NCBI RefSeq assembly: GCF_031759225.1
Contig: NZ_CP134494.1
Location: forward strand, 1,796,501 to 1,860,500
Length of the DNA: 64,000 nt
Direction of reading: 5' to 3'
From: Mesobacillus jeotgali
GTDB lineage: Bacteria; Bacillota; Bacilli; Bacillales; Cytobacillaceae
Each line of letters starts with the position of its first letter. Position 1 is the first letter of the stretch. Both the position numbers and the translations under genes were made by a program. Below are positions 1 through 64,000 of the stretch, piece by piece. The notes under the pieces are model-generated. The model worked only from the letters and a program-made list of their open reading frames with translations, was not told the DNA's origin and ran no database searches.

Positions 1-2
1 CC

Positions 3-638
3 AATGCGACGAAGGACAGCTTGATTCTTTTTGATGAAATCGGCCGCGGCACCTCCACTTACGATGGAATGGCACTTGCCCAGGCGATGATAGAATATAT
101 TCATGATAAAATTAGCGCAAAGACGCTGTTTTCGACTCACTATCATGAAATGACTTCACTGGAAAATGATTTGGGTAAATTGAAGAATGTGCATGTCAGC
201 GCTGTTGAGCAGAATGGAAAGGTCGTTTTTCTTCACAAAATCAGGGAAGGTGCAGCGGATAAGAGTTACGGCATCCATGTTGCCCAGCTTGCTGAATTGC
301 CGGCAGACCTGATCGAACGCGCTGCTGAAATCCTGCAAATACTTGAACAAACGGACACGCAGGTTTCATCAGCACTTAATCGTCAGGAGAGTATCAGCTC
401 TGTACGGGAAGCTTTGCACAATGAGCAAGAGAAACAAAGCATGCTTCAGGCGGCAGAAACAGCAGCCGCGGCTCAGCTATCATTTTTTGATGAAGAGCCT
501 GAACAGAAGAAAGCTAGTGTTGCAAACAAGAAGGAAAAACAAGTTCTTGACCAATTAGTCGGCCTGGAAATCCTTGATATGACTCCTTTGCAGGCCATGA
601 ATATGCTTTATGAGCTGCAAAAAAAGCTGAAGAAGTAA
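3..638 (+). CDS. mutS: DNA mismatch repair ATPase MutS (C-terminal part, 5' end outside window)
   Basis: This is the last 211 codons of MutS, the homodimeric ATPase that recognises mismatches and recruits MutL. The reading frame is open from base 3, so the gene begins upstream of the window. The Walker B segment [16 protein letters not shown] is followed by the STHYHE switch histidine region typical of the MutS ABC-type ATPase (domain V). A Gln/Ala-rich linker and a C-terminal helical dimerisation tail end in LKK. The stop lies 39 bp before mutL, with no terminator between them, so the two are probably co-transcribed as in Bacillus subtilis. Confidence 0.97.
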
Positions 639-677
639 CGCAGTTTATAAGAGTAATAAAATGCTGGAGGTGACGGA

Positions 678-2636
678 ATGGCGAAAATTATTCAGCTTGA
701 CGATGCCTTATCAAACAAGATTGCGGCCGGTGAGGTAGTTGAACGGCCGGCATCGGTTGTTAAGGAATTGCTGGAGAACGCAATTGATGCTAATAGTACC
801 GTGATTGAGATTGATCTTGAGGAAGCTGGACTAGCCAGGATCAGGATTACTGACAATGGAGACGGCATAGAGGAAGACGATGTTCTCGTCGCCTTCCAGC
901 GGCATGCCACAAGCAAAATCAAGAATGAAAATGACTTATTCCGAATCAGGACTCTAGGGTTCAGGGGCGAGGCGCTGCCGAGTATCGCGTCCGTTTCACG
1001 ACTTGAAATGAAAACATCTACCGGTATCGAAGGCAATAAAGTGGTCATCGAAGGCGGGAAGATAGAGTCGCTAGAGAAGGCAGACAGCCGAAAAGGAACG
1101 GATATCATCATTTCAGACCTGTTTTTCAATACTCCGGCACGGCTTAAATATATGAAGACAATCCATACCGAACTTGGCAATATTACGGATGTCGTAAACC
1201 GGCTGGCGCTGGCAAATCCAGAGATTTCTTTCAGGCTTGTCCATAATGGCCGCCAGCTTCTAAAGACGACAGGAAATGGAGACGTACGCCAGGTGTTGGC
1301 CGCCATTTATGGCATTAATATGGTGAAATCCATGATCCCTATTTTGGGAGAATCATTGGATTACAAAATTAGCGGCTATATCTCGATGCCGGAAATCACC
1401 AGGGCATCAAGAAACTATATTTCGACGATGATCAATGGCCGTTTTATCAAAAATTACGCTCTTGTAAAAGCGATTCAGGAAGGCTATCATACATTACTCC
1501 CAATCGGCAGGTATCCGGTTGTCCTCTTGAATATTGAAATGGACCCGCTTTTGATTGATGTGAATGTACACCCGTCCAAGATGGAAGTTCGATTGAGCAA
1601 GGAGCAGGAATTGAATGAGCTTGTCTCGAGTGTCATAAAAGGTGCTTTTAAAACGAAGGAACTGATTCCGGCCGGGATGGTCACTCAGAAGCAAGAAAAA
1701 CCAAAGTCAGAACAAACCTTTATGGATCTCGATCATCTGCCTGAGGCTGAAAATAAGCCCAACATGGTCCCAACTACCAATGGTGGAAGGCCATTTGTTG
1801 AGGAGAGGGCTGTTGAGCTTGGGAATAGCTATAAAACTCCTGATCTCAGCAACAGCTATAAAGCTGCTGAACTAGCAAATAATCCACAGCAGGAAGCTCC
1901 AGACTGGAGAAATGCTTTTGTCGCTCAAGAGAAGCCTATAGCTACATCAGGATCACTGGTTGAGGATGAACCTTTACAAGATGATAAAGAAGTGATTGCT
2001 CCTGCTGCTGCCTCGGAAGCTTTCGATTCGGATTTTGCTGAAGTACAGACTTCTCGAGTGCCTCCTCTTTATCCAATAGGACAAATGCATGGGACATATA
2101 TTCTCGCACAGAACGACCGCGGTTTATATATCATTGACCAGCATGCTGCCCAGGAGAGAATCAAGTATGAATACTTCAGGGACAAGGTTGGCGAGGTGGC
2201 AACGGAGCTACAGGAAATGCTCGTGCCAATAACGCTTGAATATTCAGCGGATGAGTGCATTAAGATCAATGAGAACCAGCATGAGCTTGAAAAAGTTGGG
2301 GTATTCCTTGAGCCATTCGGTTACAACAGCTTCATCGTACGTTCTCATCCTCAATGGTTTCCTCGCGGGGAGGAAAAAGACCTGATTGAAGATATGATTG
2401 AACAGCTGCTCATGATGAAGAAAGTGGATCTTAAAAAGCTTCGAGAAGAAGCAGCGATCATGATGAGCTGCAAGGCATCAATCAAAGCCAATCACCATTT
2501 GAGAAACGATGAGATCCAGGCATTGCTGGATGAGTTGCGGCGTTCATCCGATCCGTTCACCTGTCCGCATGGCCGGCCAATTATCGTCCACTACTCCACA
2601 TATGAAATGGAGAAAATGTTCAAGAGGGTAATGTGA
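678..2636 (+). CDS. mutL: DNA mismatch repair endonuclease MutL
   Basis: MutL couples mismatch recognition by MutS to strand incision. The 652-residue protein starts at an ATG behind GGAGGTG. Its N-terminal GHKL ATPase shows [18 protein letters not shown] and the GFRGEAL lid motif. A low-complexity acidic linker follows at about residues 340-450. The C-terminal domain carries the endonuclease motif [12 protein letters not shown] near residue 486 and the metal-site motif CPHGRP near the end, as in species that lack Mut[10 protein letters not shown] segment stands in place of the more usual ACKAAV. It forms a mutSL pair and is followed by a strong terminator. Confidence 0.98.
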
Positions 2637-2700
2637 TAAGAACAGCGCGTGTCTATTGGTCAGCTTAGTGGTGAATTCTCTAAGTGAAAATTCATATATG

Positions 2701-2736
2701 AAAAAACAGTGTTTCCAAAGGGGACACTGTTTTTTT
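2701..2736 (+). terminator. Rho-independent terminator after mutL
   Basis: Perfect 12-bp arms AAAAAACAGTGT and ACACTGTTTTTT enclose an 11-nt loop, ending in a run of T. It closes the mutSL transcript. Confidence 0.85.
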
Positions 2737-2874
2737 GTGTAATGAAAAATTTACTTGAGATGGATAAAAATTCTTTAAAATCGGTCCATAATGGTGTAAA
2801 ATTACACTAATAGGAGAATTATAAAATCATTAAATGTGTTATTGGCTCTTATACTTTTTAAAGGGGGCGATATA

Positions 2875-3321
2875 TTGGTTGTAATATCATTATTATTTTT
2901 CATATTACCTGTAGCTTTATTGGTATTTATAGTTGCTTTTGCAGTGAAAAATAAGGAGCAAGGGGGAGAGAAAGTGGTCAGACATTTATATACTTATCTA
3001 GTATTGTTTGCTACATTGATGATGGTCATTGGCGGAGGAGTTTCGATTTTCATGGCGACAGCAGATCTTGTCAGCCCAACTGGATATTATCAAAGTTTTA
3101 CTGAATACAAGCAAATGGTGAACAATGGAAAAATTGAAGGTTCCCAAACAGATCTTACTGAGGAAGAACTTCGCAGCAATTATGATTTGTACGTTACTGA
3201 AGAAAAGGGTCGGCAAAAAGACCGGGCAGTCAATCAAATTATCAAGAGCCTTGGCTTTATTGTCATTCCTTTGCCAGTGTTCCTGTATTTTAATAGGCTG
3301 AGGAAACAATACAAGGAATGA
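2875..3321 (+). CDS. small membrane protein of unknown function
   Basis: I do not recognise this family. The start chosen is TTG at 2875, because AAGGGGG lies 6-8 bases upstream; a GTG at 2836 in the same frame has no ribosome binding site. The 148-residue product has an N-terminal hydrophobic helix, a second helix (LVLFATLMMVIGGGVSIFMA), a hydrophilic acidic middle region with TDLTEEELRSNYDLY, and a third helix near the C-terminus (SLGFIVIPLPVFLYF) followed by a basic tail. It is a single-gene unit between two terminators. Confidence 0.75.
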   Translation: MVVISLLFFILPVALLVFIVAFAVKNKEQGGEKVVRHLYTYLVLFATLMMVIGGGVSIFMATADLVSPTGYYQSFTEYKQMVNNGKIEGSQTDLTEEELRSNYDLYVTEEKGRQKDRAVNQIIKSLGFIVIPLPVFLYFNRLRKQYKE

Positions 3322-3327
3322 ACCAGA

Positions 3328-3357
3328 GGGCACTGTTAAGAGCAGTGCCCTTTTTTT
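3328..3357 (+). terminator. Rho-independent terminator
   Basis: Arms GGGCACTG and CAGTGCCC with a 7-nt loop are followed by seven T residues, directly after the membrane protein gene. Confidence 0.85.
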
Positions 3358-3450
3358 GCCACTGTTAAAACAGACAGAGGCATTTTAAAAAGGGAAAAAT
3401 CTCTTCTTGCACGAATTACTATATAAGAGAAGAGTGAAGGGGGATTTATC

Positions 3451-3975
3451 ATGTTCAAAAAGCCGAGTTTAGAAATGTTTCCTGAGTATACAAGGGGCTA
3501 TATAAAACTGATTCCAGAAGGAGAAATTATCGGGATACTTGATGAACAACTTGAGACTACTTTTAAACTATTGTCCGAGGTCACCGCAGAGCAAGCTGAA
3601 TTTCGCTATGATGCAGGAAAATGGACTCTGTCCGAAGTGCTCGGCCACCTAACAGATACAGAAAGAATCATGTCCTACAGAATCCTTCGTATTGCAAGAG
3701 GGGATACAACTCCGCTAGTGGGATTTGATGAGAACGAGTTTGTAAAGGAAGCTTCCTTTTACGCACGCACGATGGCAGATATTTTGGAAGATTACCAGAA
3801 TGTTAGAAGAGCGACGATCAGTCTGTTAAAAGGCCTGCCTCAACACTCGTTAGCATATCGCGGCAATGTGAATGGATTCGACGTTTCGGTGGAAACAATC
3901 GCCTATATGATCGCCGGGCATGAACTTCATCATCTAAAGATTATTAAAGAGAAGTATTTATCAAATGGCAGCTAA
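3451..3975 (+). CDS. DinB/YfiT-fold putative metal-dependent protein
   Basis: The 174-residue protein belongs to the DinB four-helix-bundle superfamily, whose members bind a divalent metal; some are thiol transferases. Metal-ligand positions are visible as the histidine in LGHLTDTERIM (about residue 68) and AGHELHHLKII near the C-terminus. It starts at ATG behind GAAGGGGGA. The substrate is unknown. It is convergent with mreBH, and the shared terminator hairpin lies just downstream. Confidence 0.8.
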   Translation: MFKKPSLEMFPEYTRGYIKLIPEGEIIGILDEQLETTFKLLSEVTAEQAEFRYDAGKWTLSEVLGHLTDTERIMSYRILRIARGDTTPLVGFDENEFVKEASFYARTMADILEDYQNVRRATISLLKGLPQHSLAYRGNVNGFDVSVETIAYMIAGHELHHLKIIKEKYLSNGS

Positions 3976-4028
3976 TAATATGGTTGGAAACTTTTTTGCT
4001 GATTATGTGTGTGATGAAAATAAACTAA

Positions 4029-4054
4029 AAGATCGCGAATTCCTTCGCGATCTT
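4029..4054. terminator. bidirectional terminator between DinB-like gene and mreBH
   Basis: Perfect 11-bp arms AAGATCGCGAA and TTCGCGATCTT with a TTCC loop. On the minus strand the hairpin is followed by a T-rich tract, as expected for mreBH. The plus-strand tail is weaker. Confidence 0.75.
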
Positions 4055-4069
4055 CTAGTCACTTCTATT

Positions 4070-5077
4070 TTATCTTACAGCAGGCTGCAGTTTATGGATA
4101 TATTGCAATGCTTTACCAGTTCCAATCGCAACAGATTCAAGCGGGTTGGGTGCGATGTGTACTGGAACAACCATTTCGCCTCCAAGCCAATCCTGCATTC
4201 CGTTCAGCAAAGCTCCGCCACCAGAAAGAATCACGCCGCGGTCTACAATATCACCGCTTAGTTCTGCAGGGCAGTCCTCTAGCGTAGCACGGATCGCTTC
4301 CATGATATGAAGAAGGGATTCCTTCAGTGTGTCCCTGATTTCATAAGAATTGAGGGTCACGGTTTTTGGCAGGCCAGTTACGAGGTCACGGCCGCGGATT
4401 TCCATCTCCAACATTTCATGGTCAACAAGCGCATAACCAATCTCCATCTTGATTTTCTCAGCAGTTCTTTCACCGATGAGGACATTGTATTCTTTACGTA
4501 CATAATGGATGATATCCTCGTCCAGTCTGTCGCCAGCGATACGAATGGAATGGCAGGCTACGACACCGCCGTATGAGATGATGGCGACTTCAGTTGTGCC
4601 GCCTCCGATATCGACAACAACATTAGCTACAGGCTCATCAACAGGCAGTCCAGCACCAATTGCTGCTGCAACTGGTTCCTCAATCAGATGAACCTTCTTT
4701 GCGCCAGCATTTCTGACTGCATCCTGGATTGCACGGCGTTCAACGCTTGTTGAGCCAGACGGTGTGCAGACAACAACATCCGGTTTACGGAGTGAAAAGC
4801 CGCCCTTTTTTGAAGCTTTCTTCATGATTTGCTTCAACATCTCAGTTGTCACGTCGAAATCTGCAATGACTCCATCCTTCAACGGACGGATCGCCACGAT
4901 CTTTCCAGGAGTCTTGCCGATCATTTCCTTCGCTTCCTTGCCGACAGCAAGGACATTCTTCGTCTCAGTATCTATCGCCACTACTGAAGGTTCATTCAAG
5001 GCGACTCCTTTATTTTTACTATATACAAGTGTATTGGCAGTACCTAGATCAATTCCTATTTCTGTAGTTGATAACAT
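4070..5077 (-). CDS. mreBH: MreB-like actin homologue MreBH
   Basis: This is a bacterial actin of the MreB family, forming cytoplasmic filaments that guide lateral cell-wall synthesis; in B. subtilis MreBH interacts with the hydrolase LytE. The 335-residue length equals that of B. subtilis MreBH. Phosphate-1 loop GIDLGTANT (residues 8-16), the phosphate-2 segment [12 protein letters not shown] and the adenosine motif LSGGGALL are all present. As in B. subtilis it stands alone rather than in the mreBCD operon. It is read opposite to its neighbours and diverges from miaA. The paralogue Mbl is the main alternative, but length and monocistronic context favour MreBH. Confidence 0.85.
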
Positions 5078-5353
5078 AGTGTGTTCACCCAGTTCCCTAA
5101 AAATTATTAACCATCATAGACTTCTATTAAACTATCATGAATCTGGGGGTGAAACCTTGTTTGTTACCGAATCGTTATCTAACTGTAAAAGTTGAGGAAA
5201 ATTTTTTCAGAAGATGATATAAGAGAATAATATTTGTAAAATACGGGTATAATGCATAGATGTTCAACTGCTTTCTATTTAATGGTAAGATAAATTTAAG
5301 ATGTCAGATATAACATGGCTGACACCCTATATGAAAAGGCAGTGTGAAATTTT

Positions 5354-6307
5354 TTGGAACAAAAACAGAAATTGATTGTGTTAATTGGGCCGACTGCAGT
5401 TGGCAAGACGAAGCTGAGCATTGAGCTTGCGAAGAAATTCGACGGTGAAATCATAAGCGGTGATTCCATGCAAATTTACAAAGGGATGGATATAGGAACC
5501 GCAAAAATCACCGTGGCAGAGATGGAGGGGATTCCCCACCATTTAATTGATATCATGGAACCGGATGAAAGTTTTTCAACCGCTGAATTCCAGGAACTTG
5601 TCCGGAAGAAGATTGATGAAATCAGCTCACGCGGTAAGATGCCGATGATTGTAGGCGGTACAGGATTATACATCCAGTCAGTAATTTTCGATTATCATTT
5701 TACCGATGCACCCTCTGACCCAGCTTTCAGGCGTAGTTTGGAACAAACAGCAGAGGCTGAAGGTCAGGATTTTTTACATGGAAAATTGAAAGAAGCCGAC
5801 CCCGAAAGTGCATCACGAATCCATCCTAATAATGTCCGCCGTGTGATCAGGGCGCTGGAAATCATTCACTGCACCGGCAAAACTGCGGGCGAACTGCAGG
5901 AAAACCAATCACCGGAGCTTTTGTATGAAACTGCATTGATCGGATTGACAATGGACAGAGAAATACTGTACAACCGTATCAACTACCGTGTCGACTTAAT
6001 GGTTGAACAGGGGCTGCTCGATGAAGTGAAGTACTTCTATGATAAAGGCTTAAGAGACTGCCAGTCCATCCAGGCGATAGGATACAAAGAGCTTTATGAC
6101 TATTTTGATGGCAAGGTTTCGCTTGAGCTGGCGATCGAGAATCTAAAGCAAAATTCCCGCCGATATGCAAAAAGGCAGCTAACATGGTTTCGAAACAAGA
6201 TGAATGTGGAATGGTTTGATATGTCAGAGTCTAAAGACGCTGAAAAAAAATTCGCCGAAATTTCCAAGTTCATTGAAGGAAAGCTCGATATAAAAGCGAA
6301 TACATAA
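5354..6307 (+). CDS. miaA: tRNA dimethylallyltransferase MiaA
   Basis: MiaA transfers a dimethylallyl group to N6 of A37 in tRNAs reading UNN codons. The 317-residue protein opens with the P-loop [11 protein letters not shown], then [17 protein letters not shown] and the substrate-binding segment [20 protein letters not shown] and [12 protein letters not shown] occur late, as in the family. The start is TTG at 5354. A candidate -10 box TATAAT lies at 5248-5253 without a convincing -35. Hfq follows after 29 bp, the conserved miaA-hfq pair. Confidence 0.97.
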
Positions 6308-6336
6308 TAATAGAGATAAAAGAGGAGGATCCGCCC

Positions 6337-6567
6337 ATGAAACAAGTGAACATTCAGGACCAGTATTTAAACCAATGCCGTAAGGACAACATTAACGTAA
6401 CCGTCTTTTTGCTGAACGGTTTTCAGTTAAGAGGCCAGATCAAAGGTTTCGACAACTTTACTGTCCTTTTTGAATCCGATGGAAAACAGCAGCTTGTCTA
6501 TAAACATGCTATTTCTACGTTCGCGCCGCAAAAAAATGTCCAGATTGATTATGAGGGACAGGCTTAA
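6337..6567 (+). CDS. hfq: RNA chaperone Hfq
   Basis: Hexameric Sm-like RNA-binding protein. The 76-residue product contains the Sm1 segment ([20 protein letters not shown]) and the Sm2 signature YKHAIST, and has the short C-terminus typical of Bacillus Hfq. A strong AGAGGAGGA site precedes the ATG. It probably shares the miaA transcript and ends at the hairpin directly downstream. Confidence 0.97.
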
Positions 6568-6586
6568 TTAAATAATGACCAGGAAG

Positions 6587-6610
6587 ACCCGCCATAGTGC
6601 GGGTTTTTTC
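6587..6610 (+). terminator. Rho-independent terminator after hfq
   Basis: Arms ACCCGC and GCGGGT with a 6-nt loop, followed by TTTTTC and further T residues. Confidence 0.8.
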
Positions 6611-7027
6611 TTTTTTGGGGATTTTTCCTGAACCGTTCTGATTGTTAAGCCTAAATGTACCCTTATGCAGGCATTCACAGCGCCATAAGGATGTGATACA
6701 AGCCTAAATGTACCCTTATGAAGTTAAACTCAGCCTCAGTAGGGTACGATTAACTTCCGCGACACACGATAATTGTTTATTTTAAAAATGAATTTCCACC
6801 TTCGTGAATACATATAAATATAGAAGTTTATTTCTTGGGAAACCGCATATTGTGACAAAAGCTAAATTCACTGCCGAAGCTTGTCGAACAAACCAAGCTG
6901 CTTCTGAAACGTGAAATATTGCCATCGAGAAATATATATACGAAATCAATATATAAGGTGTTAGTAGGCGGATATCACAAATACAGCTATGATGCGTATA
7001 CTGTTTCCAGAATGAGAGGTGAAATCT
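6611..7027. other. gene-free stretch between hfq and spoVK, with a 21-bp direct repeat
   Basis: About 415 bases without a supported gene. It holds two exact copies of a 21-bp sequence beginning AAGCCTAAATGTACCC at 6647-6667 and 6700-6720 (53-bp period). A partial reverse-oriented match, TAGGGTAC, lies near 6741. The remainder is AT-rich and presumably includes the sporulation promoter of spoVK, which I could not assign. Confidence 0.5.
6647..6720. repeat. pair of 21-bp direct repeats
   Basis: Two identical 21-bp copies begin at 6647 and 6700. A partial complementary segment (CATAAGG) sits between them. They lie downstream of the hfq terminator and are not part of any open frame. Confidence 0.7.
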
Positions 7028-7987
7028 TTGGACCAACCGCTTCGTAAGAAAAACAACGGTCAAATCAGCATAGTGTTAAATGCACAGCAAAGGAAAACAT
7101 TGACTAAGGAATTGCCTGAGTCGCAGCTGGTGCCAAAGTCAATCCCGCAGGAGCATGCTGCTTTAAAGGAAATTGAGGAAGAGCTCGGTGCACTTGTCGG
7201 TATGGAAGAAATGAAAAGGATGATCAAGGAGATATATGCCTGGATCTATGTGAACAAGAAACGGGAAGAAATGGGCCTGAAAGCTGGAAAACAGGCTCTC
7301 CATATGATGTTCAAGGGCAATCCGGGAACAGGAAAGACAACGGTCGCCAGGATTATCGGGAAGCTCTTCCTTAAGATGAATGTACTGTCAAAGGGGCATT
7401 TGATCGAAGCAGAGAGAGCGGACCTTGTTGGCGAGTATATTGGCCATACCGCGCAAAAAACGCGCGATTTGATAAAAAAAGCAATGGGAGGCATCCTGTT
7501 CATTGATGAAGCTTATTCTCTCGGCCGTGGAGGGGAAAAAGATTTCGGCAAGGAAGCGATAGATACCCTCGTTAAACATATGGAGGATAAGCAGCATGAG
7601 TTCATCTTGATCCTTGCCGGGTATTCGAGAGAAATGGAGTTTTTCCTGACTCTGAACCCTGGGCTTCATTCAAGGTTCCCGCTGGTGATTGATTTTCCAG
7701 ACTATTCTATAGAACAGCTAATGGAAATCGGCCAGCGAATGCTGAAGGAAAGGGAATATAGTCTGAGCCACGAGGCAGAACGGAAGTTACGGGAGCATCT
7801 TGCACATGTAAAATCCACATTAGGGGCGGCAGGCTTTTCGAATGGCCGCTATGTACGCAACGTAATTGAGAAATCGATCAGGGCACAGGCTATGCGGTTG
7901 TTAATGCAGAATCAGTATGATCGCCATGAACTAATGACACTCCGAAGTAATGACCTCGTTTTTACAGATGATAACAAGGGCAAATAA
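7028..7987 (+). CDS. spoVK: stage V sporulation protein K, AAA+ ATPase
   Basis: SpoVK is a CbbX-type AAA+ ATPase needed for spore maturation. Walker A GNPGTGKTTVAR and Walker B ILFIDEAYSL are present, with the AAA signature region DTLVKHMEDKQHEFILILAGY and sensor-2 region FSNGRYVRNVIE. I place the start at TTG 7028 (MDQPLRKKNNGQ), 6 bases after GAGAGGTG, giving 319 residues. A GTG at 7019 in frame overlaps that ribosome binding site and is less likely. Residues 60-300 align closely with what I know of B. subtilis SpoVK. The genomic position before hflX is also conserved. Confidence 0.95.
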   Translation: MDQPLRKKNNGQISIVLNAQQRKTLTKELPESQLVPKSIPQEHAALKEIEEELGALVGMEEMKRMIKEIYAWIYVNKKREEMGLKAGKQALHMMFKGNPGTGKTTVARIIGKLFLKMNVLSKGHLIEAERADLVGEYIGHTAQKTRDLIKKAMGGILFIDEAYSLGRGGEKDFGKEAIDTLVKHMEDKQHEFILILAGYSREMEFFLTLNPGLHSRFPLVIDFPDYSIEQLMEIGQRMLKEREYSLSHEAERKLREHLAHVKSTLGAAGFSNGRYVRNVIEKSIRAQAMRLLMQNQYDRHELMTLRSNDLVFTDDNKGK

Positions 7988-8017
7988 TGTCAGCAGCTTT
8001 GTTGACATTATTTTTTT
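7983..8017 (+). terminator. spoVK terminator overlapping the stop codon
   Basis: Perfect 10-bp arms AATAATGTCA (7983-7992) and TGACATTATT (8003-8012) run into seven T residues. The upstream arm contains the spoVK stop codon. The downstream arm contains most of the TTGACA of the glutaredoxin promoter. Confidence 0.8.
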
Positions 8018-8030
8018 AGTTTGTTATTAT
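8002..8030 (+). promoter_or_regulatory. sigma-A promoter for the glutaredoxin gene
   Basis: TTGACA (8002-8007), a 17-bp spacer and TATTAT (8025-8030). It overlaps the spoVK terminator at its -35 box and a palindromic operator at its -10 box. Confidence 0.7.
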
Positions 8031-8045
8031 ACCCCTATAGGTATA
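8028..8045 (+). promoter_or_regulatory. palindromic operator resembling CsoR/CstR (DUF156) sites
   Basis: The 18-bp element TATACCCCTATAGGTATA has exact 6-bp inverted arms TATACC and GGTATA. The GC tract flanked by AT arms is the general form of DUF156 repressor operators (CsoR, CstR). Its position over the -10 and start site fits repression. The cognate regulator is not in this window, so the assignment is inference. Confidence 0.5.
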
Positions 8046-8071
8046 TAAAATTGTTTATGGAGGAATTTTAA

Positions 8072-8302
8072 ATGAACGAAATCACAGTATACACAACAAA
8101 TACTTGTCCTTACTGCACAATGCTAAAGAACTTTCTTGACGATAAAGGATTAGCATACAAAGAAGTGAACGTACAGCAAGATCCAATTGCTGCACAAAGA
8201 CTGGTCAATGCAACCGGCCAAATGGGTGTGCCTCAATCAAATGTAAACGGAAATTGGGTATTAGGATTTGATCCAAATTCAATTATGTCTTTCTTAAAAT
8301 AA
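8072..8302 (+). CDS. glutaredoxin-family protein
   Basis: A 76-residue small thiol-disulfide oxidoreductase with the redox motif Cys-Pro-Tyr-Cys at residues 12-15 and the cis-proline segment MGVPQ near residue 54. It is a single thioredoxin-fold domain, close in size to NrdH/glutaredoxin. The ATG follows TGGAGGA. It sits alone between terminators with its own promoter and a DUF156-type palindrome. That points to a role in thiol, persulfide or metal stress rather than in ribonucleotide reduction, though the latter cannot be excluded. Confidence 0.85.
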   Translation: MNEITVYTTNTCPYCTMLKNFLDDKGLAYKEVNVQQDPIAAQRLVNATGQMGVPQSNVNGNWVLGFDPNSIMSFLK

Positions 8303-8309
8303 TGACAGG

Positions 8310-8336
8310 GGATTCCAGTTTTACTGGAATCCTTAT
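8310..8336 (+). terminator. Rho-independent terminator after glutaredoxin gene
   Basis: Perfect 10-bp arms GGATTCCAGT and ACTGGAATCC around a TTT loop, followed by TTATTTATTTT. Confidence 0.8.
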
Positions 8337-8477
8337 TTATTTTCCCTAACAACCTTCCTCCTGGGGTACAACTCATCCTTTCGAAGAACCGTCCAAAGGA
8401 GCTCCGACCTTTTTCATTGCTGTAGTCCTAACCTCTTATTTCGTGCATCAGCAGTTGCTAATTTTGTTGAGAATCAG

Positions 8478-8502
8478 GTTTGAAAGTTTTAATAAAGGGT
8501 AA
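8478..8502 (+). promoter_or_regulatory. candidate sigma-B promoter for the STAS protein gene
   Basis: GTTTGA (8478-8483), 13 bp, GGGTAA (8497-8502), against the general-stress consensus GTTTAA-N13-15-GGGTAT. The leader to the start codon would be about 90 nt. The target encodes an RsbR-type protein, which makes sigma-B control plausible. Confidence 0.5.
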
Positions 8503-8598
8503 AGGAAGGAGGTTTCCTCGGGTGCATTTTGGGGAAACTAATTATTATTATAAAATGGGAGCTTAACAATTATATAGAGAAAAAGGAGCTATCAAATT

Positions 8599-9618
8599 AT
8601 GGGGTATGAGTATAATCAGGAAGTTGCAGGTTATGATTTCGGCTGGGATGTAAAATCCGGTAAGTTCACTTTCGAGGGCCAGGACGCCGTGCTTTTTTGG
8701 ATTTCATCTGCAATGAAAACCTTTTTCGATACGATTGAAGAAATTTCTGGAGAAGAAGCCTCCAACCTTGTTTTTGAATCTACTGGGTTTCGCCAGGGAC
8801 TAGTGGTCGGCCAATACTTTGAGAAAATGAAAGAAGTCAGCGTCGCTGAAGCGGCAGACATGATTACAAATACATATGCAACCGCCGGGTGGGGGTTGAC
8901 GCTAATTAAAGATTTGAATTTTGAGACGAAGACCTTTACAGCATTCATGAAGGACAGCTGGGAGCATAAAGTGAATGTTGCCCAGGGTAAGAAAAAGGGA
9001 GGGAGCTTTCTGCCTGCTCATTATGCAGGAGTTTTCACGGGGCTTTTCGGAACAAATATCTGGTATAAAATCAAGCAGCATCAGCTAGAAGGGCATGAAT
9101 ACAGCGTAATTGAGTATTTCCCATCTGATGTGACAATCGCTGATAATATTCACCAGCTGGCACGTAAGAAAGAATCAGAACAAATCAGGAAACTGGAAGG
9201 ACTGGTTGAAGAGAAAACAGCCGAATTAAAGGAACTTGTCAATAAGCTTTCTTCCCCGATCATCCCGGTTCTTGAGGGGATCGTTGTCGTTCCCTTGATC
9301 GGGAAATATGAGGAAGATAGAGCAGACCAGCTGATTGTCAATACTTTGAATCGATTGCCGTCTTATAAAGCAAGCTATCTTGTTCTGGATTTGACAGGCA
9401 TGGACCAGGAAATCGGCCAGCACGCTGTCAGCCTGATCGAAAAGATTGGTTCAGCAGCAAGGCTTATCGGGACAAAGACGATCCTAGTAGGGATTTCATC
9501 CAATCTTGGGATTGAAATCACTCAATCAAACATTAATTTATCGAAGTTTGATTGCTTCCAGACACTCCAGCATGGCATCCATTACGCAATCGGGCAGATG
9601 GGCAGGAAAATCATCTAG
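8599..9618 (+). CDS. RsbR-like STAS-domain protein with a V4R-like N-terminal sensor region
   Basis: A 339-residue protein with two parts. Residues 1-180 resemble V4R/XylR_N-type ligand sensors (segment GSFLPAHYAGVFTGLFG and the following ECRAxG-like strand region); this is a tentative match. A short charged helix (residues 190-215) leads to a C-terminal STAS domain starting SPIIPVLEGIVVVPLIG, with LVLDLTGMD as the phospho-acceptor loop. The layout matches RsbR-type stressosome co-antagonists: a variable sensor fused to STAS. The ATG follows AAAAAGGAGC. A candidate sigma-B promoter lies upstream. A second STAS protein occurs at 51.8-52.6 kb. Confidence 0.75.
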   Translation: MGYEYNQEVAGYDFGWDVKSGKFTFEGQDAVLFWISSAMKTFFDTIEEISGEEASNLVFESTGFRQGLVVGQYFEKMKEVSVAEAADMITNTYATAGWGLTLIKDLNFETKTFTAFMKDSWEHKVNVAQGKKKGGSFLPAHYAGVFTGLFGTNIWYKIKQHQLEGHEYSVIEYFPSDVTIADNIHQLARKKESEQIRKLEGLVEEKTAELKELVNKLSSPIIPVLEGIVVVPLIGKYEEDRADQLIVNTLNRLPSYKASYLVLDLTGMDQEIGQHAVSLIEKIGSAARLIGTKTILVGISSNLGIEITQSNINLSKFDCFQTLQHGIHYAIGQMGRKII

Positions 9619-9637
9619 AGATTTTTGCATAAAAGAA

Positions 9638-9677
9638 AAAGCAGAGTTGATCACAATGTTGAGATCAACTCTGCTTT
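9638..9677. terminator. bidirectional terminator
   Basis: Perfect 15-bp arms AAAGCAGAGTTGATC and GATCAACTCTGCTTT, with T-runs on both strands. It lies between the convergent STAS and TRIC genes and serves both. Confidence 0.85.
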
Positions 9678-9687
9678 TTGCGTTGTT

Positions 9688-10296
9688 TTAGTGGACTCCC
9701 AGCTTACGTACTGGCAAGTGCCATTTGTAGGTATACGAGAGAACGCGAAGTGCTGTGATGACAGCAAATAGGCCATAGAGTTCAACTGCTTTATTAGCCA
9801 TACCTAGGCCAATTACAAGTCCGGCAAGAACAGCCCAGACTGCATAAATTTCCGCTTTCAATACCAATGGTTTTCTGCCTGCCAGAAGGTCGCGGATTAT
9901 ACCTCCGCCGCTTCCAGTCAATACAGCGGCCACGATGACTGCGCTTAGCGGATGGCCCATATTTGATGCGTAAATGGCACCCTGGATCGCAAAGGCCGCA
10001 AGCCCGATCGCGTCAAAGAAGTTGCCCCATCGCTGCCAGTGTTTTAATAGATTGCTAGGAAATAAAAAAACAATGGTAATAGACAACAATGCTAAATTGA
10101 AAAAGATACCTTGTTCCCATAATGCCGAGACTGGCACCCCAATCAGCAGGTTGCGGATGGCACCGCCGCCAAACGCTGTCACGATTCCTAATATATATAC
10201 ACCGAAAATATCATATTCTTCTTCCATTGCAATAAACGCACCGCTGATCGCGAATGCTACTGTTCCAATCATGCTGAGTACTTCCCATGTCATCAT
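9688..10296 (-). CDS. TRIC-type cation channel family membrane protein (UPF0126, YvgT/YadS-like)
   Basis: A 202-residue polytopic membrane protein made of two homologous halves. Each half has a glycine-rich re-entrant signature: GTVAFAISGAF / AFGGGAIRNLL in the first and IGLAAFAIQGA / GSGGGIIRDLL in the second. This duplicated GGGxxRDLL pattern is diagnostic of prokaryotic TRIC-like monovalent cation channels. About seven membrane segments are predicted by eye. It is transcribed alone, divergent from hflX. The physiological ion is not known from sequence. Confidence 0.85.
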   Translation of the reverse strand: MMTWEVLSMIGTVAFAISGAFIAMEEEYDIFGVYILGIVTAFGGGAIRNLLIGVPVSALWEQGIFFNLALLSITIVFLFPSNLLKHWQRWGNFFDAIGLAAFAIQGAIYASNMGHPLSAVIVAAVLTGSGGGIIRDLLAGRKPLVLKAEIYAVWAVLAGLVIGLGMANKAVELYGLFAVITALRVLSYTYKWHLPVRKLGVH

Positions 10297-10473
10297 GCTT
10301 TTCTCCTCTTGTTAAAATGATGCCTGAATACTAAAACGTTAAATGAAAACATATTGATTTTATCATGTATATTCCAATTTACAACCACTTTTCCCCCAGC
10401 TTTCAAAATTTTTGTTTCTGGCGTTATTTTGGTATGATATCTTTAGCTATTTATATGGAAAGAAGGGTGCTAT

Positions 10474-11733
10474 TTGGAACAGGAAAACGTATTTGAAAAA
10501 GTGATTCTTGTTGGCTGCCAGACAGCTGAAGAGGAAGATCTTCGTTTTCAGTATTCGATGGAGGAACTTGAATCGCTTACGGAAACGGCTAAGGGCAATG
10601 TCCTGATGCAGGTTGTCCAAAAACGGCCAAAGGTCCATCCTGCTACATACATAGGCAAAGGGAAGGTGGAAGAACTTCAAGCCCTTGAGGAAGAGCTAGA
10701 GCCTGACTTAATCATTTTCAATGATGAACTGTCGCCAAGTCAAAACAGGAATCTTTCTGCCGGTTTGAAGGCAAGAGTCATCGACCGTACCCAGCTGATC
10801 CTGGATATTTTCGCTCAAAGAGCCCGCTCCAAAGAAGGGAAACTCCAGGTTGAGCTTGCTCAGCTGCAGTACCTGCTGCCTCGTCTTGGCGGAAAGGGGA
10901 TTGAAATGTCACGCCTTGGTGCCGGAATAGGGACGAGAGGACCAGGGGAGACAAAGCTGGAGTCTGATCGCCGGCACATCCGCAAAAGAATCGATGATAT
11001 TAAAACACAATTATCGGTGATCGTTCAGCACCGTGACCGTTACCGGGAGCGCCGGAAGAAAAACAAGGCATTCCAGATTGCCCTTGTCGGATACACGAAC
11101 GCTGGGAAATCGACGCTGTTTAATCGGTTGACTGAGGCTGAATCTTTTGAAGAAAATCAATTGTTCGCCACCCTTGATCCAATGACAAGGAAAGCGATTT
11201 TGCCGAGCGGATTTACGGCTCTATTAACAGATACGGTTGGTTTTATACAGGACTTGCCGACAACCTTGATCGCTGCTTTCCGCTCCACTCTGGAAGAAGT
11301 TCGTGAGGCGGATTTGCTCCTGCATGTAGTGGATATGTCCAATGAAGATTATTTTTCACATGAACAGACAGTCAATAAACTGCTGGAGGACCTTGAAGTC
11401 CACCAAATCCCGCAGATTACCGTTTATAATAAACGCGACATCGCACACCAGGATTTTGTGCCAAACGCAAAAAATGAAACAGCTTTTATAAGCGCGTTCG
11501 ATGAGGAAGACCGCAGGAATCTGCTTGTGAAAATCGAACAGGCGATAATTGGAATGATGGAGCCCTTCCATGTCCTGGTGCCGTCCGATGAAGGGAAACT
11601 GCTGGCTCAATTGAAAAATGAGACCATTCTTCGCGAGCTTGCTTTTGACGAAGAAAAGCAAGGCTATGTCTGTAAAGGCTACTCTTTGGCAGACCATCAG
11701 ATTACCGGCCAGCTGAAACGATTCTCGGTTTAA
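10474..11733 (+). CDS. hflX: ribosome-associated GTPase HflX
   Basis: HflX splits stalled or hibernating 70S ribosomes. The 419-residue protein has the N-terminal ligand-binding domain ([14 protein letters not shown]), the Gly-rich loop [15 protein letters not shown] and a central Obg-like G domain with G1 [10 protein letters not shown]3 [10 protein letters not shown] and G4 NKRD. The start is TTG behind AGAAGGG. It matches YnbA of B. subtilis and keeps the spoVK-hflX-ynbB-glnRA gene order. Confidence 0.96.
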
Positions 11734-11954
11734 GATGATTTTTTATAAGGCTCTTTTCTAAAACTTTGTTTGCTATTTCCTCAATATAGCATTGAATAAC
11801 CTATGTTACTTCGCTAAATTGACTATTTAAACAAGAAAAGAGCTTGCAAACTAAATATCGACCAGCTAACTGACTAATAAAACGTTAAAATCGGCTTTAG
11901 GATTTTAACAACAATCATTACGAAAACAGCCTTTTATAAAGATAGGAGAGCAAC

Positions 11955-13226
11955 ATGTTTACACAATTAAAAAACGGGCAAATGCTGCAGCCGCTTGTCA
12001 GCGAGATAGAGCAGCAAATTGCCGGGGTACACAAGAAAATTGATGAGCGGATTGATTCAAACCAATTCAGAGTATTGCAGAGCTTCCAAAAGCATCGGGT
12101 AAGTGATTCCCATTTCATTCCTACCACCGGTTATGGCTACGATGATGCTGGCAGGGAAACGCTCGAAAAGATTTATGCAGAGGTATTTGGTGCCGAAGCT
12201 GGGTTGGTCCGCCCGCAAATTATCTCCGGAACTCATGCGATTTCAATTTCGCTATTCGGAATTCTTCGGCCTGGTGATGAGCTGCTATATATCACCGGGA
12301 AACCTTATGACACTCTTGAAGAGATTGTCGGGATACGCGGTACCGGAAACGGATCATTGAAGGAATTTGGAATCTCTTATAATGCTGTAGATCTTACAGA
12401 AGAGGGAGAAATCGATTGGGTTGCCGTTGAGAAAGCGATCAAGCCTGAAACGAAAATGATCGGCATCCAGCGCTCTAAAGGGTATGCGACACGACCTTCT
12501 TTCACTGTGGAGCAAATTGGTGAAATGGTGAAGTTCGTAAAAGAAATAAAATCCGATGTCGTTGTCTTTGTTGATAACTGCTATGGTGAGTTTGTCGAGG
12601 AGCTGGAACCCTGCCATGTTGGCGCTGATCTGATGGCAGGATCCTTGATTAAAAATCCAGGCGGCGGTATTGCCAAGACAGGCGGATATATCGTAGGGAA
12701 GGAAAAGTATGTCGAGTCTTGTTCTTACCGGATGACATCTCCTGGTATCGGTGCCGAAGCTGGTGCTTCACTATATTCGTTGCAGGAAATGTACCAGGGA
12801 TTTTTCATGGCTCCGCATATAGTCGCGCAGGCACTGAAGGGTGCTGTTTTTACAGCTGCAATGCTGGATCGGTTAGGAATGAATTCTTCACCTAAATGGG
12901 ATGCTGAACGGACCGATTTAATCCAAGCAGTCCAATTCGATGACCGGGATAAGATGGTTGCTTTTTGCCAGGCGATTCAGTATGCATCGCCAATCAATTC
13001 GCATGTTACGGCACATCCCGCTTATATGCCGGGATATGAGGATGATGTAATCATGGCTGCTGGTACTTTCATCCAGGGTGCAAGCATTGAATTGACTGCT
13101 GATGGACCGATCAGACCACCTTATGTCGCGTATGTGCAGGGTGGGTTAACCTATTCTCATGTGAAGATGGCTGTATGTATCGCACTCGATGCATTAATTG
13201 AAAAAGGTTTAATTCTTTTAAAATAG
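11955..13226 (+). CDS. ynbB: PLP-dependent enzyme of the methionine gamma-lyase/aluminium-resistance family (YnbB)
   Basis: A 423-residue cytoplasmic fold-type I PLP protein. The active-site lysine region is SLIKNPGGGIAKTGGYIVG. The Asp that holds the pyridine nitrogen is in VVFVDNCYGEFVEE. The family is annotated as aluminium resistance or methionine gamma-lyase-like, but its true substrate is unsettled. ATG follows ATAGGAGAG. It sits between hflX and glnR exactly as ynbB does in B. subtilis. A GC-poor hairpin terminator separates it from glnR. Confidence 0.9.
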   Translation: MFTQLKNGQMLQPLVSEIEQQIAGVHKKIDERIDSNQFRVLQSFQKHRVSDSHFIPTTGYGYDDAGRETLEKIYAEVFGAEAGLVRPQIISGTHAISISLFGILRPGDELLYITGKPYDTLEEIVGIRGTGNGSLKEFGISYNAVDLTEEGEIDWVAVEKAIKPETKMIGIQRSKGYATRPSFTVEQIGEMVKFVKEIKSDVVVFVDNCYGEFVEELEPCHVGADLMAGSLIKNPGGGIAKTGGYIVGKEKYVESCSYRMTSPGIGAEAGASLYSLQEMYQGFFMAPHIVAQALKGAVFTAAMLDRLGMNSSPKWDAERTDLIQAVQFDDRDKMVAFCQAIQYASPINSHVTAHPAYMPGYEDDVIMAAGTFIQGASIELTADGPIRPPYVAYVQGGLTYSHVKMAVCIALDALIEKGLILLK

Positions 13227-13236
13227 GTAAATATAC

Positions 13237-13274
13237 AACAGGACGCTTGCTAAATAAGTCCTGTTCTTTTTTTA
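13237..13274 (+). terminator. Rho-independent terminator before glnR
   Basis: Arms AACAGGAC and GTCCTGTT around a 13-nt loop, then C and a run of T. Confidence 0.8.
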
Positions 13275-13284
13275 TGAATTTTCA

Positions 13285-13301
13285 TGTTAGATAATCTAAC
13301 A
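13285..13301 (+). promoter_or_regulatory. GlnR/TnrA operator 1
   Basis: TGTTAGATAATCTAACA matches the TGTNAN7TNACA consensus perfectly and is a full palindrome in its outer arms. It lies just upstream of the glnRA -35 box, the position of the autoregulatory site in B. subtilis. Confidence 0.9.
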
Positions 13302-13306
13302 TATAT

Positions 13307-13335
13307 TTGACATGATACCTTACATTGAATATAAT
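13307..13335 (+). promoter_or_regulatory. sigma-A promoter of glnRA
   Basis: TTGACA (13307-13312), 17-bp spacer, TATAAT (13330-13335): a consensus promoter 36 bp before the glnR start. Confidence 0.9.
13308..13324 (+). promoter_or_regulatory. GlnR operator 2
   Basis: TGACATGATACCTTACA matches TGTNAN7TNACA with one mismatch. It overlaps the -35 box, and its start is 23 bp from operator 1. Two adjacent dimers would block RNA polymerase. Confidence 0.75.
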
Positions 13336-13370
13336 GAGATTATCTTAAAAGGAAAGGAGGAGAAATCAAA

Positions 13371-13775
13371 ATGGGCGGAAGTGAAATTCGCCGGAATATG
13401 CCGCTCTTCAGCATCGGGATTGTCATGCAGCTGACAGATCTGACCGCAAGGCAAATTCGATACTATGAAGAGCATGAATTGATTTCTCCGGCTAGAACAG
13501 AGGGCAATAAACGCCTCTTTTCCTTAAATGATATCGACAAGCTCCTTGAAATCAAAGATTTGATTGACCAGGGAGTCAATATGGCAGGCATCAAGAAGGT
13601 TTTCAATGTTCAACAACAGGCAGAACTAAGTGCCGCTGAGAAAAAACAGGCTGAAAAAACGAGAAGAGATCTTTCCGATTCCGAATTGAGAAAACTGCTC
13701 AGGAAAGAGCTTCTCCAGGCAGGCCGCTTCAACCGGTCAACCGACCGCGGCGACATGTCGAGATTTTTCCATTAA
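13371..13775 (+). CDS. glnR: nitrogen-responsive MerR-family repressor GlnR
   Basis: GlnR represses glnRA and other nitrogen genes when glutamine synthetase is feedback-inhibited. The 134-residue protein has the MerR winged helix ([19 protein letters not shown]), a dimerisation helix, and the C-terminal tail [18 protein letters not shown] that senses feedback-inhibited synthetase. AAAGGAGGAG precedes the ATG. It is the first gene of glnRA, 51 bp before glnA, under two GlnR boxes. Confidence 0.97.
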
Positions 13776-13826
13776 GGATTTAAAAACTATTAATTAATTT
13801 GTTGAAAATTTTAGGAGGAAATTAGG

Positions 13827-15167
13827 ATGGCAAAAAAGTTCACTAGAGAAGACATTATTCGTTTATCAAAAGAAGAAAATGTAAAATTCATCCGTCTGCA
13901 GTTCACGGACATTTTAGGAACAATCAAGAACGTTGAAATTCCAATCAGCCAGCTTGAAAAAGCGCTTGATAACAAAATGATGTTCGATGGATCTTCAATT
14001 GAAGGCTTCGTTCGTATCGAAGAATCTGATATGTACCTGATTCCTGACTTGGATACATGGGTAATCTTCCCTTGGACAGCTGAAAAAGGTAAGGTTGCAC
14101 GTTTGATCTGTGATATTAAAAATGCTGATGGAACACCGTTTGCTGGTGACCCGCGCGGTAACCTTAAGCGTATCCTTAAGGAAATGGAAGAACTGGGCTT
14201 CACAAACTTCAATCTTGGGCCAGAACCAGAATTCTTCCTCTTCAAGCTTGATGCAAATGGCGAACCAACACTAGAATTGAATGATAATGGTGGATATTTT
14301 GACCTTGCGCCAACAGACCTTGGTGAAAACTGCCGCCGTGACATCGTTCTAGAGCTTGAAGAGATGGGCTTTGAAATTGAAGCATCACACCATGAGGTTG
14401 CTCCTGGACAGCACGAAATCGACTTCAAATATGCAGATGCTTTGACAGCTTGTGATCAGATCCAGACTTTCAAGCTAGTTGTTAAAACAATCGCCCGCAA
14501 GCACGGTCTTCACGCAACATTCATGCCGAAACCATTATTCGGTGTTAACGGATCCGGAATGCACTGCAACATGTCCTTGTTCCGTAACGGCGAGAACTCA
14601 TTCTATGATCCATCCGATAAGAAGCTTGAGCTAAGCGAAACTGCTTACCAGTTCATCGCTGGAACTCTGAAGCACGCTTCTGGATTTACAGCTGTAACAA
14701 ACCCAACTGTAAACTCATATAAGCGTCTAGTACCTGGTTATGAAGCACCTTGCTACGTTGCATGGTCTGCAAAGAACCGTTCACCATTGATCCGTATCCC
14801 TGCATCACGCGGTTTGAGCACACGTGTTGAGGTCCGCAGTGTTGACCCAGCAGCAAACCCATACCTTGCAATGGCAGTTTTGCTTGCAGCAGGTCTTGAC
14901 GGAATCAAGAACAAAATGACTCCTCCAGCATCAGTAGACCGCAACATCTACGTGATGAACAAGGAAGAGCGTGTAGAAGAAGGAATCGATGATCTGCCGC
15001 CAACATTGGCAGCAGCTCTTGACCAGCTGAAAAAGGACGAAGTCATCAGCGCTGCACTTGGCGATCACATCCTTGAACACTTTATCGAAGCAAAAGAGAT
15101 TGAATGGGATATGTTCCGCACACAAGTTCACCCATGGGAACGCGAGCAGTACATGAGCATGTATTAA
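13827..15167 (+). CDS. glnA: glutamine synthetase, type I-alpha
   Basis: ATP-dependent synthesis of glutamine from glutamate and ammonium; the feedback-inhibited enzyme also signals to GlnR and TnrA. The 446-residue length and absence of the adenylylation insert mark the GSI-alpha type. Visible motifs are [10 protein letters not shown] (beta-grasp), [11 protein letters not shown] (metal site), [11 protein letters not shown], the ATP-binding [14 protein letters not shown] and the arginine region [21 protein letters not shown] follows AGGAGGAAA. The gene is co-transcribed with glnR and ends at a strong terminator. Confidence 0.98.
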
Positions 15168-15178
15168 TAGGAAGAAAC

Positions 15179-15209
15179 GGCCTCTTGACTCTGTCAGGAG
15201 GTCTTTTTT
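15179..15209 (+). terminator. Rho-independent terminator after glnA
   Basis: An 11-bp stem (15179-15189 with 15193-15203, two G-T pairs), TCT loop and six T residues. Confidence 0.85.
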
Positions 15210-15480
15210 CATTTGATATGCCAATATTATTGGAATGGCTGAACCACGTCGTTTATCACTTGGCTTTAAAATAGAAATCTCCATAATAACTCTGCTATTA
15301 AGTACGGCTACTATTCGTTCCTCGTAATCTTTCCGCTTTAAACAAAAATCACTATAGCACCACGCTTCCTTTTAAGAGCTACAATTTTCCCAATAATCAC
15401 TCATTATCGGCGAAAGCATAACTTTCTACATTCCCTGGCAAAAAAACGACCGCCAAATATTAAAATTTTCAGAAAAATAA
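15210..15480. other. gene-free stretch between glnA and the paa promoter
   Basis: AT-rich sequence with no credible open frame, RNA gene or repeat that I can see. It leads into the paaK promoter region. Confidence 0.5.
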
Positions 15481-15509
15481 TTGACTTTTTCCTATATACA
15501 CGTTATCTT
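15481..15509 (+). promoter_or_regulatory. candidate sigma-A promoter of the paa operon
   Basis: TTGACT (15481-15486), 17-bp spacer and TATCTT (15504-15509). An AT-rich TAAAAT/TATATA stretch just downstream could be an alternative -10. The operator palindrome lies about 40 bp further down, over the start-site or leader region. Confidence 0.5.
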
Positions 15510-15545
15510 TGTTTTAAAATATATAACACTTTTATTGTGTTACGG

Positions 15546-15563
15546 TTATATAACGTTATATAA
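15546..15563 (+). promoter_or_regulatory. 18-bp perfect palindrome, candidate aromatic-catabolism operator
   Basis: TTATATAACGTTATATAA is a perfect palindrome 33 bp before the paaK start. The same AATATAACGTTATATT core recurs at the ABC-importer promoter (31780-31795), and related elements occur at 35238-35277. Next to it lies a second inverted repeat, AACAC-N7-GTGTT (about 15525-15541). Candidate binders are PaaX, encoded at the operon end, or a TetR-type PaaR encoded elsewhere. Confidence 0.65.
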
Positions 15564-15595
15564 ATAAAATTTTATGTAATACAGGGGGCGAAATC

Positions 15596-16921
15596 TTGAT
15601 TTTACATGAAATCGAAACGAGCAGTCGTGAGGTCATTGAAGAAATTCAGCTCCATAGACTAAAAACAGTAGTTGAGAAAGTCGCTCAAAGGGTGCCGTTC
15701 TACAAGAAGAAATTTGAGGACGCGAATTTTTCTCCTGAAATGCTAAAGAGTCTGGAAGATTTGGAAGCGCTTCCTTTCACAGAAAAGCAGGATCTGCGGA
15801 ATCACTATTCTTTCGGGTTGTTCGCTGTTCCGCAAAGTGAATTGGTCAGGGTGCACGCCTCATCTGGAACAAGCGGGAAACCGACGGTGGTTGGCTATAC
15901 ACAAAATGATATTGACATGTGGGGAGAGATTGTCGCCAGGGCGATTGCACTTGCTGGTGGTAAACCAGGCAATTTCCTTCACAACGCTTATGGTTACGGG
16001 CTTTTTACCGGTGGATTGGGCCTGCATTACGGAAGTGAGAAACTGGGAATGGTGACAGTACCTGTTTCAGGCGGGAATACCCAGAGACAAATCATGTTAA
16101 TAGAAGATTTTAAACCGCAGGTCATTTGCGGGACACCTTCTTACATCCTGAATATCGCTGAAACGATGGAGGAAATGGGCAAGGACCCTCGTGACACTTC
16201 TTTAAAATACGGTATCTTCGGGGCTGAACCTTGGTCTGAAGAAATGAGAAGGACGCTAGAAGAAAAGCTCGGAATAAAGGCATGCGATATTTATGGACTG
16301 AGCGAAGTGATTGGGCCAGGTGTGGCAAATGAATGCCATGAAGCCCAGGCAGGACTCCATGTTGCTGAGGACCATTTTTATGTGGAAGTCATTGACCCTG
16401 ATACTTTGAAACCTGTAAAAGATGGGGAAGAAGGCGAACTGGTTTTTACCAGTTTGACAAAGGAAGCCTTTCCGATTATCCGCTACCGGACTGGAGACAT
16501 CGCTTCCCTGACTAAGGAAAAGTGCAGCTGCGGAAGGACAACAGTTAGAATGTCACGGGTCAAGGGACGGATTGATGACATGCTGATCATCAATGGAGTC
16601 AATGTCTTCCCTTCACAGATTGAACATTGCCTGCTGACAGTACCAGAACTTGCGCCACATTACCAGATTCAGATTTTACAGAAACGAACATTAAAGGTTC
16701 TTGAGCTGCATGTTGAGATGAATGAGGAATATTTCACGATGATCGGGGCGGATCCGATTTCTGATTCTGTCTATCAGCTCGAGCAGAGGATTCAGTCATT
16801 GCTCAGAAGCCAGTGCCTGATTTCGATGGAAGTGCGTGTGCATCGGCCAAAAACAATCCCGCGTTCAGAAGGAAAGGCAGTCCGGATTGTTGATAAAACA
16901 AAGGAACCGATTGGAACTTAA
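15596..16921 (+). CDS. paaK: phenylacetate-CoA ligase
   Basis: Activates phenylacetate to phenylacetyl-CoA with ATP, the entry step of the paa pathway. The 441-residue adenylate-forming enzyme has the P-loop-like ASSGTSGKPTVVGYT (residues about 85-99), the adenine segment DIYGLSEVIGPG, the hinge YRTGDIA and the C-terminal GRIDDMLIINGVNVFPSQIE characteristic of PaaK. The start is TTG at 15596, eight bases after AGGGGG. It leads the operon, 21 bp before paaA. Endogenous phenylacetyl-CoA from the downstream dehydrogenase complex would bypass this enzyme. Confidence 0.96.
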   Translation: MILHEIETSSREVIEEIQLHRLKTVVEKVAQRVPFYKKKFEDANFSPEMLKSLEDLEALPFTEKQDLRNHYSFGLFAVPQSELVRVHASSGTSGKPTVVGYTQNDIDMWGEIVARAIALAGGKPGNFLHNAYGYGLFTGGLGLHYGSEKLGMVTVPVSGGNTQRQIMLIEDFKPQVICGTPSYILNIAETMEEMGKDPRDTSLKYGIFGAEPWSEEMRRTLEEKLGIKACDIYGLSEVIGPGVANECHEAQAGLHVAEDHFYVEVIDPDTLKPVKDGEEGELVFTSLTKEAFPIIRYRTGDIASLTKEKCSCGRTTVRMSRVKGRIDDMLIINGVNVFPSQIEHCLLTVPELAPHYQIQILQKRTLKVLELHVEMNEEYFTMIGADPISDSVYQLEQRIQSLLRSQCLISMEVRVHRPKTIPRSEGKAVRIVDKTKEPIGT

Positions 16922-16942
16922 AACTTAAGGAGGTAAGGCAGC

Positions 16943-17902
16943 ATGGAAAACACAATTTCATTCGATCTGCTGACTGAAGAGGCGAAATATGAGCACTTCA
17001 TGAAGCGGATCGAAGCTGGCGATAAGATCGAAGCAGAAGATTGGATGCCGGATGACTATCGAATGACACTGATCAAGCTGATATCCATGCACGGGATCAG
17101 TGAAATAATGGGTGCGCTCCCTGAAAAGGAATGGGTGCCAAAAGCCCCTTCCTTGAAAAGAAAGCTTGGAATCATGGCCAAGGTACAGGATGAGATGGGC
17201 CACGGCCAACTTTTGCTGAGGGTAGCGGAGGATTTGATGAAGCCGCTCGGAAAATCACGCGAGAACATCATTCAGGACCTGCTTTCCGGCGACTTGAAAT
17301 TCCACAATGTCTTCCACATGGAGGCTAAAACATGGGGAGATGCCGGGTTGATTGGCTGGCTCGTCGATGGCGCCGCCATAATATCACAGACGAATATGCT
17401 TGATGCTTCCTATGGGCCATATGCAAGAGCGCTGAAGAGAATATGTGCCGAGGAGGTTTTCCACGCTCAGCATGGTGAGGCGATCATCATGGCGCTTGCA
17501 GAAGGAACAGATGAACAAAAAGCGATGATCCAGGATTCGATCGACCGATGGTGGGAAGCGCTTCTCATGTTCTTCGGTCCGGCGGATGCGTCTACTACAG
17601 GAACTTCCAAACAGGATACAACCATCAAATACAGGATCAGAACGAAAACGAACGAAGAGCTCCGCCAGGACTTTTTTACAAAATATATTCCAAGAGTCCT
17701 GTCACTTGGCTTGAAGCTGCCAGATGAGACGATGCATTTTGACCAGGAGTCAGGCATGTGGCAATACAAGCAGCCAGATTGGAGCAAGTTCAAACAAATC
17801 ATCAAGAATAATGGGCCGAAATCAAAGGATCGCTTAAGGCTGAGGGAAATCTCCTACAGTAACAATAAGTGGGTCATCGACGCATTAAGCGCTAAAGCTT
17901 AA
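16943..17902 (+). CDS. paaA: 1,2-phenylacetyl-CoA epoxidase, catalytic subunit A
   Basis: PaaA is the di-iron oxygenase subunit that epoxidises the ring of phenylacetyl-CoA. The 319-residue protein shows the ferritin-like ligand pattern: Glu in MAKVQDEMGHGQ (ExxH) and CAEEVFHAQHGE (ExxH). AAGGAGGTAAG precedes the ATG. The stop overlaps by one base an ATG of an in-frame extension of paaB, so translation of the A-B-C-D genes is tightly coupled. It partners with PaaC in a stable heteromer. Confidence 0.97.
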   Translation: MENTISFDLLTEEAKYEHFMKRIEAGDKIEAEDWMPDDYRMTLIKLISMHGISEIMGALPEKEWVPKAPSLKRKLGIMAKVQDEMGHGQLLLRVAEDLMKPLGKSRENIIQDLLSGDLKFHNVFHMEAKTWGDAGLIGWLVDGAAIISQTNMLDASYGPYARALKRICAEEVFHAQHGEAIIMALAEGTDEQKAMIQDSIDRWWEALLMFFGPADASTTGTSKQDTTIKYRIRTKTNEELRQDFFTKYIPRVLSLGLKLPDETMHFDQESGMWQYKQPDWSKFKQIIKNNGPKSKDRLRLREISYSNNKWVIDALSAKA

Positions 17903-17961
17903 TGCAGCTAGAAAACGTTATAGAAACAGTCCAGGAATATCACCGGAAAGGAGAGAGGACC

Positions 17962-18309
17962 ATGTCTGGGAGTGGATTTTATCAGGAGTTCGAAGTCTTC
18001 AGCAAAAGGACGACAACTTCCCCGATGCAGTACCAGTTCTCACTGCTGGCGCCGAACCATGAGCTGGCCCTTGTGATGGCGCAGGAAAATTTCATGAGAC
18101 GGGAGCCGGTTGCCGATATTTGGGTCATCAAGCGCGATGATGTCAGAAAGATGTCGCTTGAAGAGAGGCAAACATTGCAAAGGCTTGATAATAAGGATTA
18201 CAGGAATACGAAAGGCTATGGCTATTTGAAAAAGAAATGGCGCCACTACGAGCAGGAAATGCTTGATGAAAAAGAGATCTTGTCATGGGGAGGGAAGCAG
18301 GAGAAATGA
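17962..18309 (+). CDS. paaB: phenylacetyl-CoA epoxidase subunit B
   Basis: Small non-catalytic subunit that bridges PaaAC units. I choose ATG 17962 (MSGSGFYQEFEVFSK, 115 residues), because AAAGGAGAGAGG lies just upstream. An in-frame ATG at 17902 would add 20 atypical residues. The core FYQEFEVFSKRTTTSPMQYQFSL and YGYLKKKWRHYEQE are typical of the family. The stop overlaps the paaC start (ATGA). Confidence 0.93.
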   Translation: MSGSGFYQEFEVFSKRTTTSPMQYQFSLLAPNHELALVMAQENFMRREPVADIWVIKRDDVRKMSLEERQTLQRLDNKDYRNTKGYGYLKKKWRHYEQEMLDEKEILSWGGKQEK

Positions 18310-19124
18310 AATATGAACTTGAAGATGCATTGAAAAATGAAGCCCTTCGCGACGCTGCAGTTGAGCTCCTGTTCCAGCTCGCCGATGATGATTTCATGAT
18401 TGCCTACCGAGGCTCAGAATGGCTTGGGCTTGCCCCTCATATTGAAGAGGACGTCGCTTTTTCCTCAATCAGCCAGGATACAATGGGCCACGCAGCTATG
18501 TTCTATCAGCTTCTAAGTGACCTGGGAGCAGGGGATCCCGACGAGCTTGCCCATGCAAGGCAGTCAGCAGAACGGAAGAATGCGATATTACTAGAAAAAG
18601 TGAACGGACCGGGTACGTATTTGACCGAACCGCATTATGACTGGGCATTGGCGGTAGTAAGGAACTATTTTTACGCACAGGCCAAGAAAGTGAAAATAGA
18701 ATCGCTGAAAAATTCCTCCTACCAGCCATTGGCGGAGGCAGCAGTCAAAGTCAATATGGAACTTTACTACCATCTATTGCACTGGAAGACTTGGTTCTCC
18801 CAGCTTGTGAGTGCCGGTGGAGAGGCAAGGGCAAGAATGGAAGAAGCAATGGCAAAAGTGTTTGATGAACTTGAAGGGCTGTTCTCCATGGGTGATCGGG
18901 CCGAAGAGTTCACAGAGCATCATTTGATAGATTCAGAGGAAACTTTAAGGACGAGATGGATGCAAATGATGTCACCTGTTTTTGAAAGCCTGGCTCTCAA
19001 GATGCCGGAACAATTCGGAATGAAAAGCGGAAATGGGCGAAACGGCGAGCATACAGCTGATTTGCAGGCTGCTTTGGATACTTTGGGCGAGGTCTATAGC
19101 TTCGATCCGGCAGCGAGCTGGTGA
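18306..19124 (+). CDS. paaC: phenylacetyl-CoA epoxidase structural subunit C
   Basis: PaaC is a ferritin-fold paralogue of PaaA that has lost the iron site and stabilises it. The 272-residue protein begins MKYELEDALKNEALRD at ATG 18306, overlapping the paaB stop. Typical segments are AYRGSEWLGLAPHIEEDVAFSSISQDTMGHA and MELYYHLLHWKTWF. An in-frame ATG at 18285 is possible but less likely. The next gene starts 7 bases after the stop. Confidence 0.95.
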   Translation: MKYELEDALKNEALRDAAVELLFQLADDDFMIAYRGSEWLGLAPHIEEDVAFSSISQDTMGHAAMFYQLLSDLGAGDPDELAHARQSAERKNAILLEKVNGPGTYLTEPHYDWALAVVRNYFYAQAKKVKIESLKNSSYQPLAEAAVKVNMELYYHLLHWKTWFSQLVSAGGEARARMEEAMAKVFDELEGLFSMGDRAEEFTEHHLIDSEETLRTRWMQMMSPVFESLALKMPEQFGMKSGNGRNGEHTADLQAALDTLGEVYSFDPAASW

Positions 19125-19130
19125 TGACTG

Positions 19131-19613
19131 ATGCTGAGAGATAAAGTCATCGAAGCCTTGCAAACTGTGAAGGATCCTGAGATTGACAGTGTATCGATTA
19201 CTGAACTGGGTATGCTCGAAGAACTCGAAATCAATCCTGAAGGAGTCTTGATAAAGCTTTTGCCTACCTTCATGGGCTGCCCTGCGCTTGATATCATCAA
19301 AAACAATGTTGTCAAAGCGGTATCATCCATTGATGGAGTTGAAAAAGTGGATGTAAAATTCATTTTCCATCCTCCATGGACTTCAGACAGGGTGACTGAG
19401 CTGGGCAGGGAAAAGCTGAAGGAATTCGGCATCGCTCCGCCGCCAAGGCATATTGCAGAGACTGGTGAGTGGCAAGCCGATTGCCCATACTGCGGCTCCA
19501 CCTATACGACAATGGAAAATCTCTTTGGTCCGACTGCCTGCCGCAGTATCCTGTACTGCAAGTCATGCAAAAACCCATTCGAAGCAATGAAACCAGTATC
19601 AACTTTGATGTGA
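19131..19613 (+). CDS. paaD: phenylacetyl-CoA epoxidase maturation protein PaaD (MIP18/DUF59 family)
   Basis: PaaD is thought to help assemble or mature the epoxidase di-iron centre or its electron chain. The 160-residue protein has an N-terminal MIP18 domain (VKDPEIDSVSITELGMLEEL, MGCPALDIIKNNV) and a C-terminal zinc-ribbon-like region with CPYCGS, CRS and CKSCKNPFEAMKP. It starts 6 bases after paaC stops. No paaE reductase follows, unlike in E. coli. Confidence 0.95.
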   Translation: MLRDKVIEALQTVKDPEIDSVSITELGMLEELEINPEGVLIKLLPTFMGCPALDIIKNNVVKAVSSIDGVEKVDVKFIFHPPWTSDRVTELGREKLKEFGIAPPPRHIAETGEWQADCPYCGSTYTTMENLFGPTACRSILYCKSCKNPFEAMKPVSTLM

Positions 19614-19730
19614 CGCCAAAGTCAAAAAAGAAAATTTGGTGTCATATCAATTGATTAATAGCTTCAAGAAGTAAAGCATATATTCTATTTGGTCTATAAA
19701 AATTTGGCAAAGAAAAGGGAGAGATTATTA

Positions 19731-20039
19731 ATGGTAAAACTAATCGCGATTTATAAGCATCCACAGGACAAAGAGGCATTTGACAAGCACTATTTTGAAA
19801 CACACGCTCCACTGACTGCAAAAATCCCGGGACTTCGCAAAATGGAAGTGACTCGCATCGTCGGCAGCCCAATGGGTGGCGAAGGCAAATACTATTTAAT
19901 GTGTGAAATGTACTATGACGACCATGAAGCATTAAAAGCTGGGATGAAATCTGCTGAAGGCAGAGCTTCTGGAAAGGATGTTATGAGCTTTGCGGGTGAT
20001 CTGGTCACAATGATGATCGGTGAAGAAGTGAATGAATAA
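19731..20039 (+). CDS. EthD-family protein within the paa operon
   Basis: A 102-residue dimeric alpha+beta barrel protein of the EthD family (MVKLIAIYKHPQDKEAFDKHY, the ETHAPLTAKIPGLRKMEV motif with its conserved His-Ala-Pro). ATG at 19731 follows AAAAGGGAGAG. The family includes methylmuconolactone isomerase-like enzymes and proteins of unknown role in ring degradation. It overlaps the next gene by 8 bases, so it belongs to the operon. The role is unknown; it could act on an unstable ring-opened intermediate or a side product. Confidence 0.82.
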   Translation: MVKLIAIYKHPQDKEAFDKHYFETHAPLTAKIPGLRKMEVTRIVGSPMGGEGKYYLMCEMYYDDHEALKAGMKSAEGRASGKDVMSFAGDLVTMMIGEEVNE

Positions 20040-20811
20040 CAACTATGAAATGATCGAAACGACTGTAAAAGGACAAATCGGATTAATCGAGCTTAATCGC
20101 CCGAAGGTCCTGAATGCCCTGAACAGGCAAATGGTTTCTGAGGTTCTTTCCGCTATGGAAGCATACGACAATGATCCCTCAGTTAAGGTCATTGTCCTCG
20201 CCGGAAAAGGAAGGGCATTCGCTGCGGGCGCAGATATCGATGAAATGATGGACGCTGATGCCATCAGCATGGAAACATTGAATCAGTTCACCGACTGGGA
20301 CCGGATTGCCTGGATCAAGAAACCTGTTATCGGCGCAGTCCACGGATTTGCTCTGGGCGGTGCATTCGAACTGGCCCTATGTTGCGATATGCTGTTCGCT
20401 GCTGATAATGCGGAGTTTGGGTTTCCAGAAGTCAATCTTGGTGTGATGCCTGGAGCAGGCGGTACCCAGAGACTGACAAAGCTCGTCGGTAAAACGAAGG
20501 CGATGGAATGGATCCTCAGCGGCAAGCGCATTACCGCAAAAGAGGCCTTGCATTATGGAATCATCAATTCGACTTTTGCAGAGGAAGTATTGATGGAAGA
20601 AACAATGAAGTTTGCGGATACAATTGCAAAACAGGCGCCAATTGCCGTCAGGCTGATCAAGGAATCTGTCCTGAAAGCGGTCGATTACCCTTTATACGAA
20701 GGCATGCAATATGAGCGCAAAAACTTTTATATGCTTTTTGCGACAGAAGATCAGAAGGAAGGCATGAGGGCTTTCAAAGAAAAACGAAAGCCAGAATTTA
20801 AAGGGAAATAA
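20032..20811 (+). CDS. paaF: enoyl-CoA hydratase, 2,3-dehydroadipyl-CoA hydratase PaaF
   Basis: A 259-residue crotonase-fold protein. Both catalytic glutamates of true hydratases are present, in GGAFELALCCD and GFPEVNLG, followed by [10 protein letters not shown]. The oxyanion-hole segment is GRAFAAGADI. It is translationally coupled to the EthD gene and precedes paaG by 14 bases. Assignment to PaaF rests on this operon position and on the complete active site. Confidence 0.88.
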   Translation: MNNNYEMIETTVKGQIGLIELNRPKVLNALNRQMVSEVLSAMEAYDNDPSVKVIVLAGKGRAFAAGADIDEMMDADAISMETLNQFTDWDRIAWIKKPVIGAVHGFALGGAFELALCCDMLFAADNAEFGFPEVNLGVMPGAGGTQRLTKLVGKTKAMEWILSGKRITAKEALHYGIINSTFAEEVLMEETMKFADTIAKQAPIAVRLIKESVLKAVDYPLYEGMQYERKNFYMLFATEDQKEGMRAFKEKRKPEFKGK

Positions 20812-20825
20812 GGGGGTACATAGCT

Positions 20826-21599
20826 GTGTTTGAAACCGTTTTATATGAAGTGCGGAATCAGGTAGCCTACATCACCCTGAACCGCCCTGATAAATTGAAT
20901 GCCTTCACTCAGCAGTTGAACAAGGAAATCCAGAGTGCCATCAAGTCTGCTTCTCGCGATAAAGACGTAAGGGCACTGGTTATCACAGGTGCAGGCAGAG
21001 CTTTTTGCTCGGGGGAGGACCTGGCAGGTGTATCCGATGAGATGGACCATGGCGAAGTGCTTCGCAAACGCTATAATCCAATGCTGCTGGAACTTGATCG
21101 TTGTGAAAAGCCGGTGATAGCAGCTGTCAATGGTGTGGCGGCAGGAGCGGGGATGAGCCTTGCGCTCGCCTGTGATTTCCGGATTGCTTCCGAAAAAGCT
21201 AGTTTTGTAGAAGCGTTTATCCATGTCGGCCTTGTTCCGGATGCCGGCAATCTGTATTATCTTCCACGGCTCATCGGCCATGCGAAAGCGATGGAGCTTG
21301 CTGTATTCGGGGAGAAGATAGCGGCAGATAAGGCAAAGGATCTTGGGCTGGTTACGGAAGTCTATTCATTTGACAACTGGAACGACCATGTCGCTTCATT
21401 TGCAGAAAGACTGGCCAATATGCCAACAAAGGCAATCGGGCTGATTAAAAGGAATTTAAAGGCAAGCTGGCATTCTAACCTAGAAGACTATCTGGAGAGG
21501 GACGCCCAGAGCCAGAGGATTGCCGGGCAGACCGTCGACCATAAGGAAGGCGTCCAGGCATTCATGGAAAAAAGAAAACCCTTATTTAAAGGTGAATAA
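20826..21599 (+). CDS. paaG: 1,2-epoxyphenylacetyl-CoA isomerase PaaG
   Basis: PaaG converts the ring epoxide to the oxepin and later shifts a double bond. The 257-residue crotonase lacks the first hydratase glutamate (GAGMSLALACD) and carries an aspartate in IHVGLVPDAGNLYYLPRLIG, the PaaG-type acid in an isomerase active site. GTG start behind AAGGGGG. It lies between paaF and the aldehyde dehydrogenase. Confidence 0.9.
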   Translation: MFETVLYEVRNQVAYITLNRPDKLNAFTQQLNKEIQSAIKSASRDKDVRALVITGAGRAFCSGEDLAGVSDEMDHGEVLRKRYNPMLLELDRCEKPVIAAVNGVAAGAGMSLALACDFRIASEKASFVEAFIHVGLVPDAGNLYYLPRLIGHAKAMELAVFGEKIAADKAKDLGLVTEVYSFDNWNDHVASFAERLANMPTKAIGLIKRNLKASWHSNLEDYLERDAQSQRIAGQTVDHKEGVQAFMEKRKPLFKGE

Positions 21600-21635
21600 G
21601 AGAAGTATTCAATCTACTAAAAGGAGATGTTACGC

Positions 21636-23153
21636 GTGACAACAGTAAAAGAGCAAAAATTCGAAGCAATGGCAGTAAAACGCGAGACATATCAATTGAT
21701 CATCAATGGAGTTCGCCAGGACAGTGTAAATGGTGAAACATACAAAGTGTACAATCCGGCGACAGGTGCGGAAGTTGCAACTGTGGCGAAGGCTTCAAAA
21801 GAAGATGCAGAGCTTGCAGTCCAGGCGGCCAGAAATGCGTTCGACTTCGGAAAGTGGCGTCATTTCCCTGTGAACAAGCGCTCCCGAACACTGAATAAAA
21901 TCGCTTCTATTATGCGTTCCCGGTTCAATGAGCTCGTAGAGTTGGAGATTCTTGATACAGGTAAATCACTCGCTGCAGCACAGGGACAGGTAATGCAGGC
22001 AATCGAGGACTTTGAATTTTACGCAGGAGCCATCGTCAGCCACCGTGGTGCAGTAAACAGCATGCCTGGTGCATTCCAGAATATCACCGAAAAAGAGCCT
22101 GTCGGCGTTTGTGCCCAGATTATTCCGTGGAACTATCCTATGATGATGGCAGCATGGAAAATCGCTCCGGCAATCGCAGTCGGCTGTTCGGTTGTTGTAA
22201 AACCAGCTTCATTAACACCTTTGTCTGCCATTGTCCTTGGTGAGATTTGTATTGAAGCAGGCGTTCCGGAAGGCGTAGTGAATGTCATTCCTGGTTCAGG
22301 TTCTGTTGTCGGCAACTATCTTGTTGAACATGAAAAAGTCGACAAAGTTGCGTTCACAGGATCTACGCCAATCGGCAAGGATATCATGGCGAGAGCTTCC
22401 CAAACCCTAAAGCGCGTGACTCTTGAACTTGGCGGAAAGTCACCGAGCATCGTTTTTGAAGATGCGGATGTTGATGCTGCAGTAGCGGGCTCGCTATTCG
22501 GGATCTTCTACAATACAGGACAATCATGCGAAGCTCGTTCGCGTTTGTATGTACATGAAGATGTCTACGATGAGTTCATCGAGAAATTCGTAGCAAAAAC
22601 AAAGCAGCTTAAGCTTGGCAACCCTTTTGATAAAGAAACGCATGTTGGTGCTGTCATCAGCCAGGACCAAATGGATGTCATCGACGGCTATGTGAAATCT
22701 GCGGTTGAAGATGGAGCACAAGTTCTGACGGGCGGTAAGGCTGCGAATCTGGAAGGCTATGAAAATGGCTTCTGGTATGAGCCTACCATCATCGCTGAAA
22801 CAGATCACAGCATGAAGGCTGTAAAAGAAGAAATCTTCGGGCCAGTAGTCGTGGTCATGAAATTCAAGGATGAAAAGGAAGCTGTCAAACTGGCAAATGA
22901 CAGTGAGTATGGACTTGGGTCTGCGATCTGGACAAAGGACTACGGCCGTGCTACAAGGGTTTCAAAGCAAATCCAGGCAGGTATCGTCATGATCAACTGC
23001 CCGTTCTCCGCTTTCCCTGGAACACCGTTCGGAGGCTACAAGCAATCCGGGTTCGGCCGTGAACTTTGCATCGAAACACTTGATTTATATACAGAAACAA
23101 AGAGTATCGTCTCTTACTACGGCAGCCGCCCGCTAAATCCGTTTAACGTCTAA
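21636..23153 (+). CDS. aldehyde dehydrogenase of the paa operon (PaaZ N-domain equivalent or phenylacetaldehyde dehydrogenase)
   Basis: A 505-residue NAD(P)-dependent aldehyde dehydrogenase starting at GTG 21636, nine bases after AAGGAG. Rossmann segment FTGSTPIGKDI, catalytic glutamate in LELGGKSP and nucleophilic cysteine in NTGQSCEARSR are present. There is no MaoC/hydratase domain, so it can supply only the dehydrogenase half of PaaZ (oxidising the ring-opened semialdehyde). A role as phenylacetaldehyde dehydrogenase is the alternative. A terminator hairpin directly follows, splitting the operon. Confidence 0.85.
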   Translation: MTTVKEQKFEAMAVKRETYQLIINGVRQDSVNGETYKVYNPATGAEVATVAKASKEDAELAVQAARNAFDFGKWRHFPVNKRSRTLNKIASIMRSRFNELVELEILDTGKSLAAAQGQVMQAIEDFEFYAGAIVSHRGAVNSMPGAFQNITEKEPVGVCAQIIPWNYPMMMAAWKIAPAIAVGCSVVVKPASLTPLSAIVLGEICIEAGVPEGVVNVIPGSGSVVGNYLVEHEKVDKVAFTGSTPIGKDIMARASQTLKRVTLELGGKSPSIVFEDADVDAAVAGSLFGIFYNTGQSCEARSRLYVHEDVYDEFIEKFVAKTKQLKLGNPFDKETHVGAVISQDQMDVIDGYVKSAVEDGAQVLTGGKAANLEGYENGFWYEPTIIAETDHSMKAVKEEIFGPVVVVMKFKDEKEAVKLANDSEYGLGSAIWTKDYGRATRVSKQIQAGIVMINCPFSAFPGTPFGGYKQSGFGRELCIETLDLYTETKSIVSYYGSRPLNPFNV

Positions 23154-23159
23154 TCACGA

Positions 23160-23192
23160 GGCGAGCACTCTATGATCCGGGTGCTCGCCTTT
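23160..23192 (+). terminator. hairpin terminator inside the paa cluster
   Basis: Perfect 9-bp GC-rich arms GGCGAGCAC and GTGCTCGCC with a 12-nt loop and a short TTTC tail. It probably gives partial termination between the aldehyde dehydrogenase and paaH. Confidence 0.65.
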
Positions 23193-23219
23193 CATTTTTA
23201 AGAACAGGGGGACTATATA

Positions 23220-24083
23220 ATGAAGAAACTCGTCGTAATCGGTTCTGGCGTTATGGGCAGAGGTATCGCATATGTCAGCTGCCTTGGCGGATTTGAGACC
23301 GTACTGATTGATGTTGAAGAAAAACAACTTCAAAACGCGGAACAGGAAATCAACAGCATTTTTGATAAAGGGATTGCCCGCGGTAAAGTGACGCTAGACG
23401 ATGCTGAAACTGCCAAAGCAAGATTAAAATATTCAAACTTCCTTGCCGAGAATGTCAAGGATGCAGATTTGATTATTGAGGCGGTACCTGAAAAGCTAGA
23501 TATCAAGAAAACTATTTTCGAAGTGATTGACCAGCACGCACCGGAACATTGTCTGTTTGCGTCCAATACCTCAACAATGAGCCCGACGGAAATCGCTTCT
23601 TTTACGAAGCGCCCTGAAAAGGTCATTGCGATGCATTTCTTTAACCCGGTGCATAAAATGCCGCTTGTTGAAATCATCCGCGGTCTTGAAACGAGCGATG
23701 AAACAGCAGAAACAATCCAGAATGCTGCAATCCAAATGGGAAAGGAAACTGTCATCATCAATGAGTTTCCTGGCTTTGTCACAAGCCGGATCAGCGCGCT
23801 TGTTGGCAATGAGGCATTTTACATGCTTCAGGAAGGATTAGGCTCGCCAGAAGATATCGACAAAGCCATCAAGCTTGGGTTGAATTACCCGATGGGCCCA
23901 TTCGAATTGGGCGATTTGGTAGGTCTTGATACACGCTTGAATAATTTGAAATACCTGCATGAGAAGCTCGGTGAAAAATATCGCCCGGCTCCATTGCTAG
24001 AGCAATATGTAAAAGCAGGCCGCCTTGGCAGGAAGACCGGGCGCGGTGTGTACGATTATAGAGAGTCAGTTACCACGAAATAA
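23220..24083 (+). CDS. paaH: 3-hydroxyadipyl-CoA dehydrogenase PaaH
   Basis: NAD-dependent 3-hydroxyacyl-CoA dehydrogenase. The 287-residue protein has the N-terminal Rossmann motif GSGVMGRGIAYV, the catalytic region MHFFNPVHKMPLVEII, and the C-terminal helical domain (YPMGPFELGDLVGLDT). AGGGGGAC precedes the ATG. The next gene begins 12 bases later, and together they form the PaaH-PaaJ beta-oxidation steps. Confidence 0.92.
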   Translation: MKKLVVIGSGVMGRGIAYVSCLGGFETVLIDVEEKQLQNAEQEINSIFDKGIARGKVTLDDAETAKARLKYSNFLAENVKDADLIIEAVPEKLDIKKTIFEVIDQHAPEHCLFASNTSTMSPTEIASFTKRPEKVIAMHFFNPVHKMPLVEIIRGLETSDETAETIQNAAIQMGKETVIINEFPGFVTSRISALVGNEAFYMLQEGLGSPEDIDKAIKLGLNYPMGPFELGDLVGLDTRLNNLKYLHEKLGEKYRPAPLLEQYVKAGRLGRKTGRGVYDYRESVTTK

Positions 24084-24095
24084 AGGGGGATGGCA

Positions 24096-25304
24096 ATGAG
24101 AGAAGTTGTAATTGTCGATGCGGTCAGGACACCTATTGGAAGATACAACGGCAGTCTTCGTCACATCCGTCCGGATGATTTAGGGGCAATCGTCATCAAA
24201 GCATTGGTTGAACGCAATCCTAGCGTGCCAGCATCTCAAATTGAAGAAGTAGTTTTAGGCAATGCGAACCAGGCAGGCGAAGATAACCGGAATGTCGCAA
24301 GGATGTCCGGACTTTTGGCTGGACTGCCTGTAGAGGTAGCTGGGACAACCATCAACCGATTATGCGGTTCCGGCTTGGATGCGGTCAACTATGCGGCAAG
24401 GGCAATTTTAGCCGGGGAAGGCGAGATTTTCATTGCCGGCGGGACGGAAAGCATGACAAGGGCGCCATTCGTGATGGCAAAACCAGAAAAGGACTTTCCG
24501 CGCGGCAATATGGAGATGTTCGACACGACCATCGGCTGGCGTTTCGTCAACAGCAAACTGAAGGAAATGTACGGAACAGACAGCATGCCAGAGACAGCAG
24601 AGAACGTGGCGAAAAAGTATGGCATCTCAAGGGAGGCACAGGACGAATTCGCTGCAGAAAGCCAGCTTCGCGCACAAAATGCGGTGGAAGCCGGACGATT
24701 TGAAAACGAAATCGTTCCAGTTGTCTACGAAGATAAAAAGGGGAACAAGACAGTAATTGACCGAGACGAACATCCAAGGCCTGGAACAACGGTTGAAAAA
24801 CTGGCAAAGCTGAAGCCTTTATTCAAGGATGGGACGATTACTGCAGGCAATGCATCTGGAGTGAATGATGGGGCGTCTTCATTGTTATTGATGAGCCGTG
24901 AGAAGGCTGAAGAGCTTGGACTGAAGCCGCTGGCTAAGTATATTGTGTCAGCGACAGCAGGATTGGAGCCTTCGATTATGGGTATGGGACCTGTCTATGC
25001 GGTCCAAAAGGCTCTGAAGCGTGCAAACTTATCTGTAGGGGATATGGACCTGATTGAATTGAATGAGGCGTTCGCTGCCCAGTCACTCGGATGCATCCAG
25101 GAGCTGGGGCTGGACCAATCCAAAGTCAATGTGAACGGAGGGGCAATTGCATTCGGCCATCCGCTCGGTGCAAGTGGTGCGCGGATTTTGACAACCCTTT
25201 TATATGAAATGAAAAAGCGGGATTCCAAGTACGGACTTGCGACCATGTGTGTAGGTGTAGGCCAGGGAATCGCCACAATTATCGAGAATATAGGAGAGAA
25301 ATAA
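24096..25304 (+). CDS. paaJ: 3-oxoadipyl-CoA thiolase PaaJ
   Basis: Cleaves 3-oxoadipyl-CoA to succinyl-CoA and acetyl-CoA. The 402-residue thiolase has the acyl-accepting cysteine in [12 protein letters not shown], the base histidine in [12 protein letters not shown] and the second cysteine in [10 protein letters not shown] place the start at ATG 24096, seven bases after AAAGGGGG; the ATG at 24090 overlaps the ribosome binding site. The stop adjoins the next start. Confidence 0.92.
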
Positions 25305-26081
25305 ATGAACAACATCAAATTCCAGAAAGAACAGCATATTGCATATGTGACGATCGACCGTCCGGAATCACTGAACTGCTTCAATTATGAGACACTCCAG
25401 GAACTGGGGAATCTAGTAGACCGTTTGCATACAGATACCGACGTCAGAGTGGTCATTTTTACCGGTGCAGGCGAGAAAGCCTTCAGCGCAGGAGCGGACT
25501 TGAAGGAAAGGAAGCATCTTACTGAGGAAGAAGTGCGCCGTAATGTGAAAAAGATTCGTGATGTATTCAGTGCGATTGCTGAACTTCCGCAGCCTACGAT
25601 TGCTGCAGTGAACGGCTTTGCTTTTGGCGGCGGCTTTGAACTGATGCTTGCCTGCGATTTTAAAATTGCCGCTGACAGTGCCTTAATGGGAATGACGGAG
25701 GTTAGCTGGGGAATCATTCCGGGTGCAGGGGGAACTCAGCGTCTGTCAAGGCTGATCGGTGAGATGAAAGCAAAGGAACTGATTTTTACAGCTAGAAAAA
25801 TTTCTGCCGAGAAGGCTTATGAACTGGGGATTCTTACTGCTGTGGAATCAAGAGAGAATGTCATGACAGCCTGCAAGGAGCTTGCCGGAGAAATCCTCCA
25901 GAATGCACCGATTGCAGTAAGGCAGGCGAAGTATGCCATCCAGCATGGCAGCAGCACAGACCTGCAGACTGGTCTGGCAATTGAGTCTAAAGCTTATGAA
26001 GTAACGATTCCAACCAAGGATCGCGTTGAAGCACTGAACGCCTTCAGTGAAAAACGCAAGCCTGTTTTTACAGCACAATAA
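25305..26081 (+). CDS. third crotonase-family enoyl-CoA hydratase of the paa operon
   Basis: A 258-residue crotonase with both hydratase glutamates ([19 protein letters not shown]) followed by [11 protein letters not shown], so it should be a true hydratase. Sequence style ([18 protein letters not shown]) resembles the YngF/methylglutaconyl-CoA hydratase branch. It starts immediately after the paaJ stop. Possible jobs are the missing oxepin-CoA ring hydrolase or a second beta-oxidation hydratase; the sequence alone does not decide. Confidence 0.8.
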
Positions 26082-26083
26082 GT

Positions 26084-26111
26084 CCATAGGGAGAAATCCC
26101 TATGGTTTTTT
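26084..26111 (+). terminator. Rho-independent terminator of the paa operon
   Basis: Perfect 9-bp arms CCATAGGGA and TCCCTATGG, GAAA loop, six T residues. Confidence 0.9.
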
Positions 26112-26132
26112 CGCTTTTTGAGTAAAAAGTTT

Positions 26133-26171
26133 TTGCAAAATAATGATTATACTGTAAAATATTCTATAACG
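26133..26171 (+). promoter_or_regulatory. candidate paaX promoter with an operator half-site
   Basis: TTGCAA (26133-26138), 16-bp spacer, TAAAAT (26155-26160), followed by TATAACG at 26165-26171. TATAACG is one half of the palindrome found upstream of paaK. This suggests autoregulation, but only one half-site is intact. Confidence 0.35.
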
Positions 26172-26213
26172 GTTTTATTACGTACAATAAAAACGGACGA
26201 GGATGACATAAGC

Positions 26214-27089
26214 TTGAATACTAGATCAATGATTTTTACCTTATACGGTGACTATATCTCCCATTATGGGAGCAAAATTTGGATTGGGAGCCTGATTCGG
26301 CTGCTGAATGAATTTGGACACAATGACCAATCGGTAAGAGCGGCGATTTCACGCATGAACAAGCAGGGCTGGGTGCAGGCCGAAAAGATTGGCAACAAGA
26401 GCTATTATTCCCTGACACCGCGCGGCCAAAAAAGGATCGACGAGGCAGGCAAGCGTATTTTTAAGTTGAAGCCAGAGGAATGGGATGGAAAATGGAGAAT
26501 CCTCATGTACACAATTCCTGAAGAAATCCGCAATGTCCGTGATGAACTGCGCAAAGAACTGATTTGGAGCGGATTTGGATCGATGTCGAACAGTTTCTGG
26601 ATTTCAGCTAATAATCTCGAGAGACAGGTCAGGGATTTGATCGAGAAGTATGAAATCGAGCAATATGTTGATTTCTTTGTTGCCGAGTACAAGGGCCCTC
26701 ATGAAAATCTGCGCCTTGTTGAAAAAAGCTGGGACCTGAAGGAAATAAATGCGAAATACCAGGAATTCATCAGCGAGTACAGCCAGAAATACATCATCGA
26801 TAAAAACAAAATCCAGAAGGGCAGCATGTCTGATGCAGAATGCTTCGTCGAGCGCACGAAGCTGGTCCATGAATACAGGAAGTTCCTCTTCTTCGACCCG
26901 GGCCTTCCTGAAGAACTTTTACCGGAAAAATGGCTCGGAAGCCACGCCGCCGCATTGTTCAGCGAATACTACAAAGAACTAGCAGAACCAGCATCCCGCT
27001 TTTTCGAATCCGTCTTCAAAGAAGGAAACGAAATCAAACATAAAGACGTGGACTATAACGTCATGGACCACCCGTATATACTAGAATAG
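26214..27089 (+). CDS. paaX: phenylacetyl-CoA-responsive repressor PaaX
   Basis: PaaX-family regulators repress paa genes until phenylacetyl-CoA binds. I set the start at TTG 26214 (LNTRSMIFTLYGDYISHYG), 11 bases after GAGG, giving 291 residues; upstream in-frame codons run through the promoter. The N-terminal winged helix (IRLLNEFGHNDQSVRAAISRMNKQGWVQAEKIGNK) and the PaaX-type central region (WDGKWRILMYTIPEEIRNVRDELRKELIWSGFGSM) are present. It is transcribed separately behind a terminator and ends at another hairpin. Confidence 0.9.
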   Translation: MNTRSMIFTLYGDYISHYGSKIWIGSLIRLLNEFGHNDQSVRAAISRMNKQGWVQAEKIGNKSYYSLTPRGQKRIDEAGKRIFKLKPEEWDGKWRILMYTIPEEIRNVRDELRKELIWSGFGSMSNSFWISANNLERQVRDLIEKYEIEQYVDFFVAEYKGPHENLRLVEKSWDLKEINAKYQEFISEYSQKYIIDKNKIQKGSMSDAECFVERTKLVHEYRKFLFFDPGLPEELLPEKWLGSHAAALFSEYYKELAEPASRFFESVFKEGNEIKHKDVDYNVMDHPYILE

Positions 27090-27094
27090 CAACA

Positions 27095-27126
27095 AGCCAT
27101 CCATGCCCTGTCTTGGATGGCTTTAT
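27095..27126 (+). terminator. hairpin terminator after paaX
   Basis: Perfect 9-bp arms AGCCATCCA and TGGATGGCT, 10-nt loop, TTATT tail. Confidence 0.7.
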
Positions 27127-27149
27127 TCAATCATATTGTCCTAAATAGC

Positions 27150-28030
27150 TTTAGGTTCTGACAGGTTTGTATTGGGAAGAGGAAAAGCTATCAGGAGAAG
27201 CTCGATGTTTTGACAGGTTTGCGGTGGAAAGAGGAAAAGCTGTCAAAAGAAGCTCGATGTTTTGACAAGTTTGCAGTGAAAAGAGGAAAAGCTGTCAGAA
27301 GAAGCCCGAAGTTCTGACAGGTTTGGTGAGAAAAGAGGAAAGGCTGTTAAAAGAAGCCCTATGTTCTGACAGGTTTGCAGTGGAAAGAGGAAAAGCTGTC
27401 AGAAGAAGCTCGAAGTTCTGACAGGTTTGATGTAAAAAGAGGAAAAGCTGTCAAAAGAAGCTCGAAGTTCTGACAGGTTTGATGTAAAAAGAGGAAAAGC
27501 TGTCAAAAGAAGCTCGAAGTTCTGCCAGGTTTGCAGTGAAAAGAGGAAAAGGTGACAGAAGAAGCTCGAAGTTTTGCCAGGTTTGATGTAAAAAGAGGAA
27601 AAGCTGTCAGAAGAAGCTCGAAGTTCTGACAGGTTTGATGTAAAAAGAGGAAAAGCTGTCAAAAGAAGCTCGAAGTTCTGACAGGTTTGATGTAAAAAGA
27701 GGAAAAGCTGTCAAAAGAAGCTCGAAGTTCTGCCAGGTTTGCAGTGAAAAGAGGAAAAGGTGACGGAAGAAGCTCGAAGTCTTGCCAGGTTTGATGTAAA
27801 AAGAGGAAAAGCTGTCAAAAGAAGCTCGATGTTTTGACAAGTTTGCAGTGAAAAGAGGAAAAGCTGTCAAAAGAAGCCCTAAGTTCTGCCAGGTTTGCAG
27901 TGAATAGAGGAAAAGCTGTCAGAAGAAGCTCATTGTTTTGACAGGTTTGCGGTGGGAAGAGGAAAAGCTGTCAGAAGAAGCTCGAAGTTCTGACAGGTTT
28001 GCAGTGAAAAGAGGAAAAGCTGTCAGAAGT
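27150..28030. repeat. tandem repeat array, 17 units of 52 bp (array 1)
   Basis: About 880 bases made of units with a strict 52-bp period, each containing GACAGGTTTG, then GAGGAAAAGCTGTC, then AAAAGAAGCTCGAAGTT with variation. GACAG and CTGTC within each unit are inverted, so each copy could form a weak hairpin. Copies with GGTGAC replacing GCTGTC occur at about 27548 and 27756, exactly four units apart, showing a 208-bp segmental duplication. Open frames through the array are by-products of the repeat. The array sits in the paaX to P1-peptidase gap. A related array lies at 55.2-56.0 kb. Confidence 0.93.
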
Positions 28031-28129
28031 AGGTGCGAATAAGGACACCCCTGGTATTTCTGAAGCTGATCTCATTTGTTTAGATTACATACGCGATTTA
28101 TCTAAAATAACAGTCCTGGGAGGCAGAAT

Positions 28130-29176
28130 ATGAAAGTTCGAGAAAGAGGCATAATAGTTGGCAGGATGTTCCCTGGGATCAATAATTGTATAACCGATGT
28201 GCCGGGTGTGAAGGTTGGCCATGTGACCCTTGATTTCCCACTGGATGACAAAGGTGAGGAGTATGCTTGTACCGGGGTGACGGCAATCTTGCCGCATGGC
28301 GGTAATTTGTTCAAGGAGAAAGTTACGGCTGCGAGCTATGTCCTGAACGGATTTGGCAAAACGACTGGTCTCGTCCAGGTGAATGAACTCGGAACAATTG
28401 AGTCGCCAATAATGCTGACAAATACATTTGGAGTGCCGGCAGTAACCCAGGGAACGCTGGAGCACATGCTTGAACAAAATGAAGAGATTGGCGAGACGAC
28501 TGGCACCATCAATATTGTCGTCGGGGAATGCAATGACAGTTATTTAAACTCAATCCGCCTTTTTCCGGTTAAGCCGGAACATGCCAAACAAGCAATCATG
28601 AAAGCTTCAGTGGATCCAGCAGAGGAAGGGGCCGTAGGTGCAGGAAAAGGCATGGTGTGCTTTGGCCATAAAGGAGGCATTGGGACGGCATCAAGAATGA
28701 TTGATTCAGATGTTCCGTATACTATTGGCTGTCTAGTGCTCAGCAATTTTGGCAAAAAGGAAGAATTCAAGACAAGGAACTACGGTATTGGATCAATACA
28801 TTCAGGACTTTCCGAGACAGCGGACGGTTCCATTATCATCATCCTTGCAACCGATGTCCCATTAAGCGATCGCCAGCTGTTGCGCCTTGCAAAGAGATGT
28901 GGAATTGGCCTAGGCCGGACCGGAAGCCATTTCAGTCATGGAAGTGGCGATATTGTGATTGCTTTTTCAACTGCCAATAAATCGATGCATGAGTCAGGAG
29001 ATACCATGCAAACAAGCAGCACCATCAGGGATGATCATCCCTTGATGAACGATCTCTTCACGGCTTCAGCAGAAGCAACAGAAGAAGCTATCCTGAATTC
29101 ATTATCACAGGCTTATTCGACTAAAGGGAGAAAAGGGAGAGTCATAGAGGCTTACCCTTTTTCTAGCCAATTTTAA
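28130..29176 (+). CDS. P1 (S58/DmpA) family aminopeptidase
   Basis: A 348-residue Ntn-type autoprocessing hydrolase family member. The start ATG lies in CCTGGGAGGCAGAATATG. The family core NCITDVPGVKVGHVT, the segment VGAGKGMVCFGHKGGIGTASR around the expected self-cleavage and nucleophile site, and GIGLGRTGSHFSHGSGDI are visible. Members include L-aminopeptidase/D-esterase DmpA and beta-aminopeptidases; the substrate is unknown here. It is the first gene after the repeat array; the nitroreductase start follows 50 bases on. Confidence 0.85.
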   Translation: MKVRERGIIVGRMFPGINNCITDVPGVKVGHVTLDFPLDDKGEEYACTGVTAILPHGGNLFKEKVTAASYVLNGFGKTTGLVQVNELGTIESPIMLTNTFGVPAVTQGTLEHMLEQNEEIGETTGTINIVVGECNDSYLNSIRLFPVKPEHAKQAIMKASVDPAEEGAVGAGKGMVCFGHKGGIGTASRMIDSDVPYTIGCLVLSNFGKKEEFKTRNYGIGSIHSGLSETADGSIIIILATDVPLSDRQLLRLAKRCGIGLGRTGSHFSHGSGDIVIAFSTANKSMHESGDTMQTSSTIRDDHPLMNDLFTASAEATEEAILNSLSQAYSTKGRKGRVIEAYPFSSQF

Positions 29177-29225
29177 AAGAAATATGATAAGTTTAAAAAA
29201 GCAAAACATGGAAGGAGAGATACAT

Positions 29226-29900
29226 ATGCGTGACAAAGAGACGTTGAAGCAAGAGATTCTTGAGGCTTTCCATTTTCGGCATGCCACAAAGGAATTCGAT
29301 CCAAGCAAAAAGATTCCAGAAGAAGATTTCCGCTTTATCCTGGAGACAGGTCAGTTATCTCCAAGCTCTTTTGGTTTTGAACCATGGCGCTTTCTAGTGG
29401 TCCAGAGTGAGGAGCTTCGCGAGAAAGTAAAAAATACTGCCTGGGGAGCGTTTGGCAAGCTTCCGGAAGCAAGCCATTTTGTGATCCTCCTGGCGAGGAC
29501 GAAAGTCGATACTAAATATGATTCAGAATATCTTCAGGATCATTTCAGAAACAAGAAAAAGATGCCTGAGGAATTCATGGCCAATTATCTCAAGCGCATC
29601 GAGGAATTCCAAAAGTCTGATTTTAAATTGCTCGACGGAGACCGCCCGCTGTTTGATTGGGCTTGCAGGCAAACGTATATCGTCCTGGCCAATATGATGA
29701 CAGCGGCAGCGCAAATAGGAATTGATTCATGTCCAATAGAGGGCTTCAATTTTGAAAACATGAACAAACTTCTGGCAGATGAGGGATTGCTTGAAGATGG
29801 CCATTTCGGAATTTCCGTCATGTGTGCGTTCGGCTATCGTGTAAAAGAACCGAATCCGAAGACAAGAAGACCATTGGATGACATCGTCAAATGGGTTTAA
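29226..29900 (+). CDS. NAD(P)H-dependent nitroreductase-family oxidoreductase (YfkO-like)
   Basis: A 224-residue FMN-dependent oxidoreductase. The start is ATG 29226, behind GGAAGGAGAGA. The FMN phosphate-binding region FRHATKEFDPSKKI near the N-terminus, the SPSSFGFEPWRF loop and IDSCPIEGFNFENM are typical of the NfsB/YfkO group. Its natural electron acceptor is not evident. It is followed by a bidirectional terminator. Confidence 0.87.
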   Translation: MRDKETLKQEILEAFHFRHATKEFDPSKKIPEEDFRFILETGQLSPSSFGFEPWRFLVVQSEELREKVKNTAWGAFGKLPEASHFVILLARTKVDTKYDSEYLQDHFRNKKKMPEEFMANYLKRIEEFQKSDFKLLDGDRPLFDWACRQTYIVLANMMTAAAQIGIDSCPIEGFNFENMNKLLADEGLLEDGHFGISVMCAFGYRVKEPNPKTRRPLDDIVKWV

Positions 29901-29931
29901 TAGAAGAGAGATTTTGTAACTGAAAAACAAT

Positions 29932-29957
29932 GAGCCAGGCATTTGCCTGGCTCTTGT
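29932..29957. terminator. bidirectional terminator
   Basis: Perfect 9-bp arms GAGCCAGGC and GCCTGGCTC with an ATTT loop, between convergent genes. Confidence 0.75.
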
Positions 29958-29959
29958 CT

Positions 29960-30481
29960 TTAGGTGATATTTTTTAAGCTTTCCCGGTATTCCTTACCCT
30001 TTTGCACATATGTATCGATCGATAATTGAATCAGCTCCAGGTCTTTATCGCCGATCTCCCTCACGACTTTACCCGGTGCGCCGACAACGAGAGAGCGTGG
30101 AGGGATTTTCTTCCCCGCTGGTATCAAAGTATTGGCCCCAATGATGCACTCTTCCCCGATTTCAGCTCCATCAAGGATAGTTGAGCCCATGCCAATAATG
30201 CATCGTTTTTTGATGGTGCAGCCATGAAGGATTGCATTGTGGCCGACAGTGACTTCATCTTCAATCACTAGAGGAGAGCCTTCATAAAGGTGGCATGTGA
30301 CATTATCCTGGATGCTGCAGCTTTCGCCGATGGTGATCGTGTCCTCATCACCGCGCAGAACAGCATTGAACCACACGCTGGAATTCTTGCCGATTTTCAC
30401 GTCTCCAATGATAAAACTTCCCGGTGCCTGAAAAACGGTTTCATCCACGACCGGTTTCTTATCAGAATAACTTAGAATCAA
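29960..30481 (-). CDS. gamma-carbonic anhydrase/PaaY-like hexapeptide-repeat protein
   Basis: A 173-residue left-handed beta-helix protein of the YtoA/YrdA/PaaY group. The start is TTG at 30481, nine bases after AAAAGGGGG on the minus strand; an ATG further out lies before that ribosome binding site. Hexapeptide repeats run from about residue 20 to 140. Metal-binding histidines occur in CHLYEG and VGHNAILHG. In Gram-negative paa clusters PaaY is a thioesterase that removes toxic CoA adducts, so a link to the nearby paa genes is possible but not shown. Confidence 0.82.
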   Translation of the reverse strand: MILSYSDKKPVVDETVFQAPGSFIIGDVKIGKNSSVWFNAVLRGDEDTITIGESCSIQDNVTCHLYEGSPLVIEDEVTVGHNAILHGCTIKKRCIIGMGSTILDGAEIGEECIIGANTLIPAGKKIPPRSLVVGAPGKVVREIGDKDLELIQLSIDTYVQKGKEYRESLKNIT

Positions 30482-30554
30482 TGAAAATTCCCCCTTTTCA
30501 ATTGTCATAATTTTAGAACTAGTATAACATTAATTTAACGAAGGGGGAATTTTT

Positions 30555-31502
30555 GTGAATGGAATTACTTCTGTTCTGGGCATAAAATATCCAATCATCC
30601 AGGGTGGAATGGGCAATATCAGCAATGCCATTTTAACAGCTGCTGTTTCCGAAGCTGGCGGGCTTGGAACAATAGGCGCCGGTACGATGCCTGCTGAAGA
30701 AGTGGAGAAAATTATTCTTGAAACGAAATCGAGGACATCGAAGCCTTTTTCGGTGAATGTAGCATTAAGTGTTTCGCCGAATGTGGTGGAAATCCTTCGC
30801 CTGGCTGTCAAACATAAAGTGCAGACAGTAACATTATCAGCAGGGAATCCTGCTCCTTTCATCCCTAAGCTGAAAGAGGCTGGAGTCAAGATTATTACCG
30901 TTGTTGCCTCTGTGAAACAAGCAAAGAAAGCAGAAGCTGCAGGCGCTGATATTCTAGTTGCTGAGGGATATGAAGCTGCCGGTATTAACTCGAACCTTGA
31001 AACAACGACACTGGCACTGATTCCTCAGATTGTTGCACAGGTGAACATACCGGTTGTTGCAGCTGGCGGAATTGGTGACGGGAAGGGCCTTGCCGCTATG
31101 CTTGCGCTTGGAGCGAGTGGCGTCCAGATGGGAACGAGGTTCATCGCCACAAAGGAAGCTCCGTTCCATGAAAACTACAAGCAAAAACTTTTGCAGGCAA
31201 GTGACCATGAAACCGTTATAGTCGGAAGATCTGTAGGCAGAATTCGCAGGCTGTTGAATACTTCTTATGCAGGCAAACTGCTCGAGGCAGAAAAACAGGG
31301 TCTTACACCTGAAGAATTCGCCGAACTGACGACTGAGGAACTACATAAAAAAGGTGCACTGGAAGGCAGTGAGGACAACGGCTTCATGAATGGGGGCCAG
31401 GTGTCTGGACTGGTTTCAGATATCCCATCCGTACAGGAATTACTTGATCGTATGGTAAAAGAAGCAAAGGATCGTCTGAGAATAGCCGAATTATTACTAT
31501 AA
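30555..31502 (+). CDS. FabK-like flavoprotein (enoyl-ACP reductase II / nitronate monooxygenase family)
   Basis: A 315-residue FMN-binding TIM-barrel protein. It begins at GTG after GAAGGGGGAA. Hallmarks are YPIIQGGMGNISN, the FMN phosphate loop VVAAGGIGDGKGLAAMLALGASGVQMGTRF and AEGYEAAGI. FabK and nitronate monooxygenases share this fold. The QGGMG start and the 315-residue length favour FabK-like, but context does not settle the substrate. Confidence 0.82.
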   Translation: MNGITSVLGIKYPIIQGGMGNISNAILTAAVSEAGGLGTIGAGTMPAEEVEKIILETKSRTSKPFSVNVALSVSPNVVEILRLAVKHKVQTVTLSAGNPAPFIPKLKEAGVKIITVVASVKQAKKAEAAGADILVAEGYEAAGINSNLETTTLALIPQIVAQVNIPVVAAGGIGDGKGLAAMLALGASGVQMGTRFIATKEAPFHENYKQKLLQASDHETVIVGRSVGRIRRLLNTSYAGKLLEAEKQGLTPEEFAELTTEELHKKGALEGSEDNGFMNGGQVSGLVSDIPSVQELLDRMVKEAKDRLRIAELLL

Positions 31503-31512
31503 TCTTTTCAAG

Positions 31513-31542
31513 GCATGCTTTCAATTGGAAGCATGCTTTTTT
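31513..31542 (+). terminator. Rho-independent terminator
   Basis: Perfect 8-bp arms GCATGCTT and AAGCATGC, 8-nt loop, six T residues. Confidence 0.85.
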
Positions 31543-31754
31543 ATGATACTTGAAATATTGCTTTTTAAATCAAGAACATTACCGAATGTTTTTTTTGTGA
31601 AAAATGAATGAAAGCGGTTAAATACAAGGTTTAACAGTCACTTTCGTGCTTAAAAGCGAAAAAGTTATATTATTTTTAAAAAACATCTTGATAGTTTCCT
31701 AAAGTGATGGTTTAATAATTAAAAATCATAACATACTAAATTTTCGGAATTTTG

Positions 31755-31784
31755 TTGACTTCAAATTATAGCTGGTGTTAATAT
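31755..31784 (+). promoter_or_regulatory. candidate sigma-A promoter of the ABC importer
   Basis: TTGACT (31755-31760), 18-bp spacer, TAATAT (31779-31784). The -35 box is identical to that proposed for paaK, and the -10 box overlaps the palindrome. Confidence 0.5.
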
Positions 31785-31795
31785 AACGTTATATT
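31780..31795 (+). promoter_or_regulatory. 16-bp perfect palindrome, candidate aromatic-catabolism operator
   Basis: AATATAACGTTATATT is a perfect palindrome sharing the 14-bp core ATATAACGTTATAT with the element before paaK. It covers the -10 region, so a bound protein would repress. Confidence 0.65.
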
Positions 31796-31824
31796 TACGG
31801 TGTCTATAGTGAATATCATACTTT

Positions 31825-31839
31825 TTGGAATCGCTTTCA
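31825..31839 (+). promoter_or_regulatory. cre box (CcpA operator)
   Basis: TTGGAATCGCTTTCA matches the cre consensus WTGNAANCGNWNNCW at every defined position. Lying about 35-45 bp downstream of the expected start site, it fits roadblock-type catabolite repression. Confidence 0.7.
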
Positions 31840-31952
31840 AAAAAGTCATCAAAATCTTTGCCTGCTGTGTTTAAATTGGTGTGTTCCGGCTGCTTGCAAG
31901 TGTAAGTCTACATAGTTTTACTGCCGGTTAAAAATATTCAAGGGGGATTTAT

Positions 31953-32951
31953 ATGAAAAAATCAGTAAAAGCTATTTCTCTTGTTCTTGCCAGTGCCTTG
32001 TTCATGGCTGGCTGCGGAGGAAATGAAGCATCAAATGGTTCTTCAGACAAAGATCAGTACAAGATTGGCCTGACTCAATTCGCGGAGCATCCATCGCTTG
32101 ATGCTGCCACTGAGGGTTTTAAGAAAGCCCTTGAGGATAAAGGGTTCAAAGAGGGTGACAATGTAACGTATGACTTCCAGAATGCACAGGCAGACATGAA
32201 TAACACAGCAAGCATCGCAAACAATTTTGTCGGCGATAAAGTCGACCTCATTTTCGCTAATGCTACACCAAGTGCCGTTGCAGCACTGAATGCAACGAAG
32301 GACATCCCGATCATTTTCACATCAGTAACAGACCCTGTCGGTGCAGGACTAGTCGAAGCATTCGATAAGCCTGGTGACAATATCACAGGAACGACAGACA
32401 ATCATCCGGATGCTACGAAAAAGACAATTGATTTCATGACGAATGAAATTGGCGCGAAGAATATCGGCGTAATTTATAACGCTGGTGAGCAGAATTCTGA
32501 AGTCCAGCTTAAGGAAGTCAAGAAACTAGCGGAAGCAAATGGAGCGAAGGTCGTTGAAGCCTCAATCTCTACTTCAGCTGAAGTTAAGCAGGCTGCAGAA
32601 TCCCTTGTCGGACGCGTTGATGCCATCTATGTTCCTACGGATAATACAGTCGTATCTGCACTTGAATCTGTTATTTCTGTAGCTAATGGTAAAAAGATCC
32701 CGTTATTCGTTGGCGAGCTTGATTCCATGAAGCGCGGAGCAGTTGCAGCCAGCGGTTTCAACTACTATGACATTGGTTACCAGTCAGGCTTGATGGCTGC
32801 TGAAATTTTATCAGGCAATAAAAAAGCTTCAGAGATCCCTGTTGAACTTCCGAAATCATTAACACTGACAATCAACAAAAAAGCTGCTGAAGAGCAAGGT
32901 GTTGAAGTCAAGGAAGAATGGGGAGACGACGCAGAGTTTTACGAAGAATAA
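31953..32951 (+). CDS. ABC importer substrate-binding lipoprotein (TrpX-type)
   Basis: A 332-residue extracellular solute-binding lipoprotein of the ABC_sub_bind family. Signal peptide MKKSVKAISLVLASALFMAG is followed by lipidated Cys21, then a Ser/Asn/Asp-rich linker. The mature domain shows SVTDPVGAGLVEAF and GVIYNAGEQNSEVQ, typical of TrpX-like proteins. AGGGGGA precedes the ATG. It is first in a three-gene importer operon. Position beside phenylalanine and homogentisate genes suggests an aromatic amino acid or aryl acid ligand; this is inference. Confidence 0.88.
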   Translation: MKKSVKAISLVLASALFMAGCGGNEASNGSSDKDQYKIGLTQFAEHPSLDAATEGFKKALEDKGFKEGDNVTYDFQNAQADMNNTASIANNFVGDKVDLIFANATPSAVAALNATKDIPIIFTSVTDPVGAGLVEAFDKPGDNITGTTDNHPDATKKTIDFMTNEIGAKNIGVIYNAGEQNSEVQLKEVKKLAEANGAKVVEASISTSAEVKQAAESLVGRVDAIYVPTDNTVVSALESVISVANGKKIPLFVGELDSMKRGAVAASGFNYYDIGYQSGLMAAEILSGNKKASEIPVELPKSLTLTINKKAAEEQGVEVKEEWGDDAEFYEE

Positions 32952-32969
32952 GAGAAAGGATGATTCAAC

Positions 32970-34001
32970 TTGTTTACTTCAATATTTGGAGCATTTGAGT
33001 CCGGCATTATCTATGCCATCATGGCTCTGGGTGTATACTTATCCTTTCGGGTACTAGATTTTCCGGACTTGACGGTTGACGGCAGCTTCGTAACTGGGGC
33101 TGCAGTTGCCGCCATCATGATTGTAAATGGCGCGAATCCATTTGCTGCTACGATGGTAGCACTGGTTGCCGGATTCATCGCTGGATGCTTGACAGGCATC
33201 ATCCATACAGTTGGTAAGGTCAATGCGCTTCTATCGGGTATCCTGATGATGATCGCCTTGTATTCTATCAATCTAAGGATCATGGGAAAATCGAATGTCC
33301 CGCTGCTGAATACCGATACTGCCATGACAGCGGTGAGGGACTTTTTCGATAAAACAGGAATTGACGGTTTCTTCAACGGTATCCTGACGGCAGTGGGACT
33401 TGGCGACAGTCTCCCTAGAACATGGGGAATCCTTCTGTTCATGATCGTCGTGACGCTGGCAATCAAATTCCTTACGGATGCCTTCCTTAAAACAGAACTT
33501 GGACTTGCAATCCGGGCAACTGGCGACAACAAGAGAATGATTCGCAGTTTCTCTTCTAACACGAACCTGATGATCATCCTTGGCCTTGGTCTTTCGAATG
33601 CGATGGTTGCTTTTTCGGGAGCATTGATCGCCCAGCAGGGTGGTTTCGCTGATGTTGGTATGGGTATCGGGATGATTATCATCGGTCTTGCGTCTGTCAT
33701 CATTGGTGAGGCTTTGTTCGGTACAAAATCGATTGCTAGAACAACACTCGCTGTAATTGGCGGAGCGATTATCTATCGAATCGTAGTCACGCTGGCACTA
33801 AGGGTAGAGTTCCTCGAGCCAGGTGACATGAAGCTGATCACAGCTATTATCGTAATTTTGGCATTGACTGCACCGAAAATGATAGAAAGCTATAAAGAGA
33901 AAAAACGGAAGGTGAAAAGACAGCTTGAGCACATGCAGATGGTAGCTGTTCCTTCTGAAGGAAAGGGTGAGGCTGGTGCTGCACTTAAATCAGATTCATA
34001 G
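32970..34001 (+). CDS. ABC importer permease (TrpY-type)
   Basis: A 343-residue inner-membrane permease of the branched-chain amino acid/LivH type with eight or more hydrophobic segments (for example GIIYAIMALGVYLSFRVLDFPDLTVDGS at the start). The start codon is TTG behind AGAAAGGATG. The cytoplasmic tail is basic. It overlaps the ATPase gene by 26 bases. Confidence 0.87.
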   Translation: MFTSIFGAFESGIIYAIMALGVYLSFRVLDFPDLTVDGSFVTGAAVAAIMIVNGANPFAATMVALVAGFIAGCLTGIIHTVGKVNALLSGILMMIALYSINLRIMGKSNVPLLNTDTAMTAVRDFFDKTGIDGFFNGILTAVGLGDSLPRTWGILLFMIVVTLAIKFLTDAFLKTELGLAIRATGDNKRMIRSFSSNTNLMIILGLGLSNAMVAFSGALIAQQGGFADVGMGIGMIIIGLASVIIGEALFGTKSIARTTLAVIGGAIIYRIVVTLALRVEFLEPGDMKLITAIIVILALTAPKMIESYKEKKRKVKRQLEHMQMVAVPSEGKGEAGAALKSDS

Positions 34002-34770
34002 AGTCTTCAATGAGGGTACTCCAGATGAGAAAATCGCCCTTGATAAGATAAATCTTACACTGGAAAAGGGAGACTTCGTCACAGTCATCGGAAGTAACGG
34101 AGCCGGAAAGTCAACGTTAATGAACGTGATTTCCGGTGTCATGATTCCAGACCACGGTCAGGTGGAACTGGATGGTAAGGATGTAACCTACATGTCTGAA
34201 TACAACCGTTCAAAATTGATTGGCCGGGTATTCCAGGATCCGATGGCGGGAACGGCTCCAAGCATGACCATTGAAGAAAACCTGGCGATTGCCTATTCAA
34301 GGAACAAGCGCCGTACTCTCCGACGGGGCGTAACGAAAAAACGTCGTGAACTTTTCCAGGAAGTGCTTGAATCATTGCACCTGGGACTTGAAAACCGCCT
34401 GAATGCGAAGGTAGGCTTGTTATCAGGAGGAGAACGACAGGCATTATCCCTATTGATGGCTACATTCACAGAACCATCGATACTTTTACTGGATGAGCAT
34501 ACCGCGGCACTGGATCCAGCACGTGCCGAATTAATCACCAATCTAACAAAAGAAATCGTCGATAAATACCATCTCACTACACTGATGGTTACGCACAACA
34601 TGCAGCAGGCACTCGACCTCGGAAACAGGCTGATCATGATGGACAAAGGCCAGATCATCCTGGAGGTAAATGAAGAGCAAAAAGCAAAGCTGACAATCGA
34701 AGACTTGCTAAAAGAGTTCCAGCGGATCCGCGGAACAAAAATGGCAAGCGACCGCGCATTGTTAGGCTAG
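33976..34770 (+). CDS. ABC importer ATPase (TrpZ-type)
   Basis: A 264-residue ATP-binding subunit. Walker A IGSNGAGKSTLMN, signature LLSGGERQALSLLMA, Walker B ILLLDEHTAALDP and switch histidine MVTHNMQQ are all present. I take GTG 33976 (MLHLNQIHRVFNEGT), eight bases after AAAGGG; GTG 33967 is an alternative. Overlap with the permease indicates translational coupling. A terminator follows. Confidence 0.88.
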   Translation: MLHLNQIHRVFNEGTPDEKIALDKINLTLEKGDFVTVIGSNGAGKSTLMNVISGVMIPDHGQVELDGKDVTYMSEYNRSKLIGRVFQDPMAGTAPSMTIEENLAIAYSRNKRRTLRRGVTKKRRELFQEVLESLHLGLENRLNAKVGLLSGGERQALSLLMATFTEPSILLLDEHTAALDPARAELITNLTKEIVDKYHLTTLMVTHNMQQALDLGNRLIMMDKGQIILEVNEEQKAKLTIEDLLKEFQRIRGTKMASDRALLG

Positions 34771-34803
34771 ACAAACATGACATTTGAAAAATTTTCGGGT
34801 TAG

Positions 34804-34851
34804 AAAAAGTCGAAATGATTCCGTTATTTTGGAATTATTCCGGCTTTTTTT
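34804..34851 (+). terminator. Rho-independent terminator after the importer operon
   Basis: A long imperfect stem (34804-34822 with 34831-34850) and a run of seven T residues. Confidence 0.75.
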
Positions 34852-34887
34852 ACTCTTATTTGTTTTGTAATATGTTTAGCAACACCA

Positions 34888-35084
34888 GGTTGATTGGAAC
34901 GGAAGGTGCGTAGACTCCTCCGAAAATGCTAACGCATTTCCATCGTGCGTGGGAAGGTTCGAGGAAGCACAATCAAAGTCCTGCGGGATCAGCGGGACAG
35001 GTGAGACCCCGCAGGCGCTTTGGCGCTGAGGAGGCTCACCGCACGCCCCGCGGAAAGCGAAGCAACCTGGAGTGGAAATCAACC
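34888..35084. repeat. dispersed Bacillaceae intergenic repeat element
   Basis: A 197-base GC-rich block, unlike its AT-rich flanks, bounded by the inverted ends GGTTGATT and AATCAACC. Internal segments such as CAGCGGGACAGGTGAGACC, CCCGCAGGCGC and GAGGAGGCTCACCGC are what I recall from a repeat found many times in Bacillaceae genomes. It has strong potential for secondary structure. The small open frames inside are not genes. Confidence 0.7.
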
Positions 35085-35227
35085 GTCCAAATTTCTAAGC
35101 TATTACTTTAAGGGCTTTTCTGATGCATTGAAATAAGGCTGAGTTACATTATTATAGTACAAAAGTTGCTAGCTAAATATTATATCAATATCATTTTTAA
35201 GAAAATACCAAAATTTCTTACAATTTA
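35085..35227. other. AT-rich tail of the gap before the thioesterase gene
   Basis: Nothing recognisable apart from low-complexity AT sequence. It leads into the promoter at 35228. Confidence 0.4.
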
Positions 35228-35257
35228 TTGACCATTTATTTAACGAAATGTTATGAT
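35228..35257 (+). promoter_or_regulatory. candidate sigma-A promoter of the thioesterase-phenylalanine dehydrogenase operon
   Basis: TTGACC (35228-35233), 18-bp spacer, TATGAT (35252-35257). It is flanked on both sides by TAACG/CGTTA elements. Confidence 0.55.
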
Positions 35258-35277
35258 TACGTTAAATAAACGTTATA
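35238..35277 (+). promoter_or_regulatory. TAACG-type inverted elements around the -10 box
   Basis: ATTTAACG (35238-35245) and its exact inverse CGTTAAAT (35260-35267) flank the -10 box. A further AAACGTTATA (35268-35277) keeps the AACGTTATA part of the paaK and importer palindromes. It is a more divergent member of the same operator type. Confidence 0.45.
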
Positions 35278-35307
35278 CATATTTGCAACTTGGAAAGGTG
35301 GGATATG

Positions 35308-35697
35308 ATGCGAGATGGCTTGATCGCTGGGCATACGGCTTCCATCGATGTCATTGTTACACCAGATATGTTTGCCCGCTTTGAAGGAAAAGTCGTCCAC
35401 CCGGTATACTCAACTGTTTCGATGGTATATCACATGGAGTGGGTATCGAGACAGATTATCATTCCCTTTTTAGAGGATCATGAAGAGGGTATGGGAGGCG
35501 CTGTGACTGTAAAACACATCGCACCATGTATCGAGGGTGCTGAGGTGACTGTAACCGCAACCGTTACGGCCCTAGAAGGAAATACAATCCTTACGAAAAT
35601 AAAAGCTGAATGCAAAGGCCGTCTGATCGGAGTGGGAGAAGTCAAACAAGTAATCCTTCCTAAAGAGAAGATAACAGAATTACTTACAGGCAGCTAA
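35308..35697 (+). CDS. FlK-like hotdog-fold acyl-CoA thioesterase
   Basis: A 129-residue single hotdog domain of the fluoroacetyl-CoA thioesterase (FlK) type. Candidate catalytic residues match FlK in order: Thr in VYSTVSM, Glu in HMEWVSRQ and His in VKHIAPC. ATG 35308 follows AAAGGTGGG; ATG 35305 is equally possible. As first gene before phenylalanine dehydrogenase and the oxoacid dehydrogenase it may hydrolyse excess or stalled aryl-CoA, the housekeeping job PaaI has in other bacteria. That role is inference. Confidence 0.78.
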
Positions 35698-35713
35698 AAA
35701 TTTTTGCGCAAAA

Positions 35714-35728
35714 ATGAAAGCGCTAACA
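35714..35728 (+). promoter_or_regulatory. cre box (CcpA operator) before phenylalanine dehydrogenase
   Basis: ATGAAAGCGCTAACA fits WTGNAANCGNWNNCW at all defined positions, with the palindromic GAAAGCGCT core. It lies in the gap between the thioesterase and dehydrogenase genes, so it would act as an internal roadblock. Confidence 0.75.
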
Positions 35729-35758
35729 TGGTTTAACGGAATAAAGGGGGAAAGAACA

Positions 35759-36865
35759 ATGGATATGTTCGAACAAATTCGTGAGCATGAGCAAGTAGTT
35801 TTTTGTAATGATGAAGCAACGGGTCTTAAGGCGATTATTGCAATCCATAGTACTCGGCTGGGGCCGGCTTTGGGCGGTTGCCGTATGTACCCTTATAAAT
35901 CAGTTGACGATGCACTTGAAGATGTACTGCGTCTTTCCAAAGGCATGACGTATAAATGTGCTGCGGCTGACGTCGACTTCGGCGGAGGGAAGGCTGTCAT
36001 CATTGGCGATCCTACAAAGGATAAGAGTCCAGAATTATTCAGGGCATTTGGCCAGTTTGTAGAGTCGATCCAGGGCCGTTTTTATACAGGAACAGACATG
36101 GGGACAGATCCTGAGGACTTTGTCCATGCACTAAAAGAAACGAATTGCATCGTTGGGGTCGATGAAGTTTATGGCGGCAGCGGTGATTCTTCAGTACCAA
36201 CGGCTCAAGGCGTCATCTTTGGCTTGCAGGCAACGAGCAAGGCGCTTTGGGATACGGATGATTTGTCAGGGAAATCCTATGCGATCCAGGGTCTGGGCAA
36301 GGTTGGCTATAAGGTAGCAGAGTACCTGCTTGAAAATGGGGCAGACCTTTATGTAACCGACATCAACCAGAAAGCAATCGACCAGATTGTTCAGAAAGCC
36401 AAGGAAATGGGAGCGGGCATCAAGGTCGTAAACAGTGATGAAATCTATTCCCAGCCTGCAGACATTTTCATTCCGTGCGCAATGGGCGGAATCATTAACG
36501 ATGAGACGATTCCCCAGCTTCAGGTCAAAGCGGTGGTTGGGTCAGCGAACAATCAGCTCAAAGAAGAAAGGCACGGCCACATCCTTCAGGAGAAAGGCAT
36601 TCTTTATGCGCCTGATTACATCGTCAATGCTGGCGGATTGATCCAGGTAGCGGATGAGCTATATTCACCAAATAAGGAACGAGTCTTAAAGAAGACGAAG
36701 GCAATCTATAATTCTCTTTTAAATATTTACAGGCAGGCAGAGAGTGAAGGAATCACCACTGTTGAAGCGGCGAATAAATTCTGCGAAAACCGCATCGAAG
36801 CCAGAACAAGACGCAATAGCTTCTTCTCGCATATGAAGCGTCCTAAATGGGCAGTGAGGATGTAA
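35759..36865 (+). CDS. pdh: phenylalanine dehydrogenase
   Basis: NAD-dependent oxidative deamination of L-phenylalanine to phenylpyruvate. The 368-residue GLFV dehydrogenase has [13 protein letters not shown], catalytic lysines in [17 protein letters not shown] (K66 and K78), Asp113 in GTDMGTD and the NAD-binding [13 protein letters not shown]. The specificity pair is Gly111 (YTGTDMGT) and Leu in [11 protein letters not shown], as in known phenylalanine dehydrogenases; leucine dehydrogenase has Ala and Val there. ATG 35759 follows AAAGGGGGAAAG. It precedes the E1/E2 genes by about 30 bases. Confidence 0.92.
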
Positions 36866-36898
36866 TAGATTCATAGACTTTTAAAAAAGGGTGAGCCG

Positions 36899-37966
36899 AT
36901 GGAAAAGGATTTTCCGATTTTTCAAGTGATGGACCAAAACGGAAACATTGTGTCTGAGGAATATAAAGATTTGGTGACTGAGGAACGAGTGAAGAAGTTT
37001 TATTCCGAAATGGTAAGGATCCGGACGCTGGACAGGAAATCGATCAGTCTCCAGCGGCAGGGCAGAATTGGAACATATGCGCCTTTTGAAGGGCAGGAAG
37101 CATCCCAGGTAGGAACGGCTCTTGCGCTTGACAGTGAAGATTGGATGTTCCCAACCTACCGCGATCATGGTGCGGCAACTGTGTTTGGCCACTCCTTGAG
37201 AAATATTTTACTGTTCTGGAACGGGCGGAACGAGGGGTGTGTGCCGCCGGATGGAAAAAAAATCTTCCCGCCGGCTATACCAATCGCCACACAAATTCCG
37301 CACGCAGCTGGTGCTGCTTTTGCAGAAAAACAAAAAGGAACAAGGAATGCGGCCATTTGTTATTTCGGTGATGGAGCGACTTCGGAAGGGGACTTTCATG
37401 AAGGCTTGAATTTTGCCAGCGTCTTCAAATCTCCAGTCGTCTATTTTTGCCAGAATAATCAATACGCGATATCCGTCCCAATCAGTAAACAAATGAATTC
37501 CGCAACGATCGCTCAAAAATCGCTGGCTTATGATATTCCAGGTGTGAGAGTGGATGGAAATGATGTTTTTGCTGTTTTTGCTGAAACGGAAAAGGCGTTG
37601 GAACGTGCACGAAATGGCGAAGGCCCGACACTGATTGAAGCAATGACGTGGCGGTATGGATCCCATACAACCGCCGATGATGCTACAAAATATCGTGACC
37701 AGGGCGAGAGTGCACTCAAACGAATGGAAACTGATCCTTTGCTAAGGCTGGAACGCTGGCTGAAAAATGAAGGACTTTACGATGAAGCATGGGTGAAGGA
37801 AGTAGAAGAGCAGGCTGCTGCAGAAATTGACGCAGCTGTACAGGAAATGGAGAAGTTCCCTAAAGCCGACCCGGCCGTGATTTTTGACTATGTCTTTGAG
37901 AAGCCTACATGGACAATTGAGAAGCAAAAACGGGAGTACCTTGAACTGATCGGAGGTGAAGCATGA
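36899..37966 (+). CDS. 2-oxoacid dehydrogenase E1 alpha subunit
   Basis: A 355-residue thiamine-diphosphate-dependent E1 alpha. The cofactor motif GDGATSEGDFHEGLNFA begins at residue 157 and ends in CQNNQYAIS. The active-site loop is WRYGSHTTADD. ATG lies after AAAAAGGGTGAGCCG. Sequence style is of the PdhA/BkdA group, but placement directly after phenylalanine dehydrogenase suggests phenylpyruvate (or other aryl/branched 2-oxoacids) as substrate. The stop overlaps the E1 beta start. Confidence 0.9.
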   Translation: MEKDFPIFQVMDQNGNIVSEEYKDLVTEERVKKFYSEMVRIRTLDRKSISLQRQGRIGTYAPFEGQEASQVGTALALDSEDWMFPTYRDHGAATVFGHSLRNILLFWNGRNEGCVPPDGKKIFPPAIPIATQIPHAAGAAFAEKQKGTRNAAICYFGDGATSEGDFHEGLNFASVFKSPVVYFCQNNQYAISVPISKQMNSATIAQKSLAYDIPGVRVDGNDVFAVFAETEKALERARNGEGPTLIEAMTWRYGSHTTADDATKYRDQGESALKRMETDPLLRLERWLKNEGLYDEAWVKEVEEQAAAEIDAAVQEMEKFPKADPAVIFDYVFEKPTWTIEKQKREYLELIGGEA

Positions 37967-38961
37967 TGGAAACAGCACTTCAGACAAAGACCTTGACCCT
38001 TGTCCAGGCGATCACCGATGGACTTGATACGATGCTTGGTGAAAGCAAGGAGGTCATCCTTCTTGGCGAAGATATCGGAAAAAATGGCGGGGTATTCCGT
38101 GCAACTGATGGCCTTCAGGAAAAGTATGGAGAGGATCGCGTCATTGACACTCCTTTAAGTGAAGCAGGTTTCGTCGGTGCAGCAATCGGCATGGCAGTGA
38201 ATGGGTTCCGGCCAGTTGTGGAAATCCAGTTCCTGGGATTCATCTATCCTGCCTATGAACAAATCATGACCCATGCTTCAAGACTTCGGATGAGAACAAT
38301 GGGCCATTATACGGTGCCGATGGTAATCCGGGCCCCATATGGCGCAGGTGTCCGCGCACCTGAAATTCATTGTGACAGCACGGAGTCACTTTTTACTCAT
38401 ATGCCGGGAATGAAGGTAGTTTGTCCGTCCAATGCCTATGACGCAAAAGGCTTGATGATCGCTGCAATTGAAGACCCGGATCCTGTCCTCTTTTTAGAAC
38501 CGATGAGAAGTTATCGTTCCTCACGGGGTGAGGTTCCGGAAGGGAAGTATACGGTTGAAATAGGAAAAGGAAAGAAATTGACTGAAGGTGAAGATGTGAC
38601 AGTCATTTCCTGGGGAGCCATGGTTCCGGTTGCGATGAAGGCTGCAGAAGAGATGAAACAAAAAGGTGTCAATTGTGAGGTCCTTGATTTAAGGACACTC
38701 TATCCAATCGACAAGGACCTTGTCATAGAGTCAGTCCAGAAGACTGGCCGAACGGTGATTGTCCATGAAGCTCATGCGACAGGAGGCACTGGCAGTGATT
38801 TGATTTCATTGATCAATGATGAGGCATTCCTTTACCAAAAGGCTCCTGCAGAAAGAGTGACAGGCTATGATACGCCTGTGCCGTATTTCGGGTTTGAAGA
38901 TCATTATCTGCCGACGCCGAAAAGAGTCGCAGCTGCAATAGAGAAAGTAATGAAGTTTTAG
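37963..38961 (+). CDS. 2-oxoacid dehydrogenase E1 beta subunit
   Basis: A 332-residue transketolase-like beta subunit. Typical segments are LLGEDIGKNGGVFRATDGL, DTPLSEAGFVGAAIGMA, EIQFLGFIYPAYEQI and RAPYGAGVRAPEIHCDSTES. Two adjacent ATG codons (37963, 37966) lie after GGAGGTG; the first overlaps the alpha stop as ATGA. It should form the alpha2-beta2 E1 heterotetramer with the preceding product. Confidence 0.9.
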   Translation: MMETALQTKTLTLVQAITDGLDTMLGESKEVILLGEDIGKNGGVFRATDGLQEKYGEDRVIDTPLSEAGFVGAAIGMAVNGFRPVVEIQFLGFIYPAYEQIMTHASRLRMRTMGHYTVPMVIRAPYGAGVRAPEIHCDSTESLFTHMPGMKVVCPSNAYDAKGLMIAAIEDPDPVLFLEPMRSYRSSRGEVPEGKYTVEIGKGKKLTEGEDVTVISWGAMVPVAMKAAEEMKQKGVNCEVLDLRTLYPIDKDLVIESVQKTGRTVIVHEAHATGGTGSDLISLINDEAFLYQKAPAERVTGYDTPVPYFGFEDHYLPTPKRVAAAIEKVMKF

Positions 38962-38972
38962 GAGGCGTGCCG

Positions 38973-40292
38973 ATGGTTGAAGTAAAGCTCCACGACATTG
39001 GGGAAGGCATGACCGAAGCGGACATCAACTGTTACCTGGTGAAGCCGGGGGACTTCGTCAAAGCGGATGATCCATTGGTGGAGGTCCAGACAGACAAGAT
39101 GACCGCAGAGATTCCTGCTCCCCGCTCAGGTGTAATTAAAGAATTGCTGTTATCACCGGGGCAAACGGTACAAGTGGGGACTACCCTGCTGGTCATGGAA
39201 GACCGTTCCGGCGGAGATCATTCAGCAGAGTTCCAAAAGGGAACTCACATTGTAAAAAATGAAGCCGAACCTGCGGTTGCTGTATTGGACAGACCCGCTC
39301 AAGTTAGGGTCCCTGTTGGTGTGAGTGCAAGGTTAGGACAAATTCTTGCATCTCCTTATACAAGGAAAGTTGCCAGGGAAAACGGTGTCAATATAATGGA
39401 AGTCAAGGGAACAGGTCCAGCCGGCCGGATCATCGAAGAGGATATATTGGCCTTTGTTAAATTAAAAGAGGCTGGGGTTGCGAACACTTCGAAACCTGGT
39501 TTCGAGCATCAGGTTCCGAATGTTTCAGAAGCAGGTTCCGAACTGCAGGCTCCGACGCTTTCGGAAGCAGGTTCCGAAGAACATGATTCCGGCGTCCACA
39601 AGGATACATTGCCATTCCGCGGCCGCCGGAAGCAGATTGCGAAAAAGATGGTCCAGTCCCTTTACACCATCCCTCACTGCACACATTTTGAGGAAATTGA
39701 TGTTAGCGAGTTGATCGCTTTAAGGGAAGAAATCAAGGCAGCCGGAAACTCTATTTCTGCTACTGCTTTCTTCATCAAAGCTCTTTCCATTGGGTTAAAA
39801 GAGTTCCCTGTTTTTAATGCGAAGCTTGATGAAGAGAATGAGAGCATCCAGCTGCTGCGTGAACATCATATCGGAATTGCCGTGGACACTCCGGATGGCT
39901 TGATTGTACCGGTTATCCGCAATGTGGAGAAAATGAACTTGAAGCAAATCCATGGTGAAATGAAGCGTCTGACAAAGCTTGCACTTGATGACAAGTTAAC
40001 GGTCAAGGATATTTCAGGCGGAACATTCACGATAAGCAATGTCGGTCCGCTGGGCGGCAGCATTGGTGCTACACCAATCATCCAGCATCCGCAGACAGCG
40101 CTTGTTTCCTTCCATAAAACAAAGAAACGGCCAGTTGTCACGGATCAAGATGAAATTGCCATCCGTTCTATCATGAATCTGTCAATGGCGTTTGACCATA
40201 GAGTCGCAGACGGGGCTACGGCTGTTGCTTTTACCAACCGTTTCGCACAGCTGATTGAAAACCCGAAAATGATGCTGTTGGAATTAATGTAG
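38973..40292 (+). CDS. dihydrolipoyl acyltransferase E2
   Basis: A 439-residue E2 core of the complex. One lipoyl domain (residues 1-77) has the lipoylated Lys42 in QTDKMTAEI. A peripheral subunit-binding domain follows (ASPYTRKVARENGVNIMEVKGTGPAGRI), then a linker with two near-copies of a VSEAGSE unit, then the catalytic domain ending in the AFDHRVADG active-site histidine motif. The start is ATG 38973, six bases after AGGAGG; an in-frame GTG at 38967 touches the ribosome binding site. No E3 (lipoamide dehydrogenase) gene is present, so E3 must be shared. Confidence 0.92.
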   Translation: MVEVKLHDIGEGMTEADINCYLVKPGDFVKADDPLVEVQTDKMTAEIPAPRSGVIKELLLSPGQTVQVGTTLLVMEDRSGGDHSAEFQKGTHIVKNEAEPAVAVLDRPAQVRVPVGVSARLGQILASPYTRKVARENGVNIMEVKGTGPAGRIIEEDILAFVKLKEAGVANTSKPGFEHQVPNVSEAGSELQAPTLSEAGSEEHDSGVHKDTLPFRGRRKQIAKKMVQSLYTIPHCTHFEEIDVSELIALREEIKAAGNSISATAFFIKALSIGLKEFPVFNAKLDEENESIQLLREHHIGIAVDTPDGLIVPVIRNVEKMNLKQIHGEMKRLTKLALDDKLTVKDISGGTFTISNVGPLGGSIGATPIIQHPQTALVSFHKTKKRPVVTDQDEIAIRSIMNLSMAFDHRVADGATAVAFTNRFAQLIENPKMMLLELM

Positions 40293-40349
40293 CAGATAAG
40301 TAAACGGGCTCTTTAGTGCTCAAAAGCATTATAGCTTTACATCGCGCTC

Positions 40350-40377
40350 TTGAGAGTCAAGGAATAAATACTATAAA
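40350..40377 (+). promoter_or_regulatory. candidate sigma-A promoter of the hpd-homogentisate genes
   Basis: TTGAGA (40350-40355), 16-bp spacer, TATAAA (40372-40377), 43 bp before the hpd start. No AACGTT palindrome is seen here, so this segment may be controlled differently. Confidence 0.45.
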
Positions 40378-40419
40378 ATTATTTTAAATATTAAAAATAT
40401 TCTTTCAGGAGGTTTTACA

Positions 40420-41535
40420 ATGCAAGAAAAAGTTATGGTATCTGGCCAAAGTACTGAAGACTTTTTTCCGGTCCAAGATGTTGATTATTTAGAGCTTTAT
40501 GTAGGGAACGCCTAGCAGGCGGCACACTTTTTCCAGACGGCTTTTGGTTTTAAGGTAGTTGCTTATTCCGGGCTGGAGACAGGCAACCGCGAAACAGCCT
40601 CCTTTGTTCTCCAGCAGCGCAAGATCCGCCTTGTTGTGACTGGAACATACAATGACTCTTCCCGTGTAGCTCAGTTTGTAAAAACTCACGGCGATGGCGT
40701 TAAGGATATCGCGCTTGCTGTTGATGATGTCGAGAAGGCATATGAGGGAGCGGTTAAGCGAGGAGCAATTGAAATCCAGCCTCCGCATGAGGTTTCTGAT
40801 GAACACGGGACGTTAAAAAAGGCAGTCATCGGTACATATGGTGACACAATCCATACTTTAGTCGAAAGAAAAGATTATAAAGGTATTTTCATGCCCGGCT
40901 ATGTTGAGCACGAATCAGCTGTTCCTGTGAATGACGCAGGTTTCATTGGCATCGACCATGTTGTTGGCAATGTTGAGAGAATGGAAGAATGGGTTAATTA
41001 TTATGCGAATGTCATGGGCTTCAAGGAAATGAAGCACTTCACAGATAAGGATATCGTGACCGAGTATTCAGCGCTGATGTCCAAGGTTATGCACAATGGC
41101 GGACGCATCAAATTCCCAATCAATGAACCGGCAGAAGGAAAGCGCAAATCGCAAATCCAGGAATACCTTGAATTCTACAACGGACCTGGCGTACAGCATC
41201 TGGCGATTTTGACAGAGGACATTGTCAGCACTGTAGCTCAATTGCGTAAAAATGGTGTGGAATTCCTGAGCACTCCTGATTCTTACTACGAAATGCTTTC
41301 GGAGCGCGTAGGAGAAATTGATGAAGAAATCGATAAGTTGAAAGAGCTTAGTATTTTAGTAGACCGTGATGACGAAGGCTATTTGCTGCAGATCTTCACA
41401 AAACCGATTGTAGACCGTCCGACGCTGTTCATTGAAATCATCCAGCGTAAAGGAGCTAGAGGCTTCGGTGAAGGAAACTTCAAAGCGCTATTCGAATCAA
41501 TCGAACGTGAACAGGAAAGACGCGGCAACCTTTAA
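40420..41535 (+). pseudogene. hpd: 4-hydroxyphenylpyruvate dioxygenase interrupted by one in-frame TAG
   Basis: An otherwise full-length HPPD (371 codons plus stop), which converts 4-hydroxyphenylpyruvate to homogentisate. ATG 40420 follows TCAGGAGG. Codon 32 is TAG (40513-40515) in the segment LELYVGNA-stop-QAAHFFQTAFGF, where a lysine is usual; a single AAG to TAG change would explain it. Downstream the frame is intact and conserved: iron ligands are His in FIGIDHVV, His in PGVQHLAI and Glu in TLFIEIIQRKG. Restart at ATG 40636 would lose the first 72 codons. It could be a recent null mutation, an amber read-through case or a sequence error. Confidence 0.85.
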
Positions 41536-41544
41536 TAGCCGGGA

Positions 41545-41575
41545 GAGAAGGGGGCGGTTCGCTCCCTTTTCGTTA
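41545..41575 (+). terminator. hairpin after hpd
   Basis: A 12-bp stem (41545-41556 with 41560-41571, two G-T pairs) and a GTT loop, with TTTTC inside the stem end and little T-tract after it. It is probably an attenuating or processing hairpin inside the operon. Confidence 0.5.
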
Positions 41576-41604
41576 TAAATGCGACTGTGAAATGGGGGAT
41601 AATC

Positions 41605-42696
41605 TTGAATGTAAAAGCAAGAGCAGAACTGGAAGGCATCACACCATATGCCCTCGGCCAAAGCATTGAGGAAATCAAGGAATTGTATGGAATCACGACA
41701 GTCAGGAAGCTTTCGGATAATGAAAATGTATATGGTACTTCGCCAAAAGTGAAGGAAGCAATCATGCAGGCATCTGCTAACCTGGCATTTTATCCGGACG
41801 GAATGACTTCAGGGATTGTTGAAAAACTTTCCGTCCATTATCAATTGGACCCAAAGCATTTTATGGTATCCAATGGTTCGGAGGAAATCATCCGCCTGCT
41901 GACAAGAGCGTATATTGATAAAAGTGACGAAGCGGTGATGGCAGAGGTAACTTTCCCTAGGTATAAAACGAATGTTGTAATTGAGGGCGGGAGAGCTGTC
42001 ACTGTTCCGATGATAGATGGCAGGCATGATCTTAAAAAAATGCAGGAAGCGATCATCAATAATACGAAAATGGTGTTCGTCTGCAATCCAAACAATCCAA
42101 CCGGGACGATTGTGGCTAAACAAGAATTGTTTGAGTTTATCGATAATGTGCCTTCAAATGTTCTGATTATCATGGACGAAGCTTATTTTGAATATGCTGA
42201 CTCCGAGGAATATCTTGATACGATGCCATTGCTTAAGCAATATAAAAATCTTGTAATCCTGAGGACTTTTTCAAAAATCTATGGCCTTGCCAGTTTGCGT
42301 GTCGGCTATGGTGTCATGCATGAAGACATTGCGAAAGAGCTTCACAAAGTCAGGGATGTATTCAATGTCAACCAGCTGGCCCAGGCGGCAGCGATGGCAG
42401 CGATTGAGGATCAGGCTTTCGTCCAGGACTGCTCAGCTAAAAATAGTGCAGAAAGAGACTTCTTGAAAGAGAAGTTCAAAGAGCTGGAGATTGATAGTTT
42501 CCCTTCGCAATCCAACTTCTTGTTTGCCTTCACGAACAGGCCGGTCATCAAGACGCTCACGGAAAATGGTGTCCTCGTCAGACAAATGCAGCTTCCGGGT
42601 TATAAAGAAGCATTCAGAATCACACTAGGCAGCCGTGAAGACCATGAATTCATCCTGCACATCGTCAGCCAGCTTTTTCATGAAAGGGCGGTGTAA
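41605..42696 (+). CDS. HisC-like class I/II aromatic aminotransferase
   Basis: A 363-residue PLP aminotransferase of the histidinol-phosphate/aromatic family. The PLP lysine is in RTFSKIYGLASLRVGYG. Other family features are NENVYGTSP, NPNNPTGT and MDEAYFEY. The start is TTG 41605, six bases after GGGGG; a GTG at 41587 has no ribosome binding site. In this operon the likely job is tyrosine (or phenylalanine) to the arylpyruvate, feeding HPPD. HisC proper would sit in a histidine operon. Confidence 0.85.
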   Translation: MNVKARAELEGITPYALGQSIEEIKELYGITTVRKLSDNENVYGTSPKVKEAIMQASANLAFYPDGMTSGIVEKLSVHYQLDPKHFMVSNGSEEIIRLLTRAYIDKSDEAVMAEVTFPRYKTNVVIEGGRAVTVPMIDGRHDLKKMQEAIINNTKMVFVCNPNNPTGTIVAKQELFEFIDNVPSNVLIIMDEAYFEYADSEEYLDTMPLLKQYKNLVILRTFSKIYGLASLRVGYGVMHEDIAKELHKVRDVFNVNQLAQAAAMAAIEDQAFVQDCSAKNSAERDFLKEKFKELEIDSFPSQSNFLFAFTNRPVIKTLTENGVLVRQMQLPGYKEAFRITLGSREDHEFILHIVSQLFHERAV

Positions 42697-42699
42697 GCC

Positions 42700-43311
42700 T
42701 TGGAAATCAAAACTGATCAACTTGAATGGAGAGACGCATACAAGCTATTGCAAGGTTCTGTCCTGCCAAGGCCCATTGCCTTTGTTTCCAGCCAAGATGA
42801 AAACGGAAACGCCAATTTGGCTCCATTCAGTTTTTTTACCGTCATCAGTGCGAATCCGATGATGGTCTGCTTCTCCCCAATGAGAAGAGGGACGGATGGT
42901 GCAAAGAAGGATACATTGAGGAATATTGAAAGCACAAATGAGTTCGTCATCAATATTGTCAGTGAAGAGTTCGTTCAGCAGATGAATGACTGTGCGACTG
43001 AATTTCCGTCAGAAGTCGATGAATTCGATGCTTCCGGACTGACAAAGGTTGACAGCGTGGCAGTTAAACCATCTCGGGTAAAGGAATCGAAGGTCCATCT
43101 CGAATGTGTTCTCGATCAAGTCCTTCACTTTGGCGGGGAAGAAGCCGGGTCTGGCAGTCTTGTCATTGGAAAGGTCGTCCATGTACATGTCGATGATGAT
43201 CTTTATGAAAACGGACGCATCAATTCGGAAAAATTGAATCCGGTGGGAAGGCTGGCGGGTGCAACCTATACTCTGCCGCTGGCAAAGACCTTTGAGCTTC
43301 AAAGAAAATAG
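42700..43311 (+). CDS. flavin reductase-like domain protein
   Basis: A 203-residue split-barrel FMN-binding protein of the flavin reductase-like family. Features are YKLLQGSVLPRPIAFVSSQDENGNANLAPFSFF and the NEFVINIVSEE region. TTG start three bases after the aminotransferase stop, with AAAGGGCGG upstream. Homologues often accompany homogentisate genes in Bacillaceae as far as I recall, but no reaction in the pathway clearly needs it. Confidence 0.8.
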   Translation: MEIKTDQLEWRDAYKLLQGSVLPRPIAFVSSQDENGNANLAPFSFFTVISANPMMVCFSPMRRGTDGAKKDTLRNIESTNEFVINIVSEEFVQQMNDCATEFPSEVDEFDASGLTKVDSVAVKPSRVKESKVHLECVLDQVLHFGGEEAGSGSLVIGKVVHVHVDDDLYENGRINSEKLNPVGRLAGATYTLPLAKTFELQRK

Positions 43312-43319
43312 GTGATTTC

Positions 43320-44243
43320 ATGAAATTTATTACGTTTACGAAAAAAGACGGAAAAGTGAGTGCAGGGTGGATCAATTCACGGAATGAAGCTGTCGATATG
43401 CAAGAAGCATCAGACGGAACGTTGCCTGATAATATGCTGGCATTCATTGAAAACCAAGAGCATTTTATGGAATACCTTGAAAACAAAAAGGCCCTCATTG
43501 AGACAGGGAATGGGACTTTACCACTTGAAGAAGTCACCTTGAAAGCGCCGCTGCCTAATCCGAAGAGCGTCCGGGATTTTTACGCATTTGAGCAGCATGT
43601 GAAAACAGCCAGGGAGAACCGAGGCCTTGAAATGATTCCTGAATGGTATGAGATCCCGGTGTTCTATTTTACCAACCATCTTGCCATCAAGGGGCCAGAG
43701 GAAGAAATCAGGCGGCCGCAAAACTGCGAGTGGCTCGATTATGAACTGGAGATCGCCTGTGTCATCGGCAAGGAAGGCCGGAATATCAAGGCTGAGGATG
43801 CTGAAAAACATATTTTTGGCTTTTTTATCATGAATGACTGGAGTGCCCGTGATCTGCAGCGGAAGGAAATGAAGGTCGGACTTGGTCCGGCGAAGGGCAA
43901 GGATTTTGCGACATCCTTCGGTCCCTACCTGGTCACGAAGGATGAATTGATGTCCCGCAAATCTGCGAAAGGCTTTGATTTGCAAATGATAGCAAGGGTG
44001 AATGGGAAAGAGCTTTCGAGCGGAAATGTGAAGGATCTCTATTATTCCTTCGGCGAGATGATTGAGCGTGCTTCCGCAGGGACGACACTGTATCCGGGAG
44101 AGGTAATCGGCTCAGGTACAGTGGGAACAGGATGTATCCTCGAATTGGGTACAGATGTTTACCGCTGGCTCGAGCCCGGAGATGAAGTAGAACTTGAGAT
44201 TGAAGAGCTTGGTGTCCTGAGAAATAAAATTATTCAAGACTAG
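43320..44243 (+). CDS. fumarylacetoacetate hydrolase family protein
   Basis: A 307-residue FAH-family hydrolase. The C-terminal catalytic fold has the acidic metal-binding pattern (WLDYELEIACVIGKEG; FFIMNDWSARDLQRKE) and GEVIGSGTVGTGCILE. It should split fumarylacetoacetate, or maleylacetoacetate directly, since no maleylacetoacetate isomerase is in the cluster. ATG lies 8 bases after the previous stop. Confidence 0.87.
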   Translation: MKFITFTKKDGKVSAGWINSRNEAVDMQEASDGTLPDNMLAFIENQEHFMEYLENKKALIETGNGTLPLEEVTLKAPLPNPKSVRDFYAFEQHVKTARENRGLEMIPEWYEIPVFYFTNHLAIKGPEEEIRRPQNCEWLDYELEIACVIGKEGRNIKAEDAEKHIFGFFIMNDWSARDLQRKEMKVGLGPAKGKDFATSFGPYLVTKDELMSRKSAKGFDLQMIARVNGKELSSGNVKDLYYSFGEMIERASAGTTLYPGEVIGSGTVGTGCILELGTDVYRWLEPGDEVELEIEELGVLRNKIIQD

Positions 44244-44258
44244 AAAGAAGGTGTTTAT

Positions 44259-45416
44259 ATGTATTACCGCCAGCTGGGAGAAATCCCGAAGAAACGCCAT
44301 ACGATTTTTAAAAAGGAAGACGGTTCGCTATTCCGCGAGCAGGTAATGGGAACGAAAGGCTTTTCCGGCACGCAGTCAATCCTTTATCATCACCATATGC
44401 CGACAGAGGTAGTGAAAAGTGAATTGATCGGCAGTTACATGCCTGAATATGAGGAACAGGAATCACTGAACCACAGGCACTTCTTAACCGACCAGATTGC
44501 GAAAACAGGGGATGCTTTAAGCGGGAGGGAATATATACTTGGTAATGATGATCTCCTGATTGGGTTTGCGAATATCAATGAACCAATGAAGCTATTCTAC
44601 CGGAATGGTGATGGAGATGAGATGTTCTTTTTCCATCATGGCTCCGGCAAGGTGGAAACAATGTTCGGTACATTGAACTATCGCCCAGGTGACTATGTGG
44701 TAATCCCGATCGGGACGATATATCGTGTGGTGCCAGATGATTCAGAAATGACTAAAGCGCTGATTGTGGAATCGTTCAGCCAGATCACGACTCCTCGTCG
44801 CTATCGAAATGAATATGGGCAGCTGCTCGAGCATAGTCCATTCTGTGAACGTGATATCCGCGGACCGGAAACACTCGAAACTTTCTCTGAAAAAGGGGAG
44901 CATGAGGTGATCACCAAGACACGGGGCCATCTGCATCGCCATGTGTTGAACCATCACCCGCTGGATGTTGTCGGCTGGGATGGCTATCTGTATCCATGGG
45001 CTTTCAATATTGAGGACTTCGAGCCAATTACTGGACGGATCCATCAGCCGCCTCCGGTCCACCAGACGTTCGAAGGCCATAACTATGTGGTATGTTCCTT
45101 CGTGCCAAGGTTATACGACTACCATCCTGAAGCGATTCCTGCTCCATATTACCACAGCAATGTGAACAGTGATGAGCTGCTGTACTATGTGGAGGGCAAC
45201 TTCATGAGCCGCAAAGGAATCAAGGAAGGGTCGATTACATTGCATCCAAGCGGAATCCCGCACGGGCCGCATCCGGGCAAGACAGAAGCAAGCATCGGGA
45301 AAAAAGAAACTTTGGAGCTTGCTGTCATGATCGATACATTCCGCCCGTTGAAAACGGTAAAGAAATCCAAGGAAATCGAAGACAACCAGTATATGTATAC
45401 CTGGATAGAAAAATAA
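44259..45416 (+). CDS. hmgA: homogentisate 1,2-dioxygenase
   Basis: Opens the homogentisate ring to maleylacetoacetate using Fe(II). The 385-residue cupin protein has GDGDEMFFFHHGSGKVET in the N-terminal cupin and, near the end, the iron-site region YYHSNVNSDELLYYVEGNF followed by HPSGIPHGPHPG. ATG follows AGAAAGAAGG. It is last in the operon and closed by a strong terminator. Confidence 0.93.
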   Translation: MYYRQLGEIPKKRHTIFKKEDGSLFREQVMGTKGFSGTQSILYHHHMPTEVVKSELIGSYMPEYEEQESLNHRHFLTDQIAKTGDALSGREYILGNDDLLIGFANINEPMKLFYRNGDGDEMFFFHHGSGKVETMFGTLNYRPGDYVVIPIGTIYRVVPDDSEMTKALIVESFSQITTPRRYRNEYGQLLEHSPFCERDIRGPETLETFSEKGEHEVITKTRGHLHRHVLNHHPLDVVGWDGYLYPWAFNIEDFEPITGRIHQPPPVHQTFEGHNYVVCSFVPRLYDYHPEAIPAPYYHSNVNSDELLYYVEGNFMSRKGIKEGSITLHPSGIPHGPHPGKTEASIGKKETLELAVMIDTFRPLKTVKKSKEIEDNQYMYTWIEK

Positions 45417-45427
45417 GGGGAAGACGA

Positions 45428-45458
45428 CCAATTCGCTATGAAGCGAGTTGGTTTTTTT
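45428..45458 (+). terminator. Rho-independent terminator of the homogentisate operon
   Basis: A 10-bp stem CCAATTCGCT/AGCGAGTTGG, ATGA loop, seven T residues. Confidence 0.88.
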
Positions 45459-45498
45459 GTGTGGAGAAACTGGAAAAAATCCGCGGTTTTTTCCAGTT

Positions 45499-45611
45499 CG
45501 CCAATAAAATTGTTATTTTCGCCAATAAAGGTGTGAACATCGCCAATAAAATCATTTTTTCGCCAATAAATAGGTGGAAATCGCCAATAAAATGAAATTA
45601 TCGCCAATAAA
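45499..45611. repeat. phased array of six CGCCAATAAA repeats
   Basis: Exact CGCCAATAAA copies start at 45499, 45520, 45541, 45561, 45582 and 45602: spacing 20-21 bp, about two DNA helical turns. The spacer sequences between copies differ. The last copy abuts the -35 box of the RNase J paralogue promoter. Confidence 0.92.
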
Positions 45612-45612
45612 A

Positions 45613-45641
45613 TTGTATGGGTACTGCTTTGGGGGTATATA
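45613..45641 (+). promoter_or_regulatory. candidate sigma-A promoter of the RNase J paralogue
   Basis: TTGTAT (45613-45618), 17-bp spacer, TATATA (45636-45641), directly after the repeat array. Confidence 0.45.
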
Positions 45642-45729
45642 AATGATGTACTTTTTCCAGGTCAACCAAATAATCGGAAAATCAATAGGCAATACTAACA
45701 AAATCGACTACGGATTAGGAGGATCTGAT

Positions 45730-47388
45730 GTGAGTTTATCTATTTTCGCCTTGGGCGGTATCAATGAAATCGGGAAAAATATGTATGTTGTCCAGTATGA
45801 GGACGATATTTTTGTGATTGACTGTGGAGGGAAGTTTCCTGATGAAAGTTTATTGGGAATCGATTTGATTATCCCGGAAATGACTTGTCTTGAAGAAAAT
45901 AGAGAGAAAATCCGCGGCCTGATTGTGACTCATGGTCACGAGGACCATATTGGCGGGGTCCCTTACTTTTTCAAAAAGCTAAAGGCACCTGTTTATGCAA
46001 CAAATTTCACTCTTGGTTTAATTGAACTCAAACTGAGTGAACACAAGCTTTTAAGAGGAACTGAGCTCAATAAAATCAACTCAGACTCACAACTGGATTT
46101 CGGCAAGGTGAAAGTTTCTTTTTTCAAAGTGAGCCATAGCATCCCGGATTGCTTGGGAATAGTGTTCCACACTCCAGAGGGGAATGTTGTCCATACGGGA
46201 GACTTCAAATTCGACTTGACGCCTGCCAATGACGAACAATCCGAAATTCATAAGATGGCGAAGATTGGAACGGAAGGTGTAATGGTGCTGCTGTCAGAAA
46301 GCACAAATGCAGAGCGCACCGGATTGACACCGTCTGAACGTATGGTAGCAAGCCATCTTGAGGAAGCTTTCATGAAAGCGGAAGGGAAAATCTTTGTTTC
46401 GACATTTGCATCAAACGTTAATCGGGTTCAGCAGGTTGTCGAGGCAGCGATCAAGACGGACCGGAAGCTAGCATTGCTTGGCAGGAGTATGGTTAATGTA
46501 GTGGATGTGGCGATCGAAAGAGGATATTTAAATGTTCCTGAAGGTATGCTGATCGAACCTCATGTTGTCGACCAATTGGATCCTGACAAAGTGGCGATCC
46601 TGTGTACAGGCAGCCAAGGTGAGCCGATGGCAGCACTTTCCCGTCTTTCTTCCGGGAATTACCGCGATGTCTCGATCTATCCAGGTGATACCGTCATCAT
46701 GGCGGCGTCACCCATTCCAGGAAATGAAAAGGATGTTTCCAAAATCATAGATAATTTATTCAAGCTCGGGGCGAAAGTCATCTACGGCTCCGGCAGCACA
46801 ACAGGGATGCATGTTTCCGGTCATGGCTACCAGGAAGACCTTAAGCTGATGCTGACCCTGATGAAGCCTAAATATTTCATCCCGATCCATGGGGAATACA
46901 GGATGCTGCATCATCATCGCTTGCTTGCGGAATCTGTTGGCGTAGAAAAAGGAAATACATTCATTGTTCGAAATGGGGATATCGTTGACATTGAAAACGG
47001 TGAGGCGCGCCAGACACGAAATGTTCCAGCAGGTGATACGTACGTTGATGGCGTAAGCGTAGGCGATGTTGGCGAAATCGTTCTCCGGGACAGGAAGCAG
47101 TTATCTGAGGACGGAATGCTGGTCATTGTCCTGACATTGAGTAAAGCAGAACGGAAAATCATTTCCGGTCCGGATACGATTTCACGTGGGTTTGTTTTTG
47201 TGAAAAATTCCGAGGACCTGATGAGAGATGTTAATAAGTTGGTGACCAAAACAGTAACCGAACTTCAAGAAGACAATGTGCATCGCTGGAATGTCATTAA
47301 GCAAGGAATCAAAAAGGCAGTGGGCCAGCATATCTTCCAACAGACTAGAAGAAAGCCGATGATTCTGCCAATCATTATCGAAATTTAA
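45730..47388 (+). CDS. RNase J-family beta-CASP ribonuclease (paralogue)
   Basis: A 552-residue metallo-beta-lactamase/beta-CASP protein. ALGGINEIGKNMYVV opens the fold; the zinc motif THGHEDHIGG lies near residues 66-75, HTGDFKFD and the beta-CASP segment CTGSQGEPMAALSR follow, and a C-terminal RNase J domain ends the protein. GTG 45730 is chosen because AGGAGG lies 7 bases upstream; longer in-frame starts run into the promoter. It is neither clearly rnjA nor rnjB by neighbours, and is probably a third RNase J. It processes or degrades RNA from the 5' end. Confidence 0.87.
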   Translation: MSLSIFALGGINEIGKNMYVVQYEDDIFVIDCGGKFPDESLLGIDLIIPEMTCLEENREKIRGLIVTHGHEDHIGGVPYFFKKLKAPVYATNFTLGLIELKLSEHKLLRGTELNKINSDSQLDFGKVKVSFFKVSHSIPDCLGIVFHTPEGNVVHTGDFKFDLTPANDEQSEIHKMAKIGTEGVMVLLSESTNAERTGLTPSERMVASHLEEAFMKAEGKIFVSTFASNVNRVQQVVEAAIKTDRKLALLGRSMVNVVDVAIERGYLNVPEGMLIEPHVVDQLDPDKVAILCTGSQGEPMAALSRLSSGNYRDVSIYPGDTVIMAASPIPGNEKDVSKIIDNLFKLGAKVIYGSGSTTGMHVSGHGYQEDLKLMLTLMKPKYFIPIHGEYRMLHHHRLLAESVGVEKGNTFIVRNGDIVDIENGEARQTRNVPAGDTYVDGVSVGDVGEIVLRDRKQLSEDGMLVIVLTLSKAERKIISGPDTISRGFVFVKNSEDLMRDVNKLVTKTVTELQEDNVHRWNVIKQGIKKAVGQHIFQQTRRKPMILPIIIEI

Positions 47389-47401
47389 TTTTCCCTGATG
47401 G

Positions 47402-47427
47402 ACCAGGTACTATCATATGTGCCTGGT
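47402..47427 (+). terminator. hairpin after the RNase J paralogue
   Basis: Arms ACCAGGTAC and GTGCCTGGT (one G-T pair) with an 8-nt loop. The tail is T-poor, so termination is uncertain. Confidence 0.4.
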
Positions 47428-47435
47428 TCGTATTA

Positions 47436-47465
47436 TTGACGTGACACTAAAAGGTGTTATATAAT
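47436..47465 (+). promoter_or_regulatory. sigma-A promoter of the SRPBCC-ArsR operon
   Basis: TTGACG (47436-47441), 18-bp spacer, TATAAT (47460-47465). The spacer is filled exactly by a repressor-type inverted repeat. Confidence 0.75.
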
Positions 47466-47490
47466 GAAAAAGTGACACCAAATAGTGTTA
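47442..47490 (+). promoter_or_regulatory. two ArsR-type operators, 31 bp apart
   Basis: TGACACTAAAAGGTGTTA (47442-47459) and TGACACCAAATAGTGTTA (47473-47490) are near-palindromes with the same TGACAC/GTGTTA arms, three helical turns apart. One fills the promoter spacer and the other lies after the -10 box, consistent with tight autorepression by the ArsR protein encoded in the operon. Confidence 0.75.
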
Positions 47491-47510
47491 TTAATCAATG
47501 GAGGCCAAGT

Positions 47511-47924
47511 ATGGATACACAAAGAGAAATTCGTAAAACAATTATTCTGAATGCACCAATCGAAAAAGTATGGAAAGCAGTCGCAACATCAGAAGGCATT
47601 GCCGCCTGGTGGATGCCGAATACATTTGAAGCTGAACTAGGAAAGGAGTTCATTCTGCACGCAGGACCTTTTGGAGATTCACCGTGCAAAGTGACAGAAT
47701 TGGAGCCGCCGAATCGCCTTGGCTTTGATTGGGGAAAAGATTGGCACCTTGTATTTGAATTGAAGGAACTTGATTCCAAAACCGAGTTTACTTTAATTCA
47801 CTCAGGATGGGATCCTGAAAAGGTTACAGAATTTGGCCAGCCTCATACAATTGTCCAAGGAATGATGGATAATGGTTGGGATAAAATCGTTAACGAAGCA
47901 CTTCCAGCCTATATCGAGGATTAA
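47511..47924 (+). CDS. SRPBCC/AHSA1-family protein
   Basis: A 137-residue START-like hydrophobic-pocket protein (IRKTIILNAPIEKVWKAVATSEGIAAWWMP, typical Activator of Hsp90 ATPase homologue 1 fold). ATG 47511 follows TGGAGGCC. It is paired with an ArsR regulator, a very common arrangement; ligand unknown. The stop is 1 base before the ArsR start. Confidence 0.88.
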   Translation: MDTQREIRKTIILNAPIEKVWKAVATSEGIAAWWMPNTFEAELGKEFILHAGPFGDSPCKVTELEPPNRLGFDWGKDWHLVFELKELDSKTEFTLIHSGWDPEKVTEFGQPHTIVQGMMDNGWDKIVNEALPAYIED

Positions 47925-47925
47925 T

Positions 47926-48252
47926 ATGACAGCTTCACAAGCGAGATATGATGTGTTCCAAGCTGTTGCGGACCCAACTCGCCGTAAAATCCTGAAGCTG
48001 CTTGCAGACAAGGAGATGCCGATTGCCTCCATAACTGAAAGGTTTCCGATTACGAGGACTGCCGTCAATAAGCATTTATTTGTCTTATCAGAAGCAGGCC
48101 TGGTATCTAGCAAGAAAGTTGGGCGGGAAACTCGTTATGCCTTGCAGCCAGAACCGCTTCAGGAATTGCAAGAATGGCTTTCATTTTTCGAATTATATTG
48201 GGATAACAGGCTATCTGCACTTAAACATTTAGTGGAATCGGATGATGAATAA
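47926..48252 (+). CDS. ArsR-family transcriptional regulator
   Basis: A 108-residue winged-helix repressor. VFQAVADPTRRKILKLLADKEMPIASITERFPITRTAVNKHLFVLSEAGLV is the classic ArsR helix-turn-helix region. No CxC metal site is visible, so it is of the SRPBCC-linked type, not a metal sensor. ATG 47926 follows GAGGA. It probably binds the two operators at 47442-47490. Confidence 0.9.
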   Translation: MTASQARYDVFQAVADPTRRKILKLLADKEMPIASITERFPITRTAVNKHLFVLSEAGLVSSKKVGRETRYALQPEPLQELQEWLSFFELYWDNRLSALKHLVESDDE

Positions 48253-48360
48253 TGAAGTGTCAAAATTCTTTTATTCATGTCGAAAGGTTTAATCGCTTTA
48301 AATGGCTCTCAGATTAAAATCAGCCCCGATGGTCAATCGCAGGCAACATATCTGACTTCC

Positions 48361-48383
48361 AAGCATGGAGCAATTCCATGCTT
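48361..48383 (+). terminator. weak hairpin upstream of the SNF2 gene
   Basis: Arms AAGCATGG and CCATGCTT with a 7-nt loop and a CTTTA tail. It may terminate the ArsR operon. The rest of the 48253-48467 gap shows nothing clear. Confidence 0.4.
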
Positions 48384-48467
48384 CTTTACATTCCTGCTTA
48401 ACAAATGCGTACATAAGGTCTACACTAATAATTATTGAGAATTGCATCTTCCAGGAGGGAGCAGACC

Positions 48468-51400
48468 ATGGATATCAAACTAAGTCAAAAAAACATCAAG
48501 GATTTATGCGGAACTGTTTCCTTCAAGCGGGGGGATGCGTTTTACCGTGCGGGAAAAGTCGAATTCACTGATTATAATGCGGATGAAGTAGGTGCAACCG
48601 TGACGGGGGCGGATGTATTCCATGTCACGGTCACCGAAACAGGGGGCGGTGATTTCGCAGCTGAGTGCACATGTCCAAAGCTAGCGTCTGTCAAGCATGA
48701 GTGCCAGCATGTGGCTGCGGTCTTATTGGCAATCATGGACAAGCAAAAGAAAGGGACATCACTATCAACTAAGAATATTGATCATAAAGGCAGCGATCTG
48801 GCTGAAGGTCTGCTGACCATTTTCAGCGAAGGACCTCGCAGGACAAGCGGCCAGCAGCTCCACTTTGAAACAAGGAAAAACCTGAACGCGGTGTTCAATA
48901 TTGAACCTGTCAAAAAGAGTGACCAGGAAATGCTGCTCGGTATATCGATGAGTATTGGTCCAATTGAAATCGAGGACCTTCAAGGGTTCCTGTTGAGTGT
49001 AGCAAATGGGAAGAAAGCACATCTATCTGATTTATTCACCTATGATTCGAAGCTTCATTGCTTTCAAAATGATATATATTCAATCATCAACATGCTCATT
49101 CAAATCGTTGAGGACGCTGAAATAAAGACTAATAATGGTATTTATAAGTCAACATTAATCATTCCGCCCTCCTTCTGGGTTGAGCTGTTTCCGCTGCTGA
49201 AAAATATACCTGATGTTAAGTTTAAGGAAAACGGCAAGATCACTGGACAGTTTTCAGTTTCAAACGATAAACTTCCCCTTATGTTCAATTTTGAAAAAAT
49301 GACAGAGAGAGACTATTCTTTAAAAATTGCAGGTATTTCTGAACTCATTGTGATGGAAAAGTATGATCTCGTTTGGACGAAAGCCAGCTTGACCCAGCTC
49401 AGTACAGAGGATTGCAGCAGATTATTCGAACTGAAAAACATGCTCGCGAAAACCAAAACGGATAGCATACCGATTTTACATGATCAGATGGGATTCTTTG
49501 TGGAAAAAGTTGTGCCGGGACTGCGCCGTATTGGAGAAGTTCAAATAGACGGCGATATAACGAAGCAGTTTATGACAGAGCCATTGACCGCAAAACTTTA
49601 TCTGGATCGTGTGAATAACCGTTTGCTGGCAGGAATTGAGTTCCAATATGGAAAAATCATGTTCAACCCGCTCGAGGACAGGGAACCGAAAGTGAATTCT
49701 CTGTTGATCAGGGATAGTGTCAAGGAGGATCAGATACTGGAGCTGCTGGATGAAGCTTCATTTGCGAAAACAGAAGGCGGTTATTTTTTGCATAATGAAG
49801 AGCTTGAGTATGAATTTCTGTATCATGTCATGCCAAAGCTGCAAAAACTTGTACAGATTTATGCCACTACAGCCGTCAGGAATCGGATATTCAGGGAGCC
49901 AGTACGGCCGCAAATTCGAGTCAAGGTGAAAAAAGAACGGACAAACTGGCTTGAATTCAAATTTGAAATGGATGGGATTCCTGAAAAACAGATCAGGGAT
50001 ATACTTGAAGCACTTGAGGAAAAAAGGAAGTTCTACAGGTTACGCAATGGATCGCTAATGTCGCTGGAAACAAGGGAATGGGAAGAAATCCAACGTTTTT
50101 TGAATGCAGGACCAATACAGGATGAGGATCTCGAAAAAGGGCTTAATGTCCCAATTGTCCGGGGTATGCAATTGATAGAGTCATTCGAGGATGGACCTGT
50201 ACTTCAATTTGAAGAAACTTTCAGGAATTTTCTCGAGGAAATCAGTACTCCTGGTAAGGTGAATTTCGCTGTCCCTGAAAAATTGGAGTCCATCCTACGG
50301 GAATACCAGAAACAGGGTTACCAATGGATGAAAACTCTCGCAAGCTACGGATTTGGCGGGATTCTTGCTGATGATATGGGTCTTGGTAAAACGCTGCAAA
50401 GCATTACATATATCTCATCGGAACTTAGCAATGTGAGAGAAAGGCAACAGCCGATCCTGATCGTTTGTCCATCATCCATTGTTTATAACTGGCTCAGTGA
50501 ATTCATGAAATTCACTCCTGAAATCCAGGCAGTCATCATAGACGGCAATAAAGCAGAACGGTCCAAACTTTTAAAGGATGTTTGTGGTATTGATGTAGTC
50601 ATTACCTCTTATATGCTTTTGCGCAAGGATGTTCACCTATACGAAAAAATCAATTTTCACACTGTGTTTTTCGACGAAGCACAGGCTTTCAAAAATCCGC
50701 TTACCCAAACGGCAAAAGCAGTGATGAACATACAGGCGAACCACCGCTTCGCATTGACGGGTACGCCGATTGAAAACTCTACAGAAGAATTGTGGTCTAT
50801 TTTCCGGGTTGTATTTCCAGAGTTATTCCAGGGGCTGAAGGAATACAGTCATTTGACAAGCAAAACCATCGCCCGCAGGATCCGGCCATTTTTATTGCGA
50901 AGGGTAAAAGAAGAAGTACTTCAAGAGCTGCCGGAAAAAATCGAATCAATCGATAGAGTTGACTTGCTGCCTGAGCAGAAAAAGCTTTATGCTGCCTATT
51001 TAGCAAAGCTTCGCCATCAAACGCTGAAGCAGCTGGACAAGAATACGATCAGGAAAAATCGAATCAGGATTCTGGCCGGATTGACGAGGTTAAGGCAAAT
51101 ATGCTGCCATCCAGCGTTGTTTGTAGATGGATACAAGGGGAGCTCTGCAAAATTTGATCAGTTGAAACAAATCATTGAGGAGTCAAGGTTTGCCGGCAGG
51201 AGGGTGCTCATTTTTTCTCAGTTCACGAAAATGCTAGATCTAATCGGCAGGGAGCTAGCATATGAAGGAATTCCATTCTTCTACCTGGACGGACAGACAC
51301 CTCCTGAAGAGCGAGTGGAAACCTGTGAAAAGTTCAATACCGGGGAACGGGACTTTTTCCTGATTTCCCTGAAGGCAGGAGGCACAGGCTTAAACTTAAC

Positions 51401-51650
51401 AGGAGCCGACACAGTCATCCTTTATGATTTATGGTGGAACCCCGCCGTTGAGGAGCAGGCAGCTGACCGGGCACACCGAATGGGCCAGAAAAACACAGTC
51501 CAGGTCATTAAATTAATTGCCCGCGGCACAATCGAAGAAAAAATGAACGAACTGCAGGATAAAAAGCGGAATATGATCGAAGAAATTATCGAAGAAAAAA
51601 GCCCAGCATCACTGACAGAAGAAGATATCCGCGAAATTTTGCAGATATAG
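48468..51650 (+). CDS. SWIM-type zinc finger SNF2-family helicase
   Basis: A 1060-residue Swi2/Snf2 DNA-dependent ATPase. An N-terminal SWIM finger (CTCPKLASVKHECQH, residues about 67-81) is followed by a long bacterial SNF2-associated domain. The motor starts near residue 610: motif I DDMGLGKT, motif II FDEAQAFKN, motif III GTPIENS, and helicase C with DRAHRMGQKNTVQVIKL. ATG 48468 follows AGGAGGGAG; an in-frame ATG at 48435 lies before that site. It resembles YqhH/YwqA-type proteins of B. subtilis (RNA-polymerase-recycling RapA relatives or repair helicases); role unproven. Confidence 0.9.
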   Translation: MDIKLSQKNIKDLCGTVSFKRGDAFYRAGKVEFTDYNADEVGATVTGADVFHVTVTETGGGDFAAECTCPKLASVKHECQHVAAVLLAIMDKQKKGTSLSTKNIDHKGSDLAEGLLTIFSEGPRRTSGQQLHFETRKNLNAVFNIEPVKKSDQEMLLGISMSIGPIEIEDLQGFLLSVANGKKAHLSDLFTYDSKLHCFQNDIYSIINMLIQIVEDAEIKTNNGIYKSTLIIPPSFWVELFPLLKNIPDVKFKENGKITGQFSVSNDKLPLMFNFEKMTERDYSLKIAGISELIVMEKYDLVWTKASLTQLSTEDCSRLFELKNMLAKTKTDSIPILHDQMGFFVEKVVPGLRRIGEVQIDGDITKQFMTEPLTAKLYLDRVNNRLLAGIEFQYGKIMFNPLEDREPKVNSLLIRDSVKEDQILELLDEASFAKTEGGYFLHNEELEYEFLYHVMPKLQKLVQIYATTAVRNRIFREPVRPQIRVKVKKERTNWLEFKFEMDGIPEKQIRDILEALEEKRKFYRLRNGSLMSLETREWEEIQRFLNAGPIQDEDLEKGLNVPIVRGMQLIESFEDGPVLQFEETFRNFLEEISTPGKVNFAVPEKLESILREYQKQGYQWMKTLASYGFGGILADDMGLGKTLQSITYISSELSNVRERQQPILIVCPSSIVYNWLSEFMKFTPEIQAVIIDGNKAERSKLLKDVCGIDVVITSYMLLRKDVHLYEKINFHTVFFDEAQAFKNPLTQTAKAVMNIQANHRFALTGTPIENSTEELWSIFRVVFPELFQGLKEYSHLTSKTIARRIRPFLLRRVKEEVLQELPEKIESIDRVDLLPEQKKLYAAYLAKLRHQTLKQLDKNTIRKNRIRILAGLTRLRQICCHPALFVDGYKGSSAKFDQLKQIIEESRFAGRRVLIFSQFTKMLDLIGRELAYEGIPFFYLDGQTPPEERVETCEKFNTGERDFFLISLKAGGTGLNLTGADTVILYDLWWNPAVEEQAADRAHRMGQKNTVQVIKLIARGTIEEKMNELQDKKRNMIEEIIEEKSPASLTEEDIREILQI

Positions 51651-51734
51651 CTTGGATGGAAACCATTAAGAATATCGAAAAAAATAATAGACTCGTGTTT
51701 AAGCTTGACAAGAGATATTTATAGGCAACAGTAA

Positions 51735-51759
51735 AGCCCCTATTCAGCGAATAGGGGCT
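51735..51759. terminator. hairpin terminator between convergent genes
   Basis: Perfect 11-bp arms AGCCCCTATTC and GAATAGGGGCT with an AGC loop, flanked by weak T-tracts. Confidence 0.75.
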
Positions 51760-51766
51760 TGCTACA

Positions 51767-52606
51767 TTATTTTGCAACTTCGTTATCCAAATAGGATCTC
51801 AGTGTTTGCTGAAGTGTACCTTTGGTTTCTGCCTTTTGGTTAAAAGTGATTCCTGTTTGGATCATTTTTTTAACAAGTTCCGGTCGCATTCCAGTTATAA
51901 CAGCGTTTGACCCCATCATCGCAACGCCGCTCAATACTTTTTGGAAATGGGAAATGACATTCATTTCCATGTCTGCAATCCCCGAAAGGTCCATAATCAA
52001 GGTCTGCACTTTAAGTCTTGATATATCCATCAGGATCTTTTCTTCAATAATCTGCATTCTGTAATCATCGATCATACCAATTAGAGGAAGAACAGCAACA
52101 GAAGCACTGACTGGGATAATTGGAACAGACAAATGTTCAACCAATTTCCTCTGCGAGTTAAGCAGTTCATCTTTGTACTTTGTATAAGTCAGGAAGAATG
52201 TATTAAGGAATTGGTCTACTCGATCATTGATCTTTTTCTCGAGCTGGAAAAATTCCTCACGGTCAGAAAATCTGTTATGCAATTGATCATATTTGTTAAG
52301 GAAGTGCCACAAAGTTCGACGGATGGCCTGAATCCACTCCAGTTTGAACGCAACAGTCAACGAGTGTTCTGCCCAGGCGATTCCTTCTTGTTCAGCAAAA
52401 GCAACCAGATTCTCTTCCTGTTGCTCTACTATGTACACAATTAATTTTTCAGCATTTTTTAACAGATCGATATTCCCTTTTTGGAGGATTTCATTAATCT
52501 TTGAAGCTACATTTACCGCTTCTGATAACAAGTGTTGTTCGAAAAGTTCCCTATTCGATTGAATGAAATCGGTAACTTCATTTCTATGGTTAAAAGTTGA
52601 TTCCAT
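51767..52606 (-). CDS. RsbR-family STAS-domain protein
   Basis: A 279-residue stressosome-type co-antagonist. The N-terminal part (residues 1-150) is all-helical, like the non-heme globin sensors of RsbR paralogues (FKLEWIQAIRRTLWHFLNKY). The C-terminal STAS domain starts at SVPIIPVSASVAVLPLIG and has LIMDLSGIADME in the place of the usual phospho-threonine loop. ATG 52606 is 12 bases after GGGGAG on the minus strand; a GTG at 52618 touches that site. A candidate sigma-B promoter lies about 70 bp upstream. Confidence 0.85.
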   Translation of the reverse strand: MESTFNHRNEVTDFIQSNRELFEQHLLSEAVNVASKINEILQKGNIDLLKNAEKLIVYIVEQQEENLVAFAEQEGIAWAEHSLTVAFKLEWIQAIRRTLWHFLNKYDQLHNRFSDREEFFQLEKKINDRVDQFLNTFFLTYTKYKDELLNSQRKLVEHLSVPIIPVSASVAVLPLIGMIDDYRMQIIEEKILMDISRLKVQTLIMDLSGIADMEMNVISHFQKVLSGVAMMGSNAVITGMRPELVKKMIQTGITFNQKAETKGTLQQTLRSYLDNEVAK

Positions 52607-52666
52607 TTTTATGTACACTCCCCGGCAATTTACTCAAATTTAATTAACAACATATAGATAGGGTTA

Positions 52667-52692
52667 AATATCCTTAATTTAACTGTAGCAAA
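52667..52692 (-). promoter_or_regulatory. candidate sigma-B promoter of the RsbR-like gene
   Basis: On the minus strand GTTTGC (52692-52687), 14 bp, GGATAT (52672-52667), against consensus GTTTAA-N13-15-GGGTAT. Three mismatches overall, so moderate. Confidence 0.35.
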
Positions 52693-52829
52693 CAATAGGA
52701 GTAAACTCAAATATTCCAGCACCAGAACACCTGATACTCGATTTTTTGCAGGAAATATGCTCAGAAAACCGAAATAAGTAACTAGCCCATGATTTAAGGA
52801 GATACAAGTAAGAGTTAAGGAGGAAAACA

Positions 52830-52943
52830 ATGGGATGGTTCATCATTGTTATAATTGCGTACCTACCGATATTTTATCGGATACACCGCCGACTTGATTT
52901 TCTGGAAAAAGAGGTTGAGAGGTTAAGCAAAGAAAAGGAATAG
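52830..52943 (+). CDS. 37-residue single-pass membrane microprotein
   Basis: A short gene with a near-perfect ribosome binding site, AAGGAGGA, 7 bases before ATG. The product starts MGWFIIVIIAYLPIFYRIH: a membrane helix of about 16 residues, a basic stop-transfer stretch (HRR), then a charged amphipathic helix (DFLEKEVERLSKEKE) with a heptad-like pattern that may form a coiled coil. It lies 26 bp before the PAF-hydrolase-like gene and could be co-transcribed. Family unknown. Confidence 0.7.
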   Translation: MGWFIIVIIAYLPIFYRIHRRLDFLEKEVERLSKEKE

Positions 52944-52969
52944 CATGATAAAAGGATGGAGATCAACAA

Positions 52970-53971
52970 TTGAAAGGGATTGGAAGAGCAGTCAGAAAAA
53001 TCAATAGTATGGAAAATAATAATATTATGTTAAGTGTATTTTACCCAGCTATTAACCAAACCGAAGGTCCATATACACAAATATTCATTCCGTCGGAAGA
53101 AGAAGCATTGAACATATTCATTGAATTGGGGGCGGATAAGGACCACATCTCGGAACTGATAGTGGAATTCACTAATAATGCCAATATCCTGGATGATCAA
53201 CCGTTGCCGGTCATATTGTTTTCTCCAGGTATTGGTGTCGACAGGGACCTTTATACGTCCCTTATTAAATACCTTGTTGAAAACAGGTATGTAGTTGTAA
53301 CGATCGGACACATTCTCGATACATTATTTACAGTGATGGAGGATGGAGAAATATTGTTCCAGGATGAATCAGTCAGAACACTGGATTTTACTGATTTTCA
53401 GGCATTGAAGGAACTTCTTGAAACACGGGTTTCTGACATTATAACTGTTCTTGATAATCTGGAGGACATTAATGGTCATGACCCTCTGCTCAAGGGGATA
53501 TTCAATTTATCCAATACAGTTGGAGTAGGGCATTCCCTTGGTGGAGCAGCGATGTTGGAAACCGCCAGGAAGGATTCAAGATTAAAAGCTTGTATCAGTC
53601 TTGATGGTAGTCTGCATTTGCTGGAAAAAGAAGGTGAGTTCCACTTTCCGGTATTAAACCTGAGACAAGAGCAGGCAACCTGTGAAGAAATGATGTCGGT
53701 AATGAAGGATGTCATTGCCGAAGCATATACTGAAGGCCAGGAATACCTATATCAGAACAGTAGAGATCATCGAGTCTTCGCAAAAATCAGAGGAGCGGAC
53801 CATATGTCGTTTTCTGATATCCCGTTGATTTTTAACCAGGGAGAGGATGAGGAACGGACAGGCATCTATGAAGCTATTAACGAAGCGGTTGGAGCTTTCC
53901 TATTAAGAGGTCAATTCAGTTCTATTTCAGAGAGAATAATACTGATCAATGAAAACGGGAGAGTGATTTAA
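52970..53971 (+). CDS. alpha/beta hydrolase, PAF-acetylhydrolase-like
   Basis: A 333-residue serine hydrolase resembling bacterial platelet-activating-factor acetylhydrolase-like esterases. The nucleophile elbow is GVGHSLGGAA, with candidate Asp in ISLDGSLHL and His in RGADHMSFSD. PVILFSPGIGVDRDLYTSLIKYL marks the oxyanion-hole strand. TTG start after GGATGGAGA. No signal peptide is seen, so it is probably cytoplasmic. It adjoins the aadK-like gene by one base. Confidence 0.75.
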   Translation: MKGIGRAVRKINSMENNNIMLSVFYPAINQTEGPYTQIFIPSEEEALNIFIELGADKDHISELIVEFTNNANILDDQPLPVILFSPGIGVDRDLYTSLIKYLVENRYVVVTIGHILDTLFTVMEDGEILFQDESVRTLDFTDFQALKELLETRVSDIITVLDNLEDINGHDPLLKGIFNLSNTVGVGHSLGGAAMLETARKDSRLKACISLDGSLHLLEKEGEFHFPVLNLRQEQATCEEMMSVMKDVIAEAYTEGQEYLYQNSRDHRVFAKIRGADHMSFSDIPLIFNQGEDEERTGIYEAINEAVGAFLLRGQFSSISERIILINENGRVI

Positions 53972-53972
53972 C

Positions 53973-54848
53973 TTGAAGCAAGAACAAGTGATGGTAAAAC
54001 AGCTTCTTGATTGGGCTAAGCCAAATGAAAATATCAGGACGGTGCTCATGACAAGTTCAAGAGCTAACCCTTATGCTTTCACAGACTTATTTACAGACTT
54101 TGATTTCGAGATTTTCGTTGATGATTTAGAGGCTTTTAGCAATGACGATGCATGGCTAGATCAATTCGGTTCGCTCATAAAGAAAGTGGTTTTGCAGAAT
54201 GGCAATTGGCGAACGAGACTCGTCCTGTACGAAGACGGAACAAAGATAGATTTTCAGGTTACCACGAATGATTTTGTTAAACACCTGGCTTCCATGCCAG
54301 AACTGCCAGATGCATATGACAACGGATATAAAGTTCTGTTGGATAAGGATGGCATCACAAAAGGAATCTCGGCTCCATCTTATATGGCATACATAACAAA
54401 GAAGCCTTCAGCGGAAAGATTCGCTGATATTATCAATAGTTTTTGGGGAGATACCGCATATGTCGCGAACAGCCTATGGCGTGATGAACTGTACTATTCA
54501 AAATACATGCTTGACAATGTCATACGATTCCAGTACCTCCAGCCTGTGATTGAATGGCACCTGGGAGTAAAGCATGATTGGAGCATCAATCCCAATAAGT
54601 TCGGCCGTTGGTTCAAACGATACCTGGATTCAGAAACATGGGCAGAACTGGAAAGGACTTATGCAGGAGCGGGTATTGAAGAAAACTGGGAAGCTCTCTT
54701 CCGGACAGCAGACTTTTTCAGCCGCCTGGCACAAGAAGTCGGGAAGAGTTTGGGATATGAGTATCCAATGGAATATGAGCAGAAAATGAGGGAGTATTTG
54801 TTAAAGGTGAAGAAGTTGCCGCAGGATGCTAGAAGCTTTACTAAGTAA
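53973..54848 (+). CDS. AadK-like aminoglycoside 6-adenylyltransferase family protein
   Basis: A 291-residue nucleotidyltransferase of the streptomycin adenylyltransferase family. The catalytic carboxylates are in DLFTDFDFEIFVDD; further features are TKIDFQVTT and the C-terminal helical domain with WHLGVKHDWSINPNKFGRW. TTG start with GGGAGAG upstream, coupled to the preceding hydrolase. Whether it gives streptomycin resistance cannot be told from sequence. Its 3' end overlaps a truncated acetyltransferase frame. Confidence 0.85.
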   Translation: MKQEQVMVKQLLDWAKPNENIRTVLMTSSRANPYAFTDLFTDFDFEIFVDDLEAFSNDDAWLDQFGSLIKKVVLQNGNWRTRLVLYEDGTKIDFQVTTNDFVKHLASMPELPDAYDNGYKVLLDKDGITKGISAPSYMAYITKKPSAERFADIINSFWGDTAYVANSLWRDELYYSKYMLDNVIRFQYLQPVIEWHLGVKHDWSINPNKFGRWFKRYLDSETWAELERTYAGAGIEENWEALFRTADFFSRLAQEVGKSLGYEYPMEYEQKMREYLLKVKKLPQDARSFTK

Positions 54849-55143
54849 CATCATCAAACATGAGCTAACAGAGAGGCTATTTAATACTGAAGGGCATATC
54901 GGCTGTGGTATCCGACCGAGCGAACGGCGAAAGGGACTGGCGACAAAAATTTTGTCATTGTGCCTGGAGAAAGCACAGTATTTAGGTATTAGTAAGGTAC
55001 TTGTTACATGTAATGAAGACAATGTCGGTTCAGAGCGTGCTATTTTAAAAAATGGCGGCAAAGAGGATGTCAGTTATATAGAAGAAAATGGCAATGTAGT
55101 GAAACGGTTCTGGATTGATTTAGAAAGGCCGGAGCCGAAATGA
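54826..55143 (+). pseudogene. truncated GNAT-family acetyltransferase
   Basis: Only the C-terminal half of a GNAT domain is present: GHIGCGIRPSERRKGLATKIL is the acetyl-CoA pyrophosphate-binding motif A (R/Q-x-x-G-x-A), followed by motif B NEDNVGSERAILKNGG. The usual 60-90 N-terminal residues are missing, and the frame begins inside the end of the aadK-like gene. This looks like a deletion that joined the two genes. It ends 20-30 bases before the second 52-bp repeat array. Confidence 0.65.
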
Positions 55144-55169
55144 AAGTTATGCAGAAGAATCTGTTTCAG

Positions 55170-56012
55170 TAACTTCAGACAGTTTGGGATTAACCGGAGA
55201 AAAGCTGTCAAAAGAAAGGGTAACTTCAGACAGGTTTGCAGTTAAACGATGAAAAGCTGTCAAAAGAAAGGAGAACTTTAGACAGGTTTGGGGTTAAACG
55301 ATGAAAAGCTGTCAAAAGAAAGGCCAACTTTAGACAGGTTTGCTGTCAAACGATGAAAAGCTGTCAAAAGAAAGGGTAACTTCAGACAAGTTTGCGGTCA
55401 ACCGGTGAAAAGCTGTCAAAAGAAAGGGCAACTTCAGACAGGTTTGCGGTCAAACGATGAAAAGCTGTCAAAAGAAAGTCCAACTTCAGACAGGTTTGCG
55501 GCCAACCGGAGAAAAGCTGTCAAAAGAAAGGGTAACTTCAAACGGGTTTGCGGTCAAACGATGAAAAGCTGTCAAAAGAAAGGGCAACTTCAGACAGGTT
55601 TGCTGTCAAACGATGAAAAGCTGTCAAAAGAAAGGGTAACTTTAGACAGGTTTGCGGTCAACCGGTGAAAAGCTGTCAAAAGAAAGTCCAACTTCAGACA
55701 GGTTTGGGGTCAACTGGTGAAAAGCTGTCAAAAGAAAGGGCAACTTCAGACAGGTTTGCGGTCAAACGATGAAAAGCTGTCAAAAGAAAGGCCAACTTCA
55801 GACAGGTTTGCGGCCAACCGGTGAAAAGCTGTCAAAAGAAAAGGCAACTTCAGACAGGTTTGAAGTCAAACGATGAAAAGCTGTCAAAAGAAAGGCCAAC
55901 TTCAGACAGGTTTGCGGCCAACCGGAGAAAAGCTGCCAAAAGAAAGGGTAACTTCAAACGGGTTTGCGGTCAAACGATGAAAAGCTGTCAAAAGAAAGTC
56001 TATCTTCACAAA
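55170..56012. repeat. tandem repeat array, 16 units of 52 bp (array 2)
   Basis: About 840 bases of 52-bp units of the form CTTCAGACAGGTTTG, then a variable CGGTCAAACGAT or CGGCCAACCGGA segment, then GAAAAGCTGTCAAAAGAAAG. The period and the GACAGGTTTG and GAAAAGCTGTC blocks are shared with array 1 at 27.15-28.03 kb. The remainder of the unit differs consistently between arrays. A pair of near-identical two-unit segments near 55497 and 55913 lies 416 bp (eight units) apart. Frames through the array are not genes. Confidence 0.93.
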
Positions 56013-56040
56013 GAAGAAGGCTTATGCTGACAGAATGCAA

Positions 56041-56562
56041 TTAACTGATTTCTGGTTTGTTTCCGAAACTACGGTATGAAATGATCCTTGTCACAACACT
56101 TGCCAATGACCCGATTAGTGCACTGCCTACAATATCTGAAGGGTAATGATGACCGACCCAAATCCGGGAAAAACCGGTCAGGGCAGACAACCACGTCATC
56201 AGTATTCCTAACCTGCGCTGGAACATCAATAGTGAGGTAGAAGCGGCAAAGGCCAGAACAGTGTGCTTGCTCGGGAAGGATGAATCCATTTTTGAAGGAA
56301 TGAGAATACCAACCCGTCTTTTCTTGAAAGGCCGAGGCTTATAATAAAAGATTTTAATGAAAAATTGAATGACAAAGCTGATAAAAACAGAACTTCCCGT
56401 TTCAATAGCAATCTGCTTGTTCCGTCGGCTCTTAAAAAGAAGTAATGCTGTTATAAGAATATAGACATAGCGCATCCGATTGGATATGAATATCATTAAT
56501 AAATCTACTGGGGTGAATCGGCCAGAAAGTCTGTTGATTAACTGAAAAAGTTTAAGGTCCAT
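56041..56562 (-). CDS. PAP2-family membrane phosphatase (BcrC/YbjG-like)
   Basis: A 173-residue membrane protein with the three PAP2 acid phosphatase motifs: KIFYYKPRP, FPSKHT (PSGH-type with Lys) and SRIWVGHHYPSD. Several hydrophobic helices separate them. Such proteins dephosphorylate undecaprenyl diphosphate or other lipid phosphates at the outer face of the membrane. It stands alone next to the repeat array. Confidence 0.87.
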   Translation of the reverse strand: MDLKLFQLINRLSGRFTPVDLLMIFISNRMRYVYILITALLLFKSRRNKQIAIETGSSVFISFVIQFFIKIFYYKPRPFKKRRVGILIPSKMDSSFPSKHTVLAFAASTSLLMFQRRLGILMTWLSALTGFSRIWVGHHYPSDIVGSALIGSLASVVTRIISYRSFGNKPEIS

Positions 56563-56642
56563 CTAGTTTCTCCTCATTATTTTTAACCTTACTTTTCCCT
56601 GGCTGGTCATAAAAATGTATGAAATAAGGAGAGGGTTTAGAA

Positions 56643-57104
56643 ATGGAAGCAAAGCTATTAAATAAAGAAGCATTCAAGGCTATCGGAGTCAAATGGATCG
56701 GTACTTTTGAACAGGCAGCCAAAGGAGAAATCAAAAACTTTCACAGGGGATTTCTCGAAAGGAAAAATGAAATAGAATGCGCTGTAAATCCTGAAAACAT
56801 TCTTGGGCTTTCTTATCACATCAACGAAAATGGTTTTACATATTATCTGGCATTGGAAGTGGAGGATACGGTGGCAGTGCCTGAAGGAATGGAGCTAATT
56901 ACGGTTCCGGCTTATGCATTTGCCAGTACGGAGTATAAGGGAACAGCAGTGCATGAAGCATATACAGGCTTGTATACATGGATCAAACAAAATGGCTATT
57001 TAATAAACCAGAGTGAATTAGAGCATCTGGAAGAGTATCCAGGAAGTTTTGATCCTTTAAAAGATGAACCTGAACTGAGAATCCATATTCCGATTATCGC
57101 TTAA
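56643..57104 (+). CDS. GyrI-like small-molecule-binding domain protein
   Basis: A 153-residue stand-alone effector-binding domain (GyrI/AraC-E-bind fold): FKAIGVKWIGTFEQAAKGEI at the start and the closing pattern PLKDEPELRIHIPI are typical. No DNA-binding domain is attached. ATG follows AGGAGAGGG. It probably binds small hydrophobic or cationic molecules; ligand unknown. Confidence 0.8.
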   Translation: MEAKLLNKEAFKAIGVKWIGTFEQAAKGEIKNFHRGFLERKNEIECAVNPENILGLSYHINENGFTYYLALEVEDTVAVPEGMELITVPAYAFASTEYKGTAVHEAYTGLYTWIKQNGYLINQSELEHLEEYPGSFDPLKDEPELRIHIPIIA

Positions 57105-57238
57105 AAGAGGGATTTTTTTAGGAGGGTAATGTTTAAGGGGAAGGAGTCGGCTTAAAAGTTTCCCAAGTTCATTTTTATCAAAAAAAAACAAGCACTTTGG
57201 AAGCTGCTTGACCAATGGCTTTAGCAAACTTCTTTCTT

Positions 57239-57568
57239 TTAGGCTGAGGTGTTGGTCTTTTCATTCCCAATATCCTCCCCGCCTGGGTTACTGTTACCTA
57301 TTCGAAATAATTCCAGACCTCTTAGTAAGGCATCACCCCCGAAGCCAGCCATGATTGACATCAAAAAAACTCTTAGCAGTGAATCAGCTTCGGATGAGAC
57401 TACCAAAAGAGCGGCGGCCAGTGAACCTGTAAGGATCTCTTCTAAAAAACCCAGGTAAATGAACTTTTTTGTTCTTCTCGGCATGATGATCTTGCCTCGT
57501 CTTCTCACATGTGCTGTCAGTCCAACAAATCCACCGATGACCATTGCGAAAATAATGTTTTCTAACAT
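57239..57568 (-). CDS. small membrane protein, DUF4257-like
   Basis: A 109-residue protein with an N-terminal helix (NIIFAMVIGGFVGLTAHVRRRGK), a hydrophobic middle (GFLEEILTGSLAAALLVVS) and a third hydrophobic stretch ending in GFGGDALLRGLE. I start it at ATG 57568, nine bases after AGGAGA; GTG 57577 and ATG 57574 are alternatives. Resembles the DUF4257 family of Bacillaceae, from memory. Function unknown. Confidence 0.65.
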   Translation of the reverse strand: MLENIIFAMVIGGFVGLTAHVRRRGKIIMPRRTKKFIYLGFLEEILTGSLAAALLVVSSEADSLLRVFLMSIMAGFGGDALLRGLELFRIGNSNPGGEDIGNEKTNTSA

Positions 57569-57834
57569 GTTCATCACTCTCCTAAAGTCCAGATTTTTGT
57601 TGGTCGACCTTAGGTAACTCTAGGTGTATTACTATTATACAAGTAGTAATGGTGGAAAAGCATGTGTAAATTTATCGAATTTTCAGTATATTTAAATGGT
57701 ATAAACTATGTGTAACTTTTTGGTAAAATTTAATATTTGACACCTTTGAAAAAAGTTACAGGCCTATTGTCATAAAGAATCGATTTAAATGAAGGTAATC
57801 AATTTGGAAAAACCAATTGAACAGGAGGATACCA

Positions 57835-58272
57835 ATGTTTGTTATAAATGTGGAAGGGGCAATTTGCAGAGATGGAAAATGGCTGATCATTGAAAGGAGC
57901 TCCAAAGAGGAACATGCAGGAGGCCTTTTGTCGCTTGTAGGAGGGACGGTAGAAAACGAAGGGTTCTCTAAAGACTTGCTTGAGCGGACCTTGAAACGGG
58001 AGCTCTTTGAGGAAGTGGGTATTACAATAGAAGATGATGTTGATTATGTCAGAAATACTTCTTTTGTTCTCCCAGATGGAAGGGAAGTGCTTGATCTGGT
58101 TTTTTATTGTGAAATTGCTTCAGGAGAACCGGTTGCAAAAAGTCCAGATGAAGTCGCCGCTGTATACTGGATGACGGCTGAAGAAATCAATGCCCATCCA
58201 AATGCTCCTGTTTGGTTAAAAGAGAGCATTGAAGAAGCTGAGCATACAATCAGAAAAATTCAATTTAAATGA
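57835..58272 (+). CDS. Nudix hydrolase
   Basis: A 145-residue NUDIX protein. The Nudix helix is represented by GGTVENEG followed by KRELFEEVGI. The box is longer than usual between the glycine loop and RELxEEVG, but the metal-binding glutamates are kept. ATG 57835 follows AGGAGGAT. It hydrolyses some nucleoside diphosphate derivative; substrate not predictable. Followed by a terminator. Confidence 0.85.
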   Translation: MFVINVEGAICRDGKWLIIERSSKEEHAGGLLSLVGGTVENEGFSKDLLERTLKRELFEEVGITIEDDVDYVRNTSFVLPDGREVLDLVFYCEIASGEPVAKSPDEVAAVYWMTAEEINAHPNAPVWLKESIEEAEHTIRKIQFK

Positions 58273-58273
58273 T

Positions 58274-58302
58274 ACCGCCTGATACAGGTGGTTATTTTTT
58301 TT
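58274..58302 (+). terminator. Rho-independent terminator after the Nudix gene
   Basis: An 8-bp stem ACCGCCTG/CAGGTGGT, ATA loop, TATTTTTTTT tail. Confidence 0.75.
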
Positions 58303-58379
58303 GCCTAAAAAAGGAAATGTGTGTGAATTTAGCGAATTAGATTATGTAGTTTTCACCCATGAAATGAGAGGTAGACAAA

Positions 58380-58991
58380 TTGGATTTTGCAGAGAAATTA
58401 ATGAAGGAAATTCATTCAGCTATTGGTCAAAATAAACGCTTTATTCTAGGTGTCGATGGACTTAGCAGGTCAGGGAAAACGACTCTTGTAAAAAGACTCG
58501 GTTCAATGTTGGATTCAAAAGACATTCAAAACCTGATTATCCATATAGATGACCATATTGTTGAACGGAAGTCCAGATACAATACCGGGCAGGACGAATG
58601 GAGAGAGTATTATTATCTGCAGTGGGATATTGAGTCGCTCAAGGAAATTTTGTTTGAAAAGCTCATTTCCTCTAGTGAACTGAAGTTGCCCTATTACGAT
58701 AATTATTTGGATCGACATGAATATAAAAACCTGAATATAGCTGATAAGAAGGTCATTTTTGTTGAAGGGATCTTCTTGCTGAGAAAGGAATGGAGCAGCT
58801 TTTTTGATTTTACCGTCTTTCTGGATTGCCCAAGAGAGGTTCGCTTTTCAAGGGAAAGCATGAAAACTCAGCAGAATATCGAAAAGTTCACTAAAAGGTA
58901 TTGGAAGGCTGAAGATTTTTACATGAAAAAAGTGAGGCCGATTGAAAAAGCGCAATTAGTATTATCATGCGATAAGTTGGTGAAAGAGTGA
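58380..58991 (+). CDS. uridine kinase-like P-loop kinase
   Basis: A 203-residue P-loop NTPase with Walker A GVDGLSRSGKTTLVK (residues about 24-38) and a DDHIVERKSRYNTGQDEWREYYYLQWD region like that of uridine/pantothenate-type kinases. VIFVEGIFLLR matches the Walker B strand. TTG start behind GAGAGG. Its stop overlaps the next start (GTGA), so the two genes are coupled. The phosphorylated substrate is unknown. Confidence 0.75.
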   Translation: MDFAEKLMKEIHSAIGQNKRFILGVDGLSRSGKTTLVKRLGSMLDSKDIQNLIIHIDDHIVERKSRYNTGQDEWREYYYLQWDIESLKEILFEKLISSSELKLPYYDNYLDRHEYKNLNIADKKVIFVEGIFLLRKEWSSFFDFTVFLDCPREVRFSRESMKTQQNIEKFTKRYWKAEDFYMKKVRPIEKAQLVLSCDKLVKE

Positions 58992-59896
58992 CTGTAGGTT
59001 TGGATAAGAAGTTCACAAAAGAAAAAATCAACTCCTGTCTTGTTTTGCAGGAAAATAAAGTGATATATGAATTTTTCCGAAACAACAAACAAAAGCAAAA
59101 ATTGCACAAAGTGAATTCCGTGACCAAAAGCGTCCTTTCGATTTTGATAGGCATTGCGATTGATCAAGGGAAAATCAAAAGTGTAAAACAACCGATAGCT
59201 GATTTTTTTGAATGCCTAGAGGAATCCAAAAAAGCAATTACAGTTGAGCATCTGCTGACTATGACCCCAGGTTTTGACTGGCCTGAGTTTACGAGCTGGG
59301 GCGGCAGACCGATGCCGATGATCAACAGCAAGGACTGGATAAAGTTTGTCCTCGACCGGGAAATGATCGAGGAACCTGGAGTAAATATGTATTACAATTC
59401 CGGAGCCTCACATTTATTAAGCGCCATCCTTCAAAAAGCAGCAGGGGAACCTCTGACAAGTTTTGCTGAAAAATACTTGTTTCAACCGATGCAAATTAAA
59501 GATTATGTCTGGCATTCTGACTCAAAGGGAATCGCAATTGGCGGGTTTGGTCTGTCTTTAAATCCTTTTGATCTTCTGAAAATAGGCAGGCTCATGCTAA
59601 GTAACGGAAAGTGGGAAGGCAAGAGGATTGTTTCAGAGGAATGGATACGAGAATCTACAGCACCAAGGTACATCGGTCCTTATTTTGGAATGTACGGTTA
59701 CCACTGGTGGATTCTTTCAGATGAAGACAATGCGCCGTTCAGCCCGCATGCCTTTTTTGCCATGGGATATGGCGGGCAATATATCATAGTCGTACCTGAT
59801 ATATATTTAGTCACGATCTTTACCAGTGACAACTATGCTGAAACGCACGTACCCCTGGAGTACTTTAAAACAGATATACTGCCGTCATTCATTTAG
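58988..59896 (+). CDS. class C beta-lactamase-like serine hydrolase
   Basis: A 302-residue penicillin-binding-protein-like hydrolase. The nucleophile motif SxxK is Ser44-Val-Thr-Lys47, and the YxN motif is in YYNSGASHLL. Late GYGGQYIIV replaces the KTG box, as in the esterase/EstB-like subgroup. No signal peptide is visible, so an intracellular esterase or amidase role is more likely than beta-lactam resistance. GTG start overlapping the kinase gene. Confidence 0.82.
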   Translation: MTVGLDKKFTKEKINSCLVLQENKVIYEFFRNNKQKQKLHKVNSVTKSVLSILIGIAIDQGKIKSVKQPIADFFECLEESKKAITVEHLLTMTPGFDWPEFTSWGGRPMPMINSKDWIKFVLDREMIEEPGVNMYYNSGASHLLSAILQKAAGEPLTSFAEKYLFQPMQIKDYVWHSDSKGIAIGGFGLSLNPFDLLKIGRLMLSNGKWEGKRIVSEEWIRESTAPRYIGPYFGMYGYHWWILSDEDNAPFSPHAFFAMGYGGQYIIVVPDIYLVTIFTSDNYAETHVPLEYFKTDILPSFI

Positions 59897-59922
59897 TATC
59901 AAAAAGAAAGTAGTGTGCATAT

Positions 59923-60528
59923 ATGGATTGGAAAAAGTTGTTTAGCTTTCGCAAGAGTCAGGAGAAGGAATTGAATCTTCAGGAAGCAGATTTTTCAAAA
60001 GAGGCACTTGCAATTGTACAACGGAATTCACACGGCAAAATAATGCCCTTTTATAAGACGGACTTATCTTCTGATGAAGCAGATGGATTGGCTGGAATTT
60101 GTATTGAGACCAGTGAGAAAGAGTCGGAACATCTTGTTTTAAAGCTTAACCAGGAGTTGCAGAAGGTGAACTATCAGGCCTTTATTTGCGATTATGATCA
60201 AAAAGAAATCGGAATTATTAAGGGTACAGACCAATTCGACATTCTGAAGGTCCAGCAGACCAATGGAGACAATTGCGATATAGGCAATGAAAACGTCATT
60301 TCAAAGCTGAAGGACTGGCATGGTAGGTATCCCTTCATCATCATTGGGGCGGATTATGACTGGGTAGAAATGAGGTTTCAATCCATGCCTAAAGACAAGG
60401 AATTAAAAGGGCTGGCAAAAGAAATCGAAAAATTCTGTCCGGATATCGTGGAACAGGGAACAGGAACAATCAGCGGTTTGATTCAGGATATGAAAGAGAC
60501 AGGGAAATTATTATTATGGTGGGATTAA
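59923..60528 (+). CDS. DUF4253-domain protein
   Basis: A 201-residue soluble protein with the DUF4253-type core (FDILKVQQTNGDNCDIGNEN, WHGRYPFIIIGADYDWVEM, FCPDIVEQGTGT). It has no catalytic motif I can name. ATG start; the next gene begins one base after the stop. Function unknown; such proteins occur as isolated accessory genes and sometimes in immunity loci. Confidence 0.72.
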   Translation: MDWKKLFSFRKSQEKELNLQEADFSKEALAIVQRNSHGKIMPFYKTDLSSDEADGLAGICIETSEKESEHLVLKLNQELQKVNYQAFICDYDQKEIGIIKGTDQFDILKVQQTNGDNCDIGNENVISKLKDWHGRYPFIIIGADYDWVEMRFQSMPKDKELKGLAKEIEKFCPDIVEQGTGTISGLIQDMKETGKLLLWWD

Positions 60529-60529
60529 T

Positions 60530-60856
60530 ATGTTAAAGCGTTACAGATTATTAATGATTTCTATTTTCATTGGTGTAATCGGAATCTCCATTACTCCTTT
60601 CTTTGATTCTGTCGTTGTAACCCCTGATTATGATTTGACCAAGCACAGACTTGGACTGCCGCTTCCGATTATTGAACAGAACACCTGGTTGACACCTTTG
60701 GATGATGCTTTTCCGTTTGAATTAGGATTAGTGAGTCCGCAGGAGAACCCTACGAAAATATTAATAGGTAACTATTTACTCCTTGTGGTGGCCGCTGTGG
60801 GAACTGTTTATATGATTCTAGTGTGGATGAAGGGTTTATCTAAAAGGATTAGGTGA
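60530..60856 (+). CDS. two-helix membrane protein of unknown function
   Basis: A 108-residue protein with an N-terminal helix (LLMISIFIGVIGISITPFF), an extracytoplasmic loop of about 45 residues and a C-terminal helix (GNYLLLVVAAVGTVYMILVWM) with a basic tail. It starts next to the DUF4253 gene stop and overlaps the start region of the DUF2332 gene, so the three may form a unit. Not recognised. Confidence 0.65.
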   Translation: MLKRYRLLMISIFIGVIGISITPFFDSVVVTPDYDLTKHRLGLPLPIIEQNTWLTPLDDAFPFELGLVSPQENPTKILIGNYLLLVVAAVGTVYMILVWMKGLSKRIR

Positions 60857-60861
60857 TGTTC

Positions 60862-61881
60862 ATGTCTGATGAAATCTCTTTGAAGTTCAAAAGATTTGCG
60901 GTTCAAGAATGTAAAGGCTCAAGTCCGCTTTATGAATTCCTTTCTTCAAAAATAGCTGAAGATACTTTAATGCTTGATCTTGCAGGAAAAGCGAGAGAAG
61001 GACAACCAGTGCCAAATCTATTTTTGGGAGCTGTACACTATCTATTATTGAAAGGATATAATCACCCGCTGGCGGGATTCTATCCAAGTTTGACCGATCA
61101 GCCTCTTCCTGCAGAAGAAGCTTATCCGGTTTTTGTTGATTTTTGCCGGACCTATCCTGATGAGTTGATCGAGTTACTTAAAAGTAAGATCGTCCAGACA
61201 AATGAGGTCAGGCGCTGTTCTTATCTCTATCCCATTTTTAGCCGCATTTCCCTTATGACCAGAAAGCCTTTGGCATTGATTGAAATCGGAACGAGTGCTG
61301 GCTTGCAGTTATTTGTGGACAAATACAGTTATTCATATGGCTCAGATGAGATTTTCGGTAATTTTGATTCAGAAGTTCAACTGAGATCTGAATTAAGAGG
61401 AGATCAAACACTTTTGAATCCATTGCCCCATTTTGATGTTGCAACAAGAATAGGAGTCGACCTGAATATTAATGATGTTAGAAATACAGAGGATTATTTA
61501 TGGCTAAAGGCATTGATCTGGCCTGAACACGCTGAAAGACGGGAGTTATTTGAAAAAGCAGCAAGCTATGTAAGCAATCAAACATTAAGTTTAATAGAGG
61601 GTGATGGAGTAGAGGTCCTCAGGTCCCTGGTAAGCGAAGTTCCGGAAGAACAGGTGATTTGTGTATTCCATACCCATGTTGCAAATCAAATGCCAGTCCA
61701 GACTAAGGAGAAGCTTTTGGGACAAATAAAAGAAATAGGGAAGCGGAGGGCAATTTTTCATATATACAATAATATTTATGATGTAAAGCTGCACTTGGAT
61801 TATTATCTCGATGGTAATGAAAGCTTGAACACAATCGGGGAAACCGACGGCCATGGCCGGTGGTTCAAGCTTAATTTTTAG
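60862..61881 (+). CDS. DUF2332-family protein
   Basis: A 339-residue cytoplasmic protein of the DUF2332 type. LFLGAVHYLLLKG, CSYLYPIFSRI and LALIEIGTSAGLQLFVDKY (a methyltransferase-like glycine loop) and the final HGRWFKL are family features as I recall them. I use ATG 60862, after GGATTAGGTG; GTG 60853 and ATG 60856 are upstream options. Function unknown. Confidence 0.75.
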   Translation: MSDEISLKFKRFAVQECKGSSPLYEFLSSKIAEDTLMLDLAGKAREGQPVPNLFLGAVHYLLLKGYNHPLAGFYPSLTDQPLPAEEAYPVFVDFCRTYPDELIELLKSKIVQTNEVRRCSYLYPIFSRISLMTRKPLALIEIGTSAGLQLFVDKYSYSYGSDEIFGNFDSEVQLRSELRGDQTLLNPLPHFDVATRIGVDLNINDVRNTEDYLWLKALIWPEHAERRELFEKAASYVSNQTLSLIEGDGVEVLRSLVSEVPEEQVICVFHTHVANQMPVQTKEKLLGQIKEIGKRRAIFHIYNNIYDVKLHLDYYLDGNESLNTIGETDGHGRWFKLNF

Positions 61882-61913
61882 GATGTTGAAATTTTTCCGT
61901 TGGGGTGACTTGT

Positions 61914-62510
61914 ATGGATGAAGGCTCTTTAATTATTTCTGGCATAGGTATGGCCATAGGGGTTTTTTACTCAATTTATCATCTTTTTATTAGTAAAACG
62001 TCAGCCGGCTTGGAGAAAGAAATAGAAGAGAAGATGCAAGCCCATCCAGTCGCCAATGTGATCCGTTATTTGATCTTCATTGCTGTAAACTCTTTCCTTG
62101 GAAATATGTTTTTTGACATAGGATGGCTTTTATGGATTAGTTTTTTCTCTGCAGTTGCATTATGGATTTTGCTGGTGGAGCATCAGTTTAACTTTTCATA
62201 CCTAAGCAGTATCTTTATGATTCTCTTGATTTTTTCAGGAGCTGGTGTACCGACCCATCAACAATCGTTTATAAATCATATTAGTGATCATACAGAATAC
62301 GAATGTCTAAGAATTGAGTGCGTGAAAGTCTCTGAAGTGCATGTTAATGATGAATTGAAGACTGAGATAAAAACTTTATCCATTCAAGGTTATTCATTTG
62401 ATTGGTATATGCTATTTGCCAGAGGAGGTCTGACTTTGAAAGATGAAGATGGCAATATAAAGGTATTCAGCGGGGTTAACATCGGGGGCCTATGGCTGCT
62501 GGACAAGTGA
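61914..62510 (+). CDS. membrane protein of unknown function
   Basis: A 198-residue protein with an N-terminal helix (SLIISGIGMAIGVFYSIYHLF), a short cytoplasmic or amphipathic segment, three further hydrophobic stretches (residues about 50-115) and a soluble C-terminal domain rich in beta-type sequence. ATG 61914 is eight bases after GGGGTG. Not recognised. Confidence 0.62.
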   Translation: MDEGSLIISGIGMAIGVFYSIYHLFISKTSAGLEKEIEEKMQAHPVANVIRYLIFIAVNSFLGNMFFDIGWLLWISFFSAVALWILLVEHQFNFSYLSSIFMILLIFSGAGVPTHQQSFINHISDHTEYECLRIECVKVSEVHVNDELKTEIKTLSIQGYSFDWYMLFARGGLTLKDEDGNIKVFSGVNIGGLWLLDK

Positions 62511-62567
62511 TTATGATTTAGGTGCTTTGAAGAAAACCACTCATGAAGTTTTTTAGGAGGGGGATGC

Positions 62568-62795
62568 ATGGCTGGAACAATATTTTGGCTGTTGGTATTA
62601 GCATTTGGCTTCCTGTTTATTGGCGGCTTGATCAATAAATCATGGAAGTTTCTTTTTATGAGCGGACTTGCTGTGACTCTTCCGTCTCTCTATTTTTTGG
62701 GAGCCGAGAATTGGTTTAGGAGTTTGGCCCTTGTTCCATTGCTCCCATTTGGCTTGAGTTATTATATGGCGAGAATGCAGAAGTCTACGAGATAA
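62568..62795 (+). CDS. small membrane protein
   Basis: A 75-residue protein with two to three hydrophobic helices (FWLLVLAFGFLFIGGLI; FLFMSGLAVTLPSLYFLG; LALVPLLPFGLSYYMA) and a basic C-terminus. The ATG follows AGGAGGGGGAT, an unusually strong site. No family recognised. Confidence 0.65.
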   Translation: MAGTIFWLLVLAFGFLFIGGLINKSWKFLFMSGLAVTLPSLYFLGAENWFRSLALVPLLPFGLSYYMARMQKSTR

Positions 62796-62840
62796 CAGCA
62801 TACAGTGACTTTGATACATTTTTTAATTATGGAGGATCAT

Positions 62841-63302
62841 ATGGAATTTCGAATAGCTAAGAAAAGTGATATTGATCAATTAATTAGAATGAGATGGGAT
62901 TTCACGCTTGAAGATTACCCCGAAATGGGGGAGGGCGTGGAGTATGGTTCCTTTGAAAAAGAATGCAGAGAGTTCCTTGAAACTGCTATACAGAGCGGGA
63001 AGTGGTTTGTTTGGGTGGCCGAAAACAACGGGAAAATCGTTTCACATATCTATATAGAATTGATTCAAAAAGTTCCGCGTCCTGGCAGGACCACAAATCC
63101 CTTTGCTTATATGACAAATGTATATACTGTTCCCGGACATAGGGGAAAAGGGATAGGCAGCAAGCTGCTATCATGTGTCAATGAATGGGCTGAGGAAATG
63201 AAGTTTGAATTTATCATCGTCTGGCCCAGTGATGCAGGCATCGAGTTTTATGGAAGAAACGGCTACACACATTGTAAGGAGCCCATGGAAAGGCATTTTT
63301 AA
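62841..63302 (+). CDS. GNAT-family N-acetyltransferase
   Basis: A complete 153-residue GNAT enzyme: MEFRIAKKSDIDQLIRMRWDF at the start, the acetyl-CoA motif VPGHRGKGIGSKLL, and the closing FYGRNGYTHCKEPM. ATG 62841 follows GGAGG by six bases. Substrate unknown. Contrast with the truncated GNAT at 54.8 kb. Confidence 0.85.
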   Translation: MEFRIAKKSDIDQLIRMRWDFTLEDYPEMGEGVEYGSFEKECREFLETAIQSGKWFVWVAENNGKIVSHIYIELIQKVPRPGRTTNPFAYMTNVYTVPGHRGKGIGSKLLSCVNEWAEEMKFEFIIVWPSDAGIEFYGRNGYTHCKEPMERHF

Positions 63303-63401
63303 GAAGAAATAAACGTTTGGGTGTGTAAATAATCAGATTATTTGAAACCTTCCCGCCTGACTTGCGTAGTACTTACTATAATGCAAAAAGGGGTGAAAGT
63401 T

Positions 63402-64000
63402 ATGAAACGTTTAAGTTTCAATTCGGAAAATACATCGAATCTAATCCTCGTATCCGCGATTATAATAATGATCAGCAGTTTGTTCATGCCACTCGTTTTT
63501 GTTTATTTTATACAGGATTATCTTTATCTGTCAGCTGATAAATGGTTTTACGTTACGCCACCTTCTGCTTATATCATTTTCATGATCGGGATGCTTTGGG
63601 TAGCGGTAAGTTTATTGCTGCATTTATTTTTAAAGTGGAAGTTTGATTGGAAAAGCCTAAAGTGGGTTTCACTTCTCCTAATCTCAGGCAGCATTCCATT
63701 TTTCATGTTTGGTGTGTCTAACTATTACTACCTTGATGACAAGGGTATGCATTTTAATGAGCATAAAACGTTCAATACAATTGACTCTTATTATTGGGAC
63801 GATATTAAAGAAGCGAAAGAGATTTTCGTGAAAAGCAACGGAGCAACTGTCCTTGACCATTTAACTCTGATCAACAAATCCGGAGAAGTAATCGAACTGC
63901 CTTATAACACCAAGGTACAGAACAACAAATTCAAAATCATGGAGAAACTGCAGGAAAACAATATTCCCCTAACCAATAACATGGGAGATTTATATGAGTG
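63402..64000 (+). CDS. membrane protein, 3' end outside window
   Basis: An open frame of 199 codons from ATG 63402 to the window end, preceded by AAAGGGGTGAAAG. Three hydrophobic helices are visible (SNLILVSAIIIMISSLFMPL; YIIFMIGMLWVAVSLLLHLF; WVSLLLISGSIPFFMFGVS), followed by a soluble domain (YYYLDDKGMHFNEHKTFNTI, WDDIKEAKEIFVK), a layout resembling membrane-anchored PH-like domains. Not recognised; incomplete. Confidence 0.65.
   Translation, partial: MKRLSFNSENTSNLILVSAIIIMISSLFMPLVFVYFIQDYLYLSADKWFYVTPPSAYIIFMIGMLWVAVSLLLHLFLKWKFDWKSLKWVSLLLISGSIPFFMFGVSNYYYLDDKGMHFNEHKTFNTIDSYYWDDIKEAKEIFVKSNGATVLDHLTLINKSGEVIELPYNTKVQNNKFKIMEKLQENNIPLTNNMGDLYE

Follow-up and report, generated by a model that had tools for sequence, protein, structure and literature searches.

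The region analysed here, a 64,000-nucleotide stretch of the Mesobacillus jeotgali genome (the window), carries a row of genes encoding an FlK-type thioesterase, phenylalanine dehydrogenase (PheDH) and the E1alpha, E1beta and E2 subunits of a 2-oxoacid dehydrogenase complex, with a paa operon 9 kb away (Table 1). The first-pass annotation had described PheDH as followed directly by E1alpha, E1beta and E2 without an E3, and gene order and coordinates agree with this; profile matches to PaaK, PaaA-D and PaaX likewise bear out its placing of a paa operon 9 kb upstream of the PheDH row.

Table 1. Genes and predicted operator sites of the locus (positions are those of the window).
Feature	Position	Strand	Remarks
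Operator-like palindromic site, paaK promoter	15538..15559	-	PWM and pattern matches
PaaK, phenylacetate-CoA ligase	15596..16921	+	TIGR02155, 629 bits, slightly under cut-off 646
PaaA, PaaB, PaaC, PaaD, phenylacetyl-CoA epoxidase	16943..19613	+	TIGR02156/02157/02158/02159, each above cut-off
Lower paa genes: two enoyl-CoA hydratase-type, aldehyde dehydrogenase, 3-hydroxyacyl-CoA dehydrogenase, 3-oxoadipyl-CoA thiolase, enoyl-CoA hydratase-type	20032..26081	+	
PaaX regulator	26118..27089	+	TIGR02277, 346.9 bits, cut-off 264.6; match begins at residue 37
Operator-like site upstream of conserved paaX start	26165..26186	-	Pattern built from other sites; 2 mismatches
FabK-like/nitronate-monooxygenase flavoprotein	30555..31502	+	PF03060
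Operator-like site upstream of ABC importer	31782..31803	-	PWM and pattern matches
ABC importer: TrpX-type binding protein, permease, ATPase	31953..34770	+	Between paa genes and PheDH row
Predicted operator overlapping -10 of FlK-PheDH-E1-E2 operon	35236..35277	+	42-bp motif
FlK-family hotdog acyl-CoA thioesterase	35290..35697	+	PF22636, 114.7 bits; first gene of PheDH row
Phenylalanine dehydrogenase (PheDH)	35714..36865	+	ELFV dehydrogenase; likelier ATG at 35759
E1alpha of 2-oxoacid dehydrogenase complex	36899..37966	+	
E1beta	37963..38961	+	4 bp overlap with E1alpha
E2: lipoyl domain, E3-binding domain, acyltransferase	38967..40292	+	PF00364, PF02817, PF00198; DHR catalytic motif
Broken 4-HPP dioxygenase, HisC-type aminotransferase, flavin reductase, FAH-family, HmgA-like genes	40420..45416		

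Among the lower paa genes, the thiolase scores above the pcaF cut-off and the 3-hydroxyacyl-CoA dehydrogenase above that of NF006722; the hydratase-type and aldehyde dehydrogenase genes score under the cut-offs of the models listed, the second hydratase-type gene matching PaaG best (TIGR02280, 274.7, cut-off 345). The conserved start of paaX lies near 26226, and the FabK-like flavoprotein is conserved beside paaX in 54 of the 59 loci with PaaX. Homogentisate genes do lie downstream, as had been claimed, but the branch is broken in this genome: the 4-HPP dioxygenase gene, full length in 21 of the 21 relatives where it was found, has an in-frame stop at 40513-40515, and the FAH-family and HmgA-like genes match their families below curated cut-offs. 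The region had also been called a complete island from phenylalanine to central metabolism. The gene set is as claimed, but besides the broken branch the window holds no E3 gene and no match to PaaE, for which the genome gives weak matches only (114 bits, cut-off 421).

PheDH differs from the genome's two other ELFV genes, stands apart from the LeuDH by BLAST, and shares 71% identity with the PheDH-type gene found in Bacillus badius (locus L084), which we take to be the characterised PheDH. It scores 395.5 with the TrpDH model NF035922 (cut-off 600; the genome's LeuDH scores 442.5), and among solved structures LeuDH 6acf scores highest, ahead of the PheDH entries in the list, such as 1bw9. The ABC importer is probably for aromatic amino acid uptake, to judge from a binding protein that matches PF04392 and NF041285 (287.5 bits, under the cut-off of 390) and has 6hni, 3lkv and 3lft as PDB relatives; its permease and ATPase are named from sequence.

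By the GDG...NN TPP motif of E1alpha, the adjacent E1beta and the three-domain E2, the complex belongs to the alpha2beta2-type 2-oxoacid dehydrogenases, with an active site between two chains. The operon has no E3 gene of its own, but E3 is commonly shared between complexes, so its lack does not exclude membership. A relocated E3 orthologue was rejected: when the E3 of a near relative (L050) was searched against the whole genome, the only matches were the Lpd proteins of the pyruvate dehydrogenase (PDH, 39%) and branched-chain oxoacid dehydrogenase (BKD, 38%) complexes. E1alpha scores above the NCBIfam pyruvate dehydrogenase E1alpha model TIGR03181 (477.6, cut-off 411.4), and NCBI's model would name it pyruvate dehydrogenase, though the E1 does not group with PDH E1. 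In the E1alpha plus E1beta tree, the 81 members cluster together (support 0.83), separate from 18 PDH sequences, although choosing members for their similarity to the query makes such a cluster more likely. The E1 also falls outside the BKD group, and there is no ptb/buk linkage. The best-scoring solved E1alpha and E1beta by sequence are 1w85 and 3duf, bacterial pyruvate dehydrogenase E1, presumably of Geobacillus stearothermophilus.

In alignments, T59 of E1alpha takes the place of human BCKDH Phe85, which an excerpt of PMC12655727 gives as a residue of the substrate side-chain pocket. Thr occupies this column in 81/81 members and Phe in 31/31 BKD and 19/19 PDH, the last count leaving out two PDH-like E1 (L173, L174) that had been removed from the PDH group beforehand. 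Since Thr is shared by the PDH-like E1 of L173-L177, three of which (L175-L177) have a GlcD-like gene next, and of L201, from another class of the phylum, we rejected T59 as proof of aromatic specificity.

Two other complexes are encoded elsewhere in the genome: a PDH operon (E1alpha, E1beta, E2, Lpd) and a LeuDH-BKD operon (ptb, LeuDH-type gene, buk, lpd, E1alpha, E1beta, E2), with Ptb, Buk and both Lpd above cut-off. BKD E1alpha occurs in 60 of the 61 family genomes searched. Because both complexes are present, a third is not needed for pyruvate or branched-chain substrates. This bears on the possibility that the window encodes a second pyruvate or branched-chain oxoacid dehydrogenase, placed beside PheDH by accident. 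The passing of TIGR03181 and the existence of PDH-like E1 families with the same Thr would fit such an enzyme, but the two operons, the linkage to paa, the near-perfect co-occurrence with PheDH and PaaA and the operator common to the complex and paa (both described below) make it very improbable, and we rejected it. Enzymes of the alternative routes are absent as well. The first-pass annotation had seen neither a phenylalanine hydroxylase nor a phenylpyruvate decarboxylase in the window, and this absence extends genome-wide: PF00351 gives no match, and no phenylpyruvate-decarboxylase-type enzyme was found, the three PF02776 (TPP_enzyme_N) proteins being two acetolactate synthases and MenD.

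The first-pass annotation had proposed to survey Bacillaceae for linkage of PheDH, E1 and E2 with paa genes. An E1alpha orthologue is found in 69 of 151 family genomes, and 68 of these 69 have PaaA and 68 have PheDH. For PaaA, the numbers with both, orthologue only, PaaA only and neither are 68, 1, 9 and 73; for PheDH, after one genome (G011, 55% match) was dropped from the count by hand, they are 68, 1, 2 and 80. A genome with an E1alpha match of 180 residues (G031) was counted as present and, the 151 genomes being related, significance values for co-occurrence are descriptive only. Since 9 of the 82 genomes without the orthologue have PaaA, paa does not need it. In one genus (g24), the 3 genomes out of 27 with E1alpha are also the ones with PaaA and PheDH. 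PaaA and E1alpha need not be close. Distances were recorded for 29 of the 68 genomes that have the two genes, the rest being on other or broken contigs or left out of the tally; separations of 51 kb and of 2.1 Mb occur in one genome each, and G061 and G092 carry the pair on separate contigs. Phylum-wide, 7 of 398 genomes match at a strict cut-off, two from this genus and five from elsewhere (four at 56%, one at 51%).

Gene neighbourhoods were compared at the best 80 of 592 confirmed candidate loci, which are not a random sample; gene labels there are best BLAST matches to the window, PDH and BKD proteins, some of them HMM-checked. Within these best 80 of 592, E1beta is next to E1alpha in all 80, E2 is next in 78 and E3 then in 56, while PheDH lies within 10 kb of E1alpha in 66, in 62 of them 10-105 bp before it; a flank without PheDH is seen at 14 loci and one without any core paa gene at 17. 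Outside this set, the stretch from L201, one of the five phylum-wide matches beyond the genus, has E1alpha and E1beta and no PheDH or paa gene, and two family genomes are discordant, one with PheDH (66%) and no E1alpha nearby (L204) and one with paa-E1-E2-E3 without PheDH (L205). The gene set is common in Bacillaceae and allied families. An E1-E2 route beside PheDH and paa, put forward earlier as a distinctive arrangement, is real but not peculiar to this genome.

A sister clade of 7 loci lies beside 4-hydroxyphenylacetate (hpa) genes (HMM check on L088), as do the main-clade members L099, L098 and L111; hpa is the pathway for the tyrosine analogue. These loci, and the resemblance of the importer binding protein to TrpX, speak for a complex that prefers another aromatic oxoacid (4-hydroxyphenylpyruvate, indolepyruvate), or for a broad arylpyruvate dehydrogenase with phenylpyruvate as one of several substrates. 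We consider this unlikely for the window, where PheDH stands alongside and the common operator links the complex to paa, not to the homogentisate genes, in whose promoter no operator-like site scored above shuffles.

This predicted operator is a 42-bp motif found in 46 of 70 promoters, that of the window's FlK-PheDH row among them; the PWM gave no good site in the other 24. The FlK-PheDH site is the best in the window (60 bits, shuffle maximum -4.5). Upstream of paaK/paaA, 16 of 20 fetched relatives have a site above 12 bits, and in 4 of the 20 the paa upstream stretches have none above 9 bits. The site before paaX scores 6.2 bits with the PWM half alone, inside the shuffle range, and a half-site at 30523, before the FabK-like gene, scores 11.3 bits with 3 mismatches. 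A pattern was made from three island places, the paaX place, though already seen, not being among them. With at most 2 mismatches allowed, it matches six times over 4.63 Mb, at four separate places in the island and at one elsewhere; read backwards, it gives 1 match. At L117 the operator lies 83 bp before E1alpha, with no PheDH or FlK gene found in the fetched stretch. As to what would bind it, PaaX, released by phenylacetyl-CoA, is our guess, and a guess because the PaaX of E. coli recognises another sequence, TGATTC-N27-GAATCA (PMC9493321).

Gene order, co-occurrence, the shared operator, the absent alternatives and the separate PDH and BKD all argue for a dedicated E1-E2 that converts phenylpyruvate to phenylacetyl-CoA, as the first-pass annotation had suggested. 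With substrate and product deduced from genomic context, oxidation of phenylpyruvate to phenylacetyl-CoA is its most likely reaction, and we regard it as highly probable that the locus encodes a dehydrogenase complex for arylpyruvates, here phenylpyruvate, which supplies paa with phenylacetyl-CoA. Phenylalanine would be taken in by the ABC importer and, from the family assignment of PheDH, deaminated to phenylpyruvate with NAD+. E1alpha2beta2 (TPP) would decarboxylate phenylpyruvate and load the arylacetyl group onto the E2 lipoyl domain, from which E2 would transfer it to CoA, yielding phenylacetyl-CoA. E3 would be borrowed here from the PDH or BKD operon, most relatives examined (best 80 of 592) having E3 directly downstream. 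Making the CoA ester in this way would yield an additional NADH and spare the ATP spent by PaaK, which would be kept for external phenylacetate. PaaABCD and the lower paa genes would open the ring, leading to acetyl-CoA and succinyl-CoA, and the FlK thioesterase probably acts as a relief valve, releasing CoA if phenylacetyl-CoA accumulates. The common palindromic operator would unite importer, PheDH-E1-E2 operon, paa operon and paaX as one regulon, with PaaX the most likely binder.

Phenylacetyl-CoA might instead be made for biosynthesis, e.g. as primer or acyl donor, as thought for PglB/C (phenylglycine, Streptomyces; excerpt of PMC7089894), and a FabK-like protein and a thioesterase lie nearby. 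No biosynthetic cluster was recognised among the genes at 13.8-47 kb of the window, and regulation and linkage are both with the degradation operon; we find this reading extremely improbable.

Beyond phenylalanine breakdown through paa, which we prefer for this locus, the complex appears to be a widespread branch of amino-acid catabolism that carries the wrong label. With about equal chances of being right or wrong, we propose that a clade of lipoyl-dependent arylpyruvate dehydrogenase complexes is a main aerobic route for breaking down aromatic amino acids in Bacillaceae and allies, with two outlets: phenylalanine to phenylacetyl-CoA and paa, and tyrosine to 4-hydroxyphenylacetyl-CoA, freed by FlK or an esterase-type thioesterase to homoprotocatechuate (hpa). 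In Paenisporosarcina and some Sporosarcina, both outlets (paa, hpa) flank one complex (HMM check on L098 only). PheDH is used in biotechnology and in phenylalanine tests; if our reading is true, it would have a physiological role in bacilli, aerobic metabolism would gain a way from phenylalanine to phenylacetyl-CoA that saves ATP, such E1 proteins would likely be mislabelled as pyruvate dehydrogenase, and candidate phenylpyruvate-specific E1-E2 parts would be at hand for phenylacetyl-CoA production.

The open-licence PMC literature yielded no description of the complex and no 'phenylpyruvate dehydrogenase' paper with phenylacetyl-CoA, subscription papers lying outside that search. A close parallel is the Bacillus BKD operon (ptb-bcd-buk-lpdV-bkdAA-bkdAB-bkdB), in which an amino acid dehydrogenase of the same family is placed with E1alpha-E1beta-E2, and deamination is followed by oxidative decarboxylation to a CoA ester; here there is PheDH, not LeuDH, a separate E1 clade, paa linkage and no ptb/buk, and the genome has both sets. 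The solved PDH E1 (1w85, 3duf) differ in having Phe at the pocket column that is Thr here, and the complex forms a clade separate from the PDH of the same genomes. The route through phenylacetaldehyde, phenylacetate and PaaK shares start, end and lower paa pathway, but needs a decarboxylase, of which none was found in this genome, an aldehyde dehydrogenase and ATP. The anaerobic 2-oxoacid:ferredoxin oxidoreductases IorAB and VOR, according to excerpts of PMC9765128 and PMC13290082, carry out the same overall reaction from phenylpyruvate to phenylacetyl-CoA as ferredoxin enzymes without a lipoyl E2, whereas here a TPP E1 and a lipoyl E2 would do so. For PglB/PglC of pristinamycin phenylglycine biosynthesis, the consulted part of PMC7089894 suggests a pyruvate-dehydrogenase-like complex for the same conversion; theirs, likened to ours by description and not by sequence, belongs to an actinomycete biosynthetic cluster.

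The genes of the island most likely encode a pathway of import, a probable phenylalanine dehydrogenase (PheDH), an E1/E2 2-oxoacid dehydrogenase complex and phenylacetyl-CoA degradation (paa), a scheme that builds on protein family membership and known biochemistry and whose odds are carried by linkage and regulation. After uptake, phenylalanine would be deaminated with NAD, and the resulting oxoacid would be oxidatively decarboxylated and its acyl group passed to CoA; the paa enzymes would then epoxidise and open the ring, all under one operator. Such a route would yield two NADH plus a CoA ester and spare the ATP that PaaK consumes; PaaK itself would serve external phenylacetate, and the FlK-family hotdog thioesterase (FlK) may relieve CoA shortage.

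The genome is a single contig of 4,634,919 bases, with the window at 1796501-1860500, and is close to Mesobacillus; the window E1alpha shares 97% identity with its counterpart in Bacillus sp. ISL-45 and 93% with the one in Mesobacillus subterraneus. As the first-pass annotation had read it, PheDH stands directly ahead of E1alpha, E1beta and E2, in one row with short gaps or overlaps, and E2 has lipoyl, E3-binding and acyltransferase domains. That annotation also put the island forward as a candidate complete one, which it is not on its own: it has no E3, its paa cluster has PaaABCD and lacks the reductase PaaE, and an in-frame stop breaks the 4-hydroxyphenylpyruvate dioxygenase gene. The top genome match to the PaaE model TIGR02160 lies outside the window and reaches 114 bits, where the cut-off is 421. 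A FabK-like flavoprotein that neighbours paaX at 54 of 59 loci is a candidate electron donor of the PaaABCD epoxidase. Since the dioxygenase is full length in all 21 relatives where the gene was found, this strain probably lacks an active tyrosine-homogentisate branch, unless the stop is a sequencing error. The interval separating paaX from a peptidase S58 gene holds a tandem repeat of 16.8 copies of a 52-bp unit (87% matches).

Features with coordinates, in the window unless a relative's locus (L) or the rest of the genome is named
Feature	Place	Coordinates	Strand
paa operon: paaK, paaABCD, lower-pathway genes, paaX	window	15596-27089	
paa cluster with PaaABCD, without PaaE	window	15596-26081	
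Operator-like site in the paaK promoter	window	15538-15559	-
Operator-like site ahead of the conserved paaX start	window	26165-26186	-
Tandem repeat	window	27155-28029	
Operator-like site ahead of the ABC importer genes	window	31782-31803	-
Operator motif of the FlK/PheDH operon	window	35236-35277	+
FlK-PheDH-E1alpha-E1beta-E2	window	35290-40292	+
4-hydroxyphenylpyruvate dioxygenase gene	window	40420-41535	
In-frame stop in the dioxygenase gene	window	40513-40515	
FlK gene flanked by two PheDH-type genes	L098	7117-9985	
PHA-depolymerase-like esterase gene	L088	14877-15737	
PHA-depolymerase-like esterase gene	L118	14664-15566	
PDH operon: E1alpha, E1beta, E2, Lpd	elsewhere in genome		
BKD operon: ptb, LeuDH-type gene, buk, lpd, E1alpha, E1beta, E2	elsewhere in genome		

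The linkage of PheDH-E1-E2 with paa genes, for which a survey of Bacillaceae had been suggested, is conserved at most of the loci examined. Among the best 80 of 592 confirmed candidate loci, fetched with 10 kb of flank, E1alpha is followed by E1beta in all 80 and by E2 in 78; PheDH lies in the flank in 66 and FlK in 61, E3 is downstream in 56, and an ABC binding protein is present in 47. One or more of PaaK, A, B, C, D and X occur in at least 63, a lower bound because of the 10 kb flank; at one relative's locus (L045), paaA is about 21 kb away. The gap between PheDH and E1alpha is 10-105 bp in 62 of the 66 loci with PheDH, the rest being 170, 364, 459 and 3027 bp. Bacillus badius NBRC 15713 (L084), of a species known for its PheDH, has PheDH-E1-E2-E3 with paa genes upstream. 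Two Paenisporosarcina loci, L098 and L124, have the FlK gene between two PheDH-type genes. Typical Bacillaceae islands also occur under the titles Chryseobacterium sp. ISL-80 (L048) and Pseudomonas sp. ISL-84 (L052), so these species names are probably wrong.

Across 151 genomes of the family, every one of which has some E1alpha, a close orthologue (at least 60% identity) was found in 69, PaaA in 77 and PheDH in 70, a count that leaves out one 55% match. Orthologue and PaaA occur together in 68 genomes, the orthologue only in one (a genome 66% complete), PaaA only in nine and neither in 73; for PheDH the figures are 68, one, two and 80, and kinship among the genomes inflates such co-occurrence statistics. 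In a mixed genus (g24), the same three of 27 genomes carry E1alpha orthologue, PaaA and PheDH together. The distance from PaaA to E1alpha, taken in 29 genomes, lies in the range 7-20 kb in 27 of them; the two exceptions are 51 kb and 2.1 Mb. BKD E1alpha was present in 60 of 61 genomes searched.

The island genes also share an operator. A 42-bp motif refined from 70 FlK/PheDH operon promoters (69 loci and the window) is carried by 46 of them, and the window copy overlaps the -10 box. Scanned over the whole window, it scored 60 bits at its own site (plus the reverse reading), 7.2 at the paaK promoter and 1.0 ahead of the ABC binding-protein gene, against a maximum of -4.5 in ten shuffled windows. 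Its 22-bp half gave 84 sites above 10.5 bits in the 80 loci, upstream of FlK (47), the ABC gene (13), PheDH (4), paaA (4), the FabK-like gene (3) and paaX (2), directly ahead of E1alpha (1) and elsewhere (10); with one shuffle per locus, 3 of 80 loci exceeded this score. Upstream stretches of paaK/paaA from other genomes held a site above 12 bits in 16 of 20 cases (11 of 12 with paaK, 5 of 8 without). A mismatch pattern derived from three sites of the window (FlK/PheDH, paaK, ABC) had six whole-genome matches with at most two mismatches: the three source sites, one reverse reading, one upstream of the conserved paaX start, and one outside the island, adjoining a gene read as a chemoreceptor; read backwards, the pattern had one. 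At up to three mismatches, the window held seven matches against 0.08 expected, five being the three source sites and reverse readings and two lying ahead of paaX and the FabK-like gene. Ahead of the homogentisate genes, no operator site rose above the shuffles. PaaX is the natural candidate binder, because it is the regulator recognised inside the paa cluster; E. coli PaaX responds to phenylacetyl-CoA but binds a different sequence (PMC9493321).

A possible second outlet appears in relatives with 4-hydroxyphenylacetate (hpa) genes. Seven loci from Halobacillus, Salibacterium and Salsuginibacillus form a sister group to the other such loci in an E1alpha+E1beta tree (support 0.969), and no PheDH was found in their flanks. 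In the one examined in detail (L088, Halobacillus), a HisC-type aminotransferase precedes E1alpha; downstream lie HpaG-N, HpaG-C and HpaE, each passing its curated cut-off, and an HpaF-like isomerase that falls short of its own. Within the main group, an Oceanobacillus locus (L099) carries, roughly 5 kb ahead of FlK-PheDH-E1-E2, HpaG-N and HpaG-C over cut-off together with genes resembling HpaD and HpaF, and no paa gene was seen in its flank; at L111, HpaG-C passes its cut-off; and in Paenisporosarcina L098 the row is preceded by paaX and followed by HpaG-N, HpaG-C and an HpaF-like gene. As these neighbours are genes of 4-hydroxyphenylacetate breakdown, aromatic oxoacids emerge as the common thread of the complexes. 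An esterase resembling short-chain PHA depolymerases (below model cut-off) accompanies the hpa-type complexes at L088 and L118, and could replace FlK as a 4-hydroxyphenylacetyl-CoA thioesterase.

At E1alpha position 59, all 81 members have Thr, against Phe in 31 of 31 branched-chain (BKD) and 19 of 19 pyruvate dehydrogenase (PDH) proteins, two PDH-like E1 having been set apart beforehand. By BKD alignments to the human and window proteins, the position matches Phe85 in the alpha chain of human BCKDH, which a docking study (PMC12655727) names among residues holding the branched side chain; Thr59 would widen the substrate pocket. As a diagnostic mark, Thr59 was ruled out, since PDH-like proteins elsewhere also have Thr. 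In some family members (L175, L176, L177), E1alpha, E1beta and E2 of another PDH-like complex stand in a row with no E3, and a GlcD-like gene comes next (at L175, 366 bits against the GlcD model cut-off of 568).

Elsewhere, the genome carries a PDH and a BKD operon, in which Ptb, Buk and both Lpd score over their model cut-offs. These and the island hold its three E1alpha genes of this type, besides SucA and a fifth, weak match (25 bits) in a gene read as transketolase; under NCBIfam, the window E1alpha would be named pyruvate dehydrogenase. The dedicated E3 of a near relative matched only the PDH Lpd (39%) and BKD Lpd (38%). Of three ELFV amino acid dehydrogenases, one is read as glutamate dehydrogenase, one is of leucine dehydrogenase (LeuDH) type inside the BKD operon and one is the probable PheDH with the island complex, making two parallel arrangements in one genome. 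Phenylalanine hydroxylase and phenylpyruvate decarboxylase, earlier reported missing from the window, are absent genome-wide: no hydroxylase was detected (one of 14 control genomes, Caulobacter, scored positive), and the TPP_enzyme_N proteins are two acetolactate synthases and MenD.

In the open-access literature, we found no catabolic, lipoyl-type, paa-linked complex for phenylpyruvate, and the accessible part of a report on a PheDH cluster in Rhodococcus ruber Chol-4 (PMC6498646) mentions no such complex. Conversion of phenylpyruvate to phenylacetyl-CoA is known for ferredoxin enzymes (PMC9765128; PMC13290082) and has been put forward for PglB/C in the making of phenylglycine (PMC7089894). 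The island complex would share its reaction with both, PglB/C being compared by description; it has a lipoyl E2, unlike the ferredoxin enzymes, and is linked to paa genes, so that its role would be catabolic.
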